Part shown: positions 1 through 64,000 of the stretch, one piece after another | Layout of the letters: each line of letters opens with the position of its first letter | Numbering within the stretch: the first letter of the stretch is position 1 | Assembly (NCBI RefSeq): GCF_000499385.1 | Contig: NW_013651986.1 | Span: 24,074-88,073, forward strand | Origin: Eimeria necatrix | Taxonomy: Eukaryota > Apicomplexa > Conoidasida > Eucoccidiorida > Eimeriidae | Direction of reading: 5' to 3' | DNA: 64,000 nucleotides | Notes under the pieces: generated by a model | Told to the model about the DNA's origin: nothing | The model's database searches: none | The model's input: the letters and a program-made list of their open reading frames with translations, nothing else | Position numbers and translations under genes: made by a program

Positions 1-3000
1 ATCAAGCAAGGACTGGGCAGCCTGTCGACGGAGGGACAGGCTTTGTATGGGCCAGTACTTGTATTTCCTTTTGCCACGCTATTTTTAACAACGCTTTTGG
101 TGGTCAGACGCAGTAGTCGACAGTCGCACATATATTCGTTGCTGCAAAGAGTGTGAGCGTTGGGAGCCTGAAGGAGCGAAAATACCAGGGAACGCTGGAG
201 GAGTTACTAGTAGGAAATGTGGCTTCGTGACATTCATTCTGGAAACAGGGAGTACGACTTATTGGCAGGCTCACACGAGTGCCCATGGAAAACTATTTTT
301 CACAGGAAGCACCACGGAGGGCTCTCACTTTGCGAAGAGCATGGACAGGCTGCTGTGTTTACGCAGTGCAAAGGGCGACGCTTGAAGAATGCGCTGCAAC
401 CCTTTTTCTGCAGACACCGGATGCCACGACGCTTTCACGTGTCAAAATATGGGTTCGCTGAAGTGTCTTTGCTCAGTGCTTCAAATGCCTTTTTGCAAAG
501 TAGCAAAAAGGGGTAAATTTCTTTGTCCGGGAAAAACCTAGTGGATGTGGTCAGCTTGAGCATTACCTTGAAATCATCTTTATGTAGTTCGGAGAGAACG
601 CAGGCTAAATGCTATCAGTGGCTCGTTGCTTCTGTTTTGCGCACAAAAGTTTCTCACAACTGTTAAGCTTGCTTTCCTGGAGTAAGGTTTGCGGGATGGA
701 TGACAAACGTAGCAACTGGAGTGCTGCTGGTCGTGTCTGTATCGAGTGGAAACAGTTCCCTTCGAAATAGGCTGCGCAAGCCAGTCTTTGTAAAAGGATG
801 TCACAATGTTTCATTTTCAGTAGGATACAGTGGTAGACTTTGCTTTGGACAGCTTCGGGATCGCATGAGATGCGGCTCACAACCAAGACTGCCTGAATGG
901 ACTCATGTGATATAGAGAGTAGGCCATCTTCTGGAAAATTGAAACGAGCCCAAGAGGTCAACAGCGAGATAATATTCTTGAAGCTAACTTTAGCAAGCAT
1001 TTATGTTTGTTTTCGCTCCAAAAGTGTTACGTGTTGGCTCTAGGCAGGAGGGATTCGTGAGCGGTGGTTGTTGAAGTGCACTTGACTGCGATATGGGGCA
1101 TGTGGAAAATGTATTGATTATGACCGCACAGCACTTTGTGTGTACAAGATTGTACGTCTGCGCACTCAAAGAGGTAGCAACACATCATTTTGAACGTATC
1201 CGTCAGTAATAGCGCAGTACTGTTGGACCGATTAACCATAGTGGGGCAAAATGTCGATACATTTGATTCTATTGATACTTTTCTTAGGAACCTCCGACGT
1301 TTCTTAGAAAGCATTAGATCATATTTCAGTGGAGGCAAAGGCTACGGCAGATGCTCTCGTTACAGAAAGTACGCAGGATACACTTGCCATTGACTAATTG
1401 GGAGCACACACGCACAAGTTTGGCACAGGTTCAGGATGCCCACTGGCCTCTTTGCGGCAACATGTGAGCTTTCACGATTCTCCAGTGCTTTATTTTTCAT
1501 CAGACTGAAGCTGAGGTGTATCCTCCTTGGTTTGCACCCATCGTCTTCTTGCATGTAGTCCTGAGCCAGCATCTTTTGCCGAGCTTATATGGCTTTTCGT
1601 GCGAAACGGACGAGCTGAGCACAGCACAACTGCCAGCTGACCGAAGGCATGAAGCCATTTACAAGCCGTCCTGCCCAGATTTGGTATCACGAGTAGGCTG
1701 TGAGCTTCTTCGCTAGTTGTTCTTCCATACAGGGCTCCTTTACGATATACGAATGATCAGTTTATTTACGAAGCCTTTGCAGAAGAACGAGTCAAAGTGT
1801 ATTAAATGACACAGTAGGCAGAGGGAGTTTTCACATGGGCTATGCCAAAAGCCATAATAAAATCATAGGAAAGCTCATACAACGTCGGACGCTCATGCAG
1901 CTCCAGTTGCTGGATGCGCCCAATCAGGCCGTGAGTACCGAAGCGATTCAAAACGTGCACACAAAGCCAATCACCTAAATTAGAGGCCCACAGCTAATCT
2001 GTTTTTTCTACAAGAGATTCATTGACGTGTAGTTTCCGGTATAACGGGCTTTGCTCACGGCACGTCTTGAGCACGGGGAGCAGGGTTGCTAATAGGAGAG
2101 TTCATTTCCTCGCAGGTGGTAAGATTCCCTGAAATGCATTTCAGCTCTCGATATTTGAAAGCAGCCTTTTCTTAGAAGTAGCCAAGGTAGGGGAAGGGCG
2201 TGGTTGTCTCTCTTGGCAAGGGCAGAAGGAAAGAACCAGAAAAACCTGCGTGGAGATGCTTCCGTTATATTTATTCTGGCCAAAGATCGTGAGTGGCTGG
2301 CGAAGAGGCACAGAACAAGTACATTCATGGCATAGCTACGCCTCCAGAATTACTCGCATCTATATTTTGAGCCTTCATATATAGTGACCTTTCGATAGAA
2401 GCACCACGAAATTTGGAGCTGCAGCAAGGTAACGATGCAGATTTCATTTGCTCAGCTTTTTCACTGTTTGCTTTCTGCAAGTAGAGGAGTAGGCATTCCA
2501 ATATGGGGAGACAAAACTATGCATTGTTACAGTTTGTGCGTCGGCTGTTTGCACAAATTCGTTGGCTACACAGTAAATTGGCTCGTCAGCTGCCCATAGG
2601 AAACACGCAAAGTGGTCATCGGCTAAAACAGGCCATACTTTGTTGTGTGCACTTCGCGAAGCTTTAAGGTGGCTTTGGTCGCCGAGTTGACGTAGTATTC
2701 TATCTCTACTCGTGCGAGCTCGCGGTCGTTGTGAGCTCAGCTAGTACGCCCATGCTGAAAGTGCCTCCATGCTGACAGCATTTACAGTGGCACTGAATAG
2801 TGGAAGTCAGCGTTAAGAACAATGCGAGTTAATCGAGCTGTCGCCTGCACCTTCGGGTTGCGCTGGGCTTGAAGGTCATGAATTAGGGGCAGGAAATGCT
2901 GTAGAGTTGGGTCTATTCCGTTGCAAGATTCATCTGTCATATTTGATAGCAACTTCAGCAAAAAAGAGAATGCAAGAGCTTACACTAGCTGATAATGCAC

Positions 3001-6000
3001 CGAGAGACAATAATCCGCTAGAGTCATTTCCTACACTCGACAGACTTACCGTGATATTAATTTTGAAGGCGGCTTTGCCTGCTCTTGGTGCAACACTTGT
3101 TCACAGCAAATCATGGTGAAAGGGCTAAAACAAGAAGCATGAACGCTACGCACCTTGAATGTTTTGGGCTATATGCGCGTCTGCTGGACTGCAGCAGTAT
3201 AACGAATTGAAGCTATTAGGCAGAAGAAGACCGGCCACGACGTTTTTGCTCTTATGGACATGCACAGAAAAGCTTAAAGGCCTCAGTTGTGTTTTTCCGT
3301 AGTGCTCGCTCCAGCGTAAGCTTCGACTGTTTCTCCGCAGCGGCAGAGTTCCTTAGCTGGTCGCTTATTTCTGGGACTCCTGAAACGCGATACTACTCAA
3401 CTTGTTGTCCGCCGCGTAAGCCAGCCAGCCACTGTTCTGTTTTCTTTTAGTATCCAGTTGTGATCTGTCAAAGCCGCGTCAGAAACGCGGTATTGAGGTT
3501 GGCAGTGACTAAGTCCTCCGCATGTTGGGGATTATGACAGTTTTTCACACTTGGTGTATGCTGTGGCCCTGTTTAAAGATAAGCCGCACTGAAGAAAGTT
3601 TGAGACGAGTTTTTCCAGGGAAATGGTTGTCCCTGCTTTGTAACTAACGTGTGAGGAGTGTAGCACTAGATTTTGTGACTACTGAGGTCACATAGTATAA
3701 TACCAAGGTGACTGCCACGAAACCCTGTGTTGGGTCCATATCACATTTGACGCATAGCAGTGAACAGGCCATGCCGTACGCAAGGTTATTCATTCTCAAA
3801 TATGCCCTCAGAGAGTCCGTGCTGGCAGAAGATATGCTTTTACTTCCACATGGTGATGAGCTACCGCACGAATGCTTCTAGTTTTGAGTTTGCCAAAAAT
3901 AGAAATTTTAGTGGCTCTGCGTTTTTAAGGCCAAAGCTGTGCCAACACTGAATCAAAGTCACGAGAATCATTTACTCAAGACGGTGAGTGTCCACTGCTT
4001 TTCAATTTTGCGTTTTGGTTTATGTGTGAAGCCTGTGCAGATATGATAGATGTTTTTTCTCCCACATCGTGATGCACTACCTCACCTTACTTGGAATTCG
4101 GCAAGAAAGACGTTTATTGGATTAGCCTTGAAGCAAAACGATTGACGGTATTGTCTGCAACATGTGCTTAAGGGAGTGGGTTTTCTGCTCGTTTGCTGCT
4201 GCCTTATTTGATATCAGTATTTCCTGCTGATACGGGCATGCAGCGTAATGGGGTTGACAATGCTTTGCGACATATTTTGAACCAGCTTAATTGACTCACA
4301 TAATACTGCGCAGAAAGAGCGGCCATACCTGGTTGCCTCCGTACATCATTGCTGGCAGCGCTCACCACGGTCTGTGCTTGGCATCTCTCAGTCAGAAATT
4401 TGACTTTCCACGAAAGTTGGATATTAGATCTACGTGGCTCGAAGCGTCTGCTGCTTTTTGCACAGATTGTAAGGAAGCAAACACAGCTGACTGGACGTTT
4501 TAGAAAATGCACACGGACAACGTACTTTACATGCACAGTGGATATTCACACTGCGGTTCACATGCTGCGGCACCCCTGATCTTTGCAGAGGCTTTCTCGG
4601 GCATGCTCCACAGCAGTATCCTTCCAGGAGCGCATTTATCAAAGCATGTACGTTTTCGTGCGACTTAGTCGCAATTTTCGCTTTTAACTTACTGCTTTAT
4701 CGCTCCTTAGAGACCGAAGCCTTGTGGCCTGGAAGGATTAACCAAAAGTGCGAAAAAAAGAGATATTACACGCGCCGATTCGAGGAAACATTGTGAGAAT
4801 ATTACGCTGAATTTCCATGTGACGGGCCATTTATCTTGCCATAGCCTGTAAGATACATAAACAGAGAGACTGTGCTTCACAATGAACCTTCTATCCCCAA
4901 ATAGTGATACGCAAAGGGCGTTTCTGAAACTCGAAAGTTGGGTTTATCATCTTTGGGCCTGCGCGCAGCAAGTACGTCTTAAATTTCCGACAATATTGCA
5001 TAGCTGTTTGCAAAACAGAAGTAGATACGCATTTGTTCCAGGTGGGTCAAGTGCGTCCCGTTGCGCATGACGCCGTCAAGGGTGACAAGACCTAACCGCT
5101 GGGATTTTATTTGTCACTGCCGTGTGAATATTAAATTTAGCCACACACCAGCACCCCTCTATCTTTTTCTGGTGAAAGGATGTACGCTATCTTTCTACAT
5201 ACAAAGTATATTTGCACTCTGAAGGCAAATGCATAATGGACGAGTTAAAGGTATCGTGAATGCCCGGTATCTAGAATAGTTGAGTGCTTCTATGACGCGT
5301 CTTGAAGCACTATGCCTGTAATCGTGACGGCAAAGCCGTTAATTCACTGCGTGCTGTTGAGGAGCCATTGGCAAGGAGTACAGCTAAAACCTTTTCCCTG
5401 TGGACTGCCCAGGTCGTGAGCCGCTGACTGCATTATTTATTGTGTAGTGCTAATCACTAACAACTTGCGGGTGAAACAAGGACTTTTTCCACAGACACCG
5501 GCAGTGCTGGGCTACAAGTGCTACCGTTGCGGAAGCTGCGACCTGGAAAGGGGCTTCTTGTTACCTAAAGATGCGGCGATCCCATCACTTTGTCTCAGTC
5601 CTATGATATCAACCATTTTGCAAGCCTATGCCGTAGTTTTCGGGTCGTGCAGCAAGTGTGTTCATGTATTTTGCATTCATACTACTTACCTTTACTGAGA
5701 GAAGCTTGAAATCTACAGGAAGACGCTCCAAGGTAGCAAAAGCTAGCAGCGGATGGGCATTTCTCTCGCATACGTGCTACGCAAACAATAACTTGGTGAA
5801 CGGAACTGTGCGTAGAACACCTGAAATAACTCATCTGAGATCTATGGTTTGCGTCTCCAGAACGTACGTTAAAGCGTTACTGTCCGCTCACGTTTTCAGC
5901 TAGAATTTATTGTTATCCAAAAGCTATATAGCTTTGGGCTTCTAGAAACCTGTGAGCGGCAGGCCATCGTGATGATGCTTTTCTGGAACAATTCGCCACC

Positions 6001-9000
6001 AGGAAATGTATGTGGCTTCCAAAAAACAGATTGTGTGCTTCATCCAACAAACGTTATGCAAACCGCTCGAATTGGCACAGTTTGTGCGGCGATTGCTCTG
6101 CCATATATGTTTTCTGCATGATCAGCACTAACTAGGGGTTTTGAAAAGTGCAGTGGGTTAACTGCGCGTTTAGACGCATAACATAACTGCATGGGCGATG
6201 GAGAATGCTGCGTCGCTCTAGCTTCTGTGTTTAGAAAGCCGCAATGATGTGATTGGCTTCTGCGCAACACGTCGGGCATCGTGGATTTTAAACACAGTCT
6301 CGGCATTACTTCAGGCTGTACGTTTGTTTGGAGTCGTGGAGCAATATGGCACTGCGACTTCAACGAGGCTGCGTAGACTTCGAGGCATCAGGTTAATGCA
6401 TACCCGAAAGAGCCATTAAGTCTCTTCGCAAAACACAGATTGTACGCTAGATTCCATTTGTTGTGGATTTTCGCCTTTTTGTACCGGAGTCTACCGGGAA
6501 TGCAGCAACGCCGTTTCTCGCCGTTCCCACTGTGTATGAAGAGTGGTAAATGCCGTGCTCCCAATGCAACTTTCATTGGAGGCATTTGTGGAGTTGCTAC
6601 AGAGGGAAGTACCTACACGCGGATAAAACTGGTTTTTTCGCATGTTTGAGGCGTATCTGGCAGGACCGTGTGTCGACCACGCAGAAAGTATGAATTAGCT
6701 CTCTGCGTCTGGTGGGCTACCACACCTACGCTGCATGACTCGTTTCGCCTCAGCCATGTGCTCAGCTTGCGCGTCTTCTCATTTGGTAGGTTTCGGATCA
6801 AATGTATCTGTGCTTGCCTTGATGGGACCAAACAAAGAACGTAAAATCTTGTTCCTGCTGGATGAGCAAACGGACTTCGTGTTGCGGATGTGCATAACAC
6901 AGCTAGTGAGAACATAAATTCCCAAACGACGCTCTAGTGTTCCATCACAAAACTAAACCTCTGGAAAGCAATGCTTTCACACAATCGCTTTTTTGTAGAG
7001 CAGTGGTACGGATTTTGGCCGCAGCCCTAAACTCCTCCGAAATTCTCATATCTTGCTGCGTCGAGCGTGGACGGTCCTTGCTAAGGAGTTCTCCGGTCTT
7101 GCTCATCACCTGTGGTAATGTTAGGTAACGTTACGTTCAGGCTGTAGGTCTCCTGCAGGCTTCGCCTGGCATTCTTGTTACTCTCGAGAGCCACTATGAA
7201 GGGGTTGACAAGGACATGCACAAGGCCAGCGGAGCTCGACTGTAGCATGGTTATGAGTTGTGAGGGTGCGAAATTGCCTTTTGTGAGTTTCCATGCGTCT
7301 TGATATCCGAATCTATGTATTGCATGTGCATCACTATAAACGTCGCTAAAACAGGCATCGAAAAAATATTTGATTATTTTGGCAGATGAAGCTAGCAGCA
7401 GCGTTGGTGCAGGAATAACGGCATACTCGAACACAGTCGGTGAGACACTTTCCCAGCAAATGGTATGTCCAATTTGATGCTTTCGTACCAACGTACCGTT
7501 TCGCACAAGCAGCAGTCTATTTTTAAATGGGACCCTCACAGCTCGTATGTCCACGCGACTACTGCGGCAGCTTTTTTGTCTGTCCCTCGCAATAGAAAAA
7601 GCGGGGAACAAATCTTGCCTGGACACTTCAAAATGTGTGTTCATTGTTTTTCTTTCTAGGATGTACTAAAAATTTTGGTAGAGTGCGCTGTGCAGCCACT
7701 CTGACTCAAAGATGTCCTTGCACCAAACGTAGTGAGGAAATCACCACTTTTTAGAGGATTGTGAATGGCTGGCGATAGAATCGTCGTACAGGGGCACACT
7801 CATGCGTGATTATGGAGGAGGGTGCAAATTTTATGAGTGCAGCAAGTATGCGCGACTTTGAAGAGGGCGTGAAGTGCACCGAGAGTCTTACGTCGGCTGA
7901 TTGTGGAGCCCTACAGATGGCTGCGTGATACAAGATGCTCGTTAACTAGCTTGCAAGTATAGTTTTTTTTCTATTCATTTGCCACAGGATCTGCTTCTGG
8001 AGCTTTTTAACTGGCAGAAAGCTTCGCACAAGTGCGGCAGGACACATTCGGGTCAATAGAAGAAATGATATTCCCTGATGCACCGACTCAATGGCATATA
8101 CACTAACAGGCAGTGTGTTTTAGTCTCTATTTGCAGCCTGGTCTTAATTGCATCTCCAGGCAACTCCTGGAGTGAGTTTTATCGGCCTGACGACTGGACA
8201 CTTCGAAATCACCATATCCGCAACGGAGGACCCAAGAAAGACCAAGATGGCAAATGACCGGAAAAGCCGGCATCACTTTTTCTCCACTGTGATGTTTTGT
8301 GCAGAGAGTAGGCTTAAGCCCTAGGGAGGCAAAGAATAGCCACACAGTGTGGACTTCAGCCGCAATGCTGCATCACTTTTTTGTAAGATTTGTGTGGGAA
8401 CATTACGGGCAAAAGGGGTGTGGGCATACACAGAACTGAATCCATGCATTTGAAATGTGAACCACTGAAGGTTTTGGCATTGTCAATATCTTGTGCAGAA
8501 CGCGTGCTTCTCCCTCGCTGTGAACGTAGGTGGTGCGTTTTTTTCTAGTCACTTCTTCGTACCCCTGACAGCATACCTGCAGGTGCACCCACCGTGCTTC
8601 AAGTGAAGGAAGCGGGAAATTTACTTTCAGCTTAGTAAAAGAGCATGAAAAAACTATGCCGCTACTGGACAGCGTGAATAGTTCACTCTTTCTGCCGCAG
8701 AAGGCCTGGCCAAATCGAGTTATGGGTCAAGGAGGGTCTTTAAGCTGTATGGCGTGGCTACGCCTAATCTGCTGATGCAGAACGTGCGTTTTATCCAGAA
8801 ATTCGACATCGCGGTTTTAATTGTCAGTTTCGAACCGTAAAAGCTCGTGTTGTGCTGCAGGTCGGCCGCAGTTGCTGCTATCAACGCTTGGACCTAAGCC
8901 AATAATTTTGAACGAGTGCGTATGAGGCTAGCTTGTGGGGCAACGTGGTGCTTGGCACAGGAAGTAGGTAGTCGCCGTTTTCCTTAAAGGTACATGAGAT

Positions 9001-11166
9001 CCGTTGTTTTCATTGGGGCACTTGAAACTTGAGTGAAGCTTTGGGATGCTGTACAATGCGTGAAGCACTGAAGGTAAACCTATTTTCCCGTGACAAGCTT
9101 GAGATAGGCTCACGTAATGCAGTCCGCTGAAGTCGCCACACACTGGCAATGCCAAATAATAGCGCCCTTTATCATATGACGCTGCAACTGTGCCATATAA
9201 CTCTTACGTATAGCTCTGCAGTAGTGCCTTGCCTCGAATTCCTAGACGTGCCAGATGCAGATTTTTCTGTTTTGCGTGAGCGTGTATCCAGCAGTTGCTG
9301 TGCATGCCTTCCCAGGATAATATGCTAGTAATCTGAAGTGCAGTTGCGAACCTCTTAATCAAACTGACTGTTTGCGAAAGTGGAGTCTATAGGCGTCGGG
9401 TTCCTGGCTGCTCGCAAGAGTGAGTGGTGGATAGTGGATAAGTGTCTTAAGGTGCATCTTCTTCCAAAACACTGCATTCACTTGAATTTTTTCCAATGCG
9501 CTTAAATCGTCCATACTGCTAAATTTCACAGTGCAGACGCGCAATTGCTAGTGGCCGATAAGCTGGTGCAAGCACCAAGAAGTCGACGCCAACTGCCAGT
9601 TAATGCTCAAGCAGAAGAAAGGGAGGCGTAGCTGCATGATTTGAAATCTATGGAGGCGAAGCACTGGCTCTTTTACAGAGGGTACGAAGGTGATTTGGGG
9701 GGAAGTGACGCGCGGTAAAGCAGCACATGTTTTCGTACTTGAAATGGGCTCATGGATTCATGTTGATCAACCAAGCCGATCCAGACTGTGTCAGTTGCTG
9801 TGGTGGGCTAGCTAAGGGATTTCTGGTGTTGAAGTGGTGTGCATTTTCTGGCTCAGCAAGTAAGTGCTTGACTGTTTTTTGTTGCCAAGAGCAGTTTTTG
9901 GTCACGATGGTGACTGCGGGCAGTCCAAGGGAAGCTGTAACTGAAGCGTATGAAGATGGCATGTTTCACTGGCACTGCGCTTGCACCCGCCATGTAAATA
10001 ACGGGATGCCAAGCGAGTGAAACACTGCAGCAGTAATGGGACACCTTCAAAAGGGCGCAAGCGCTGCAGAGGGGCTTCAGCGTGAGTTCTCTGTGAACTC
10101 TTGGCAGCTTCACGTACTGCGTGTGTTATGTTACGCAAATTTTGAGTGCGCATAGACTTCAAATACGCACGCTAATTGAATGGTGAGCATTTAGCTCATC
10201 TGCGACACATTGCTGAAGAGATACGCTTTGTGTAAAGCGGCAAGTGTCATGCTGGTGTCAAAGCGCCACTCATACGGCATTCAGTTATTTTAACCGTGTG
10301 CAAGGATGACTAAGAGGATCTGTGGCAAAGCTTAACTTCATTACAGCTAGTGCGTTTGCAGATTACTAAGCTGAGTCACGTGGTTTTCTCAGAGCTACGA
10401 GAGGGCGGCCCTTTACGAACTCTGCAATGCTTGCCGGCTCCGTCCAGTGGATTCCCAGCGTACGCCATCGGCGTCACTAAGGAACTAGATCATTATCATT
10501 TGTTGAAAAGCTTTTACTGTTCCAGCTAGAACTGGTCTTGCTTGCAGTGGAAATCCAACTATAGCCTTCATGTCTGGCTTGGGGCTGAAGGCGATAGGGA
10601 AATTTTGTGAGGCTCATTGCGGCGTACGAATTTTTAGCAACTGGCAAAGAATTGCGAATTCAAACGTATTTTGAGTACAGGTCGTACGTTTCGGACGAAT
10701 AACCGCGCAATTACTTTTTGTGGACGCCTTCTCTCTTTCAATGGTTTCAGACAAGCTGCAGGTTAGTCGCATCATTCTGCCTGTTGTCGGACTATCTCAG
10801 GCCGTACGTTCACGAAAGGCTGCACTGTTTCCCCCCTCAGAAAGAGGTTTCTATACTTGTGCTGTCCCTGCCTCCTGTTCAATGCGCAGAGGCACCTGTG
10901 CCCTACCAGACTGTCAGAATGCATATTTGTATGCCCAACCTGTGCAGCTTCAGAAATGCCCAGCGCCGATTCTGTGATCCCTGCATTGAATGCTGCAATG
11001 TCTGCTTTTGACTATCGGATGTGGTTACGATATGGGTCAGATGGTGATATCTGCCCATATTTATAAAATATTATGAATGCACCGAAGCAGTCTACCACTG
11101 CATGTCTAAAATTGCAGACCAGATAATTTAGAAAAACGAGCACAGTCTCAGGGCGAAAGTGAGCTC

Positions 11167-11350
11167 GTAGTGTCATGCGAGGCAACGCCATGCTGCCCCG
11201 TTAAGCTTGAGCTGTCGCAACTGCACTAATCCTGTACGCTTGCCGAAAATCCCTAACAAACAACCCTTCTTAGGCCAAAAGCAAGCTCGTGAACTTCCGT
11301 ATGTAGTGTCATGCGAGGCAGTGCCATGCTGCCCGGTGAAGTTTTAGCTG
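11167..11350. repeat. Imperfect local direct duplication
   Basis: Bases 11167-11214 and 11303-11350 align without gaps at about 42 of 48 positions, with a period of 136 bases. Each copy is preceded by a GAGCTC or AAGCTC-GT sequence, so the copied unit may include one of the acceptor-NNN-donor motifs. No coding potential is evident. Confidence 0.8.
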
Positions 11351-14300
11351 ATGGCTCTGTTTGGTGTACCTGTAATTTCTACATTCCAGGTTGGTGTTGT
11401 TTTAATCTGCCAGCGGCTGCCAGTAAAGCTTTCAGTCGAGCTCAATGCTGCTTAGCTACCGCAAACTTAACGTATTGTCGTGGTTATGCACAAATTTTAT
11501 GTAAAGTGTGTTGCGCTGCACGGACATGGTCGGCGTCTCCGCTTTCTAAACATGCTTGACTGTCAACACCACAAGTGAGCTTGTTTTTCCTCAGCCAGTA
11601 TGTTTAGAAATGCTTCTCAGAGAGAACGTTTCCCTACGCTAAATAAAAGGAGACACTTACCAGTCATTGAAGCGCATTGAGAAATCTTGTTAATGAAAAA
11701 CGACATCATCAACACATCACAAACATATTCAGGTAAAGAATAACATTTTGAAGTAGGATTTTGATCAGACTGCATCCAAACCAGAGCTACCGGATCAGCT
11801 GTATCTGATTTTGCGGGTTGAAAGGGCGTAGTATATACGAGAACGTTGTTCTTGAGTTTATTCATTAGCATATATTCATTATAACTTCTTCAGCAAGTTA
11901 CTGATGTCACAGTGAAGCTGCTTGCTTTCTCAGCCAGTGACGGGCATATATGCATTTTGGCTTAGGTGTGTGTGCGAATACCGGTAATTATTCAGGAAGT
12001 ATGTTGCAGCTGGCAGTGCTTATTGCAGTGCGGCTCAGCTAGTTCTATATTCGGCGGCGTCGCCAACATCATGGCTCAAGACGACTACTGGTAGAAACTC
12101 CTAACTGCAAGGTACGACTTAACCCTCACATCATCTTACAAGAAACGCTGTGCGATCCAGTCAGTTCGTCACCTGTGCTGCATGCAAGTGGCCGGATGCG
12201 TGCCCTTCCAGTGCAAGCAAACTGCAATAATATCTAGAAGTCTATTAAAAAAGACAAGGATTACACGTCTAAAGGCAGGACCGTGAGATAGGCTATGCGT
12301 TGCCCAGCAGCGCTTAACTGCTATGAAAAATCGCTCACTAGGACGTGCGTTTTCTTCGAAAGCCCACTTTGCGTTGCTGTCCGTACCGGTGGTTGGCAAG
12401 CAGCTGGTGCTCACGACGCTCCTTTTGTATGTGTGCCGTCAGCTTGAAGAGGTAATGCTGTAGGGCTTAAGCTGCGTCCAATCTACCATTGCTATCATCA
12501 GCTCACAGCCGGATGCAAAGCCAAGAATTTTTCTCCTCACACAGTTTGTCCAATTAAGTCGGGAGAAAGGTGTATAAATGCTGAATATCTAGATACAAAT
12601 GAGCATTGTGTACTCCGATCATTTAGAATCAACAGCTTTGTCAGGATATGATGAACAGTGGGATGATCACACCGTTAGAATTGCGCACATTATGATACTC
12701 GCTGCATTATTGCCTTGGTACAGAGCTACAACGTCTGTAAACAGAGCATGTTGCGTAATTTGACTTCTCTGGCTATTGCTAGACAAAATGGACGAACATT
12801 TCCTACGAACTGTAATACCGTCAGGGAAAAGCAGCTTATATGAAACCTAAAACGTTACCTAAAGGCGTTCCAAAAATGGGGCGTGGCGGTGAACAGTTAC
12901 TGCGTGTTGCCAAAAGATCTGCGCGTAGATGTTTGGCCATGGGAGCAGCAAGTATGATAATGACTGGTCTGCACTCTGCATATTGCCAAGCTTGGATATT
13001 TTCGACTAGCCTTCAAAGCATCAAAAGCTCATTTGCACTCTTTGGGGGATACCAGGCGGCGTGCAAAGCAAAAGAAATTCTGCATTTGAGGCGTGTGGTT
13101 CCAAAGGGAAGGAGTTATTTCTTTGATCGAGAGCCGGACGTCATCGCCAATTGGGACTCTTTTGGTTCTGGCTTGTGTAAACGCAACAGGAGACGTTTTA
13201 TAATGCTTGACAAGCAATTAGGAATTCAACGGAGTTTCTGGCTATCCCAACACTGAATTGGGGCCTTTATTCAGGATATGGCGATTTGAATGTCGCTGGT
13301 GTTTGACAGTCACTCGTTCTGCTAATCAGGAAGTAGGATTATTCTTGGAACCCTGTTGCTAGTGACTTCCCACTCTTTCGTACAGGCTGGATACCGTTAA
13401 AGTTTACAGTCAAGGGAAAGCTGCACAGAGCGCAGCTGGGATAGCAAATTTTAGGAGCCACTCAAACTCTCCGGGTAGAGTGGAGTTTGGAAACATCAAA
13501 TCTTATTGTCCGTTGATAGGAAAACGAAGCCGTCGGTTTTCTTGTTGTAATTCTGGGTGTCGCATTAGCCGCAGTAGTTGTATTTTTCTCGGCGCACTCA
13601 GAGAGTGAGTCATCTTCTGGCTGTTCTCTAGCCGTCTTTTTTTTCTGCTTAACGCAGGGCTGGCGGATTTTGCGTACTAGAGTGGCTTGGAGTGCCTATT
13701 TTACTTTCCCAGTGCCAGCCCGCCCCGCCAGGTGGCTGATGCTGAAGGCTACCTGTATAGCACGTCTGACACATGCCATCAACTTGCTACACTGGAAATT
13801 GTGTGGGCTCGAGGCGGGACAAGTGACGTTTTTGTGAATGAGAGAAACGCATCTGCTATATGCATTCAGCAGTCATGACCGCAGCTTGTACGTCTTACGT
13901 TTGCTCTTCGTTTGCCTCTCGACAGAAAATCTCTGATGGCTGTGCTCGTATAAGCCGGGTTTCAAGTTCGGCAAAGATTCCGAACGATTTTGTGCAAATT
14001 TGTGCACTTTCTATATCATTCGATGTGAAAGGTTCGCCTAGCAGTATCTCAATTGACGGGCAGATTGAGTGCCTAGTTTTTGGAGAAGCCTGCCTATCAA
14101 ACACTCTTGCGAAGAGTGAATTTAACCATTCGATGAAAAGACAGTTGAGCAAGCGCAAATTATGCATGCTGCGTTGAGCGCTGAATGGCATACCACTAAT
14201 CAACACACAAGTGATCGCCAGGCGAAAGTTCTCGCAATAGATTGCCGTAAGTTGTATAATTAGGGAACTGGTTCATTCATTGGATACGACATTAGCTCAG

Positions 14301-15261
14301 AGCGCTGCTTGAAGCCTTTATTAAGGGTGGCGTAGTCTTCACATGCAGGGCTTTTAAAGTCCATATTATCTGCTTTCGTCAGAAAGTGCGTTTAGTATGA
14401 TGAGATTAAGCAAATGGTTCTTCAAAAATGATCTGGTGCGATCTAAGCGCCTGTTCCTTGGCCAGACCAACGGCGCATTGCAAACTTCGCATGTACGTTT
14501 GCCCACCACAGGTGCTGTTCAAATGTGACCGGACTCAAACTTTTTGAAACTCTTATGAGCTCTTCATACCTTGTTGATACTTCATAACGATTTGACATGG
14601 GGCTTCTTGCTGTGGGGCAAGCTGTTCAGATCTGCGTCTCCGGGATTTTTCAGGCCGTGAGTCAACTGCTGCCAGTCTCAGCCGCTTTCCTACCTGTTGC
14701 CGACTGGGGATGCAGGCAGGAACGAGCTTCTGTCTGCTTCACAGATTTACGAGGAGGCTTCTTTATTCCAGCATACATGCAAATTATAGGAAGTTCCCCT
14801 GTTATACGTGAGATGGATTAAATAGATAGAGGACGATAAGCGCGGTCTGTTTCCTATCGAATTGTTACAATCATGGTCACAGCTAGTATGTGCCGCAGGC
14901 GTATCTTATTCGGGACTAGAATAGATTAGTCTAGTCGCAGGAATGTCCCAGAATCAGCGACCCGGTGTGTGAGAATAAGCGCGTGGGCATTGACATGATG
15001 AAGAAGGCAAGGGCTACACGCGGAGCCTTCCAGTTGCCAACGCGTATGTGTAGAAATGTCGACGGTATTCAAACCAGGATGTTCGTCATGACCCTCATAT
15101 GGGCAAGCTTAGCAGCACGTGTACGGATCTCTTTTGCGTAGTTATTCCCAGGCCGCGTCATTCTTGCCTCTATAATGATCTTTTTTCGTCAGTAGGCTCT
15201 AGACAGGCTGAGAAATCAGCATGTGCTCGAGAAGCCACGGAGCGAAAAGGCCGAAGCGTTG

Positions 15262-15301
15262 GCTGCTGAGACCACCCCTGCAGGAGTGGTCTCGAAGCAG
15301 C
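15262..15301. repeat. Small imperfect inverted repeat
   Basis: The arms GCTGCT-GAGACCAC and GTGGTCTC-GA-AGCAGC flank a ten-base centre that contains CCTGCAGG. The arms pair perfectly over eight bases and then again after a two-base bulge. It could form a hairpin in DNA or RNA. No poly-T terminator or gene lies next to it. Confidence 0.55.
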
Positions 15302-16941
15302 GTTGCGCACTAGCCTCGCAGCTGCATCGAATGTTTCAACGTTGTTCTCCAGATAGTGCGTTTTGCATTTGTGTGTTTGCGCTGAAGAAGATATAAACGT
15401 GCGGAGTCGCATTCCTATCTAGGGAGCGCGTCTGTGGTTTTAATAACCCGCTCCAACTTCCATTTTGCGTGCCAGCGTCGACGACATCTGCTTGCTAAAG
15501 GCCTGGAGGCCGTGATCCAGTTACAGAATTCTGAAATGTAAGCATCTGAGCACGAGGGGAAACAGTTTCCGGTGGTTAGGGTATCTTTTTCCTGCTCGTC
15601 ACATTCTATGGCTGTTCGTGAATATCTGATCATGCATTTGAACAGGTGGCAAGTTACAATCCGGAACTCGCGGCTGTAAAGGAGCTCGGTTCGAAACTGC
15701 CGTGCATGTGGTTTGGCAAACGGCTGCCTGCGCTCCACGTACAGAGGCGCAAAGGCCTTTGCCAACGGAATACAGAGAGGGGAGGTACTGAAGAACAAAG
15801 GTGGGTCGTTGGCTTGTTCATTTGGACGCCCGCTCAAGAAATCACAACGAGGTGGAGCCCTTTTGCATAATCTTGCATTAAAAAGCTTGTGGGTTACAGC
15901 ACACGTCTCTGCAATCTTGGTCAACCGCAGTAATTACTTTCGATTGCAGTCTGGTTGTGTCGCATCCTTAGGGCTTATTTGACTGACGAAAAATGATGTT
16001 GCTTTCCGATGTACGCAAATGATGGAGCCAGATGCTAGGGTAGCAGTCGAGGTGGCGCATTGTACTTCATTCAAAGTATTTACTTTCTCACAGCATGTGC
16101 TTCTACCCCGAAACCTGCACTTGCTCATATCTGGCTTTCATATTCTGTCCTTTTAAGCTCGGGCAAGGCTTACGCACACTGAGGAGAAATGCTTTTGCTC
16201 GCACTTCATGAGTTCCAGGCAACGTTGAAATTGCATTTCAGCCACTGCCGATGTGCCCCGAACAATGCCGTCGCCTTAACCAAGTGCTCAGGTACTTACT
16301 CAATCGTTACTGTTGTCTTAAATGGTGCAACCTGAAGGCTGATCATTGCATATGGGGCCCTTAAACGGTGGCAGTGTAAAAGCTGTCAAATTACTAACAG
16401 GACGTTAGTCTCACTGCTCAGTGCACTCATATCACAAGAGCTTTCCGCGTTTGCATAATCTGCTATCCCGCTTATATCGTACTCATTCAATCAGGATTTT
16501 TGACTAGGCACATAGCAACCATTTTCGAGCAGGCTGCAGAAAATGGCAAAGTGCATCTCGTGTTCCGCCCCCTAGGGTGTCTAGGGGAGTGGTTCTTCGG
16601 GTGCTTCTCTAGGCGTGATCCCGTCATATACCAATTGGTACTGGATTAAACTAAGGATGTGCGCTTTTATATTCAAGACTAGTCGCTGTAGTCCTCTTAT
16701 ACGGTGTAGCTTGCCACCACATGTTGCTTATTGTTAGGTAGAATCGCACGTTTCAATGCATTATTGTGGTCGGTTCGAAAGGGCATCTTCTAGATTGGCA
16801 CTTAGGAGCGTCTTAACCGAAAGCTCTTCACTGATAGGTCATTTTGGGAGCCTGAAACTGAGTAAGAGGGCCGTGTTTGCCTTTGCTCTTATATGTTTGA
16901 TCCTTGAAGAGCTGCGCTTTTCTGCAAAAGGAAGTGAGCTT

Positions 16942-16987
16942 GGTGTTTCACTAGCGTAGGGTGTGGTGTTTCACTAGCGTAGGATGT
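16942..16987. repeat. 23-bp tandem duplication
   Basis: Two adjacent copies of a 23-base unit start at 16942 and 16965 and differ at one base. Each copy contains CACTAG-C-GTAGG, an acceptor-like AG one base from a donor-like GT, so the unit resembles the motif series around it but with a one-base spacer. Confidence 0.85.
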
Positions 16988-17171
16988 GTACAGCAAGGCC
17001 GTCAATTCTGAAAAACACGGAACGATTCTTCTTCCATTTGCGCAGATAATTTGGCTGGACCACTGGCTTTACAACAATGGGCACCCACCACACGCTCATC
17101 TTGCTTGAAAGTTTTGAACACAGATCGTATGTTTGCAATGCATTTGTTCACCATAGATGTGCCTACGCTGT

Positions 17172-17229
17172 GCATATGGCAAGTAAACGTGCTATGCCTT
17201 GCATATGGCAAGTAAACGTGCTATGCCTT
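17172..17229. repeat. Perfect 29-bp tandem duplication
   Basis: Bases 17172-17200 and 17201-17229 are identical over 29 positions, beginning TGCATATGGCAAGTAAACGT. Perfect identity suggests a recent slippage or duplication event. No gene or regulatory role is evident. Confidence 0.9.
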
Positions 17230-20200
17230 GGATAAAAAGGCAAGCTGACGTGCCGCACAGGTGTGTCTCCACGACGACACAGCCTTTTGTCTTCCAATAA
17301 AAGGAGGTGAGTTCACTTCTACTTCTCCAGGACGTGCAGGTTGCTTCGTGAAAAGCGATCTAGGCACAAAGTCATTCACTTTTTTTTAGAGAGCTTCCTG
17401 CCTACGAACTCGAGCAGAAAGTATGTCTTAAGGGGCGGATTCTTTTTTCTTACGAGCTAAGACAGTGCACACGGCCATATTTGCTAGGTTTACTTGAGAG
17501 CTTGTGTCGATTCCTACAAGACGTTCTTTTCCCGCTGAACTTCAATCGAGTTGTCCTGTGTGAACCGGCGCAGAAATCTTACTGAAACAGGTTCTTTTCG
17601 GGTAGTTCCTCTGTCTGCAGGCTGCTGAAGGACTAATGCATACTTGCCACCATGGTGAGCTTTGCGTTGCTGCTTTGTCATGCTCTAGTCAGAACAGTGC
17701 TGCGGTACGTTGATCAAAGCAAGTATGTCGGGGGATTGCCTTTACTGAATTATCTTCTGTTTTAGTCTGCAGATGTGGCGTGCCGAAGGGCGCCAAGCCT
17801 GTACATCTGAGCTGCAGCAGGGCTAGCTGGTGGCGCAGCCAAAAGCAGGCCCTGTGGCGGCTCAACTTTCTCAGAGAATATTTCTTGGCAGCAACACATG
17901 CCAGCGCGGGGCCGTTAACTGTCTCCTAAAGCGCGTTTAAGTTTTCAAAATTTACCCAAAGAGTTTTAAAAACGGGAAAAGCTGCGTGTAATCAATATAA
18001 ACAGCAAGTGTGACTTAATTTTACTGCTAGACATTACTTCTTGTTATCACGCTTGCCAGTTTATGAGCCCGATCAAAAGTTGCTGCATGCAAGACTCAGT
18101 TGCATCCGTTGTGAATTTTCGTCTTATGAGCAGTTTTGTCGTAGGGCTTGTGCGAAGTGCAGAACTGACAACTGCTACGAAATAGTGAAAAGCACAAAGG
18201 AGGATATCAGGCGGACTTTAGCACAGTAGATGTGCCAAACTCTTGTTGCTGGTTCTTGCAGCAAGTGAGAATCTAAGTGATGGACATGCACTACTTTGTT
18301 TATTCATCTGAAGTAGATTTGAGCTTTGAAAAACTAACGGTTCGCTTCGTGACACCCATTGAAACTCCAAGCAGTCTTGCGGAATTTCGCAAGGGTTTTC
18401 ATTTTTTAGGTTGTACGTTGTTTACTGCAGAGGCTAGAACATCACCTTCGTGTGGTATGTCCAACTCCTGAACCTTGAGGATCATCTTACCGTCTTAGCA
18501 CATTTTGCACTCAAGGTAGCAATTTCTGGAGTTGCAGAGAATACGCATAGGTACAGACGCTTTAATCACTTTGCTAGCCAGAGAAATAATGACTTCATAT
18601 GGTCTTCATGCACTGGAACATTCATGCCGGAGGAAATGCTAACCAAACGCCTGGTTGAAGTGTGTAAGGTTTCGTTATTCACCCATGCTGGAAGTTGAAT
18701 ATTACGTACCGCGCCTCCTTTCCTGAAGGAGCAAAAATCCTGTCTGCAGCAGCGGGTGGCTTTTGCAGCTTATTTAGGGGCAGCCTGCTGTTTACACGGC
18801 ACTCCGCTCGTCGTGATCGAGACTTGCATGCAAAGGGCAAATTGTTTAGGCGAGTGGACGTCCCCGTGTTGCCTACCGGTTGTTGCACTGGCTTTTGTAC
18901 GCCGTCTCCGATGCCAGCAGACGCAGTGACTCTGCATGGCGCGGCACTCTTCGGAGATATGCGCGACTCTGTACTTCCTCGTGACTGAGCTACAGGCTGT
19001 AAGTATTCACAGTAGCAAATGCTTCGCAAAGTGCACTTCATTCATTTTACCGCCAAATTCTGGTTCCCGTTCTACTGTTTAGGAGCAAAATACACTTGCC
19101 TGTAGTCAAACGGTTTATTAAGCTTGCCACTTACCATTTTGCCCTAATGCGTTGCTAACAAATCATTGGCAGGAATGACATGCTGAATTTATGGCACTTT
19201 TGCACATTCACTCGGTGTTTATGTAGAGCAGTGATGCCAAAATTTTATCCCGGGAACAGAGGGTGAGCGCTAGCTTTTACCAATATGTCTGCATGAAATG
19301 GGAGCTTAGCGCAAGAACTACCGAGAACGTTCTGTCAATGAATTGAAAACGGTTGCTGCCAAAGGCATGAAGCAGGCTACTGCCAGCTGCTCTCCTATCG
19401 ACAAAATATAGATCGTACGTTCGTTGCTTCGTGAGGCTTGCACAAAGTATTTGGCAATGCTCCGGGGCACCCACCGAAGGGCCGTGACACTGCGCAAAAG
19501 TGCCATTCAGCCATGTTTCGAATTGCCATTGCATTCTGGTTTGGTCACAGATTGTGCGTGTTCTTGGTCGTCTCCACAGAGCGCCAAATAATCGCCGTGG
19601 TTTGTGCTTCTATTTGTGATTGCTTTGTTCTCTAGAAGAATTGAGTCGTAAAATCGCACTATATGTAGGAGGTGAGTCAATGTGTGTGTTTGTTTGCATA
19701 TTGCATCAGCAAACAGGCAAGTGCAGGGGCAGCTGAGTTCTTTTGGTAACTAAATTTTGCGTGTCCTTCCCTTGTGTAATCCTAACATTAGGACGTGCGT
19801 TACAGGTTGAATGTACTTAAACGTCCAAAAGGGAGAGTATTCTTTTTCCACTACCAGCATTCTTGGGACGTAGGGCATCAGTGGGAATCATGCAGATGCC
19901 GATAGCGCTGCGTGAAGGCGCATCTTTAGTTTCATCTCTAAGACTAGATCACCGTACGCCCAGGTCGTGCGTACTTTACACAGGAACAGGCAGCGATCCT
20001 AGTCAAGAAACAGCAGCTCTCAGAGAAAGGTTGCATTCATGGTGCCTTTCAAAGTCTCTTACGAGATCGCGAAACGCTTGGAGTTGAGCGAATTTCATAT
20101 TGGGCAATCGGCTGAGAGTTAGCTTACGGCGGCTTTCCTTTAGTTAGCGCTTCAAGCAGTCTGAACAGAGAAACGGAACAGCGCGTATCATCTTGCAGAA

Positions 20201-23200
20201 TGTGCGTTTCACCCGTATTCGCATGTGCTGTAGTTGCACCCAGAGGCTGTATATATAGTGCAGTCGGCAAACTACAGCAGGCTTGTCTGCTGCACAGTCT
20301 ATCCTGTCTAGGGGGTACAGCGAGCGCACTCTGCGTTCCTGCCTTTCTATGCAAGTATACGCCGTCTACTTTTTGTGGCGCCATCTTTAATACCCAAATC
20401 ACAACTTTCCCAGGGTGCGGAAATATCTGGAAAGCGGTTAGATGCCTTTGGAGCTTGTTTGAACCACAGCCCTCTATAGAAGGGCCATTGTTGGTGGCTT
20501 CCAGACGTTCCTTATTTTGAGGGCAGAAAGTGAGTAGCAAATAGCCAAAGATCACATTCGGCATACTCCATTACTTCGTGTCATTACTGAAGTTTTGCCC
20601 AAAGTGATGCAGCAGATGTAAAGGGACTTTATCCAAAGCGAAATACCGACTAGCCTGTTCGCTCCTAAAAGATCGTGGGTATATAATTAAGCGTTTTGCA
20701 AACGAAGGCTACACGGCGAGCGTCTTGCTTTAGTGCGACGCATTGCGCAAAGTGTGGCTCGAACGTGAGCATGCTCAGGCTCAACAATATCGTCCCTCAA
20801 GATGGGCAAACGCACGTAACTGCGCGAAGTCGCACTAGAACTACCCACTGCGCTGGGTTTGCAAACTTTCGCACCGGCTTTATGCAACCACTTCAAAGTC
20901 CTACAGTGCTGAATTAGTATGCATTGCATTGGTGGAATTTCGCTCGCAAACTACGTAGAAGCCCAAGGGAGAAGACTTTGAAGGAGGCTTTTATTCGAAT
21001 TGTATCTCGGCGAAAGTTAAATGCTGGGGAGTCGTAGATACGGACAGAGGGATCAGCGCTATAAACTAGCATTGTGTGACTGCAAGGTGGCGTGCTTGAA
21101 AATGCTACTGCGTTGTCACGCCTTCACGGTATAGCCAATGCGCCGCAGGAGAAAATGCATCAAGTGTACTTTCTGCCTTGGCATGCCTCTTTAGTTGGCG
21201 TGGATGGTGTTTTTTCAATCCTTCCGTGTCCATAGCAAGTAAGTTTCTGCTAACTTCTATGTTGAGGTGCTGGCGCTGTTATTGTTATAGTAGGGCCCTG
21301 TGGCATTCTTAGCGTATTGCAGAACACCCATGCTACAAATAACGAATTTTTCCAACTCATACTCTTCATAGGTAGAAATTACGGGGCTCTGCTTTAGAGT
21401 GTGGCTGAGGCTACAGCTTCGGTGAGCGTTTTTTCAACACCTCGTGTTGTAAGGCTCAGCGTGTGGAAAATGCGATACTTTCAGTAAGACTGATTCGCTT
21501 CGTTTTGCGTGGTTATTCTTGGTTGCGATCCAGAAAGTGCGTGTGCATCACAATGGCGAGAATTGCAGAGGCTTGCAGATTCCCGTAGGCTACGTGCTCT
21601 GCTGCCTCTGTACATTGTAGTCTGTCCATGCTTTCTGTTTGCCGCACCAAGAATCACTTTCCCGCGTGCATGCAGTGCGCTGTGAGCATAGCTCTCCTTT
21701 ATATATCAAATGCCTGCCCTTGCGGATAATTTAGGCTTAGTGTCTGCCTGTCACGCTGCGGTGCGAACTTGTGTACGAGCTAATTCGCTGATGTACTGCA
21801 TTTACCACCAAGCCAGCCGGATTTATATTGTTATTTGTCATGTTTAGAAACGCCATTACGATTGCAAATCTCGTTTTCATGTTTTGCAGAGGCGTTACCT
21901 TGGGGACATTCAGCAGAGTGGCACATTGACGGCTGAATTATTTCGTAAGAGCGTACGTTTCCTCGCATTTTAGGCTGTGCTTCACGTCGGCAGCGCCGTC
22001 GGTATGAACAGTTTCTTATCTGGACGCCACGGACATTGCGCATTTTTGGCTTCTGTGGTCCACTTCATGCTAGGCTTGAGGTTCCTGAAGTACCCATTGC
22101 GCTGCAGTGCTCTGATCTCCTCAAGAAGTGCATTTTGCAAGCATATCTCCCATCTGTTTGTAGGTCGGTTTCTACCTGCAAGACATGCTTTTAATGACGC
22201 TTCAGATGCATTTGTGCCAGAGGGACCTCGTAAAACGTTTTGAATAAGATTAAGTCGGGCTAGCTCTTCAACAAGGGCATTAATATTAGCGGCACAAGGT
22301 CGTGGATGCCGAAGAAGGTGTAGCCACGATACAGAGTCCCTGGTGCTAATCGCCTGATACCTGAGCCTCTGAAGTTAGTTATACATTGTAAACATCGTGG
22401 CACTCGTAGGAGTCACAGTTGTCTTTTCAAGTTTGTTGGCACACAACTGCACGCACCAGCGCGGGACGCTCTTCATGCCTGTGTTACAGTTGGTACGGTG
22501 TTACTTCAGCAGACAGCATGCCACAGTCATTTTTTCCTCTTTTCAGGTTGTATACCCGAACGCTAAGTTACGCGACTCGTTCCTCGGTTTGTAGTGCGTT
22601 GTTTGACGAAGGCTTTATACATGTAGAAGCGCTTCGGGGATGCCCACTGCATGCTATAAATATAGTTCACGTGACCAGCTTGTAAGCCAACTCTCTCATC
22701 GCCTCGTCTTAGTTTGCATTCTTAGTGTGAAACGCAAGGAAAGCGGCGGTCCAGCCGTTTGCAGCCTTGAGCTACCAGCTGACTCCATAACATTTTTGTC
22801 GGCACGACAATTAGAAGTATATCTTGGGTGACTCTTGGCAGTGTGGCGGCATGTCCCCAGCCTTTGTTTCCGAATGATCAGCACTGGCCGCAACAGCTCC
22901 TTGCAGGCCATGCTGAGACAAGCAGCTGTAAAGCAAAGAATCTAAGTATTTTTTTCTCCAGAGAGTAAGCTAGTTGAACTTGACCTTAGCATACAGAAAA
23001 CGGCTGCGCATTGCTTCATCCCCCAAAGGTCTGGACAGTACGTGCCTCAACGGTCGTTCCACATATATTGCACTGCTGCTTACACGGGAGCAATGCCGTT
23101 GGACATCTAGCTGAGGGCATTCTAGTTTCACGGTTTGCATTGGCTGTTTTCTCACAATTTGCTTGCTCCTGCGCGTCTGTCTCATGCCATATACAGATTG

Positions 23201-25063
23201 TGGGTTGCTGTTCTGAGTCAACACCAAGTGGCCGTGAAACATCAGACTTTCCTTCATGTGCATCGCATGGGGGAAAGTCTGAACTCGTGAGCCTCGCTCC
23301 CTACACTTAAAAAGGCATGCTAAATGCAGATAGCAGTGCAGCTGTGGCCGCGTTGCTGACTCGCCTATTCTGTTCCAACATGAATAACGCTTGTAACTGT
23401 CGAACAGTACGCTGTGATCTTGCTGTATACTACTTCAATGGCAGCTCATTTTGGCTAAACTTTCCTGTGCATTGCCTGCGCCCATAGGCTTCATTAAGTG
23501 TAATACGCCAAGGCGTGGCATCTTCATAATTCGCTGCAAGCAAATATAAACTACGTGACAAGCATACTTTGAGCGCCGTTTTGTAGAGATACAAACGTGC
23601 TTCATCGGGAAGCCGTCCTCCTTCGTGCCCACCAGTGGTTCTTCGACGTGTGCATGCCAGGGGTTTTGATGAACAAGCTCTTAGTTTCCAGGACGAACTG
23701 GAATTGCATTGCATCTACATGCTACTTCACTGCTGATGTATTTTGTGTACGACGGATGCCAACGCGTAATCCGGGCTACCACCTGCTTCAGAGATGTGCT
23801 TTGGAGTCGACTTGTGCCTAATGCAAGAGCTCTGGCATTCCTCTCAGAAAGTGCGCACTCTCCATCTTTTGTTCTTAATTTTTGATGCAACACAACTGAA
23901 GTTCAAACGGATCTCTGTGTCTTGATGCAACGAAATATATGGATAAACGAAGCCACTTTGAGGTTTCATATAGGGGTTAAAACTGCGTCGACCACACTTC
24001 TCCTTTAGACTGAGCATCTCAGTGGGAAGAGACAAAGTTCCGGCCTCCACACACCAGAGTATGAGTGCATTTAAATATAGAGAGCGAAGGACACGCATTT
24101 TAGGCATTGTGGGCCAATAAACCATCGAAATGTGGGAGCGGTCGCTTCTGGGGCTTTCGAATGGTACACTAAACTCAGCCACAAGGGATGCATTCTCGTG
24201 ATTTTTTACGTTGTCCTTTCTTATGCCCGAGCCAAGTGTCGACGTTACGTTAGTTTGTACTCTACAAGCGCTACAAGAGCAGTGGAATTGTTGATTTGGT
24301 GATTCATCAAATGGTAAGCACGTCATGTACAAGTATCAAAGCGTGGAACACACTCCGTTTCCACATGATCTGTCGCCAAACATATAATTAAAGCTGCACT
24401 TGCAAGGGTCTTATCTCTGTCCTCAGAAAGTATGCGTTTTCTCTGTTATTGTTAAGGGGTTTGGGTTCAGCTCACATTACGAGATTCGCCCGAGTAAATT
24501 TGAACTGCTACATATCCCAGCATTTTAGACGCCCAAATATATTCGTTCAATAGATGTTACATTCATCATCATTTGTGATAATGCCTTCAAAGTTAGGACA
24601 CAATAACCAGAAAACGGAGGGGACACTTGTACTCTGGACTGCTAATGGCGTGCAGCCCGTGAGCTGGCTTTTCTCATCCATGCATCCCCCAGAAGTGGAA
24701 TATAAGTGGCACAGAGCAGCACCCAAGTATCTGCAGTGCTTGTCACAAGCGTTCAGTGACTGCGACCTTGTTAGTGGCCAAATGGAGAATGCTCGTCGCG
24801 ACGGTGATATAACGTAACCTACCACTGTGAAGCAAAAATGCCAAAATAACTGTAAAGAATAATCATCCTCATGCTAGTAATCGATAAGCAGAAAGCCAAA
24901 GCTTGGGGTCCATTAGTACTTTATTAAGGCTTTGGAGCAGGATCATACGCTTAGCATGGCCTCACCGGCGTTTCTCATGAAAATACAGTCAGTTGGTACG
25001 CAGCCTGAGTCCTTACTGTAAATGGTTAAAAAGTGCGGCAGATGCACCTCATGGTAGTGTAAT

Positions 25064-25119
25064 GCAGTTGGTGAACTCCTTTGGTGGTATTGCTACCACC
25101 AAAGGAGTTCACCAACTGC
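25064..25119. repeat. Perfect 26-bp inverted repeat with a 4-nt loop
   Basis: Bases 25064-25089 are the exact reverse complement of 25094-25119, with TTGC between. This is a perfect hairpin of 26 pairs in DNA that otherwise lacks repeats. It begins GCAGTTGGTGAACTCC. It may be the end product of a fold-back duplication, or a transcribed hairpin. There is no nearby gene, poly-T tract or target-site duplication that I can see. Confidence 0.9.
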
Positions 25120-26595
25120 CTGCAGCCCTACGCACTTATATTTTACATTGAAAGGACTGGCGTCATACAGCCGACATCCCACAATACCTCCATATCTTCT
25201 ACTGGCTAGGCCTTACCCACGCGTCGTCAAAACCTGCTTTTGCGTAAGAACAACGGTAAGAATAAAAGTCCATCCGATGGAATGCAATACGACGCCACAC
25301 CGGTTGCATCTCACGTGCGTGGTTGCTTGAATGCAGACTATATTTTTCCCCCTCAGTTCCTCTTTTCTGCATTGATCAAGGCTTAAATGCAATTCGGTTT
25401 TGTTTCTGAGGTGACAGGACACAAATGTATCCACAGTTTGTGTTAGCAGTGTAAGCACCTTGCGTGGTTGCTAAGCGTGATTGGAGCATGCTGTTCATGA
25501 TTCATGTGGATGTGTTTTGCTAGTCAAGGAGGTTAATATAATACAGTATGACACTAAACCCAAATTTTCTGCCTGCCGAGAATGCTACCCAGACAGTCCG
25601 TTCGGAAACATATATTCTACAAAAGGTATGTAGAACAGCTTCCGCTGTCGCGCTTGAGGCAGTGACCTACTAATGCTTACCCGCAAAGAGGGCCTTCTTC
25701 TAGAAGAAAGATGTCCACGCTTTGCTCTAGTTTTCCTCTCAAAGATCAGCGCATAGCTGACCTGGTTTTCTCTCCTGTGATTGCGGAGAAAGCAACTCCT
25801 CACTGCAGCTAGAGCCCCAAAACCAGTCGCAAACTGTTCGATTGCCGACGGCCATCACACTTATAACGTTGGCTTTTTGAATAGGCAACAGCTTCCGCGT
25901 GGTCACCCTACCCGGGGCCCATTCCTTCCAGCCGCAGGGATGACGGAACCCAACAGCACAAGCATGGCAAGAGCGGACGAACACAGGGAGCCGCCTCTAC
26001 ATTATCTTCCGTCAGTTCAGTGCATCTGCTTGTATTTTTTGGCGGGACTTTTATAATTTGTCCAAAATATGGCATTTTCGTTGAGGGGCACGTTTGAGGT
26101 AGAACTGTAGAAATAACGCAAATATTTCAAGCAGCTGTAGACGCATTTTCTACCCTGGACAAATATTAGATGTCGCCTTTACTTTGGGCAGCGCCTTCAG
26201 CCATGTACGCGTTCAACAGCAGTGAGAAACCATGTTGGCCAAAAGCCCACTCTAGTTTGCTCAAAGAGTGCTTTTGCATGTTGTTCTCAAGTAAACAGGT
26301 GGCATTGCTTACCATTTTACGCCATATACAACCAAGCCGATACAAGGAGTATCTACAATTTGCGCAAGCAATGTCTGTATCCCACTACGGGAAACGTGAA
26401 GAAATCACACAAAAAGATTTCTGAAAACGCAGTAAACTCCGGGAATCGACACTTCTTCTTAGCAACAATAACGTTCGGACGTAACGAAAGTCTTTTAGTT
26501 ACAGGAAGGCACGGGGAACTTGGCAACCGCAATATGGAAAAGAATTGATTTATTTGCGTATGAGAATCGAAGACACCATGCGGGACAAAGCGCCG

Positions 26596-26656
26596 ATCAG
26601 CACAGTGAACACGCCACTGACATACAAGTGCCCATTAGCACAGTGAATAGGCCACT
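26596..26656. repeat. Imperfect 38-base-period direct repeat
   Basis: Two copies of a sequence close to AT(C/T)AGCACAGTGAA..GCCACT start at 26596 and 26634 and agree at most of 23 positions. No function can be inferred. Confidence 0.6.
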
Positions 26657-29045
26657 CAAAATCTACATGAAGTGCAGCCCGAGCACTGGCCTCGCTGTTC
26701 TTAGATTGGATACAGCAAGGTAGGAGTAAGGTTCCAAAAGGGAGCACACCTACACCGCTGGAGCAGACAAGATGAAATACATTATTTTGAATGTTTCAAG
26801 AAGGACGTGTTTACAACACATTACTGAGTTTGAAGGGGTGAGTGACTCCAGTGGTAAGTGAGTCACGACTAATGAAGTTTCGGGAACAAACAAACCCGAT
26901 ATGGTAGATGTGCTGCGCGAACGAATTGCTGCCAATTCTTCTAATGCAAACTCTGTGCCCTCCCAATGCAAGCTACATACGCTTCACGAGGTCGCCCTGA
27001 AGAGAAAGATAGAAACACGTTGGATGCAAAAGCTTTCGGTGCGAAATCCTCTCGCCAAGGCATCCTGCCTTTTGAACACTGCTGTATTTCCCTTAGATTC
27101 TAACTGCGCATGCGGCTAAACCGAAAACAAAGTTCATCCTGGCTGTGCAGAGGGTATATCGGCCCTTCAGAGTCTTCAGAGTCTTGCGTTTCAAGAATAG
27201 CCCTTTGGATTTTATTACCGGCCTGTCTCCTTCTATGAGTAGTAAAGCTGACTTGCACTAAACGGGGAAACCCTGTTCTGTGGCTTGTCAAGAAGCGTCA
27301 ACAACTTCGTTAGTCCACACCTCCCTCACCTAATGAAGCTCATCAAGGAGATGTGCTAGATACACTCAATCCCACATGTTCAAGCTTGCCCTTTTCCTCA
27401 ATTGAATAATATGCTTTGCCAGAAATCCGGAGAGATCGTCTTAAGAATTGTGTGGGACTCATCTTTGCTGTTCTTTCGGAGTCGCTAATATTCACGCTAC
27501 TAGAACTTCCAATAAAAAGTGAGTAACAGCTGAGCAGCTCGCTGTGGATAGAATACAAGAAAGAAAGCTTTTTACTGAAAACAAGGCGGTAGCTGGGAAA
27601 CAAAACCTCAAGGGGCCACCTTTGTCCCCTTCAGCCTCGTGCACAGCGAGCTTAAGCCAAGTAGGAAAATACCGAGTGGCAAAGGGGATAGAAAAGCATG
27701 GCAGTGCGTGCATCACAAGAAAACATGTTTCTCTCAGTTCCCTGACAGGGCATACTTTTAAAGACACCAGAAAGTCCTCACCATCCGACCTTTGCTCGTA
27801 AACGAAAAGATTGTCTTCAAAATCGTGGCAACAATTTACTGAACCTGTCTCCTTCGGTTTGGCCCCCAGCATTACGTGATAGCGCAATGCTGGAGCCCTA
27901 CTGGGGTAGTTCGCAGAAAGTGTCTTGCAGAAGTAGGTTGGGTTTGGTTCTATGGCACGACGTAGCTCACACGTGCACTCTAGGAACTACGCTTTTTGCC
28001 TCTACATAAAATTGTGGGCACTGAACAAAGTCGGGATGCCTTCATACTGTTTTCACTGAGCTGAGCTCGCCGCGCAGCCACAACAGCAAGAATACGTTCC
28101 ACGAGACTCCCCCAACAAGGTTATACCGATTTCGTAAGGTCAGCCTTGACAGCCCAAAGGGTGTGTTTGCTCTTTACTTGCACACAAAAACCGCGGCGGG
28201 CTCTCAGGTGGTTTGTGAGCGGCCTGACCAAGCACGGGAAAATATGATACGTCTGCTTCACTGTGAAAAAGATTTGGAGAAACTACTGAGCAGATATCGT
28301 CCATCACACGTGACCACTGGTGTTGGTTGGGGTCTTGCCTGTGGCACGTCGTGCAGTTTCAGACGCCAACGGACGCCGATGACGCAGTTGAGGTCCTCAT
28401 TCGCAGAATCGGCCTTTAATGCCTCTCCATTTTGCAACAATTTATAGGCAGCTGCAATTCTCACTCAAATATTGGTCCCTTCAGCTGCCTGCACACCAGA
28501 CATCTCTTTGAGGGACGGCAGTGCCGCGAGACTGTCGGCAGCTGTCCGCTGCGGTCGTCGTTGCGCCTGCCGGCAGGTCCAGGGCTCCCCTGTTTGCTGC
28601 CCCTCATGAAAATAATAAGAAATACTTATCAATTTACATGCATATTTTGAATGTTTTTTGTCATCGCGCGAATCCATAAGACAGCAGCACGTGCAGCTGC
28701 AACTCAGGACGACATTAAGGTCCCATCCCTGGCGGCGGTCACCACCGAGGCGCCATTGACTAGGACCAAAGAGGGTCATAGACTCATTAATTCCTCAGCT
28801 AAACTCTGAATGCACTTACTTTCTTGGTAAATTTTAAGAGGCCTACTAGATCGAGGATACAAAAGGGCATGAACCGGCACCGGCCGAGGCCCATGCCCGT
28901 TGAGCGGCCGACGACCACGGCTACAGTGAAGTAGCAGCAAAACAAGCCACAACAGCATCAAAAACAACGGCGACAACAGGCAGCTGACACTTAATACAGC
29001 TAAGCAAGGCATGCTTGGCTGCCTTATTGCATTCATGTGCTCAGC

Positions 29046-32000
29046 ATGACAACTCATCTACAGGGCCGCTCCTCATGGGGCCCCGAGACCATCTCCCGCT
29101 GCTTCAGCAGCATCAGCAGCTTTGGTCACAGCAACGCGAACGACAACAGCAGCAGCAGCAGCAGAGGGAGCAGCAAGCCTGAGCCGGAAGCTATCGAACT
29201 ACACGAGTGGAAAACCTCGACATCAAGGAGGCCCTCTGTTTGCAGCAGCGAGACTAGCACCAAGCAGAGACAAAATGAAGCAGATAAATCTAGTGCCCCT
29301 AGAGCGAACGCATCACCTGCGTCCAGCCAGGGTGGCGTTGTCCGGTGGCTTGGGCACAAGGGCAGCACCTTTTGGGGATCCCTTTTTCTTCTGTTGCTGC
29401 TGAGCGTTTGCTCCCCATTAGCAACAGAAGCCACAGCGCCAACTTCTGAGGAGCCAATTCTGGATCAATACGTGTCAAGCCAAAATTGGGGACACACTAG
29501 GGACCCTTTTGACGGCCGGGAAGCTCCCCCACGTCGCCTGAACACCGTTGCCGCTTGGGCTGCCGAAGTCGAGTCCTCCTTGCGACTAAGCCCGCAGCTC
29601 AGCCTCTACCTCGGGGTCTTCCTCACTCTATCTGGCTCACTTCTTATGGCTGGGGGCAGCACTTTGATGAAGTTGGGCCTCAGCGTAGAAGATGCGGACG
29701 CTCTCAGCGGACAGTCCTGCGACCAGCAGTGGGTTTGGGGTTTTGCTGGTGAGGCTCCTGCTCTTTTTTCGTTTCTATGTTGCCCTTCGCTCTTGCTATT
29801 ATTTTTACGCTGGGAAAGGTTGTTTTCGAGCCGCCACCACGGTGTCTGCACATCGAGTCCATGGTAGCTTTAGCAAGTAAAATCCCAACGGCAACAGCTG
29901 CAGCTGCTACGGCCCCAGCTGCATGCACGTCGCAGTTTTATAAAAAGCTGCATGTAGCTGCCGTTGTGCATGTTTGTGCATTTAGCGTATGTGCTCGGTG
30001 CTTGCATGCACGTCGTCGCCTTGGGTTTTGCTCCCGCAAGTGTCTTGTCGCCCATGAACTCCATTGGCCTCATAGCCAACGCGGTGGCCTCAGCTGTAAG
30101 TCAGCAGACAGCTACCTAGCTTGCTGCACAGGTACCCAGTGAGCTAGCGTGCTATCTCTCCACGGGAAAGTATACTCTATGATGGTTTTTTCGGTGCCTG
30201 CTCCCTAGCGTTATTCGTCTGTATATGACTGCCTCAGCTTCAAGCCTTCATGAGCTATGCGTTAACAAGCATTGTCTGCACATATCTTGCCTGTTGCGCT
30301 TGTGCGTATGCCTGCAGACAGTGTTGAAGGAGCCCTTTGGATTCCAAGAGCTATTGTTCACTGGAGGGTGTGCCTTCGGTGTCTTCCTATGTGCATGCGC
30401 CTCTGTGCTGCCTCGCACGGAGTTTGTCGATTTGGGGTCAGATCTAGACAGCCGGTACGTGGGGCTGTACAGCTGGCACGACCCTTGGTATTTGGCATTC
30501 CTGGGGCTCTGCTGTGGTCTCGGATTTGGAGCTCTCGTTTACCTAAACAGCGTTGAATCCGCGCTGCTGGAAGAGAAGGAACAGCAGCTGCTCAGACAGA
30601 CTGACAGAGACATCGCATTGCTCCCTCCCCGTGGTCCCTCCGAACAGTAAGCCCCTTGACGCTGCTTCCTCTCCTGTTGCTTTGACGAATCGAGTGTACT
30701 AGCGTCTGACATTCATTAGGGCTTGGTGTTCTACAGAGACTACGCGCAAAAGGACGCGGGACCCTCAACCATGCTGAGCCCCAGAAGCCAGACCAAGCAA
30801 TCTCTCTACCCTCGTTTAGTCGGTATGCCTCTCCTCTGATTTTACGAAATCAGCACACCAATTAATCTCTAAACGACTGCCGACTGCTGCAGGCTTAGGC
30901 GGAAAACGAGTTACGGCAGGCATCTCGAGTTGTTCGTTGTTTTACAGGTCTATGCTATGGTTTTCTCGCTGGCCTGGTCGGATCTCAGTGTATTTTAGAA
31001 GTAAAGGAGATCGGTACTTGCGTGCGTGTAAGTCGCTTCACCGTCTCATAGACTAAAAGCCCATCTTATAACCTGCTGCATACTTTTCAATTCAAAGTGA
31101 TGGCAATGGCTGCAGCTCCGAGGAACGAACTTGTTGTGTCATGCGTTTCCACTGCGCAGTATGGCCTCACCCAGAGCTCCATTTGGTTTTCCCCGCAGCC
31201 GTACTTGGTCTGCTGTTTCCTGGGCCTTTCCGTTTGGATGCAGGTATGAAAGTGCCCAGATCTCCTTAGCTAATTCGTAGATTACATATCTGTTGTGGGA
31301 ATTTCTGTGGGGTAGACTGCAACCACTAAACTGCTTACCTAAGTAGCTGCAGTGTTTGCGTTTGCTTCCTGAAGATTCACTTTTTGAACTTGGGACTGGC
31401 CCGGGGAGACGCGACAACTATCGTTCCGACTTACTACGTCGTATGGACCTTCTTTGGAACTCTTGGTGGTAAGCCGTGTGCCTTACTTAGTATGCCGTTG
31501 TCAGTCTTGTAATTTTTCCGTATGCCTTGTCTATACATGCAACGTTCCGTGTTGTACTGTAGATGAGCTTTCTGGATACCATTGTTTCAGGGTTTGCAAA
31601 ATTCCACGAGGTGCAGGGATTTAGTGCAAGCGCCCTCATTCTCTTTGGGCTTGGATTCGGGCTCACGGCGATGTGCATTATTCTCCTAGCAGTGGAAGAG
31701 ATGAGGAACTTGTGAGCTAGACAAACAAAATTGTTCTCCCAAACTGGCCTGCCAGCAACCTTGTCGCCACCCAGGCTGTCTTGTTTCTTTCCAAAAACAC
31801 GATTTATTTTGTGTGTCTCTTCAGACGCAAGTATGTTGACCAGCAGGTCCCAGGGATCGACGACGAAGAGGCAGATCTGGTACGAAAAGTCAAATGCGGC
31901 AACTCGAGTGCTGACTATTTTGCTGATTTTTCGCATAAAAATAAGCAGTTTAATTGGGGATGTCCAGCCCCTGGTTGCCCCCTCTTGCCGAATGACTCCT

Positions 32001-32999
32001 GTTGCTTGATATACCAAGGAACTAAAGAGCAGCTGCCAAATTTTCACTGCTGTCTAGGCATTCCCTCTTGAGCGTACATTCAGGAAATTTGTTCGTGCGA
32101 GCGCTTGTTTGTTGCGTACGAATGCCCGCTTCAGGCTGCTCAAGACCTTGTGGAGCAACGGCTTTCGAAAAGGGTCACCTTCGCCATGGGAATGTTCCCA
32201 ATTTCATCTTTGGGGCGAACCGCAGGGCGGCGGCGCTTCCGCCCTGTATACCAAAGGTTCAGGCGAACCCGCTCTACGGCATCCGACACTGCTTTGGGAG
32301 ACGCCTACGGGGAGCTTACTCTGGGAAGCACGTCTGTTGCAGGCGCTTACACACTGCCTCCCAACCTCCATTTCCCTCGGCGTAGCGCGGATGTAAGTCG
32401 CGCGCAGCATGCCGGGTTGGTTGGGCAAGCGAGGCATGGGACAGGAGATTTGAACAAAGGACTGCCACAGTGCACGCAGCGCACACACAGGCAGTGGATC
32501 CCTCTTTCACGAGCAGCTTTTCCGCTCCTTCAATCTCAACACCAGAGAGAGCTTCAGCTCCGTGCTTAGATAGCTAAAATCGTAGTTCAGTTTTACAGAA
32601 ATCCTCAAGCCATGCTTGCACTGCGTACCCTATTGTGCACCCCGTGTTCCTTTGGGCTAGCGCATAGTTAAGTTGCTCCTTTCTTTTTGGCTCTGTGTTC
32701 TCCAGCAGGGCTATTCTCAGCAAAACCGTGGTTCCGGGGAGAGGCAGGATCCGCAGGGAATTCCCCTACGGACGCTTAACGCGACATCTAGCGGCAGCAG
32801 CGTGAAAGGTCCAGACCCGCTCAATAGAGTGTCTTGGGGGTCCTCAGGCAGCCCAAAACAAAGCTCGCTGACTTCTGAAAAACAATCTGCGGAGCCCTAT
32901 GCCATGTCTAAGGCGCCGGCGCACTATTTGATGCCCCCCTCTCTCCGGTCTTCACTTCAGTCCGATTGCAGCAGCAGCGGATTGACAGACCAGGTATAA
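29046..32999 (+). CDS. NIPA-like (DMT superfamily) multi-spanning membrane transporter
   Basis: Eleven exons join in frame: 29046-29748, 29986-30095, 30318-30646, 30737-30822, 30948-31027, 31160-31243, 31375-31468, 31591-31711, 31825-31879, 32135-32392, 32709-32999, giving 736 codons and a TAA stop. The start is the first ATG after an in-frame TAA at 29001. Residues 1-110 are Ser-rich. A hydrophobic stretch near 111-126 could be a signal or extra membrane segment. The transporter core begins near residue 186 with a helix ending GGSTLMKLGL, followed by GFAPASVLSPMNSIGLIANA across exon 2. Later come LKEPFGF, GLVGSQCILEVKEIG, HFLNLGLARGDATTIVPTYY, and helices of exons 6-8. These match the order of conserved blocks in NIPA-type magnesium transporters. 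The last ~200 residues are a hydrophilic Ser/Arg-rich tail. Mg2+ transport is inferred from the family only. Substrate and membrane are unknown. It converges with the PEX2-like gene. Confidence 0.8.
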
Positions 33000-33753
33000 A
33001 AGGCTTTTTTATTGCCACGGGGTGTTTAGGAGAAAGGTGTCTCGAAAGCCAATTAGCAGCAGCACTTCATATACCACATCATCAAAAAATGCAGACGAGC
33101 AACAGTGGCAAAAACACCACAACGCGTTCACTTGCAATCTGTCTGTTAAACTTAGTACCAAGGGCATTTCAGTCGAGACTTTCTGCGCTGTGCTTGTCTG
33201 ACGTTGTGCAGAAAGATCTTTACTTGGTGTGGTCTCCGCTTTCCGCCATGCAGCACCAAAAAGCAACACAGTACCAATAATGCTCAAGAAGCGCAAAAAA
33301 TATAGACATGTCATAAAGAGTATTTTTGAGGTAGCTTCGGCGGCAAAATAGCCCTTCAAGAAGGGCTGCTAAGCTTCTTCGTTGCCTTTCTGCTAACTGA
33401 TAAGGCCTTAAGTATTGGCTAGCTTTAGGAGTCTCTGCTGGCCACCCATGCAAGGCGACTTGTCTCTCTTCAAGCGGATTGTGGCAGCCAACCGTCCCTT
33501 TATAGAAACCCAAGAGATTTTTAAACTGTGTCCTTTGTTGCTGCTGTGTTAGCAAGCGACAGATACTGCTGGATAGAGGTGGCAGCAAACTTCCGTGAAA
33601 CGAGGCCCCAAAGGCCCTCTACGCACCCTAAAACACCACTGTGTACAGCGCCAACCACCGAATGTTCCCTCGCTACGCTGCTGCATCCGATGCAGCTGCA
33701 GGAGCAGCGAAATAAATGTATAGGGGGAAACTTGCCCCTGCAAACGGCTCCCT
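33000..33753. other. Convergent intergenic region
   Basis: This 754-base interval lies between the stop codons of the transporter (+) and the PEX2-like gene (-). It should hold both 3' untranslated regions. Short frames here show no family signature. I see no RNA gene and no CAG tract of note. Confidence 0.6.
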
Positions 33754-36476
33754 TTAAAGGCGCCAAACAATGCGGCGGATGACCACTCCACATTTTGGGC
33801 AGTGCAACTGATGCTCTTCGTCACCGTCGAGGTACCCCCAGGAACCCGGACGATAATCCGGATGAGAGGCAACGCACCAGTAACAAAATACATGGGGGCA
33901 TTTGTTACTACAGAATGGAAGCAGCGGTTCTTTGCTGCAGAACACACACTGCTGCTTTTGCTGCCGCTGTGGCGGCTTCTCTGGGATCACAGACACTGGG
34001 GTTGACGGCAATACCGGGGAGGGTGCTGCCGACGGCGGCAATTCTGCTGCTGTTGTTGCTTCCGCTATTGGACCCAAAGAGGACACTGGAGACAATGCTG
34101 GCTTCAAAACCTCATTACTTGGCTCAGGGGACATAAGCTGCGGAAAAAGCAAGTGCAGGAAAGCAAAAGGAGCACGTGTGTGGGCAACTTAACATTTGCT
34201 GTATACTACTGTTGAGAGAAAATGGCAACTCGTAAAGAAACACACAGACTCAGCTAGTTACAGGGTGGCAATGCGCAAAGGATAGACAGTCCCACTTCAC
34301 GGACAAACCAATGGACTGCGCACCGAAACTCGGGGGCGGCAAAGTATGAATCAAGCAAGACAGGCAAGCAGAGAAGCCAACAGTGCATGGAGGGAGCAAC
34401 AGTTGACTTGCTCTCGTTGTTCCTGCGTTATTTCTTCCTCTTTCATTTTTTTTACAAGGGCAGGCACAGTAGCTTGCAAAAACATGCACAACCAAGCCAC
34501 ACACAGCCTCTCCGCGCATGAAGCAACTATCCGCTGTTCACGAGAACAGGATCCTGACAACTTACTGTTTGTTCCACTGCCTCTTTCTGTTGCTTTTCTT
34601 GCTGTTGCACCTGCTGCTCTTGTCGCTGTTGCTCTTCCGTTACAAGGGGATGTGGCAGCAGCCCCACGTCCTGCAAAGCCGCGGTCAACTGCTGTTTTGT
34701 GCTTCGCAGCAGGAGCAAGCACCACTGGCCGATGCCCAAAGGCGGTAGATCAGCAGCTTCAGCAGCAGCTTGTGCGTTAGGCATTTCAGGGCTTTGCTGC
34801 TGTTCCAGCAACTGCTGCTGCTGCTTGCGAAGAAGCTGCCTAAGCTGCTGCAGAGAAGTCACTGCGGCCGCGCGGGCAGGAGACAACACGTGCTGCCCAA
34901 GCATGCGCCGTAGCAGCAAGAGGTCAATGTGGGGCACCACGAGCAGCAGCACGTGAGAGACACTGAGCCAGTAGAGCTGCTGCTGCAGCAGCTCGAAAGA
35001 GAGGGAACGCCGCAGCGAAGGATGTATGTGCCGCATCTCCACCCCTAGCAGCCAGTCCCCCAAGCTGCGGTGTCTGCCTTTGTAAAGAAAATAAAAAAAG
35101 AAGCAAAAACGCAAAAAGGACAGCAGCAAGTCTACTAGCATGCAGCACCTGTACAGACACTCCAAAGACTGCTCCGCTGGCGTCAGGCGAGTCACCGCCG
35201 CACCAGCAGCAGCATCCAGCAACCTGGACAGCTGCAGCTGCTGTTGCATTTCCCATTGCTGCTGCTCTGTGGCTTGCTGCTTCTGCTGCTGCTTCTTTTG
35301 CTGCAGCTGCTGCTGTTGCATGCGCTGCCGACGGAGTGCCTGAGCAACGTTGAAACGCCGGATCCTTTGTTCTATTGCTGCTTGCTGCTGCTGCCTCTTG
35401 CGGTGCAGCAGCTGCCGCACTAGCTGATACAGATATGGCAGCAGCACGTGCAGCAGCAGCAACCCCAACTTGTGTCCCCACGGCAGGGGCTGCTGTTGCA
35501 GCAACGAATGCTGCTGCTTCATCATCATATGTAGCAGGACGCGCTGCTGTTGCTGCACCGCAGCGGGAGCAACTGTAGGGTCTTGCTGCATCTCCTGCAG
35601 CCGCTGCTGCTGCCGTTGCAGTTCCTGCTGCTGCAGCTGTTCACCCCCGTAGTACTTGACATTTTGCAGCAAATCCCCCGGAGTTGGCCTGTCTCTCGCC
35701 GTAGACACACTCCAAAGGAAAATGTTAAGAAGCAGCTTGAGCTCCTGCTGCCACTGCTGCAGTCGCGGCATGGCAGCCCGCGTACACTGCAGCAGAAGGT
35801 CCTGCAGCAGCAAAACAATTTCGTTATCAACTCTGAGTGCATCCAGCTGATTGACTCTCTGGGCGGGCATTGTTGGAGAGGCTTCTTGGGGAGCCCTTTC
35901 AACTCCCCGAGGCAGCAGCCTGCGGCCCACAGCAGCTGCCGCTTCAGCTAAAGTTGTGTGCCCAGCTGCTGCTACTGCTGCTGCGCCAGCAGCAGCAGCA
36001 GCAGCAGCTGTAAAGGCCCCACGTTGCCTCGCAACAGGCAGATGGCCGCCGGATGAGCCCTCGGTATTCCCTGAGTCCCCGCTTGAGTCTGTCTCTGTTG
36101 CTCCCCCACTAGAACTGCCCAAGGGGGCCCCATGGGGGGCCCCAACAGGGCCAGAGAGGGCCCCCTGGTGCATGTCAGCGGCTGTCTTCCTTCTTCGTGC
36201 TACGTTCTTGAGAAAGAGAAATTCCTTGGGCTGCCGCAGACGGCCAAATGGCCTCAATAGCTCGCCTCTCCACAGAGGACTCACCACGAGACGGGGCAAG
36301 GGAGCGCTCGGGAGGCTTCTTAATGTATCCTCTTCACGTGGGCTACACAAAAGACCATTTCTGGGGGCCCCTGGGGGTGCCGCGGCCTCTCGTGGGGGAA
36401 CAGACTCGGGAGATGGGGCCCTCATAAGCCCGCTGGAGGGGCCCCCTGAAGAAGCGAAAGAAGTTGGACTTGACAT
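33754..36476 (-). CDS. PEX2: PEX2-like peroxisome biogenesis RING protein
   Basis: Two exons, 36476-34566 and 34137-33754, join in phase 0 across an intron with donor GTAAGT and acceptor CCGCAG, giving 764 residues. The start is the first ATG after an in-frame stop, with no upstream ATG. Residues 1-200 are a low-complexity leader with Ala runs. The recognisable core starts near 205 with RVNQLDALRVDNEI, then RDRPTPGDLLQNVKYY, hydrophobic segments around KLGLLLLHVLLPYLYQLV, FLRFCFFFYFLY and SHVLLLVVPHIDLLLL, and a C-terminal C3HC4 RING: CVFC, then CPHVFCYWC, then CPKC. This order, membrane core then terminal RING, is that of PEX2 in the Pex2-Pex10-Pex12 ubiquitin ligase, which monoubiquitinates PEX5 for recycling at the peroxisome membrane. 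The core is interrupted by many Gln runs, so the protein is about twice the usual length. PEX10 or PEX12 is less likely by the N-terminal motif. Confidence 0.78.
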
Positions 36477-36699
36477 TGGGAGCACTAACAACAAGACCTC
36501 GACAAGTGTACAGACACTGCGTTAGGGGCCAGCTGCCACTAAGACCCCAAAAAATTCAATGGGTGGAAGACCCAAGTTGGGCTGGGGTGGGACGGCCCCT
36601 TTTTTTCTCTCCAGTCTGTTCACGTTTCTGAGGGGAAAAGCTCGCGGTGCTGCTGGTTACGCTGTGGAGTCTGCTCCTCGTGCTGCTGCATCGTCACCT

Positions 36700-36731
<32 letters not shown>

Positions 36732-37440
36732 AAAACCGGCTCTTCTTCTGCAGTCGGCGCCGCACTGAGACCAGCAGAAAACCCTATAATGAAGGTGTGA
36801 AAGGCAGCTTCTGTCTATTTCGGCCTCTTAAAGAAGGGGCGTTTGCCTTCCGTGGAGGCCCTCCTCAGAGCTGACGGAGAGTGGCTACTTAGAAAAGCTC
36901 CGTACCGTTTTTGTCAATAACTATTTTGCCAAGTATTTCACTGCCTGTACATGCAAATTTCACAAAAGGGAACAGCTGCGCTTTAAACAGGATGTCAACA
37001 CATCAGGGGCCCCTGCGACTCATGCCAGCGATCGAGACAGGGGGCCCCAGAAGGCCACTGCGCCCGTTTTCAACTGCTCTTAGCCAACATAAATAGCAGA
37101 ACAATTTCAAATCAATTATTCATTATAACATTGGGCAACTCCGCCTCTACGCATGAAGACAGCATGGCGAACGGTCGTGATGCCGCTTCCGTTGCTGCAG
37201 AAAGAACAAGTGTGGTTAGCTTGTTGTCTCAGTTCTACTGAAGATTCGAAGCTTTTTGGAAACACCATGGCAGCCCAGGGCCATTCACACTATGAGCTGT
37301 AGTCGCACCTGCTGCTGCACTTGCAGAGCCAGCAGCTCAAGTTGCAGCACATTCGCACCAGCAGCAGCACCAGCAGCAGCGAACATTGAGGCAGCAGCAA
37401 AAGGCATGCCCCTGCACTCCCGAACAATGACTGCAGGGAA
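36477..37440. promoter_or_regulatory. Divergent intergenic region between PEX2-like and YqgF-like genes
   Basis: The interval separates two divergently transcribed genes and should contain both promoters. It includes a short CTG run near 36700-36730 and several short purine-rich and AT-rich stretches. I recognise no TATA box or known apicomplexan promoter element. The assignment rests on gene orientation only. Confidence 0.5.
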
Positions 37441-38732
37441 ATGCCCGTTTGGTGCAGTCTCGGGCTGCTGCAGATCTTGACTCTCTCCAACTGGTTGTAT
37501 TGCTGCTGCTGCTTCAGCCTGCCACAGTTCAAGCTTGACAGATCTATTGCAGCAACAGCATCAGCCAAAACAGCACAAGTAAGCACAACAGGTGCTGCGC
37601 AGCAGCGCAGCAGCTGCGGCGAAGATAGGGTCACTCTAGTGGAATGGTTCAGGCCTAATGACGGCTCGCAGCAGAATGAAGAACAGCAGCAGCAGCAGCA
37701 GCAGCTGCAGCATGCGCAGCAACTGGTTTATCAGCAGAATGTTACTGCACCAAAGCAGCAGCGGCAGGAGCGGCAGCAACAACAGGGTTGGCGCAAACAG
37801 CAGCAGCAAGTACGCGGCCTAGACAGTTCAGAGATTCGTTCATTGCTGTTGCAGTGCAAATCAATTCTGTCTTTTGATTTGGGGTCGCAAAAGACAGGAG
37901 TTGCTATTGCAGAGCGAAGTTTACACTCTAGGCATCTGTTGGCTGCTGCTACTTCTGCACAACAGCAGTTGCAGCAGCAACAACACTCGCTGCTGCAGCA
38001 CGAGGCCGCAGCAGCACAGGAGCCCCTCCTATGGCCAGCAGACTACTCAGGGCTTTATTCAATTGTTTCGCTTATGTTATTGCCCCATGAAAGAAGCTTT
38101 GCGTCGCTGTTGCCGTTGTTGCTGCAGCAGCAACAACAGCAGCAAGCAGACTTGCTGCTTTTGGGGTTGCCCCTAAATCCTTGTCTTCCTCTACACCTCC
38201 GGTAGGTTAGATCTTCTGTGCATCAGGTGCTGCTGCTGCTTCTGTCTTGGCTTCTCCCCTTGCTGCAGTCGTTGCAACAGCTTTGCTGTCGTCACTGCTG
38301 CTGCTGCGATTTCCTTGTTATGCTGTTGCTGCTGCTGCTGCTGCTGCTGTTCATTCGCGCAGCTTCCAGACTCCTCGGGTGAAGCGCCACCTCTCAGTGG
38401 CGCGTGAGCTGCAGCGCAGACTAAGAGCAGCAGCAGCACAAGAAGGAGCAGCAGCAGCAGCAGCAGTACCTGTGCTACTTGTTGATGAGAGCTATAGCAC
38501 GTGGAAGGCCAGAAAGAGATATAAATGTGAGAAACGCAAGGGGCCTCCAAGGAGCCGCCTTGATTCTGCTGCTGCATGCGAAATGCTGCAAGGGCTGCTT
38601 GCTGCAGCAGCTTCCACAGCGGGCCCCACAGGTGTACTGCAGCTGCGAGCTCCTAGAGAGTTCACTCGTCAAAAGCAGAATGACCCTTTGCTGCAAATGG
38701 AAGCCCCTGAGAGCAGGGAGCTTTCCACCTAG
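37441..38732 (+). CDS. YqgF/RuvX-type RNase H-fold protein (putative Holliday junction resolvase family)
   Basis: Two exons, 37441-38201 and 38363-38732, give 376 residues. The donor is GTAGGT. The acceptor GCGCAG follows a CTG-rich intron that serves as the pyrimidine tract, and the join restores frame. After a leader that is first hydrophobic and then Gln-rich (residues 1-135), the YqgF fold is visible: SILSFDLGSQKTGVAIAE (first strand, catalytic Asp), ADLLLLGLPLNP, then PVLLVDESYST (Asp-Glu of the second active-site strand) and RLDSAAACEMLQGLL (terminal Asp and helix). These correspond to the usual block order in bacterial RuvX/YqgF. The three expected acidic positions are present. In bacteria the family acts on rRNA maturation or branched DNA. 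A role in an organelle, apicoplast or mitochondrion, is inference only. Two Gln/Ala inserts separate the blocks. Confidence 0.75.
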
Positions 38733-39895
38733 CAATTAAAGGCGTAAGGGTGTATTCTTGTATTTGTTGATTGAGAAGAAAAACGTCATTTTTTGGCGAA
38801 CTTTGTCAATCGCTTCAATCGGATTCATATCGTCGCACTTGTCATTGCATGCACTGACTCTTTACAATGAGCAAAGGCAGATGTATTTACGCCTTTTTAG
38901 GAGTGCATGCCTTAACCGTGCTGGGTACACTTCACAATGCTGTAGCAGCTACGAGGTCCGAGCTGGGGACCTTGGGTGCATGTGTTTGCCTGAGAGCATG
39001 CGTGTTTGCTTCCTTGCAAAAGATGCATGCATTGTGAATATATTCAGCTATCAGAAGCCGCACAGACACTAGCAGAGGCTCCTCTTCAGGGACCGTTTGC
39101 AGACAGGAGTGGACACAGTCGATAACACAGAAGGCAACAGAGATGGCACTGAAAAAGACAAACAAAGGAAAAGTACACGAGCGTGCTAACGGATTGAATG
39201 AAATTGGGAAGGGGTTGATGACCCTCTGGAAAAGGGATGCGTCAAGCAGAACTGGGGTTGCGGTACGAAGCAAGGAACTTAAGGAAAAGCCACTGAAGTT
39301 TTTAATCTAATTCAAAAGCGTGAATACACACAAATGCACGCAAGCGTGAGGCTGTACACGCACATTCGCAGACTGTGCACATCCGCTAAGCTGAAAAAAT
39401 GCTGTCATATTGGTAATCATTAGGCTGCCTATAATTTCGCTCTTGAATGCACTCTGCATGTGGCCGAGGTATATGAATAAAGACCTCTATGTAGGGAGGT
39501 GTGTTTATCGCTGTTGAGATGCAGTGATAGTGCAAGCATTTAGAGAAAATATCACGCTTGCGGAGCTGTGGTCTTGCCACGACAGCGCCGGTGGGCGACG
39601 CTTATGTAGACGAACGAGAAGCGTACGCGCAATTGTGAATGAAATGATTGCGCTGCGTCGACCAGTGCAGTGGAAAGCGAACTCCCACACAACAAACACC
39701 GCAAAGAAACTGTTGTACATCTATTTCATGCCACCATAACAGCGCACGCTTGCTTGACATTCATGCATGCTTTTATCAAGTCGCTGACTGTCACGACAGC
39801 GCTTCCAAATACCTCTAACAAATGGCTACAATTTTATTGCTTGTAAATCGTACGGGGTTGTTGCTTGGGGAAGTCATGGGGCTCATCCCGCCGTC
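38733..39895. other. Repeat-poor intergenic region
   Basis: The interval starts with an ATTAAA just after the YqgF-like stop, possibly part of the 3' end. No open frame longer than 113 codons and no domain signature is visible. Composition drops back to the moderate-GC type of the first 28 kb, without CAG tracts. Confidence 0.6.
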
Positions 39896-39945
<50 letters not shown>

Positions 39946-39969
39946 CAGGTTCGAACCCTGCCGGTACCG
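39896..39969 (+). tRNA. tRNA-Asn (anticodon GUU), copy 1
   Basis: The 74-base cloverleaf is complete: acceptor GGTTCCG/CGGTACC, D arm GCTC-AGCAGGTTA-GAGC, anticodon arm TGTGG-CTGTTAA-CCACA with anticodon GTT, variable AGGTC, and T arm GCAGG-TTCGAAC-CCTGC. It has an A box like TAGCTCAGCAGG and a B box GGTTCGAACCC. Position 4 against 69 is a T-T mismatch, shared by all four copies here. No CCA is encoded, as expected in a eukaryote. A short T4 follows at some distance. Confidence 0.93.
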
Positions 39970-40049
39970 CCTCGCCAGAACTTTTGCTTCTTAATTTCTA
40001 TCTGTTAGTAAAAAGATTTATACAAAGCCTTCTTAAAGAAACCGAGACG

Positions 40050-40073
40050 CGGTACCGGCAGGGTTCGAACCTG

Positions 40074-40115
<42 letters not shown>

Positions 40116-40123
40116 TGGGAACC
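40050..40123 (-). tRNA. tRNA-Asn (anticodon GUU), copy 2, probably a pseudogene
   Basis: This copy matches the others from the D arm to the 3' end but begins GGTTCCC-AA instead of GGTTCCG-TA. Position 7 therefore cannot pair (C-C), on top of the shared mismatch at 4-69. The nearly invariant T at position 8 is A. The internal A box is altered at its first base. The anticodon and T arms are intact. It lies 80 bases from copy 1 in inverted orientation. Confidence 0.8.
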
Positions 40124-40631
40124 TGGAGAGGTTGCCGTTTCCCAGGCATACAATTAGATTCGATTGTTTGCCTGCTAACGGTTGTGTTTTGATGCCCTTA
40201 ACTGCAACTCGGAAACGGCTGTGTATGTTTCTGTATGGCAATGCACACTTTTATGGCCAAGCATTCAGGAGCACCTTCTGGGATCTCACTTTCTCTGGAT
40301 AACAATGCACAAATTGGGATCTGCAGTCGGACACCCACAGCGTCGTATAAATAGAGTAAATTCTTACTACAGAGGTCTCTACACTCTGTTATGCTGGTAA
40401 TTAATGTATGTTATCAGAGCCTACCAGAGTATCTAGAGCAAAGTATCACTGTGCCTTGTCAAAGGACAGTGGCCTCAGATAAATCCGCATCTCTTCCAGG
40501 ACGGAAGCAGACAAAAGAACGAACTCTATTCAGGTAAAAAACAAGCGTAGATATCAAGGCTCTTCTAGTTACATGCCTGTATGTAACAGAAATCAAGCAA
40601 ACGAATTCTGCGTAGCGAGGTGTCGGCCGCG
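40124..40631. other. Spacer between tRNA copies 2 and 3
   Basis: The spacer has no recognisable gene. It holds ordinary repeat-poor sequence with no frame above about 72 codons. Confidence 0.6.
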
Positions 40632-40681
<50 letters not shown>

Positions 40682-40705
40682 CAGGTTCGAACCCTGCCGG
40701 TACCG
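40632..40705 (+). tRNA. tRNA-Asn (anticodon GUU), copy 3
   Basis: The sequence is identical to copy 1 over all 74 bases as far as I can read, with the GTT anticodon and intact A and B boxes. Sequence upstream of the two copies is only partly similar. A short T-rich run follows (TCTCTTTCG), a weak RNA polymerase III stop. Confidence 0.93.
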
Positions 40706-41058
40706 TCTCTTTCGTTATTCATATCATTCCTTACTCCCGTATAGTTTAGCAAAGTTACTTGAGCTATCAAAAAATGACTTCAGCATGGGTTTCGCGTCCA
40801 TCGTCAACCGGCCACTCACGGAATAGCCAGTACTGTTGTTCTCTCAGGTGAACATTAACCATTAACTCAGGAAAAAGCTATTGAAATACTGCATCTGTTT
40901 GTACGCAGTGGGGTTTCGGCGAGCATTGACCGACCTCAGTGACACCTGCTTTGCGCATTCTCATACACGTTGTGCCAAGAACTTTGTCGGTTTTCAACAG
41001 TAGCTAATTGCATTTCCGCAGCTGGAAAGACGTAAATTCTGTTGGAGAGAAAAAAGCG
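40706..41058. other. Spacer between tRNA copies 3 and 4
   Basis: I see no gene here. The sequence just before copy 4 (in + coordinates) is an A6 run, which is the T6 terminator of that minus-strand tRNA. Confidence 0.6.
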
Positions 41059-41082
41059 CGGTACCGGCAGGGTTCGAACCTG

Positions 41083-41132
<50 letters not shown>
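41059..41132 (-). tRNA. tRNA-Asn (anticodon GUU), copy 4
   Basis: The 74-base sequence on the minus strand matches copies 1 and 3, including GTA at positions 7-9, so U8 is retained. The RNA continues into CGC and then T6, a good RNA polymerase III terminator. The upstream flank GGCCGTC is shared with copy 1, which suggests the duplicated unit extended past the gene. Confidence 0.94.
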
Positions 41133-43521
41133 GACGGCCGGCCGTCTGCGTTCCAGGCACAGCAATGCAACAGAGTGAAGCAGCAGAAGATGTGGATTCA
41201 GCTTCACCATTCATAACTGTTGCGAAAGCAGGTGTAGCTGGATGGGGCACAGATTGTAAGCAAATCGGTGTTCAAGGCTCATATTTGACTCAAAGGCATC
41301 ATTTTCTGCATCTTGTCTTTTCCTTCCGAGCTGCTCTTGCAAAAGGATATGCATTAGAAAGTTGCAAGCATACAGAGAATTAAGTTTACGGTACAAGCCT
41401 TATGAACGCCATGAGCATGCAAAATGCTAGTGTACTGGGAGCGACATATTTTGGGGAAGGAATTTTTTGCCGATGCACCTTTTAATGAAGTGGTAAAGTG
41501 AATAGCAGCTCTGCTGTTGCTTTTCTGCATAGTTTCTGCAGTGTTGTCCCAGATCACTTCATCCAGGGCGTTTACACACAGGACTGGGCTTCTCAAGATG
41601 CCACTGGCGAAACTGAACTTCCACTGTTGGGTGTTGAATTATATCGGTTTTATTCCTGATTGCTAGTTTGCCTTCTTATAAACGATCCCGTAAGTCTAGC
41701 CAATTCTTCGTTCTTTAGGTCCAGAGCAGCTTCCATTTCTTTGTGTGTTGGCTGCTGCAATGTTCTCGTTTATTGCTAGTAGGTCTCTTTTCTGTGTTCT
41801 TATTTCAATTGCTGCATGTTCAGAAGGTTTAGTTTGTGCCTGACTCTGTTCTCTTCCCCTGTCAAGCACCCCATCGAAGCATCGAAGCCTTTTCACTTCT
41901 CCTTTAAGCTCTCAGCGGAGTTGTAACGCAAATCATATTCTCTGGTTTTCTAAGCCGTTGTGTGGGGCGGTCTCAGCTAGAGCTTGCTCTGCTGCTTGCC
42001 CCCTTACCAAAGGCTGGATTCCTGTAACAGATTGGAGAATTTTCGGAAACCTTGGGTGTGGCTTTTGCAGTGAGAAAACCCGTGTTAGCCTGGATGACTA
42101 CTTGTTCGTAGCCGCCACCCTATAGAAATAGCCGACCAGTTTGTGTGCTGCAGTGTTATATGAAGGAGAGGAGTGCGCATTGCCTAATTACACTAGTCAC
42201 AAAAGTACTAAACTTGGGAGGTACCTGCCGGCTTTGCAGTGCGAATCGTTATGCCGTGACTCTAATACCCAGGTACAGTTTCTCTTCAATGCGGCTAAAG
42301 ATGCCTAGATCATGAGAGGGCGCTGCCCATTGATGTCCAGTACTGCCCTAGAGCCTGCAGCGAGGCGTCTTTGTGGCTAAAAGCTACCGATCTCAGCTTC
42401 AGGAGATTTGCTTTCTCTCTGCAACTGAGGGCAGTCGGACAGAACCCTTCTACACTGCTTGTCGGCAGAGTTTCGAGAGAAAATAGTTGTGGGAAGTGCT
42501 TAGCTGTCTGCCTAATTACCCCGGCGCGGTAACCCAGTGCAGCTTTGCCCCTGCATGACCATTCAATATCCATTCGACCACTGCACGCTGCATCTAAAGC
42601 TGAATAACTGTAAAGGATGCGTCACACCAGCACAGGAGGGCGACCCCATCGGCTTTACGGAGATACAAGGTTTTAGGTGCTCCATTTCTGAAGAGAGGCC
42701 GCGAGGGAGCCGGGGGAAAGGCAGCAATAATAGTTATTATCTGGGGAGGGCTGTTTGTGAGGCCGCTTGCTAATTTATGCAGCTTACGTTGATTTGAAGC
42801 GAAGCCCCCGTGCATCGTAACACGCTGCTGACCTTCGCTGCTTACGACGGGGCTCTCGTAAATTTGTTAGAACTGGGAGCTTTTTAAACCCTAAAAGTGT
42901 TTTTTATATTTGATTTGATTTATTTTCAATGATTACACTCTTTCAAAAGCAAACCCTAGTGGAGTATTGCGTGCTCGTCGGTCGATGGTTCTACAGCCGC
43001 TCACGACTCGCCACCTGCAGCCGACACGCGACCCCCCCTACAACGAAAGCAGGCTTGGGTGCATTCAGAGAAGTTAATCTCTCTTTTTATTAAATTTCTA
43101 TGATCATAAGAGCCAGAAAAGGAATAACAAGCCTTAAAACGCAAAAGGAAAAGCTGGCTCGAGAGCTGCATCGCCTCGCTGGCCAGTGGCTCTTCGTAGC
43201 GAGCCAGCCAACAGAGGCTGAGCGGCTGACCCTCTCAGCGCCCACCTGACGCATAGCCCTAAATGAATACTGGGAACAAGCTTATTTAGTCCAACCTCGT
43301 CTAAATAAGAAAGTGCATCATATTGCTGTTCCTCTTTTCTCTCTCACCTCGCGGTTCTCCTGCACAGAACAGGAGCGACCACTGACCAACGGACGGCGGC
43401 AGAGCCACCGCTGCTTGCGTTGTTTTCGGTGTTTGAATCGAGACAATCGCCTGTTACCTTTGGCTTTAAAACAGATTAAAACTTCATCTCTGACCTCGTT
43501 GTCGTCACTGCATCTGGCGCC
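41133..43521. other. Repeat-poor intergenic region upstream of the armadillo-like gene
   Basis: No supported gene is present. Two + strand sites again match the acceptor-NNN-donor motif (GT at 41256 and 42143), fewer per kb than in the first 25 kb. The final ~500 bases would hold the promoter and 5' leader of the gene that starts at 43522. A translation start context GGCGCCATGG is present there. Confidence 0.6.
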
Positions 43522-46500
43522 ATGGGCTGCAAGCCATCCACTCTCGGGCCTCACGCCCGAGACAGCGCAGGTGCCCCTGCTGCTGGTCCCGCCGTCGCAG
43601 ATCCTTCCGCAGGAGCTCCCGCTGCTGCTGGCGGTGCTTCAGAGCAGCCTTTGCGAAGCAGCGCGAGCGGAAGCCTTGGAAGGGGGAGCCTGCGTCTGCG
43701 GCTGGCCTCCCTTAAGAACGACATGAAGGGCTTTGGCTCGCCGCGCCAGACTCTCGCCAACAGCTACGACAAGCTGAAGCGAGGCGCCTCTTCTTTGCGG
43801 CAAGCGATAACCCCCCGCACCACTCCGGGAGTCAGTCCGAGAGATGAAGTGACCCTGGAGGGCCCGGGAGGCTCCCACTCCATAGCCAGCGACGCCATCA
43901 AAGAGGCCGACAACACAGCCTGCTTGGATGTGGCTGAGACCAAAAGCCAGGCCGTCAGCGGCACTATGCACACGGCCATGGCCATGGACGGCGCGGCCGA
44001 GAGGCGGCTGGATGGCGGCGCCCCGGGCACGGAGCTGCAGGCAGTGGAAGTCATCAACAGGGAACTTCCATCTCCGCAGCAGCTCAAGGCTTTGTGGATT
44101 CTTATGAAAATCAACGCTGCAGAAGCCCCTCAGCAGTCCATGCAGTGGCTCCACGACCTCGAAGTCCTCCTTGTCGGGCTGGACCCCGTCGAAAGGCAAC
44201 AACCCGTGAGTGCCAAAAGAGTGGCTCATAGAGCTTTTGTTGCAGCTTTCTGGTGGTGGTGATAAACAAGTATACTTGTTGTCATTTCAAAGCACTTTGG
44301 TCTCTCACCCGACACTATGCTTCCCCTGCTCTGTTCCACTTCGCATTTTCTCAATGTTGCTTCTAGCGCCGTCTACTATCAGTGTCTGCAGTTTCTTCCT
44401 GTGTTGTCTTTGAGTGCGTCGTCGAGCCCGCAAATAGAAATAGCAGCTTGAAAACCATAAGCTTTTCAAGCTGCTATTTCTATTTGTTGCTGGTGAATTG
44501 CCCACCTGCTTGGCTGTTGTTGCATCTCTGCCGCTGCTGCTTGTTGTTCGTATTCGTTTCTCTGAGAGCATATGTGTTGCTCCGTTTGCCTTCTAGTTTG
44601 ATTCATCATTGTTCTTCTAGGCTTTATAAAATGACTCCTTCTTGTCCTTTCTTGCACGGCTATTTTTGTGGCTATTGACAGTTGCCCTAGAAGAGCTTGC
44701 TTAGAAGTACTCTGGTTTGTTTGGTCACTCAACTCCATTTTTGGTCTTCTCTCTAAATGATTTCAGACCCGAAACATCTTGGTGGAGGCGAAGGCACTTG
44801 AGATTTGCCTTAAGCCGCTCGCGAACTCTCCCGAAGAAATCCAACTTTGCGTCTCTTCTCTTGCCATCATTGTCCACCTTTGCATGGCCAAAGAGGCCTC
44901 TGAAAGGCTTCTCCAGCTGGGCGTAAGTGCATGCAGCACCCCAACAAGTAGTTTTTGCACTTTTTGATCTGAATCACTTGGAACAACGGCTAATATAGCT
45001 AGATAGCCATAACGCAGCTGCAACAACAGACAGACGCTTTCTTAATTCCTCTTTCCGTGATGAACCTTTTACCTTTTTCAGGGCATTGACATCACGGCCA
45101 AAGTTCTGAAGAAATATTTCTCAAAAGCAAAGAAACTGCTGAGAGATATACCCCTGATGCATGTGCCACCACAAGAGATCCTCCCCTTGGCAGCACTCGA
45201 ACAGCAGCCTCAGCAGCACGAGCAGCAGCAGGAACACCCGCAGCAGCCCCAGCAGCTGCTGCAGCACCAGCAGCATCCTCAGCAGTGGACTGACCTTACT
45301 GAGCCTCCCACACCTGCGCCAACGCCTGAAGGAGTTGTCGGAGAAAATTCAAATCCCCGAAACGGACCCTCATCACCTCAGCAGCCTCCCGTTCTGAAGG
45401 GAGCAGCAGCAGCAGCAGAAGCAATGAACTCAGCCCCAACAGAAAGCCAGCCAGCAATAGCAGAAACGCCTCTGCCCACAGCTACTCCCCATACTACTCC
45501 TGTGGACCAAACTTTGAGCAAAAGCGATACGCCAACAGCAGCTGCTGGTATCGAGACAGGAGAACAAGCAGCAGCAGAAGCAGCACAGAAGCTTACAGAG
45601 ACGCAAGCACCGACTGCAGCAGCACATGCAACAGCAACACCAGGACCCGCTGAGCACGCAGAGCCAGCAGCAGCAGAACCTGCAGCAGCAGCAGCTGCAC
45701 CCGAAACCACCACAAAGAGCCAGGGCAACGGCCAGATAGCAGCTCTGAAACGCGCCTGCACCAAGCTTCAGCAGCAGCTGCCGCTGCTGCTGCAGCAGAA
45801 GCTTGGCACAACTCCCGAAATAATTGAAGTCACACAAGAACAACACGACCTGGCCGTCAGAGAACTAAAGCTTATTGTCGAGTTCATGACCCTTGTTTGG
45901 AGGCTTGTCTTTGCAACCAGCCTTGACGGGGACGAATTCGCACAGGTAAACGGAACTTACCACCTCCCCTCCAGGGTCAACGGATTAGAGCTAAAAGTTC
46001 TGAAACGTGTGCATTAAATAAACTCCTAGAGTTTATCGCTTAGCCATTGAAGGCCTTAGGAGCGCTTTTTTGTACAATAGGAAGCAGCTTGTTCAATTTT
46101 TTGTCTTAAGGGTTTAGAGCTTCAATTTAGATTTGTGTTTGTGTATGTTGTATATACTCAGCGCTGGGCGACCTTGGGAGTTCCTGAACTGGCAATAGAG
46201 GCTTTGGCATCTTCTGAGGCCTCCTTCAAAGAAAACGGCCTCGTTTGCTGGGGCTTGGGGGCCCTCCGATTCATTCCGCTAGCTGTTCCCTCCGTGGCTG
46301 AGACGTACGTACACTCGAAATCGCTTCTATCCGTTGCCTTCGACCGAATGGAACTCTACCACTCAGACCCTCTTGTCCTCGAAAACGGCTTCGCCGTACT
46401 GGCCAACTACCAAAGAAAGCAGCCGGCAAACAGCAAGCTCTTCAGCCGCCAAAGGCCTGAGGTGAGATGCGTGAACACAGGGCAAACATAGAGGCGGGCT

Positions 46501-47807
46501 TGAAAGTTGCAGACTATGACTTATCAAAAAGGGGCATTTGCATATATGTTCAGATTTTCACAAAGGTTAGGCTGTAACAGTACGTCAGTGCATGCGCTAC
46601 TTTTGCTTTTGTTTCAGGCTTGGGGCAAGTGCGTCTCTTGGTTGCTGGAGGATGAGTCCTTTTCGCGAATTGATGTTCTCTTCCAAGGACTCTTTGCCCT
46701 TGGCCTCGCATGCAGCTACTGCCCACTAGCAGCCAAGCGCGTTAGGTGAGGCCCAGAGCTCACTTTTGCAGTTGCTTTCGAGGCCACTTTACAAAGAAAT
46801 TATGTTTGCAGTTGGCGACAGCTTGCACTTTGGGCGATTCATATTCGTTGCTGCCATAGTCCTTGAGGCGCGGTTCGACCTCTTTGTACCCATCTCCTGT
46901 TACATCTTTTCATTTCTTTATGCCTCTCTTTGTTCTTGTGACTTTCTGTCTTTTTGCATCTTTGCCTCCAGTAATGTGTTTGCCTCTTCCTCCATCAGTA
47001 TCTCCATTTGTCTTTGGCTCTGTTTCCGCAAGCCTAGTACATGTGCTTTCCTCAGTGCCGTTTTTTTGTTTGTCTCATGCTTTTACTATTTTCCCTTTAG
47101 ATCATTTTCTTTCCCTGCCAGCCTCTCTTGCCTCCTACACAATGTGAGCACCCCGTGGTTTCTCCACGTTTCGCATGCATTGCTGCATGCTGCGGCTTTA
47201 TATTTCTGTTTCCTTCCTTTTGCTTTTTTTGCAACTCAGGCTGGCTGGAGGCCTCACATTGACTGAGCGCGTGCTGGGGGCGAGCGATGAGCTGCCCAGA
47301 GAGCCCTCGAACTCGAGCACAATTGACTGCAAGTTGGCGACACTGCAGCAGTTCGCAGAGGGCCTGCGTCTTCTGTTGCTGCGATCAGACGAAGCAGATG
47401 CAGCAGAGAATGCCGCAGCAGTGCGGGCAGAAGCTGCAGCAACTCTGGCCACTGCGGACGTGCCCACTGACAAGGCTGTTGCCCCCACTGCTGAGGAAAA
47501 AGCCGCTCAAGCCGAGCACACAGAAGAAGAGAAAAACAAACTCGCAGAGAAACTTCAGTCTCCAGACAACGCGAAAAAGGCAGAGGCTGTAGAGGCACTT
47601 GTGCAGCATGCTGAAGAAGCTAGAGAGGCCCTCGAAGAAGCCCCTAAAGAACAGCAGGCTTCCCAGGAAACAGCTGAACAAACAAAGAATATTCTCAAGG
47701 AGGTGGAAAAGGCCGAAGAGGCAGTTAGCCAAGCCAAGGAGGCAACGGCTGAAGCCGAACACGCACTTGCCACAACTAAGGAGGAGGCGCCTAAGGCCGA
47801 AGCTTAA
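43522..47807 (+). CDS. Armadillo-like repeat protein with Met-Gly-Cys N-terminus and coiled-coil tail
   Basis: Six exons join in frame: 43522-44205, 44767-44922, 45082-45945, 46162-46461, 46618-46745 and 47240-47807, giving 899 residues. The start has a strong GCCATGG context and encodes MGCKPST, a typical N-myristoylation signal with an adjacent palmitoylatable Cys. Residues 1-190 are Ala/Gly/Ser-rich and basic. Helical repeats resembling armadillo units follow: QLKALWILMKINAAEAP, IQLCVSSLAIIVHLCMAKE, then after a Gln/Ala insert VPELAIEALASSEASFKENG, LVCWGLGALRFIPLAV, and LFALGLACSYCPLAAKRV. The last ~140 residues are Ala/Glu/Lys-rich and predicted coiled coil. Dual acylation plus armadillo repeats recalls the membrane-anchored ARO protein of Toxoplasma, but this protein is far longer and has extra regions, so orthology is not claimed. 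A membrane-bound scaffold is inferred. No partner is evident. Confidence 0.75.
44431..44486. repeat. Perfect 24-bp inverted repeat in an intron
   Basis: Bases 44431-44454 are the exact reverse complement of 44463-44486, with an eight-base loop CCATAAGC. It lies in intron 1 (44206-44766) of the armadillo-like gene. The transcript could fold into a 24-pair hairpin. The arm begins CAAATAGAAATAGCAGCTTG. Confidence 0.9.
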
Positions 47808-48943
47808 ACGGCCAACAGAAAACGAGCCTCGAAATTTATGTGAGTTGAATAGACTGGGGATGCACTCACTGAGCATGAAGATAAAAGGGAGGCTGGGGAA
47901 ATATAGAAGCTGCCTGGGCGCGATCCCATTAGATAGATAGATAAAGGAGCGCTTATACAGGCAAACAGAAACTCACGCTGCCCTGTTGCTCTCTAAGGCT
48001 GCAGAAGCACTTCCGAAATGCGCATGCATTTGCAAACCTCAGTTTTTTCAGCAATAAATTGGTGGCATCTTCTCAGCAGTTACTTGCCAATTCAGCACAG
48101 CACATGCGCACGTAACGCCTCTCAGACGGAACGCGCTGATCTGCTTTTATTTCTTCGATGTTTCTGTCTGCAGGAAGAGCAATAGCAAGCTGAAGCTGTA
48201 AAGCATAAAAAAACAGCAAGCCCCCCGGTTTTAACGGGGCATTCTAGATTACCAGATCTCAAGTTGTGTACAGCTGGGAAGCGACTGAGGATTTCGACAT
48301 GCACAGACAGCCACCTGTGCAACGTTGAGTAAACGCTCTTGTTTATGTTGTCCTTGTTTGATCGTGTTTTGTGAATTTCTGGGAGCCGGCAGCTTCAGCT
48401 GTTGGTGGAGCTGCTGCAGCTCGTGTGTCTGTCTGTCTTTGCTGCCGGTTGCCCGGTTGAGTGCGTGGAACTGTTGTGTGAATCCCCTAAAGCTTCTGCC
48501 TAGGCAGGGGCACTAGCTTGCTTCGTGAATTTGTGTTGTGTCTTGTGTTGAATACGCTGGAAGCAGCAAGAAAAGCCCTTTCAGGTGTACAGGCATTTCA
48601 GTCGGCCTCTTCCCCAGTCCACTTCAATGTGAACCGTCTGCACTTGTGCCCGTCATTGTGTAATTTAGCCCATAGGGCTTCTGCGGGCCCCACACCCTGT
48701 CTTTTGGCTTCTTTGCCGATATGCGAAGGCTCAGGAGCTGACAGGCATGCATGCTATCATGCCGCGTGTGCACTTTGCAAGTGTGCGCACGCCCCAGATC
48801 ATCGCGGCAATTTTAAGCGTAACATTTAACTAAGCTATTGCTATATTTAATCAAGCTATTCTTATGCAGCTTTTGAATGCGCCTGGATCACATTAGTTCG
48901 TCCTAGAGTACTGAACTCAGTGAACATATCCCAAAATAACGGC
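47808..48943. other. Convergent intergenic region
   Basis: This interval lies between the stops of the armadillo-like gene (+) and the methyltransferase gene (-), so both 3' ends fall here. A GATAGATAGATA run occurs near 47932-47943. A small hairpin-capable CCCCCCGGTTTTAACGGGGC lies at about 48220-48240. No protein or RNA gene is supported. Confidence 0.6.
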
Positions 48944-49059
48944 TTAGAATTCAGGTTGCGGCTTCGAGATGCAGCACAGAAATATGCCGCTGGTCAGACC
49001 CTTCTCCCCCGGAAAGTAGCAGCTGCTGGGTCTGAGCTCCCCGCTGCTTCTACTTCCAC

Positions 49060-49093
<34 letters not shown>

Positions 49094-49869
49094 ATCTGGC
49101 TTCGTCCAGCAGCTTTCGTGTCTTGGCAGCTCCTTCATCTTTTCCAAGCGCGAAGGCCTCGCAGGCCATACTGCATGGCTCTCTAGAAACGAATACGCAT
49201 CAGCAAACCCTCTGCAGGGGCCCCCCGTGACAGGGCACAGCAAGAGTTCAGCAGCCAAGCTATTGGGGGGCCCCCGGGCCCCTGAGGTGACCCCAGCCGC
49301 GGGCAGGGGGCCCCTGCAGGTGTCGGAGTCTTGCAGACCCGTAGATGAGGGGGCCCCAGAGGCCTCCGCTTCAGCCATGGCTGCTTGGGGGCCCCTCGAG
49401 ACCCACTGAGGACCGCTTTGGGCCAAATTGCTCTCTTGGGGGATCCTCTGGAGGCCCTTCGCAGGGGGCCCTTGGGGGCCCCCCACGAGCTCCACAGGGG
49501 CCCCCACAGGGGCCCCCACAGGGGCCCCTACGGGGGCCTCCACAGGGACCCCCGTAAGGGTTTCCCTGCTGCTGTGTGTTGTTGGGTTTGGGTGAGGGTA
49601 GAGGAGACCCTTGCAGGGGAGTGGATACAGGACAGCTGGCTGCTGCTGCAGCAGGTGCAGCACAGCCCCTTCGTTTTGCTGCTCGTCATTGCTGCAGCTG
49701 CTGTACACCAAGAGGCCCCCGGGAACCAGCAATTCGTAGGCGCGAAGCAGCAGCTCCCGCTGCAGCAGCAGCAGCTCTTCCAGTTCAGTGAGCTGTGAAG
49801 AAGAAGAGTCAGCGGAGGCTTCGGACTCCCCGCGCACTGGCAAATCTGGCGAAGTGGACTCTCTTTGCG

Positions 49870-49903
<34 letters not shown>

Positions 49904-50021
49904 CTGTTGTCGCTGTTTGATTGCTTCGCGAAATCTGGAGAGGTGCCTAATGCTCGCGTCGTGCGTGCACTGGACATCGAGCAGCACTCTGTCAAACTGC
50001 GCACTTCCTCTAGCTTCGCCT

Positions 50022-50063
<42 letters not shown>

Positions 50064-50384
50064 GATGGAGGACCCGCGATTTCGCCCACATTGCTGCGGC
50101 TTGTAGAGCCCCTGCAGCCACTTCCGCCGTCTTTGCTGCTGCTGCTTTGGCCGCTGCTGCTGCTGCTGCTGTTGTACCTGCTGTCATCGCCACCTGCCAC
50201 TGCCGCTGCTGCTGAACCTGCTGCAGCTGGTGCTGCTGCTACTCCTGCTGCTGTCATTTCTGCTGCCAAGGGCGTTGCCATAATTGTTGTTTCTGTCTCT
50301 TCCGACGCAGGGCGCACTTGCATGCACTTGTCATTTCCCCTCTTGTTGCAGCAGCTGCTGCAGCTGCTCGTGCTGCTAGTTGCG

Positions 50385-50416
<32 letters not shown>

Positions 50417-50864
50417 AGTGTTCCTGTTGCCGCTGCCGCTGCTGCTCGTTAGAAAGGAGATTAAAGGAACTTCTTGGGCCTCCTTTCTTCTCCTTTCTTT
50501 CTTCCTCGCTAACCTCCCCTTTCCAGGGTTTCTATGTGCTGCAGCACTTGCTGCTGCACTTGCTGCTGCACTTGCTGCTGCACTTGCTGCTGCGCGTGGG
50601 GCTGCACTTGCTGCTGCGCTTGGTGCTGAACTTGCTGCTTCGTTTTCTGCTCCTGCTGCTGCATATGTGGGTATTCCCTGAGGGCCTTGGCAGCTGCTGC
50701 TGCTGCTGCTGCTGCCGCTGCTGCTGCAACTGCAGCAGCTGCTGCTTCCAAATTTGCGGCCGTCACACAAGACAAGCAGACCGCTGCTGCAGCCGTTTTT
50801 TCTAAGGAGGCGGCGGCAGACCTCCATTCTCTGAGGGCTGATATCCACGCCCACCACAGCCCCG

Positions 50865-50898
<34 letters not shown>

Positions 50899-51592
50899 CT
50901 GCTGCTGCAGCTACTGCTGCTTTGGGCGCTGTAGCTGCTGCAGGCGTCCGTGCTGCTGGCGCTGCTGCTGCTGCTGCTGCGCGCGGAGGGCTCGGCGAAA
51001 CTGCTGCAGCCAGTAGCAGCATTTTGTTGCCAGGAGCGCAGCAAAGGTCAAGGCACTTGCTGCCAGGCGTGGGGCGGAGAGCAGCAGCAGCAGCAGCAGA
51101 AGCAGCATCGAAAGGGTGCAGCAGCTGTTGTCTGTACACCCGAGACGCAGGAAACCTGGTGTCTGGAGGCAGCGAAAACAGGGCCGGAAAGTAGCAGGGC
51201 GACTCCAGCCAGCAGCTGCAGCAGCTGCTGCAGCGATTGCTGCTGCTGCTGCTGCTGCTGCTGCACAGCTGCTGCGCAGGCGCTCCCAGCAAACTACTAG
51301 GCAGCCAGTGCTGCAGCACGGCAGGCTCTTGCAGCTGCAAGTCCTGCTGCAGCAGCAACAGCACGCGCTGTACGTACTGCGCATAGGCTTTGGTGTACGA
51401 GCAGCTTGCTGCGCTGGCGCTGCTGCTGCAGCAAGACCTGCTGCTGCTGCAGTCATCTCCAGCAGCAGCAGCAGCAGCAGCAGCGGGGTCTTGCAGGTGA
51501 ATGGGGCAAGTCTCGGGAGAGAAACGAGAACGAAACGAAGCAGGCCGGAGGCTCTCTACGTAGTTAAGAGTGCATGCAATGCACATTTCTTC

Positions 51593-51637
<45 letters not shown>

Positions 51638-51940
51638 GCTTTCTCTGCTTGGAAGGGAGGTGGCGCCGTCATCAGTGCCACTGCTGCAGCTGCTGTTGCT
51701 GCTGCTGTTGCTGCTGCTGCAGGTGCATGTGGATGCCGCTTGCTGCTGAGCAAGGGAGCCTTGGCCCCTGCGGTTGAGGGGCGGCGGAGGGAATAGGCAG
51801 CAAAAGTAACGGGGTACTTGCTGCTGCTGCTGCTCCTGCTGCTGCTGCTGCTCAAGCAGCTGCTGCAGTGCTGGGCTGCCCCTCTGCTTTTCCAAGACAC
51901 CTAGAAGAGGCGCTGGAATGTTTTTGCATTGTCTCTCCAT
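48944..51940 (-). CDS. NSUN-family RNA (cytosine-5) methyltransferase
   Basis: A single frame of 998 residues from the first in-frame ATG at 51940; the frame stays open to 52141, and an acceptor-like GGTGCAG before 52100 hints at an upstream exon, so the N-terminus is uncertain. The Rossmann methyltransferase core is clear: HPFDAAS, KCLDLCCAPGNK (residues ~295-305, SAM binding), VVGVDISPQRMEVCRRLL, then DRVLLDVQCTHDASIRH (motif IV with its Cys), and LLVYSSCSNDEQQNE (motif VI Cys). The C-terminus GLTSGIFLCCISK fits the closing strand of the fold. NSUN enzymes methylate cytosine in tRNA or rRNA using two Cys residues, both present here. The usual Asp-x-Pro-Cys is Asp-Val-Gln-Cys. Long Ser, Ala, Gln and Gly-Ala-Pro-Val inserts from CAG/CTG and GGGGCCCC repeats separate the motifs. 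RNA target and compartment are unknown. Confidence 0.82.
49489..49530. repeat. 12-bp GGGGCCCCC-containing tandem array inside the methyltransferase
   Basis: About three and a half copies of CCCCCACAGGGG occur here. On the minus strand they encode repeated Val-Gly-Ala-Pro within the methyltransferase C-terminal half. The unit contains the palindromic GGGGCCCC. An equivalent 12-base array lies in the START gene. Confidence 0.8.
49871..49914. repeat. CTG tract coding poly-Gln on the minus strand
   Basis: A nearly pure CTG array, with a few TTG variants, gives a run of Gln in the methyltransferase. Other large tracts in the same gene lie at 50023-50062 (poly-Ser) and 51593-51640 (poly-Ser). Confidence 0.9.
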
Positions 51941-52147
51941 TTGGAGCCGGGCAAATTCCAAACTGCTGCTGCTGCTGCTGCGGCTGTTGCTGCTGCTGCT
52001 GGTGCGGCTGTTGCTGCTGCCGCTGTTGCTGCTGCGGCTGTTGCTGCTGCTGCCTCTGTGGTCTTTCGCCACGCAGTAGCAATGCACAGGATGATTTTCC
52101 TGCACCTTTTGCAGCAGCCTCAGGTCCTCTGTGGCGGTTGCTTATAT

Positions 52148-52184
<37 letters not shown>

Positions 52185-53407
52185 TTTCGCGTTGCAGCCT
52201 CAGGTGCCCAGATGCTTGGTGCTGCTGCTGCAGTACCTACATGCTCGGCAGCAGCTGCTGCCGCACTTATTAACGCTTCAGCTCTGCTGTCCCCATGAGC
52301 CTCAACAGCAGTAGAGCAGTGCCAACTGCTGCAGCTGTCTTGCTGCTGCTGCTGCTGCTGCTTCTGTTGCTGCTGCTGGTCCTTGCAGAGCAACAGCCCC
52401 TGCTGCTCAAAAAAGCCGAGCCAGTTTGGGGCACACAAGGGACCCCCGAAGCAAATAAGGAGAAATGGAGCAGCAAGGAAAAATATTTCAAAGAGATTCC
52501 TTGCTGTTCGCAGCAGCTGATCGGCAGCAGCTGCTGCTGGTGCTCCTTCTGCTGCTGCTAACCTGAAAACCTTGCTGCAGGAGATCAGGCGTTCGCAGCA
52601 GCAAAATACTTGAAATAAAAAACAAATTTCATGTGCTAGTTAAGATCGCATCTGCAGCAGCAGAGAGAACAGCTGCTGCTGCTGCAGCCACAATCGCGGT
52701 TCACAAGGAACCGTTCGTGGGGCCCCACAGCAGCAGCAAGAGCTAAAACTGCAGCAACAGCAGCAGCAGCAGCAGCAGCAACTGGAATCTCGTCTTTCAG
52801 CCTAACAGCAGCAATTCAAGCCAGAGACAACGGGGGTCTGGGGGCCCCTGTGGTGCAGTGGGGGCCTCTGGCTGTGTGCGGGCCCCTTGTGCAGCAGCTG
52901 CTCAAACCCTAAACCCTAGCCGCTAAACCCTAAACCCTAAACCCTAGCGGGCTGGGCCGCAGCTCAACGGCCGCACACGGGCCTGCTGCTGCTGCGCCGC
53001 GCTGCTGCTGCCCCAGGGCTTGCCTTTCTGCTGCTGGAGAGCAGCAGCAAGCAGCAGACATGAAAGGAAATTGAAGAAGAAGGGGCAGCAGCAGCAGACA
53101 CGGAAGCAAAACTCCTCGGAAAGGCAGAAGCTGCTGCTGCTTCGCTGCTGCTGCTTCCCGAGAGCCGCCAGCAGCACAGAGACTAAGAGACACAAAGAGA
53201 CACAAGAAGCAGCAAAAGGGGGCCCAGCTCTTTTGCTGTGGGGCCCCACAGGCAGCTGCTGGAGCTTGAGGTGTACAGACACCTCATGACTGGGGGGTGC
53301 CTCACACATGTGCGCAGAGCAGCAGCAGCAGCAGCAGCAGCGGCAGCAGCAGCGGCAGGGGAGCCGCAGCAGCTGGAAGCAACAAGCAGCAGCAAGCAAC
53401 AGCAAAA
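51941..53407. promoter_or_regulatory. Divergent region between methyltransferase and START genes
   Basis: This ~1.5 kb interval separates divergent genes. It contains several CAG/CTG tracts (52149-52185, 52343-52380, 52750-52785, 53317-53360) and a telomere-like repeat cluster. An upstream exon of the methyltransferase could lie near 52100-52141 on the minus strand. Promoters are expected but I recognise no element. Confidence 0.45.
52903..52947. repeat. Interstitial telomere-like AAACCCT repeats
   Basis: Five copies of AAACCCTA or close variants occur in two groups (52904-52918 and 52924-52947), with a short CGCT break between them. The TTTAGGG type is the telomere repeat of many apicomplexans. 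The location, within a divergent intergenic region, shows it is interstitial. Confidence 0.92.
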
Positions 53408-53881
53408 ATGGGACTGCTTTCAGCAGCAGCAGCTGTCTTGTGCCGCTCCAAACGCGCTATGCTGCTGCTGCTGCTCCTGCTGCTTCTGCAGGTGCAAGTA
53501 GGGAACGTCAATGAAGTCTCAGCAGCAGCAGCAGCAACCGCAGCAGCAGCAGCAGCAGCGCCACCAGCAGCAGCAGCAGCAGCAGCAGCAGAAAGCCCAG
53601 AGAGGCGCCCCTGCACTGTGAAGTCGACTGAGGGCTCGCCCTGCAGCTCCGACCCCCCTTTACACCAGCAGCAGCAGCAGCAGCAACAGCAGCAACAGCA
53701 GCAGCAGCAGCAGCAGCCGGAGGCGCCAATAATATCGGATGAGCTGCTGCTGGATCTGCTGCGGCGAGCCGAAGAGATACGAAGGGGGCCCCCAGAGGGG
53801 CCCCCCGCTGGCTGGGAGGTCTTGTCCAAAAATGTGAATTGTATAGTCTATAGGAGACAGCGCCGAGGTGGGGCCCCCTGC

Positions 53882-53933
<52 letters not shown>

Positions 53934-54061
53934 TTAGTCGTCTCCCTTCTCTTCGTCCTTTCTGTCTTCCTGGGCCTTCTTTTGACTGCGCCTCCACTTT
54001 CTCCCCTTGCTGCTGCTGCTCTTGCTGCTGCTGTTGTTGTTGTTGCTGTTGCTATTGTTGC

Positions 54062-54093
<32 letters not shown>

Positions 54094-54386
54094 TTGCTGC
54101 TGCTGGCTGCTTGTGTCTCCCTCTGTGTCCCTCTGCTGTCTCCTTTTGTCTTCGCGCTAGGGCCCTCCTGTCTCCTCTTGTGCTTGGAGTGTCTTTGTCT
54201 CTTTTTTATTTTTTGTTTCTTTTTTTTTCTTTTATTCCAGTTTATCTTTTTTCCTTTTTGTCTCTTTTTAATTTCCTTTCTTTTTCTCCTTTTGTCTTCT
54301 TTCCCTGCAACTGCTTCTCCTCTGTTTCTGCTGTTTTTGTCCCCTGCTGCTGCTGCTGCTGCAAATGCTCCTCTGCGTGTCTGTGC

Positions 54387-54432
<46 letters not shown>

Positions 54433-54599
54433 AGGCCAGTCAGACTACGAGTACGCAGTGTGGGGCCGCTTTGCAGACATTTCTGCTGCTGCTTATCTTT
54501 CCACTTTAAATTCGCTGCCCCTCAGAAGCTCTTGGGACTCCACTGTGAAGGACATTCAGCTGCTGCAGCTCAAGCAGACGCCAGCTGCTGCTGCTCCTC

Positions 54600-54650
<51 letters not shown>

Positions 54651-54850
54651 GCGGCGGCGGCGGCGGCGGCGGGGAGGGGGAAGAAGCTACCCAGGGGGCC
54701 CCCAGCGGAGAGGGGGGCCCCCAGAGGGGCCCCCAAGTGTACCCTGTGGGGGGCCCCGAATATGAAGAATTGATTTATTGGCGAGTGGGCCTCCCGTGGC
54801 CAGCAAAGGACCGGGACTTTGTGTTTGCCCGCCGGCTGCGCGGCTACAGA

Positions 54851-54898
<48 letters not shown>

Positions 54899-56017
54899 GT
54901 GCATGCGCTCGTCTGCGGGCAGCTGCAGGCCGAGAGCGATGCTGCGCCCCCCGTGAGCGACGCTGTGAGGGTCACCACATTTGAAGCAGCAGTTGTGGCT
55001 TTTCCAGACAACGAAGAGGCCCCCGAGGGGGCCCCCGAGGGGGCCCCCGAGGGGGCCGCTGAGGGGCCCCTGGGGGCCCCTGGGGCCCCCGAAGCCGCCA
55101 GCCCAGCAGCAGGCCCCGGGGGGGCCCCCCGGGGGGCCCCCGGAGGTGACCCTGAGAAGAAAGGAGTGACCTATGTGGCCCTCCACTATGACAGGTCCAG
55201 GTGAGGCCTCTTGCAGAGGTTTTGGGGTCCACCAGGGGGCCCCCAATGGGGGGCCCCCGGGGGCCCCCAATGGGGGCCCCCACGGAGCCCCCCGGGGGCC
55301 CCCGGTGGGGGCCCTTTAAGAGGGCTCCTCCTTAAGGGCCCCCAGGGCCTCTGAGTCTGCATCAGTAGCAGCAGCAGCACAACCACTAGCAGCGCCAGAA
55401 GCAACACAGCCACTAGCAGCAGCACCAGCAGCAGCACAGCCAGCAGCAGCAGCAGCAGCAGCAGCACAGCCAGCAGCAGCAGCAGCAGCAGCACAGCCAG
55501 CAGCAGCAGCAGCAGCAGCAGCAGCACAGCCAGCAGCAGCAGCAGCAGCAGCAGCAGTGTGTGGTGCGGGTTTCTGTGCAGCTCCCCAGTGCCCACGTGG
55601 CTTCGGTCTTACATCGCAGCACATTCGCTGCCTTCTACAATGGAGGCCCTTAGAGAGAATGCTTTGCGGCTGGTGGCTTCTTCGGGGAGGGTACTGGACC
55701 CGGGGGCCCTCAGGGGCCCCCAGGGGGCCCCCCTGACTGCGCAGCAGCTGGCACTTCTTGACCAGCAGTTCCAAATCCACAGTCCCCAGTGGCGGAGGCC
55801 CCAAGAAGGGGCCCCCCAGGACTCAGGGGGGCCCCTCAGAGGGCCCCCGGCCCGGCAAGTCCCTGTTGAGAGGCACCTGCAGCTGCAGGAGCAGCAGCAG
55901 GAGCCGCAGCAGCAGCAGCAGCAGGGCCTGCAGCAGCAACAGCAGTTGGAGCTGCTGCAGCTGCAGCCCTCAGGGGCCACCGCAGAGGCCTCCGGTGCCG
56001 GTGCCGCCTCAGCCCCT

Positions 56018-56063
<46 letters not shown>

Positions 56064-56566
56064 ACGAGATCAAGCAGATCGACGTGCACGGAAGCCTCAG
56101 AGGGGCCTCTTGCCGTGTGCAGCCAGCTGCTGTACCCCTTAGTCAGGGGGGCCCCTACGAAGTACCCCTGGGGGCCCCCCCAGCTGCTGGTGCAGCAGAG
56201 GCTGCCGGAGCAGCAGCTGCTCCTCGGGGACTTCCCTGGCTGCTGCCGCTGCAGCAGCAGTGGGGGCCCCCTGCAGCAGCACGGTGGGCCCTTAGGGGGG
56301 CCCTGCGTCTGTTGGGGCCCAAGAAACTGGGGCCCCCCTGCAGCTGCAGCGGCGCGGGGCAGGGGGGCCCCCCAGCGTGGCCACAGGGGGGCCCCCAGAG
56401 TCCCCCCTGTGACTTGTGTCTGTTTTCGGGGCCCCCCTGGGGCCCCCAACTGCTGCGCGTGGCAGCAGCAAGAGGGGCCTGGGCTGCGGTGCCTCCCGAG
56501 CAGCATTTGGGGCCCGTCACCCCCAAAGAAAGCTGGGGGAAAGGGGCCCCTTGGAGCTGGCATTGA
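53408..56566 (+). CDS. START-domain lipid-transfer protein with hydrophobic N-terminal leader
   Basis: Three exons, 53408-53867, 54435-55200 and 55582-56566, join in frame (736 residues). Both introns are made mostly of repeats. The N-terminus MGLLSAAAAVLCRSKRAMLL continues into a Leu run, a signal peptide or anchor. The START domain runs from about residue 108 to 435: DELLLDLLRRAEE, GWEVLSKNVNCIVYRRQ, then SDYEYAVWGRFADI, LRSSWDSTVKDI, LPWPAKDRDFVFARRLRGYR, VRVTTFEAAVVAFP, GVTYVALHYDRS, and SPVPTWLRSYIAAHSLPSTM forming the closing helix. START domains bind and carry lipids such as phosphatidylcholine. Poly-Ser, poly-Gly and Glu-Gly-Ala-Pro inserts interrupt the fold. The leader suggests entry to the secretory route, comparable with the vacuolar START protein of Plasmodium, but this is inference. 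The part after ~residue 440 is Gln/Ala/Gly-Pro-rich and its splicing is uncertain. Confidence 0.78.
53868..54434 (+). repeat. START gene intron 1, built of CTG repeats and pyrimidine tracts
   Basis: The 567-base intron starts GTGGGG and ends CTGCTGCAG. It consists of CTG arrays (53879-53930, 54007-54110, 54389-54433) and a T/C-rich middle. The 3' CTG array directly abuts the acceptor, so it takes the place of the normal polypyrimidine tract. Confidence 0.75.
54601..54671 (+). repeat. AGC tract followed by GGC tract in START exon 2
   Basis: About 16 AGC units encode poly-Ser and run straight into about eight GGC units encoding poly-Gly, all in frame within the START domain. A second AGC poly-Ser tract lies at 54858-54897. 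Confidence 0.92.
55017..55063 (+). repeat. 12-bp GCCCCCGAGGGG array coding Glu-Gly-Ala-Pro
   Basis: Nearly four copies of a 12-base unit occur in frame in START exon 2. The unit again contains GGGGGCCCC. It lies just before the last strand of the START domain. Confidence 0.85.
55201..55581 (+). repeat. START gene intron 2, with GGGGGCCCC palindromes and CAG arrays
   Basis: The intron begins GTGAGG, carries clustered GGGGGCCCCC palindromes at 55236-55315, and then interrupted CAG arrays at 55375-55557 before the acceptor TCTGTGCAG. Strong self-complementarity suggests extensive structure in the pre-mRNA. Confidence 0.75.
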
Positions 56567-56864
56567 AGGCTTTTGAAGGCCAATTTGAAGCGCCAGCTGA
56601 AAGCGCAATTCAGGTGTACGTACACCCCAGAGCAGCAGAAAGAGTTGAAAGGAGGCTGTGGGGCCCCGGGCGCTTCTGAGGCAAGAAGCTGTCTGTGTGT
56701 CTGTTTGGCAGCAAAAAGAGGCAGCCTGTGCTGCAGCAAAAAGACAAAAGAAGGGCAGCAGCAGCAGCAGCAGCAGCAGCCTATGGAGAGCCAAAGGGCC
56801 CAGAAAGAGCCCAGCTGCAGCAGCTTGGCCCAGCTGCAGCAGCGCGGCAGCTGAATCAGTAGGG

Positions 56865-56896
<32 letters not shown>

Positions 56897-58780
56897 GCCA
56901 AACTTTATGCCTCATTCAGTGCATCTTCTTGTGTCTTTTGCCTTATTTAATAAAATGTTTTAAATTGAAAGTGTGAAGAAGCAAAGAGCAGGCAAAGACG
57001 CAAAAGGAGAAAAAATTAAGACACAAAAAAGACTTCTGGGCCCATTCTGCCTATAGACTTATTTGCTGCTGCAGCAGCTGCAGCAGCTGCAGCAGCTGCA
57101 GCAGCTGAATGTGTCTCTGCCGTAACAAGCTGCTGCGCCTGAAGCTGCCTCCCTTGATAAATTGCTGCAGCAGCTCTTGCTACTTGCTGCTGCAGCAGCT
57201 AGACGTGCCTCTGTTGTTACTAGCTGCAGCAGCAGCTAGAGCTCCATCTTTAACTCGCTGCTGCAGCAGCTAAAGCTGTTTCTTTTGTACGGAGCCCCTG
57301 CAGCAGCTAAAGCTGCCTTTAGTATAACTAGCTGCTGCACCTAAAGCTGCCTGTGTTGCTGCTTGCTGCTGCGCTCCGCAGCCTGCCTTCTTGCTGCTGC
57401 AGCGCAGCACGCCCCACTAGCTGCTGCCCCAGCCACCTCTCTAACCAAATCTTCCCTGCTGCTTCTGCTGTTCACTTCTAGACCTCCAAATGAGTACAGA
57501 GCTGCTTGCTATTCAGCTAGCTAGCAACTCAGCTAGCTATCTCGTTAGCTAGCTAGCCACCTAGCTAGCCACCTAGCTAGCTAGCTGGCCAGCCAGCGGA
57601 GGGAATATGGCGTCGCCTCCGTTGCATCCAACTTCTACGGCCTGCAGGCCAATTCATCTACCTACTAAGATGGCTACCTAGCTAGCTGCTCGGCTAGCTA
57701 TCTAGCTCTCTGCCCAGCTAGCCAGCAACCTTATCTTGCTCGCTAGCCAGCTAGCTAGCTAGCTACGCGTCCGGCCGTCTGCGCCGCGCGCGAGCAGCGA
57801 ATCTCTACCCGCCTACCACCTGGCTCCGCAGGTCACCACCTAGCTAGCTAGCTAGCCAGCCAGCTAGATGGGTAGCTAGCTAGCTAGCCAGCCAGCTAGC
57901 TAGATGGGGAGCTAGCTAGCTAGCGAAGGGAACGGAAGGAAAGTGTACCTTTAAGACTCGCAGGTTGGTTGGTCTATCCTCCCCCCGGCCAAAACAAATC
58001 GCGAAAAGAGAAGGGGCAGCGCACGGCCACGGCGAAACGACAGGGAGCTCTTGGGCTCCTGTGCAATCTGGCCAGCAGCTGAGCCCTTTGGCTCCTCAAA
58101 AGGCTTTTATTTTCGTGGAAATTAACATTATTAACATTATTTGAAGATACTAAAGCTCGGCGAGGCCGCGGGAGGACAGCGGCAGCCTGCAGAGGACCCG
58201 CTCGGCTCGACCCCCGGCTCCAGCTGTCTAGACACCTCAGAACATGCACTAACAGTCCACGGGCAGGAGACACACACACAACCCAAGCACCCCACAGCTG
58301 GTTTAGGGGGGAGGGGGCCCCCCTGGGGGCCCCTCGAAGCGCGCACATACCAGCTAACTACAACGCTCCCGCAGGGCACTCAGCAGCTGGCTGACGAGAA
58401 AGCTACCTAGGTAGCTAGCTAGCTGCGAGCTAGCTAGCTAGCTAGCTAGCTAGCTGGCGGGCAAAGCGCTCAGGACTCACGACGCCCACATAGGGCCCCA
58501 GCGCTGCATTTTCGCTAGCTTGGACAGCTAGCTGCAAGGGAGCGGAGGAGCCAGGGGGCCCCCACCGGGGGCCCCCTTCTCCTTGAGCCAGCTAGCTAGC
58601 TAGCTGGCTAGCTAGCCTACGAAAAGACCCCGCCGCGAAGCCGTGTCGGCGAGTGGAAGCGGGCTAGAACAAGTGAAAGCACTAAATACGAAACTCTGGC
58701 TGACCCCTGCTGCTGCTGCTGCTGTTTCGGCGGCTGTTCCGGCTGCAGCTGCTGCTGCTGCTGCTGCTGCTGTTCAAGGG
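56567..58780. other. Convergent intergenic region between START and CCCH genes
   Basis: The first ~370 bases have open frames that may still belong to the START gene if further splicing occurs, then CAG tracts at 56757-56780 and 56862-56895. After 57,060 the DNA carries many isolated CAGCAGCTGCTG palindromes and then AGCT arrays. I support no gene here. Confidence 0.55.
57505..58618. repeat. Dispersed (AGCT)n / GCTA tetranucleotide arrays
   Basis: Runs of GCTAGCTAGC occur at about 57518-57592, 57676-57768, 57840-57925, 58405-58454 and 58590-58617. The repeat is its own reverse complement, so each run can fold on itself. It is confined to this 1.1-kb convergent intergenic block. Confidence 0.9.
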
Positions 58781-58899
58781 TCACCTGAAGCAAGACTGAT
58801 CTGGCGAAGGGGCCTCTGGGGCCTCCTTTTGTGGAATGCTGTTGATTTGCGGGCAGGAAGAGGCGCTCGAAGCAGAACTGGGGTTGTGCGCCCCGGCCG

Positions 58900-58951
<52 letters not shown>

Positions 58952-60300
58952 CCACTCGCCCGGGAGGGCCCCGGGGGCCTCTGAAACGCGAAGCAAAGAA
59001 CAAGGCCCTCTAGAATCTAGACGGCAATCCCCAGCAGCAGCGCTGCTGCTGCTGCCGCTAGAACTTACAAAGGAAGGGGCCCCTGGGCTGAGTCCTGGGG
59101 GGCAGCCAATGCCCCCCACGGGGAAGGAACTGAACAAAAATGAGAAGTCTTGTTGCAGCTGCAGCAGTACCTGCTGCTGCTGCAGTTGCTCCCGAAGCAC
59201 CTTCTGCTGTTCTTGCTGCACCTGCTGCTGCAGCAGTTGCTGCTGCTGCTGCAGTTGCTGCTGCTGCTGCAGCTGCTGCTGCTGCTGCAGCTGCTGCTGC
59301 TGCTGCAGCTGCTGTTGCACTGCCGTGGACGGCAACGGCAGCACCGCAAGCTGGGCCAGGAGACCCTCTATTCCAAGGTCGGTCTCCGGCGGCGGCGGCT
59401 GCTGCTGCTGCTGCCGCTGCTGCTGCCGCTGCTGCTGCTGCAGCTGCTCCTGCAGCTCCTGCTGCAGCAGCTCTTCCTGGCGGTGCTGCTGCTGAATGAG
59501 GAACTGCTGCAGCTGCTGCTGCTGCAGCTGCTGCTGCTGCAGCTGCTGCTGCTGCAGCTGTTGTTGCTGGAGCTGCTGCTGCAGCTGTTGTTGCTGGAGC
59601 TGCTGCTGCTGCAGCTGCTGTTGCTGGAGCTGCTGCTGCTGCAGCTGCTGCTGCTGCTGCTGCAGCTGCTGCTCCAGCGCAAACGCAGAACGCCGGCTCT
59701 GCGCAGGCCGAGGCGGGGGGCCCCTCCTGGGACCCAATCCCTGTCTGGAATGTAATGGGAGAGTTGGGGGCCCCTCGAGGGCCCCCCGGGCCCTGTACAG
59801 ATCAAGCACGGGGGGCCCCCCCGGGGCTGCTGCAGCAGCAGCTAAGCCCATGCAGTTAAGAAGAGCCTCACAGTCTCGCAGCAGCTGCTGCTGCATCCTG
59901 GAATGGGCCAGTTCTGCTGCTGCAACGCCGCTGCTGCTCCTGTAGCCGCTGCTGCTGTTGCTACTCGGGGTGCTGCTCACACTCGTGCTGCTGCAGCCGC
60001 TGCTTTTGCTGCTGCTGCTGCTCCCCCCACCGCCGCACTTGCTGCTGCTGCTGCCCGGGGCAGGGATACCGCCAGCGAACCCTAGGCGCTGCGTAGCAGC
60101 TGCATATTTCTTTTGTTGCTGCTGCTGCTGCTGCAGCAGCAACTGCTGCTGCTGAAAAAAAGGGCTCTCTCTCACACTCCTCTGACCGGCGCGTTGGGGG
60201 CCCCCAAGGGGCCCCCCTTTGCTGCCCTTAGGCCCTGGAGGGAGGGGCCCTGTGTCATCTTGAGGCAGCGGTCGGAGCTCCGCCGCAGAATGCTGCAGCA

Positions 60301-60337
<37 letters not shown>

Positions 60338-60454
60338 CTGGCCTCTAGGGGCGGGGCAGGCGTGTGCTTCTGCCGTTGCTCCAGCAGCAGACGCAGCATC
60401 GAGTCAGCAGCACAAGAAGCAGCAAGATGCAGCGGCAGCAGGCATGCCACAAAG

Positions 60455-60487
<33 letters not shown>

Positions 60488-61101
60488 AGCAGCAACAGCA
60501 GCAACAGCAACAGCAGCAAATGCACAATTACCGCGTATTTGCAATTTATGCCAGCGTGGCATCTTCCTCTCATAAATCGAGAACAGGGCGCAGCTTTGAA
60601 GTCAGACCTGTAGCAGCAGCAGCAGCAACGGAGAAGCGAAGACCAACGCAGCAGCAGCAGCAGCAGCAGGAGGGGTGGCAGCAGCAGAACGGCAGGCAGC
60701 AGCAGCAGCAGACAGGAAAGAACGAACCGAAGCGCGAAACATGAGTGCTCATCCACAGACCGTTTGCTGCTGCTTTTGCTGCTGTTGCTGCTGCTGGTGT
60801 TGAAAGACACTGCTGAACTGCTGTTGCTGCTGCGGCGGCAGCTGCTGCTGCTGCTGTTGCTTCTGCTGTGTCTAGCTCTACTACAGGCTCTACTCTGCTG
60901 AAGTTTGACTACAGCTACTGGTGCTGCTGTGCGGCTGCTGCTGTCGGCGTGCTGCTGCTGCTGCTGCTGCTGTGCTGCTGTGCTGCTGCTGTGCTGCTGC
61001 TCTTGCTGCAGCTCCTGCTGCTCACTTGGAACCAACGCTCCGCTGGGCCTCCAAAGTCTGTGGACGGCGACACGGAGACAGCAGTCTTTCAGCCCCAACA
61101 T
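58781..61101 (-). CDS. CCCH-type zinc-finger, Gln-rich protein
   Basis: Two exons are well supported, 60607-60529 and 60292-58781; a 5' exon 61101-60728 fits phase (donor GTTCGT, less usual) and would give 654 residues. The short middle exon encodes SDFKAAPCSRFMRGRCHAGI and ends NCKYA; the next exon begins HSAAELRP. Joined, these make one C-x7-C-x5-C-x3-H zinc finger, the RNA-binding CCCH type, with the intron exactly between the third Cys block and the His. Downstream, most of the protein is Gln-rich runs coded by CAG/CAA, with short conserved-looking parts such as MQQQLLRDCEALLNCMGL and DFSFLFSSFPVGGIGCP. CCCH proteins usually bind mRNA and affect stability or translation. Only one finger is visible. 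The C-terminal Ser run and the stop at 58781 are in the same open frame. Target RNAs are unknown. Confidence 0.72.
60293..60528 (-). repeat. Repeat-built intron within the CCCH finger
   Basis: Read on the minus strand the intron starts GTAATT and ends CTGCTGCAG. It is largely CTG/TTG arrays, so the repeat again supplies the pyrimidine-rich 3' end. Splicing is required to complete the zinc finger. Confidence 0.65.
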
Positions 61102-61274
61102 AAGAAGTCATTCATTAGGCAGCAGCAGCAGCAGCAGCAGCAGCAGCCAGAAGCAAACATAAAAAGGAGAAGCAGAAACATGAACTGCAGCAGAAGCCCT
61201 AGCCCCGTCCCAGCAGACAAGGTTTCCTGCCCGGAAAAGAGGAGCAGCGCGGCTCCTCTAGACGCTACTCAAGT

Positions 61275-61298
61275 CCTAAACCCTAAACCCTAAACCCT
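61275..61298. repeat. Telomere-like CCCTAAA repeats, C-strand orientation
   Basis: Three tandem AAACCCT units lie on the + strand, just outside the CCCH gene's 5' end. They face a second cluster at 61391-61430 in the opposite orientation. Confidence 0.92.
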
Positions 61299-61390
61299 CA
61301 AACACACCACTCCCCCCTCACCGCCGCCACTGCCCCCAAACACCAAGCCCTGAACCCTCTCGGGACCCCCAGCCAGAGCCCCAAATAAAG

Positions 61391-61430
61391 GTTTAGGGTT
61401 TTTATTTCTTGCTTTAGGGTTTAGGGTTTA
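61391..61430. repeat. Telomere-like TTTAGGG repeats, G-strand orientation
   Basis: Three TTTAGGG units occur, the first separated from the others by a T/C-rich 14-base gap. Relative to 61275-61298 they are inverted, with about 92 bases between. The pair could fold back. Confidence 0.9.
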
Positions 61431-64000
61431 CCTGCTCAGTCTTCGTCTCGGTGTTTGTCGCTGCAACGGGATTCGCTACCCCGCCCTCCTGCAGCAGCAG
61501 CAGCAGCAGCAGCAGCAGTGCGCGGCGTTAACCGCAGCAAGCAGCTCTAGACGGCGAATTAGCTACGGGAAAATTGAGGAGCAGCAAAAAAGCTCGCAGG
61601 AGCAGCAGCAGCACAAAGCCCACAAGCCTCAACCCCGAGGCTGAACACGGCAGCAGCTGCTGCGCCGGCCGGGCAACGGGATCGATCGTTCCCGTCAGTC
61701 CCTCAGGCATGTTTAGTGCTAAGCAGCACTTAAATAGCTTTTTAAGCAGCAAAGAGAGGGTTTATGCAGGGCTGGAGGCCAGCAGCAGCAGCAGCAGCCG
61801 CAGGAACAGCAGCACCGGCAGCAGGAACCTCACAGAGGGGGCAGGCTCCACTTCAGCGGTATGTACACCCGACAACGTATTCGGGGGCCTGGGAGGCCCC
61901 ATTTTTGAATTTGCAAGAATTGAATAACTGCCAGGAGCCGCATTAGTATTGCTGCTGCTGCTGTTGGCGCGGGCGCAGAGCTGCTGCTGCTGCTGCTCCT
62001 GCTGCTGCTGCTGCTGTAGTGATCAGTGCGCTGCGCACTGCGGCGTAGTCCAGTGCCGCCACGTCGTTGGTGCAGTCCTCCCTGGATTCCTACTCTCCAC
62101 GGAATGGCATTTCAAATAAAGATATTAAATAGTTAAAAGTGCCAGAGACACTCGAGATGAAGGGTGCTAATTCTTTTACACTAGAGCCTCACCGCGCTGT
62201 GCACACAGCCTCACCCAGCCCCAAACCTGCGGCCAGTGCCTTGCTGCCATTAGGCACGGGCAGCACCCAACCAGCTGCAGCAAAACACTTTTAAAATGGT
62301 TTATCTTCGCGAGTGCAAGAAAATAGGCCTTCTCCGGCGGAGTCCGTGGGACGCCGCGGCGCCGCGCGCAGCAGCCTACGCCCCCGCTGCCACCAACCCC
62401 CCCAAGTTGCAGATCTCTTGCTGCTGCGCGTTCTGTGGTGGAATTTTCGTTAATTTCGGCTAAGTCCGCGCCCCTAGCCCCTCCCCAGCCCATGTGCTGC
62501 AGTGGGGCCTGGGGACGGGGCCCCAGGGCAGCCACTGGTGTTCTTGTGCCACAGTTGTCTGTGCAGAAAAGGCTCGCGGGCCTCCCCCCAGCATTTGCGG
62601 CCAAAGTCCTCAGCCTGAAATGTGTGCTGCTGGGCTGCGGCCGCAGCTAAGAAGCTGCAGGGGCAATAAAGCTGTGGGGCTGCGTTGAGTTCAGTCGAGG
62701 CACTTGTGCTGTTTTGACTCAACTGAAGAAGTCTAAGGTCAAAAAAGCCCAGGTTGACTGCAACGCAGCGGCGCTTTGCTGGGGAAACTTTTGCCCCAGG
62801 TGGCTGCAGCAAAAGCCACGCCAGGCCGCACTACAGCTGCGCTGGAGGCTACGCACCAGAATGAGGGGTCCCACGAATGGGATTATCACTTGGAGACACT
62901 TTGTCTTTGCAATTCTGCCGCTGCCTTTGTGACGCAAAGCAACTTAATTTCGCAACTTAGACAGCCAATGGTGCCAGTAAAACTTACATCCCTCCTGTTG
63001 CCTGTAACTGCGCTGGAGTTGCAAGATGGCTGTAAGGCCAGTCTACTTAGCTCGAGAGAAGAAGACCCCTGCGCTGCATGTTCATGATAAAAGAAAACCA
63101 ATTGCTATAGAATAGGGCGCTTGATGGAAGTCGAAAACGACCGCAACGACAACCGTGGTCCTATAGGAACAACCGGGTCGATAGTCCAGCACGCATTTGC
63201 TTCCATTTGCATTCCGCCGGCACCTGCTGCTCCTCCTCTGACCTTCTGAAGTTTATCGCATGTCCTCATGACTTCACATGCACTTCCCCTCATGCCTTAA
63301 CGCAGTGGGGCTCCTCTGCTGCCTTCACACACTGGCGACTTCTACAAAATAGCCAGATCGAATTGGGGTTTGCCAGCTATTGCACAGCTGGTGCTAGCCC
63401 TCTTGGCAGAGGTCCCTATGCCACACTCGTAGATAGCACTTTAAAATAAAAAAATGTTTCTGCAGAAGAGCTAGAGGCAGAGCCACTTTGAATGCTTTAT
63501 TCGGAGTGAGGGAAAGCCACTCCGGCGTGAGCGCTTATTGCCCATGCAGGGAGCCCCACAGCACACCATTATTCCTGCATCTTGCACATATAATCAACCG
63601 ACTTGTCGCAGTTGCTCAGGGTAAACTGAAATAAAAGGCAGCAGCACTTCGAGCCTGGCACTGCGCCTAATGCTGATTGTTCTAGCACCTTTAGCGGGAG
63701 GTCTTTTTGCTTCAGCAGCAGCTGGCGCCGTATCCCCTAAGCCCTAAAACCATAGGTAATCTGCATTTTTTGCTCCAGCCTTAACTGCAGTGACCATAAT
63801 GATCCTTGATTCTTTTCATCCCACAGCGGCAACGGGGAAGGACCCAACCCACAATCGACAGTGACACGTTTGGGACTTGTAATGTCCTTAACCAGCAGAA
63901 AGCCTCTGCTGATTCTTCTACGAAGCATTTCCCAGATACTGCTTCAACTGGAGAGAGGAGGTACTGATTTCTTTTTTCTGTGGGAGACGCAGCTATTCTG

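Follow-up and report, generated by a model that had tools for sequence, protein, structure and literature searches.

What produces a dense series of splice acceptor and donor motifs, spaced by exactly three nucleotides and facing one way, in the genome of the coccidian Eimeria necatrix? The window (i.e., the whole 64,000-nt stretch analyzed here, positions 24,074 to 88,073 of contig NW_013651986.1, hereinafter C452) had been described in a first-pass annotation as carrying about 70 plus-strand sites of the form (A/C/T)AG-N3-GTRNG, approximately 44 of which continue to GTRNGT, with chance predictions of about 9 and 2. A chain of 3-nt micro-exons, recursive splice points in a giant intron, and a tandem intron-like mobile repeat were the explanations proposed. 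Exact motif counts in window positions 1 to 25001 reproduced the excess and showed that both site counts were too low: GTRNG sites numbered 87 on the plus strand and 6 on the minus strand, and GTRNGT sites numbered 49 and 0, in keeping with the reported scarcity on the minus strand. At the other spacings between 0 and 15 nt (k = 0 to 15), there were 4 to 14 GTRNG sites on the plus strand and 5 to 13 on the minus strand, and 0 to 4 GTRNGT sites on either strand; the k = 3 peak is sharp and limited to the plus strand. The chance predictions were accurate, as 300 dinucleotide-preserving shuffles yielded means of 9.5 (maximum, 19) and 2.4 (maximum, 8), respectively. In the remainder of the window (25001 to 64000), there was no k = 3 excess (GTRNG, 11 plus and 14 minus; GTRNGT, 4 plus and 2 minus). 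The acceptor-N3-donor array in the window is a real pattern.

Decoding of the contig, in which the letters of the triplets were never scored, placed the array on the plus strand from window position -6997 (contig position 17076, the first decoded codon) to 24658, with 112 codons. The span of 246..25001 given earlier is occupied by the array, and the true extent is wider. The in-window part (1..24670, plus strand; motif counts and decoding) includes 84 of the 112 codons, of which 79 have a GT donor and 5 have a GC donor. The GT-donor exons decoded on the plus strand of the window are, in order, AGT (Ser, 150..152), GGA (Gly, 249..251), AGA (Arg, 916..918), ATT (Ile, 1149..1151), AAA (Lys, 1366..1368), GCT (Ala, 1697..1699), GCC (Ala, 1928..1930), GTG (Val, 2116..2118), ATC (Ile, 2286..2288), TTT (Phe, 2533..2535), CTA (Leu, 2741..2743), ACG (Thr, 3981..3983), GGA (Gly, 4173..4175), ATT (Ile, 4466..4468), CAT (His, 4645..4647), CAA (Gln, 4969..4971), GAT (Asp, 5179..5181), GTC (Val, 5413..5415), CAA (Gln, 5653..5655), AAC (Asn, 5861..5863), ATT (Ile, 6030..6032), TTT (Phe, 6081..6083), GCT (Ala, 6315..6317), ATT (Ile, 6439..6441), GCT (Ala, 7141..7143), CTC (Leu, 7542..7544), CAA (Gln, 7843..7845), GCA (Ala, 8110..8112), AGA (Arg, 8305..8307), GTG (Val, 8530..8532), AAC (Asn, 8781..8783), GAA (Glu, 8961..8963), CAA (Gln, 9857..9859), CTA (Leu, 10347..10349), GTC (Val, 10681..10683), GCC (Ala, 10801..10803), CCA (Pro, 11595..11597), GAA (Glu, 11996..11998), TCA (Ser, 12161..12163), GAC (Asp, 12342..12344), AGA (Arg, 13602..13604), CTT (Leu, 13885..13887), AAA (Lys, 14383..14385), GCC (Ala, 14654..14656), CTA (Leu, 14883..14885), GAT (Asp, 15078..15080), ATA (Ile, 15353..15355), CTT (Leu, 15886..15888), CAT (His, 16094..16096; weak), GAC (Asp, 16401..16403), GAT (Asp, 16656..16658), GAA (Glu, 16931..16933), ATC (Ile, 17124..17126), GAG (Glu, 17304..17306), AAA (Lys, 17418..17420), CAA (Gln, 17720..17722), CAA (Gln, 18262..18264; weak), GTT (Val, 18410..18412), TGT (Cys, 18661..18663), GCT (Ala, 18996..18998), AGG (Arg, 19260..19262), ATC (Ile, 19412..19414), ATT (Ile, 19551..19553), GAG (Glu, 19669..19671), GAC (Asp, 19792..19794), GTC (Val, 19964..19966), AAT (Asn, 20199..20201), AAA (Lys, 20527..20529), ATC (Ile, 20672..20674), CAA (Gln, 21236..21238), AAA (Lys, 21534..21536), AGC (Ser, 21950..21952), TTG (Leu, 22490..22492), CTT (Leu, 22679..22681), AGA (Arg, 22962..22964), ATT (Ile, 23197..23199), AAA (Lys, 23848..23850), AAA (Lys, 24427..24429), and CCC (Pro, 24656..24658), the last decoded codon.

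Possible exons with a GC donor were placed, also on the plus strand, at 6766..6768 (CTT, Leu), 9956..9958 (ATG, Met), 15423..15425 (GGA, Gly), 15646..15648 (GTG, Val), and 21087..21089 (GTG, Val). These form a weak class: the 15 GC-donor codons were marked as weak because sites with GC donors, which entered through gap filling, are on the whole not overrepresented at k = 3 (21 sites, compared with 17 to 39 at other spacings). The predicted introns between single-codon exons have GT-AG ends and are mostly 80 to 500 nt long. Of the 111 intervals between decoded codons in the C452 array, 14 exceed 420 nt, and some of these probably contain codons missed by the decoding.

The pattern extends beyond this contig. 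In the whole genome, the strict motif has 294 matches at k = 3 versus 50 at k = 4 and 57 at k = 6. Array DNA totaling 207,733 bp contained 596 matches at k = 3 on the array strand and 27 on the reverse strand, and the other spacings between 0 and 129 nt had a mean of 64 (standard deviation [SD], 12) and a maximum of 100 (at k = 83); no exon length in this range is comparable to 3 nt. With a stricter score, the highest spacing other than 3 was k = 27, with 45 matches in the array DNA (mean, 24; SD, 6.5). Forward and reverse decoding scores were 415 versus 5.5 for C452 and 598 versus 3.6 for C798. When the decoding permitted exon lengths up to 60 nt (with a prior of 0.95 on length 3), the exons were 3 nt long in 106 of 107 cases in C452, 85 of 85 in C200, 58 of 58 in C37, 191 of 191 in C798, and 135 of 135 in C561. 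The loci beyond C452 were chosen because they contained or adjoined matches to the strict motif or a variant of it, and the frequency of arrays there does not reflect the genome as a whole. This choice does not affect the spacing profile, the strand comparison, or the stop codon counts. Among the 22 loci examined, L001, L002, L003, L011, L012, L017, and L021 had no clear one-strand array, and L004 had a weak one.

The spacing profile bears directly on the idea of a giant intron removed stepwise through recursive splice sites, with the 3-nt stretches as skipped or lost by-products. Recursive (ratchet) splice sites have the form AG|GT with no spacer and allow a long noncoding stretch to be removed in steps. 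The sites described here are likewise acceptor-donor composites, and their common orientation over 32 kb resembles a series of such points. However, they have a spacer of exactly 3 nt with the properties of a codon, and the k = 0 count in array DNA (32) is below the mean of the other spacings. The triplets themselves also argue against this explanation. Noncoding triplets should give approximately 21 stop codons; none was found among the 732 decoded GT-donor triplets (21.2 expected), and the minimum in 2,000 column-preserving permutations was 10. The 87 triplets at k = 3 in window positions 1 to 25001 were free of stop codons as well, as the first-pass annotation had observed for those that it listed. 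We consider recursive splicing of a giant intron very unlikely.

In other respects as well, the triplets behave like codons of protein-coding sequence. Their amino acid bias correlates with the protein average (r = 0.73; maximum of 300 nulls, 0.71), and they avoid exactly TAA, TAG, and TGA, while TAT, TAC, TGG, TGT, and TGC are present. Such selective avoidance is difficult to reconcile with a bipartite DNA or RNA signal that has a fixed 3-nt spacer and no role in splicing (e.g., a protein-binding array). A binding motif would fit the exact spacing and the strand bias equally well, but a splice-site consensus flanks the triplet on both sides (i.e., a pyrimidine-rich stretch and AG before it and a U1-like GTRNGT after it), and this explanation is extremely unlikely. 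No positive hydrophobic periodicity was detected in the decoded peptides at lags 1 to 11 (lag 5, z = -2.7).

The flanking signals are those of U2-type introns, namely, GT-AG ends, a U1-matching donor, and a pyrimidine-rich stretch before the AG. The pyrimidine tract reported earlier is present, but it is weak, with a T+C content of 55 to 69% at positions -15 to -10 (235 sites from the window array and others). As candidate branch-point motifs, CTAAC and CTAACT are mildly enriched at -60 to -10 relative to -110 to -60 (24 versus 9 and 11 versus 1, respectively), with no sharp position. The donor has the form GTRNG, often GTRCGTTT, and its +5 G is required, since the k = 3 excess is absent without it. 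The best U1 gene (C18:101026) has the 5' end AAACTTACCTG, which pairs with GTRNGTTT except for a C at +4. Two further good U1 genes lie on C76 and C912; the expected 5' end was not matched within one mismatch in the C76 gene. There was no trade-off between a codon-final G and extended donor pairing through +7/+8 T; +7 T was more common after a codon-final G (59% versus 47%), and a test of +4 A against +7 T gave a P value of 0.06.

Upstream of the arrays in C452, C37, and C798, we identified a candidate first exon with a signal-peptide-like start, a membrane-helix-like end, and a phase-0 donor; both features were called by hydropathy windows only, and the C452 exon, which lies 3.1 kb ahead of the first decoded codon, failed the first hydropathy threshold and passed the second. 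Such exons precede all three of the long arrays that have >6 kb of upstream DNA, and they represent three of the seven such open reading frames in any phase on both strands of 601 kb; the C798 exon ends immediately ahead of contig position 83914, and the peptide decoded from that array includes EYIATERSHFE. None was found before the sparsely decoded L010, L013, L018, L019, and L022, which have 2.1 to 4.5 kb of DNA ahead of the first decoded codon. Decoded codons versus first-exon residues number 192 versus 111 in C798, 112 versus 108 in C452, and 59 versus 169 in C37. Phase-0 first exons ahead of three arrays are a further point against recursive splicing, and the failure to find a terminal exon is a point in its favor: there were many candidates for an exon carrying the stop codon, none of them convincing. 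The arrays are predicted to encode parasite proteins, most likely ones that are secreted or anchored in a membrane.

Homology searches assigned no family to these products. The decoded peptides had no significant match in Pfam, NCBIfam, PDB, or 5.8 billion proteins, and the first exons had no match in Pfam. PDB yielded one hit, to a type III glutamate-ammonia ligase (E = 0.019, then 0.037), which was too weak to be accepted. We also rejected a likeness between the C561 and C200 peptides (TLPW...W.L.D), which was picked post hoc (P = 0.07 local and 0.02 end to end; BLASTP E value, 0.20). No normally spliced paralogs of the C798 and C561 peptides were found in the genome; the search returned one chance-level match (E value, 0.28).

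Intron comparisons address how the arrays arose. Repeated insertion of an intron-like mobile repeat (introner), with the pattern formed by its joints, has a possible counterpart in a 1.45-kb tandem repeat elsewhere in the genome, which has one codon (joint) per unit. In 19 copies of this repeat, the splice signals are nearly constant (AG and GTA in 19 of 19), whereas triplet positions 1 and 2 vary, a contrast that favors single-codon exons. In five arrays, however, none of the 1,413 pairs of introns more than eight apart was similar (score over 40), only 12 of the 498 neighboring pairs were detectably related, and Tandem Repeats Finder returned only two short arrays in window positions 1 to 25001. 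A mobile-repeat origin of the pattern is therefore highly improbable. A related proposal accepts the exons as real and attributes the growth of the genes to intron-plus-codon cassettes duplicated in tandem, giving young, lineage-specific proteins with perhaps little function. Duplications of recent origin, each contributing one codon or a few, were seen in C798 (131-bp units coding for PAAAPAAP), in C200 (247, 201, and 147 bp), and in the 1.45-kb family, and the lack of homologs is consistent with such an origin. The same intron comparisons count against it, and we rejected the reading of neighboring introns as decayed duplicates in general; with so few related pairs, either most codons arose otherwise or the introns have decayed past recognition. 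We regard this proposal as possible though rather unlikely; it is a hypothesis of origin and can hold alongside the interpretation that follows.

Very probably, the array belongs to a gene in which single-codon exons follow one another in a long series and would be spliced stepwise; the larger share of this gene, toward its 3' end, lies in the window. Sequence alone supports the proposed chain of 3-nt micro-exons, through the k = 3 peak over spacings of 0 to 129 nt, the absence of stop codons among the decoded triplets, and the three first exons. Exons below approximately 50 nt are considered difficult for the spliceosome. We suggest that the arrays are transcribed and then spliced by the ordinary U2-type spliceosome. 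The introns would leave one after another, since an exon of 3 nt is too short for simultaneous binding at its two ends; each acceptor would add one codon, and each step would place the next donor 3 nt behind the end of the growing exon. The donor would be read by U1 from the intron side, leaving the codon free. A skipped exon would cost one residue and never shift the frame, and this would account for the tolerance of length 3 alone in genes with approximately 100 or more exons.

The nearest analogs are the micro-exon genes (MEGs) known from flatworms such as schistosomes, in which micro-exons form most of the coding region and exon skipping generates isoforms. MEGs are described as encoding a signal peptide followed by very small symmetric exons between introns, with products that are secreted or membrane anchored and with a structure that makes automatic annotation difficult (PMC10526429, PMC4350168). 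The exons are given as 6 to 81 bp (also as 3 to 81 bp), mostly 15 bp, with 10 to 20 per gene (PMC10526429), and they are described as apparently confined to platyhelminths (PMC4350168). The arrays described here similarly consist of consecutive very small symmetric exons, preceded by a signal-peptide-like start (by hydropathy only) in the three long arrays with >6 kb upstream. They differ from MEGs in that 3 nt is the sole enriched length, with 191 such exons decoded in one array, in that the host is a coccidian rather than a platyhelminth, and in the membrane-helix-like stretch that the first exon carries close to its end. Isolated 3-nt exons flanked by introns, as here, are described for Drosophila homothorax, which follows a CAG-exon-GTRAGT rule, Drosophila troponin T, and rodent NCAM (PMC7392893); RPS24 is also described as having one. 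Those exons occur once or a few times per gene and are often alternative, whereas those in the arrays are consecutive by the hundred. A single-nucleotide exon in Fusarium CYP621A, reported as confirmed by transcripts (PMC12940212), is likewise too short for factors bound at both ends, but there is one such exon per gene rather than an array.

A broader interpretation, to which we give even chances, is that these arrays represent a class of genes in which an exon equals a codon, with thousands of exons (approximately 2,900 by rough extrapolation), secreted or membrane protein products, strictly ordered splicing, growth by cassette duplication, and residues that can each be lost in frame, so that one gene could give a cloud of slightly different proteins. 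If the single-codon reading is true, the smallest exon that keeps the frame is used approximately 100 or more times in one gene, and such extraordinarily finely split genes would require splicing to be modeled as strictly ordered and would show the lengths to which intron density can go. The parasite would then possess a hidden set of secreted or membrane proteins, as neither gene finders nor short-read aligners are likely to detect them.

In window positions 1-25001, counts of (A/C/T)AG-N(k)-GTRNG on both strands (k = 0 to 15) peaked only at k = 3 on the forward strand, where 87 sites were found. Other spacings gave 4 to 14, and the reverse strand had 6 sites at k = 3. The GTRNGT version gave 49 forward sites at k = 3, versus 0 to 4 at other spacings and none at k = 3 on the reverse strand, and the maxima in 300 dinucleotide shuffles were 19 (GTRNG) and 8 (GTRNGT). 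The forward-strand excess of acceptor-NNN-donor motifs described in the first-pass annotation is real, and was understated there; the comparison with shuffled sequence and with both strands that it had proposed bears it out. The aligned sites comprise an acceptor with C at -3, three free bases, and a donor favoring T at +6 to +8; the pyrimidine tract noted before the AG is present, but weak.

The genome scanned comprised 44.0 Mb in 1148 contigs, and the window is the part of contig C452 (length, 88,073 bp) from position 24074 to its end at 88073. Decoding with a weight matrix blind to the triplet letters placed the array from contig position 17076 (window -6997) to window 24658; the array is thus wider than the interval proposed earlier (246..25001), its first decoded codon lying upstream of the window. 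Semi-Markov decoding (exon lengths 1-60 permitted, prior 0.95 on length 3) assigned 3 nt to 106 of 107 exons and 23 nt to the other, with a score of 415, versus 5.5 on the reverse strand. The k = 3 excess was absent from the remainder of the window. That remainder contains four tRNA-Asn (GTT) genes within 1.2 kb (39896-41132, two per strand) and contig-internal AAACCCT telomere-like repeats (52904-52946 and 61275-61303) amid dense CAG/GCA repeats (49-62 kb).

Genome-wide, the strict motif CAG-N3-GTRCGTTT had 294 matches, and its N4 and N6 versions had 50 and 57, respectively. Similar one-strand arrays surround strict-motif matches on several short contigs and on C200, C37, C798, and C561. Of 22 loci sampled around such matches, 7 showed none. 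All 191 exons decoded in C798:75001-125000 were 3 nt long, with no other lengths. A prior-free spacing profile of 207,733 bp of array DNA gave 596 at k = 3 (other k from 0 to 129: mean, 64; standard deviation [SD], 12; maximum, 100), and the reverse strand gave 27 (mean of other k, 33). At a stricter score threshold, k = 27 stood 3.3 SD over the mean in the 15 array targets, which could be chance or a rare class of 27-nt exons. The strict motif is matched by 43 of the 591 decoded exons, and about 30 of its 240 excess matches resemble a 1.45-kb tandem repeat; on that basis, the whole genome may contain roughly 2,900 single-codon exons, a rough figure because the sampled loci were picked by that motif.

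None of the 591 triplets from the 15 targets is a stop codon, versus 17.4 expected from base use per position. In longer stretches with GT donors, stops numbered 0 of 732 (expected, 21.2; minimum in 2000 permutations, 10), and 0 of 747 with 15 GC-donor triplets added; TGG, TGT, TGC, TAT, and TAC are all present. Reverse-strand decoding yielded 22 triplets, 3 of which are stops. Amino acid deviations lean toward the average protein (r = 0.73; null mean, -0.06; null maximum, 0.71; n = 300). Read consecutively, the triplets yield protein-like sequence, such as NRASYTLPWLHWHHREIVPFQIGHGRSSRWILVDRARPFRA-LAELAGKAGFPVAYDEMPE in C561, where the dash marks an interval over 420 nt. The decoded peptides showed no helix periodicity, and no significant homologue of them was found.

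Two repeat families provide a natural control. The 1.45-kb tandem repeat occurs on five contigs (C135, C256, C285, C2, and C219; loci L010, L011, L012, L017, and L022, respectively), with one AG-N3-GT site per unit. Across 19 copies in the five stretches covered, the AG, GTA, and GTTTGC (+5 to +10) are invariant, and the triplet varies at positions 1 (A11 G5 C3), 2 (A9 T5 G4 C1), and 3 (G16 A3); in the nearest flank, only -4 varies much (A14 G5). Columns as variable as triplet positions 1 and 2 (majority, 0.6 or less) made up 3.7% of an alignment of 10 units, which were cut at the motif, favoring motif invariance. The units are about 85% alike, their 3-nt slot holds a codon for K, M, E, Q, R, or A, and the stretches may be fragments of a single very large gene or satellite that was split in the assembly. 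In the 131-bp units of C798 (n = 8), the triplet is CCA or GCA (Pro or Ala) and the adjoining bases are constant. The triplet thus seems to evolve separately from its introns. The eight 131-bp units (C798:101960-102880; L024), one codon each, give PAAAPAAP, an amino acid repeat produced by duplication of an intron-plus-codon unit. The array at C200:240001-258453 (L008 and L009) contains recent tandem duplications, 147, 201, and 247 bp long (99.6 to 100% identical), that each added one to three codons.

The three long arrays with >6 kb of DNA upstream of the first decoded codon (C452, C37, and C798) are each preceded by an ordinary open reading frame (ORF) ending at a phase-0 donor and encoding, after the ATG, a hydrophobic start, a spacer, a second hydrophobic stretch, and basic residues. 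These first exons encode 108 aa (C452; donor at contig 13935, 3.1 kb upstream of the first codon), 169 aa (C37; 485 nt upstream), and 111 aa (C798; donor at 83914, 278 nt upstream). All three are among only 7 such ORF-donor pairs of any phase at the stricter threshold (13 at a laxer one) in 601 kb on both strands; that of C452 missed the threshold used first. None matched Pfam. Judged by hydropathy, the products are likely secreted or membrane bound. No first exon of this kind was seen in five sparse arrays with 2.1 to 4.5 kb ahead of the first decoded codon; the remaining seven targets have <1.5 kb. A two-hydrophobic-stretch ORF ending at a phase-0 donor also lies outside any array at window 47144 (contig 71217).

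A 3-nt exon cannot be bound at both ends simultaneously, so the introns would leave stepwise, 5' to 3'. The donor would be recognized from the intron side, leaving the codon free; the site-by-site trade-off expected from such reading was looked for and not seen. Frame-neutral skipping may account for the exact length of 3. G at +5 of the donor is required, and T is preferred at +7 (49%) and +8 (43%), with which the first two A's of the best U1 gene, beginning AAACTTACCTG, could pair. The C76 U1 gene did not match the expected 5' end within one mismatch. Two U1-like RNA genes fall below the Rfam cutoff (C655:13892-14040, reverse strand; C1123:72901-73035, forward strand) and three others above it; variant U1 genes could be relevant to the array donors. 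Array introns are mostly 80 to 500 nt long, with medians of 140 to 230 nt in five long arrays, similar to the 183-nt median given for Eimeria falciformis (PMC4287421).

The full text of 5.39 million open-access papers, outside which lie most subscription papers and bioRxiv preprints, yielded no arrays of 3-nt exons, no co-mention of Eimeria with microexon or micro-exon, and no co-mention of 3-nt, microexon, and apicomplexa; "single-codon exon" was absent from the papers in that set that use one of several wordings for a 3-nt exon. Judged by titles and the start of abstracts, these papers concern isolated exons or are irrelevant; among the further matches listed, one set includes none that names Eimeria, and two others include none on such arrays. 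We consider single-codon exon arrays highly probable on the sequence evidence, with confidence slightly reduced because five sparse arrays have no visible first exon. As no such arrays were found and the schistosome micro-exon gene is nearest, in architecture rather than by demonstrated descent, the Eimeria arrays would represent an extreme form of the micro-exon-gene kind, new to the literature searched.
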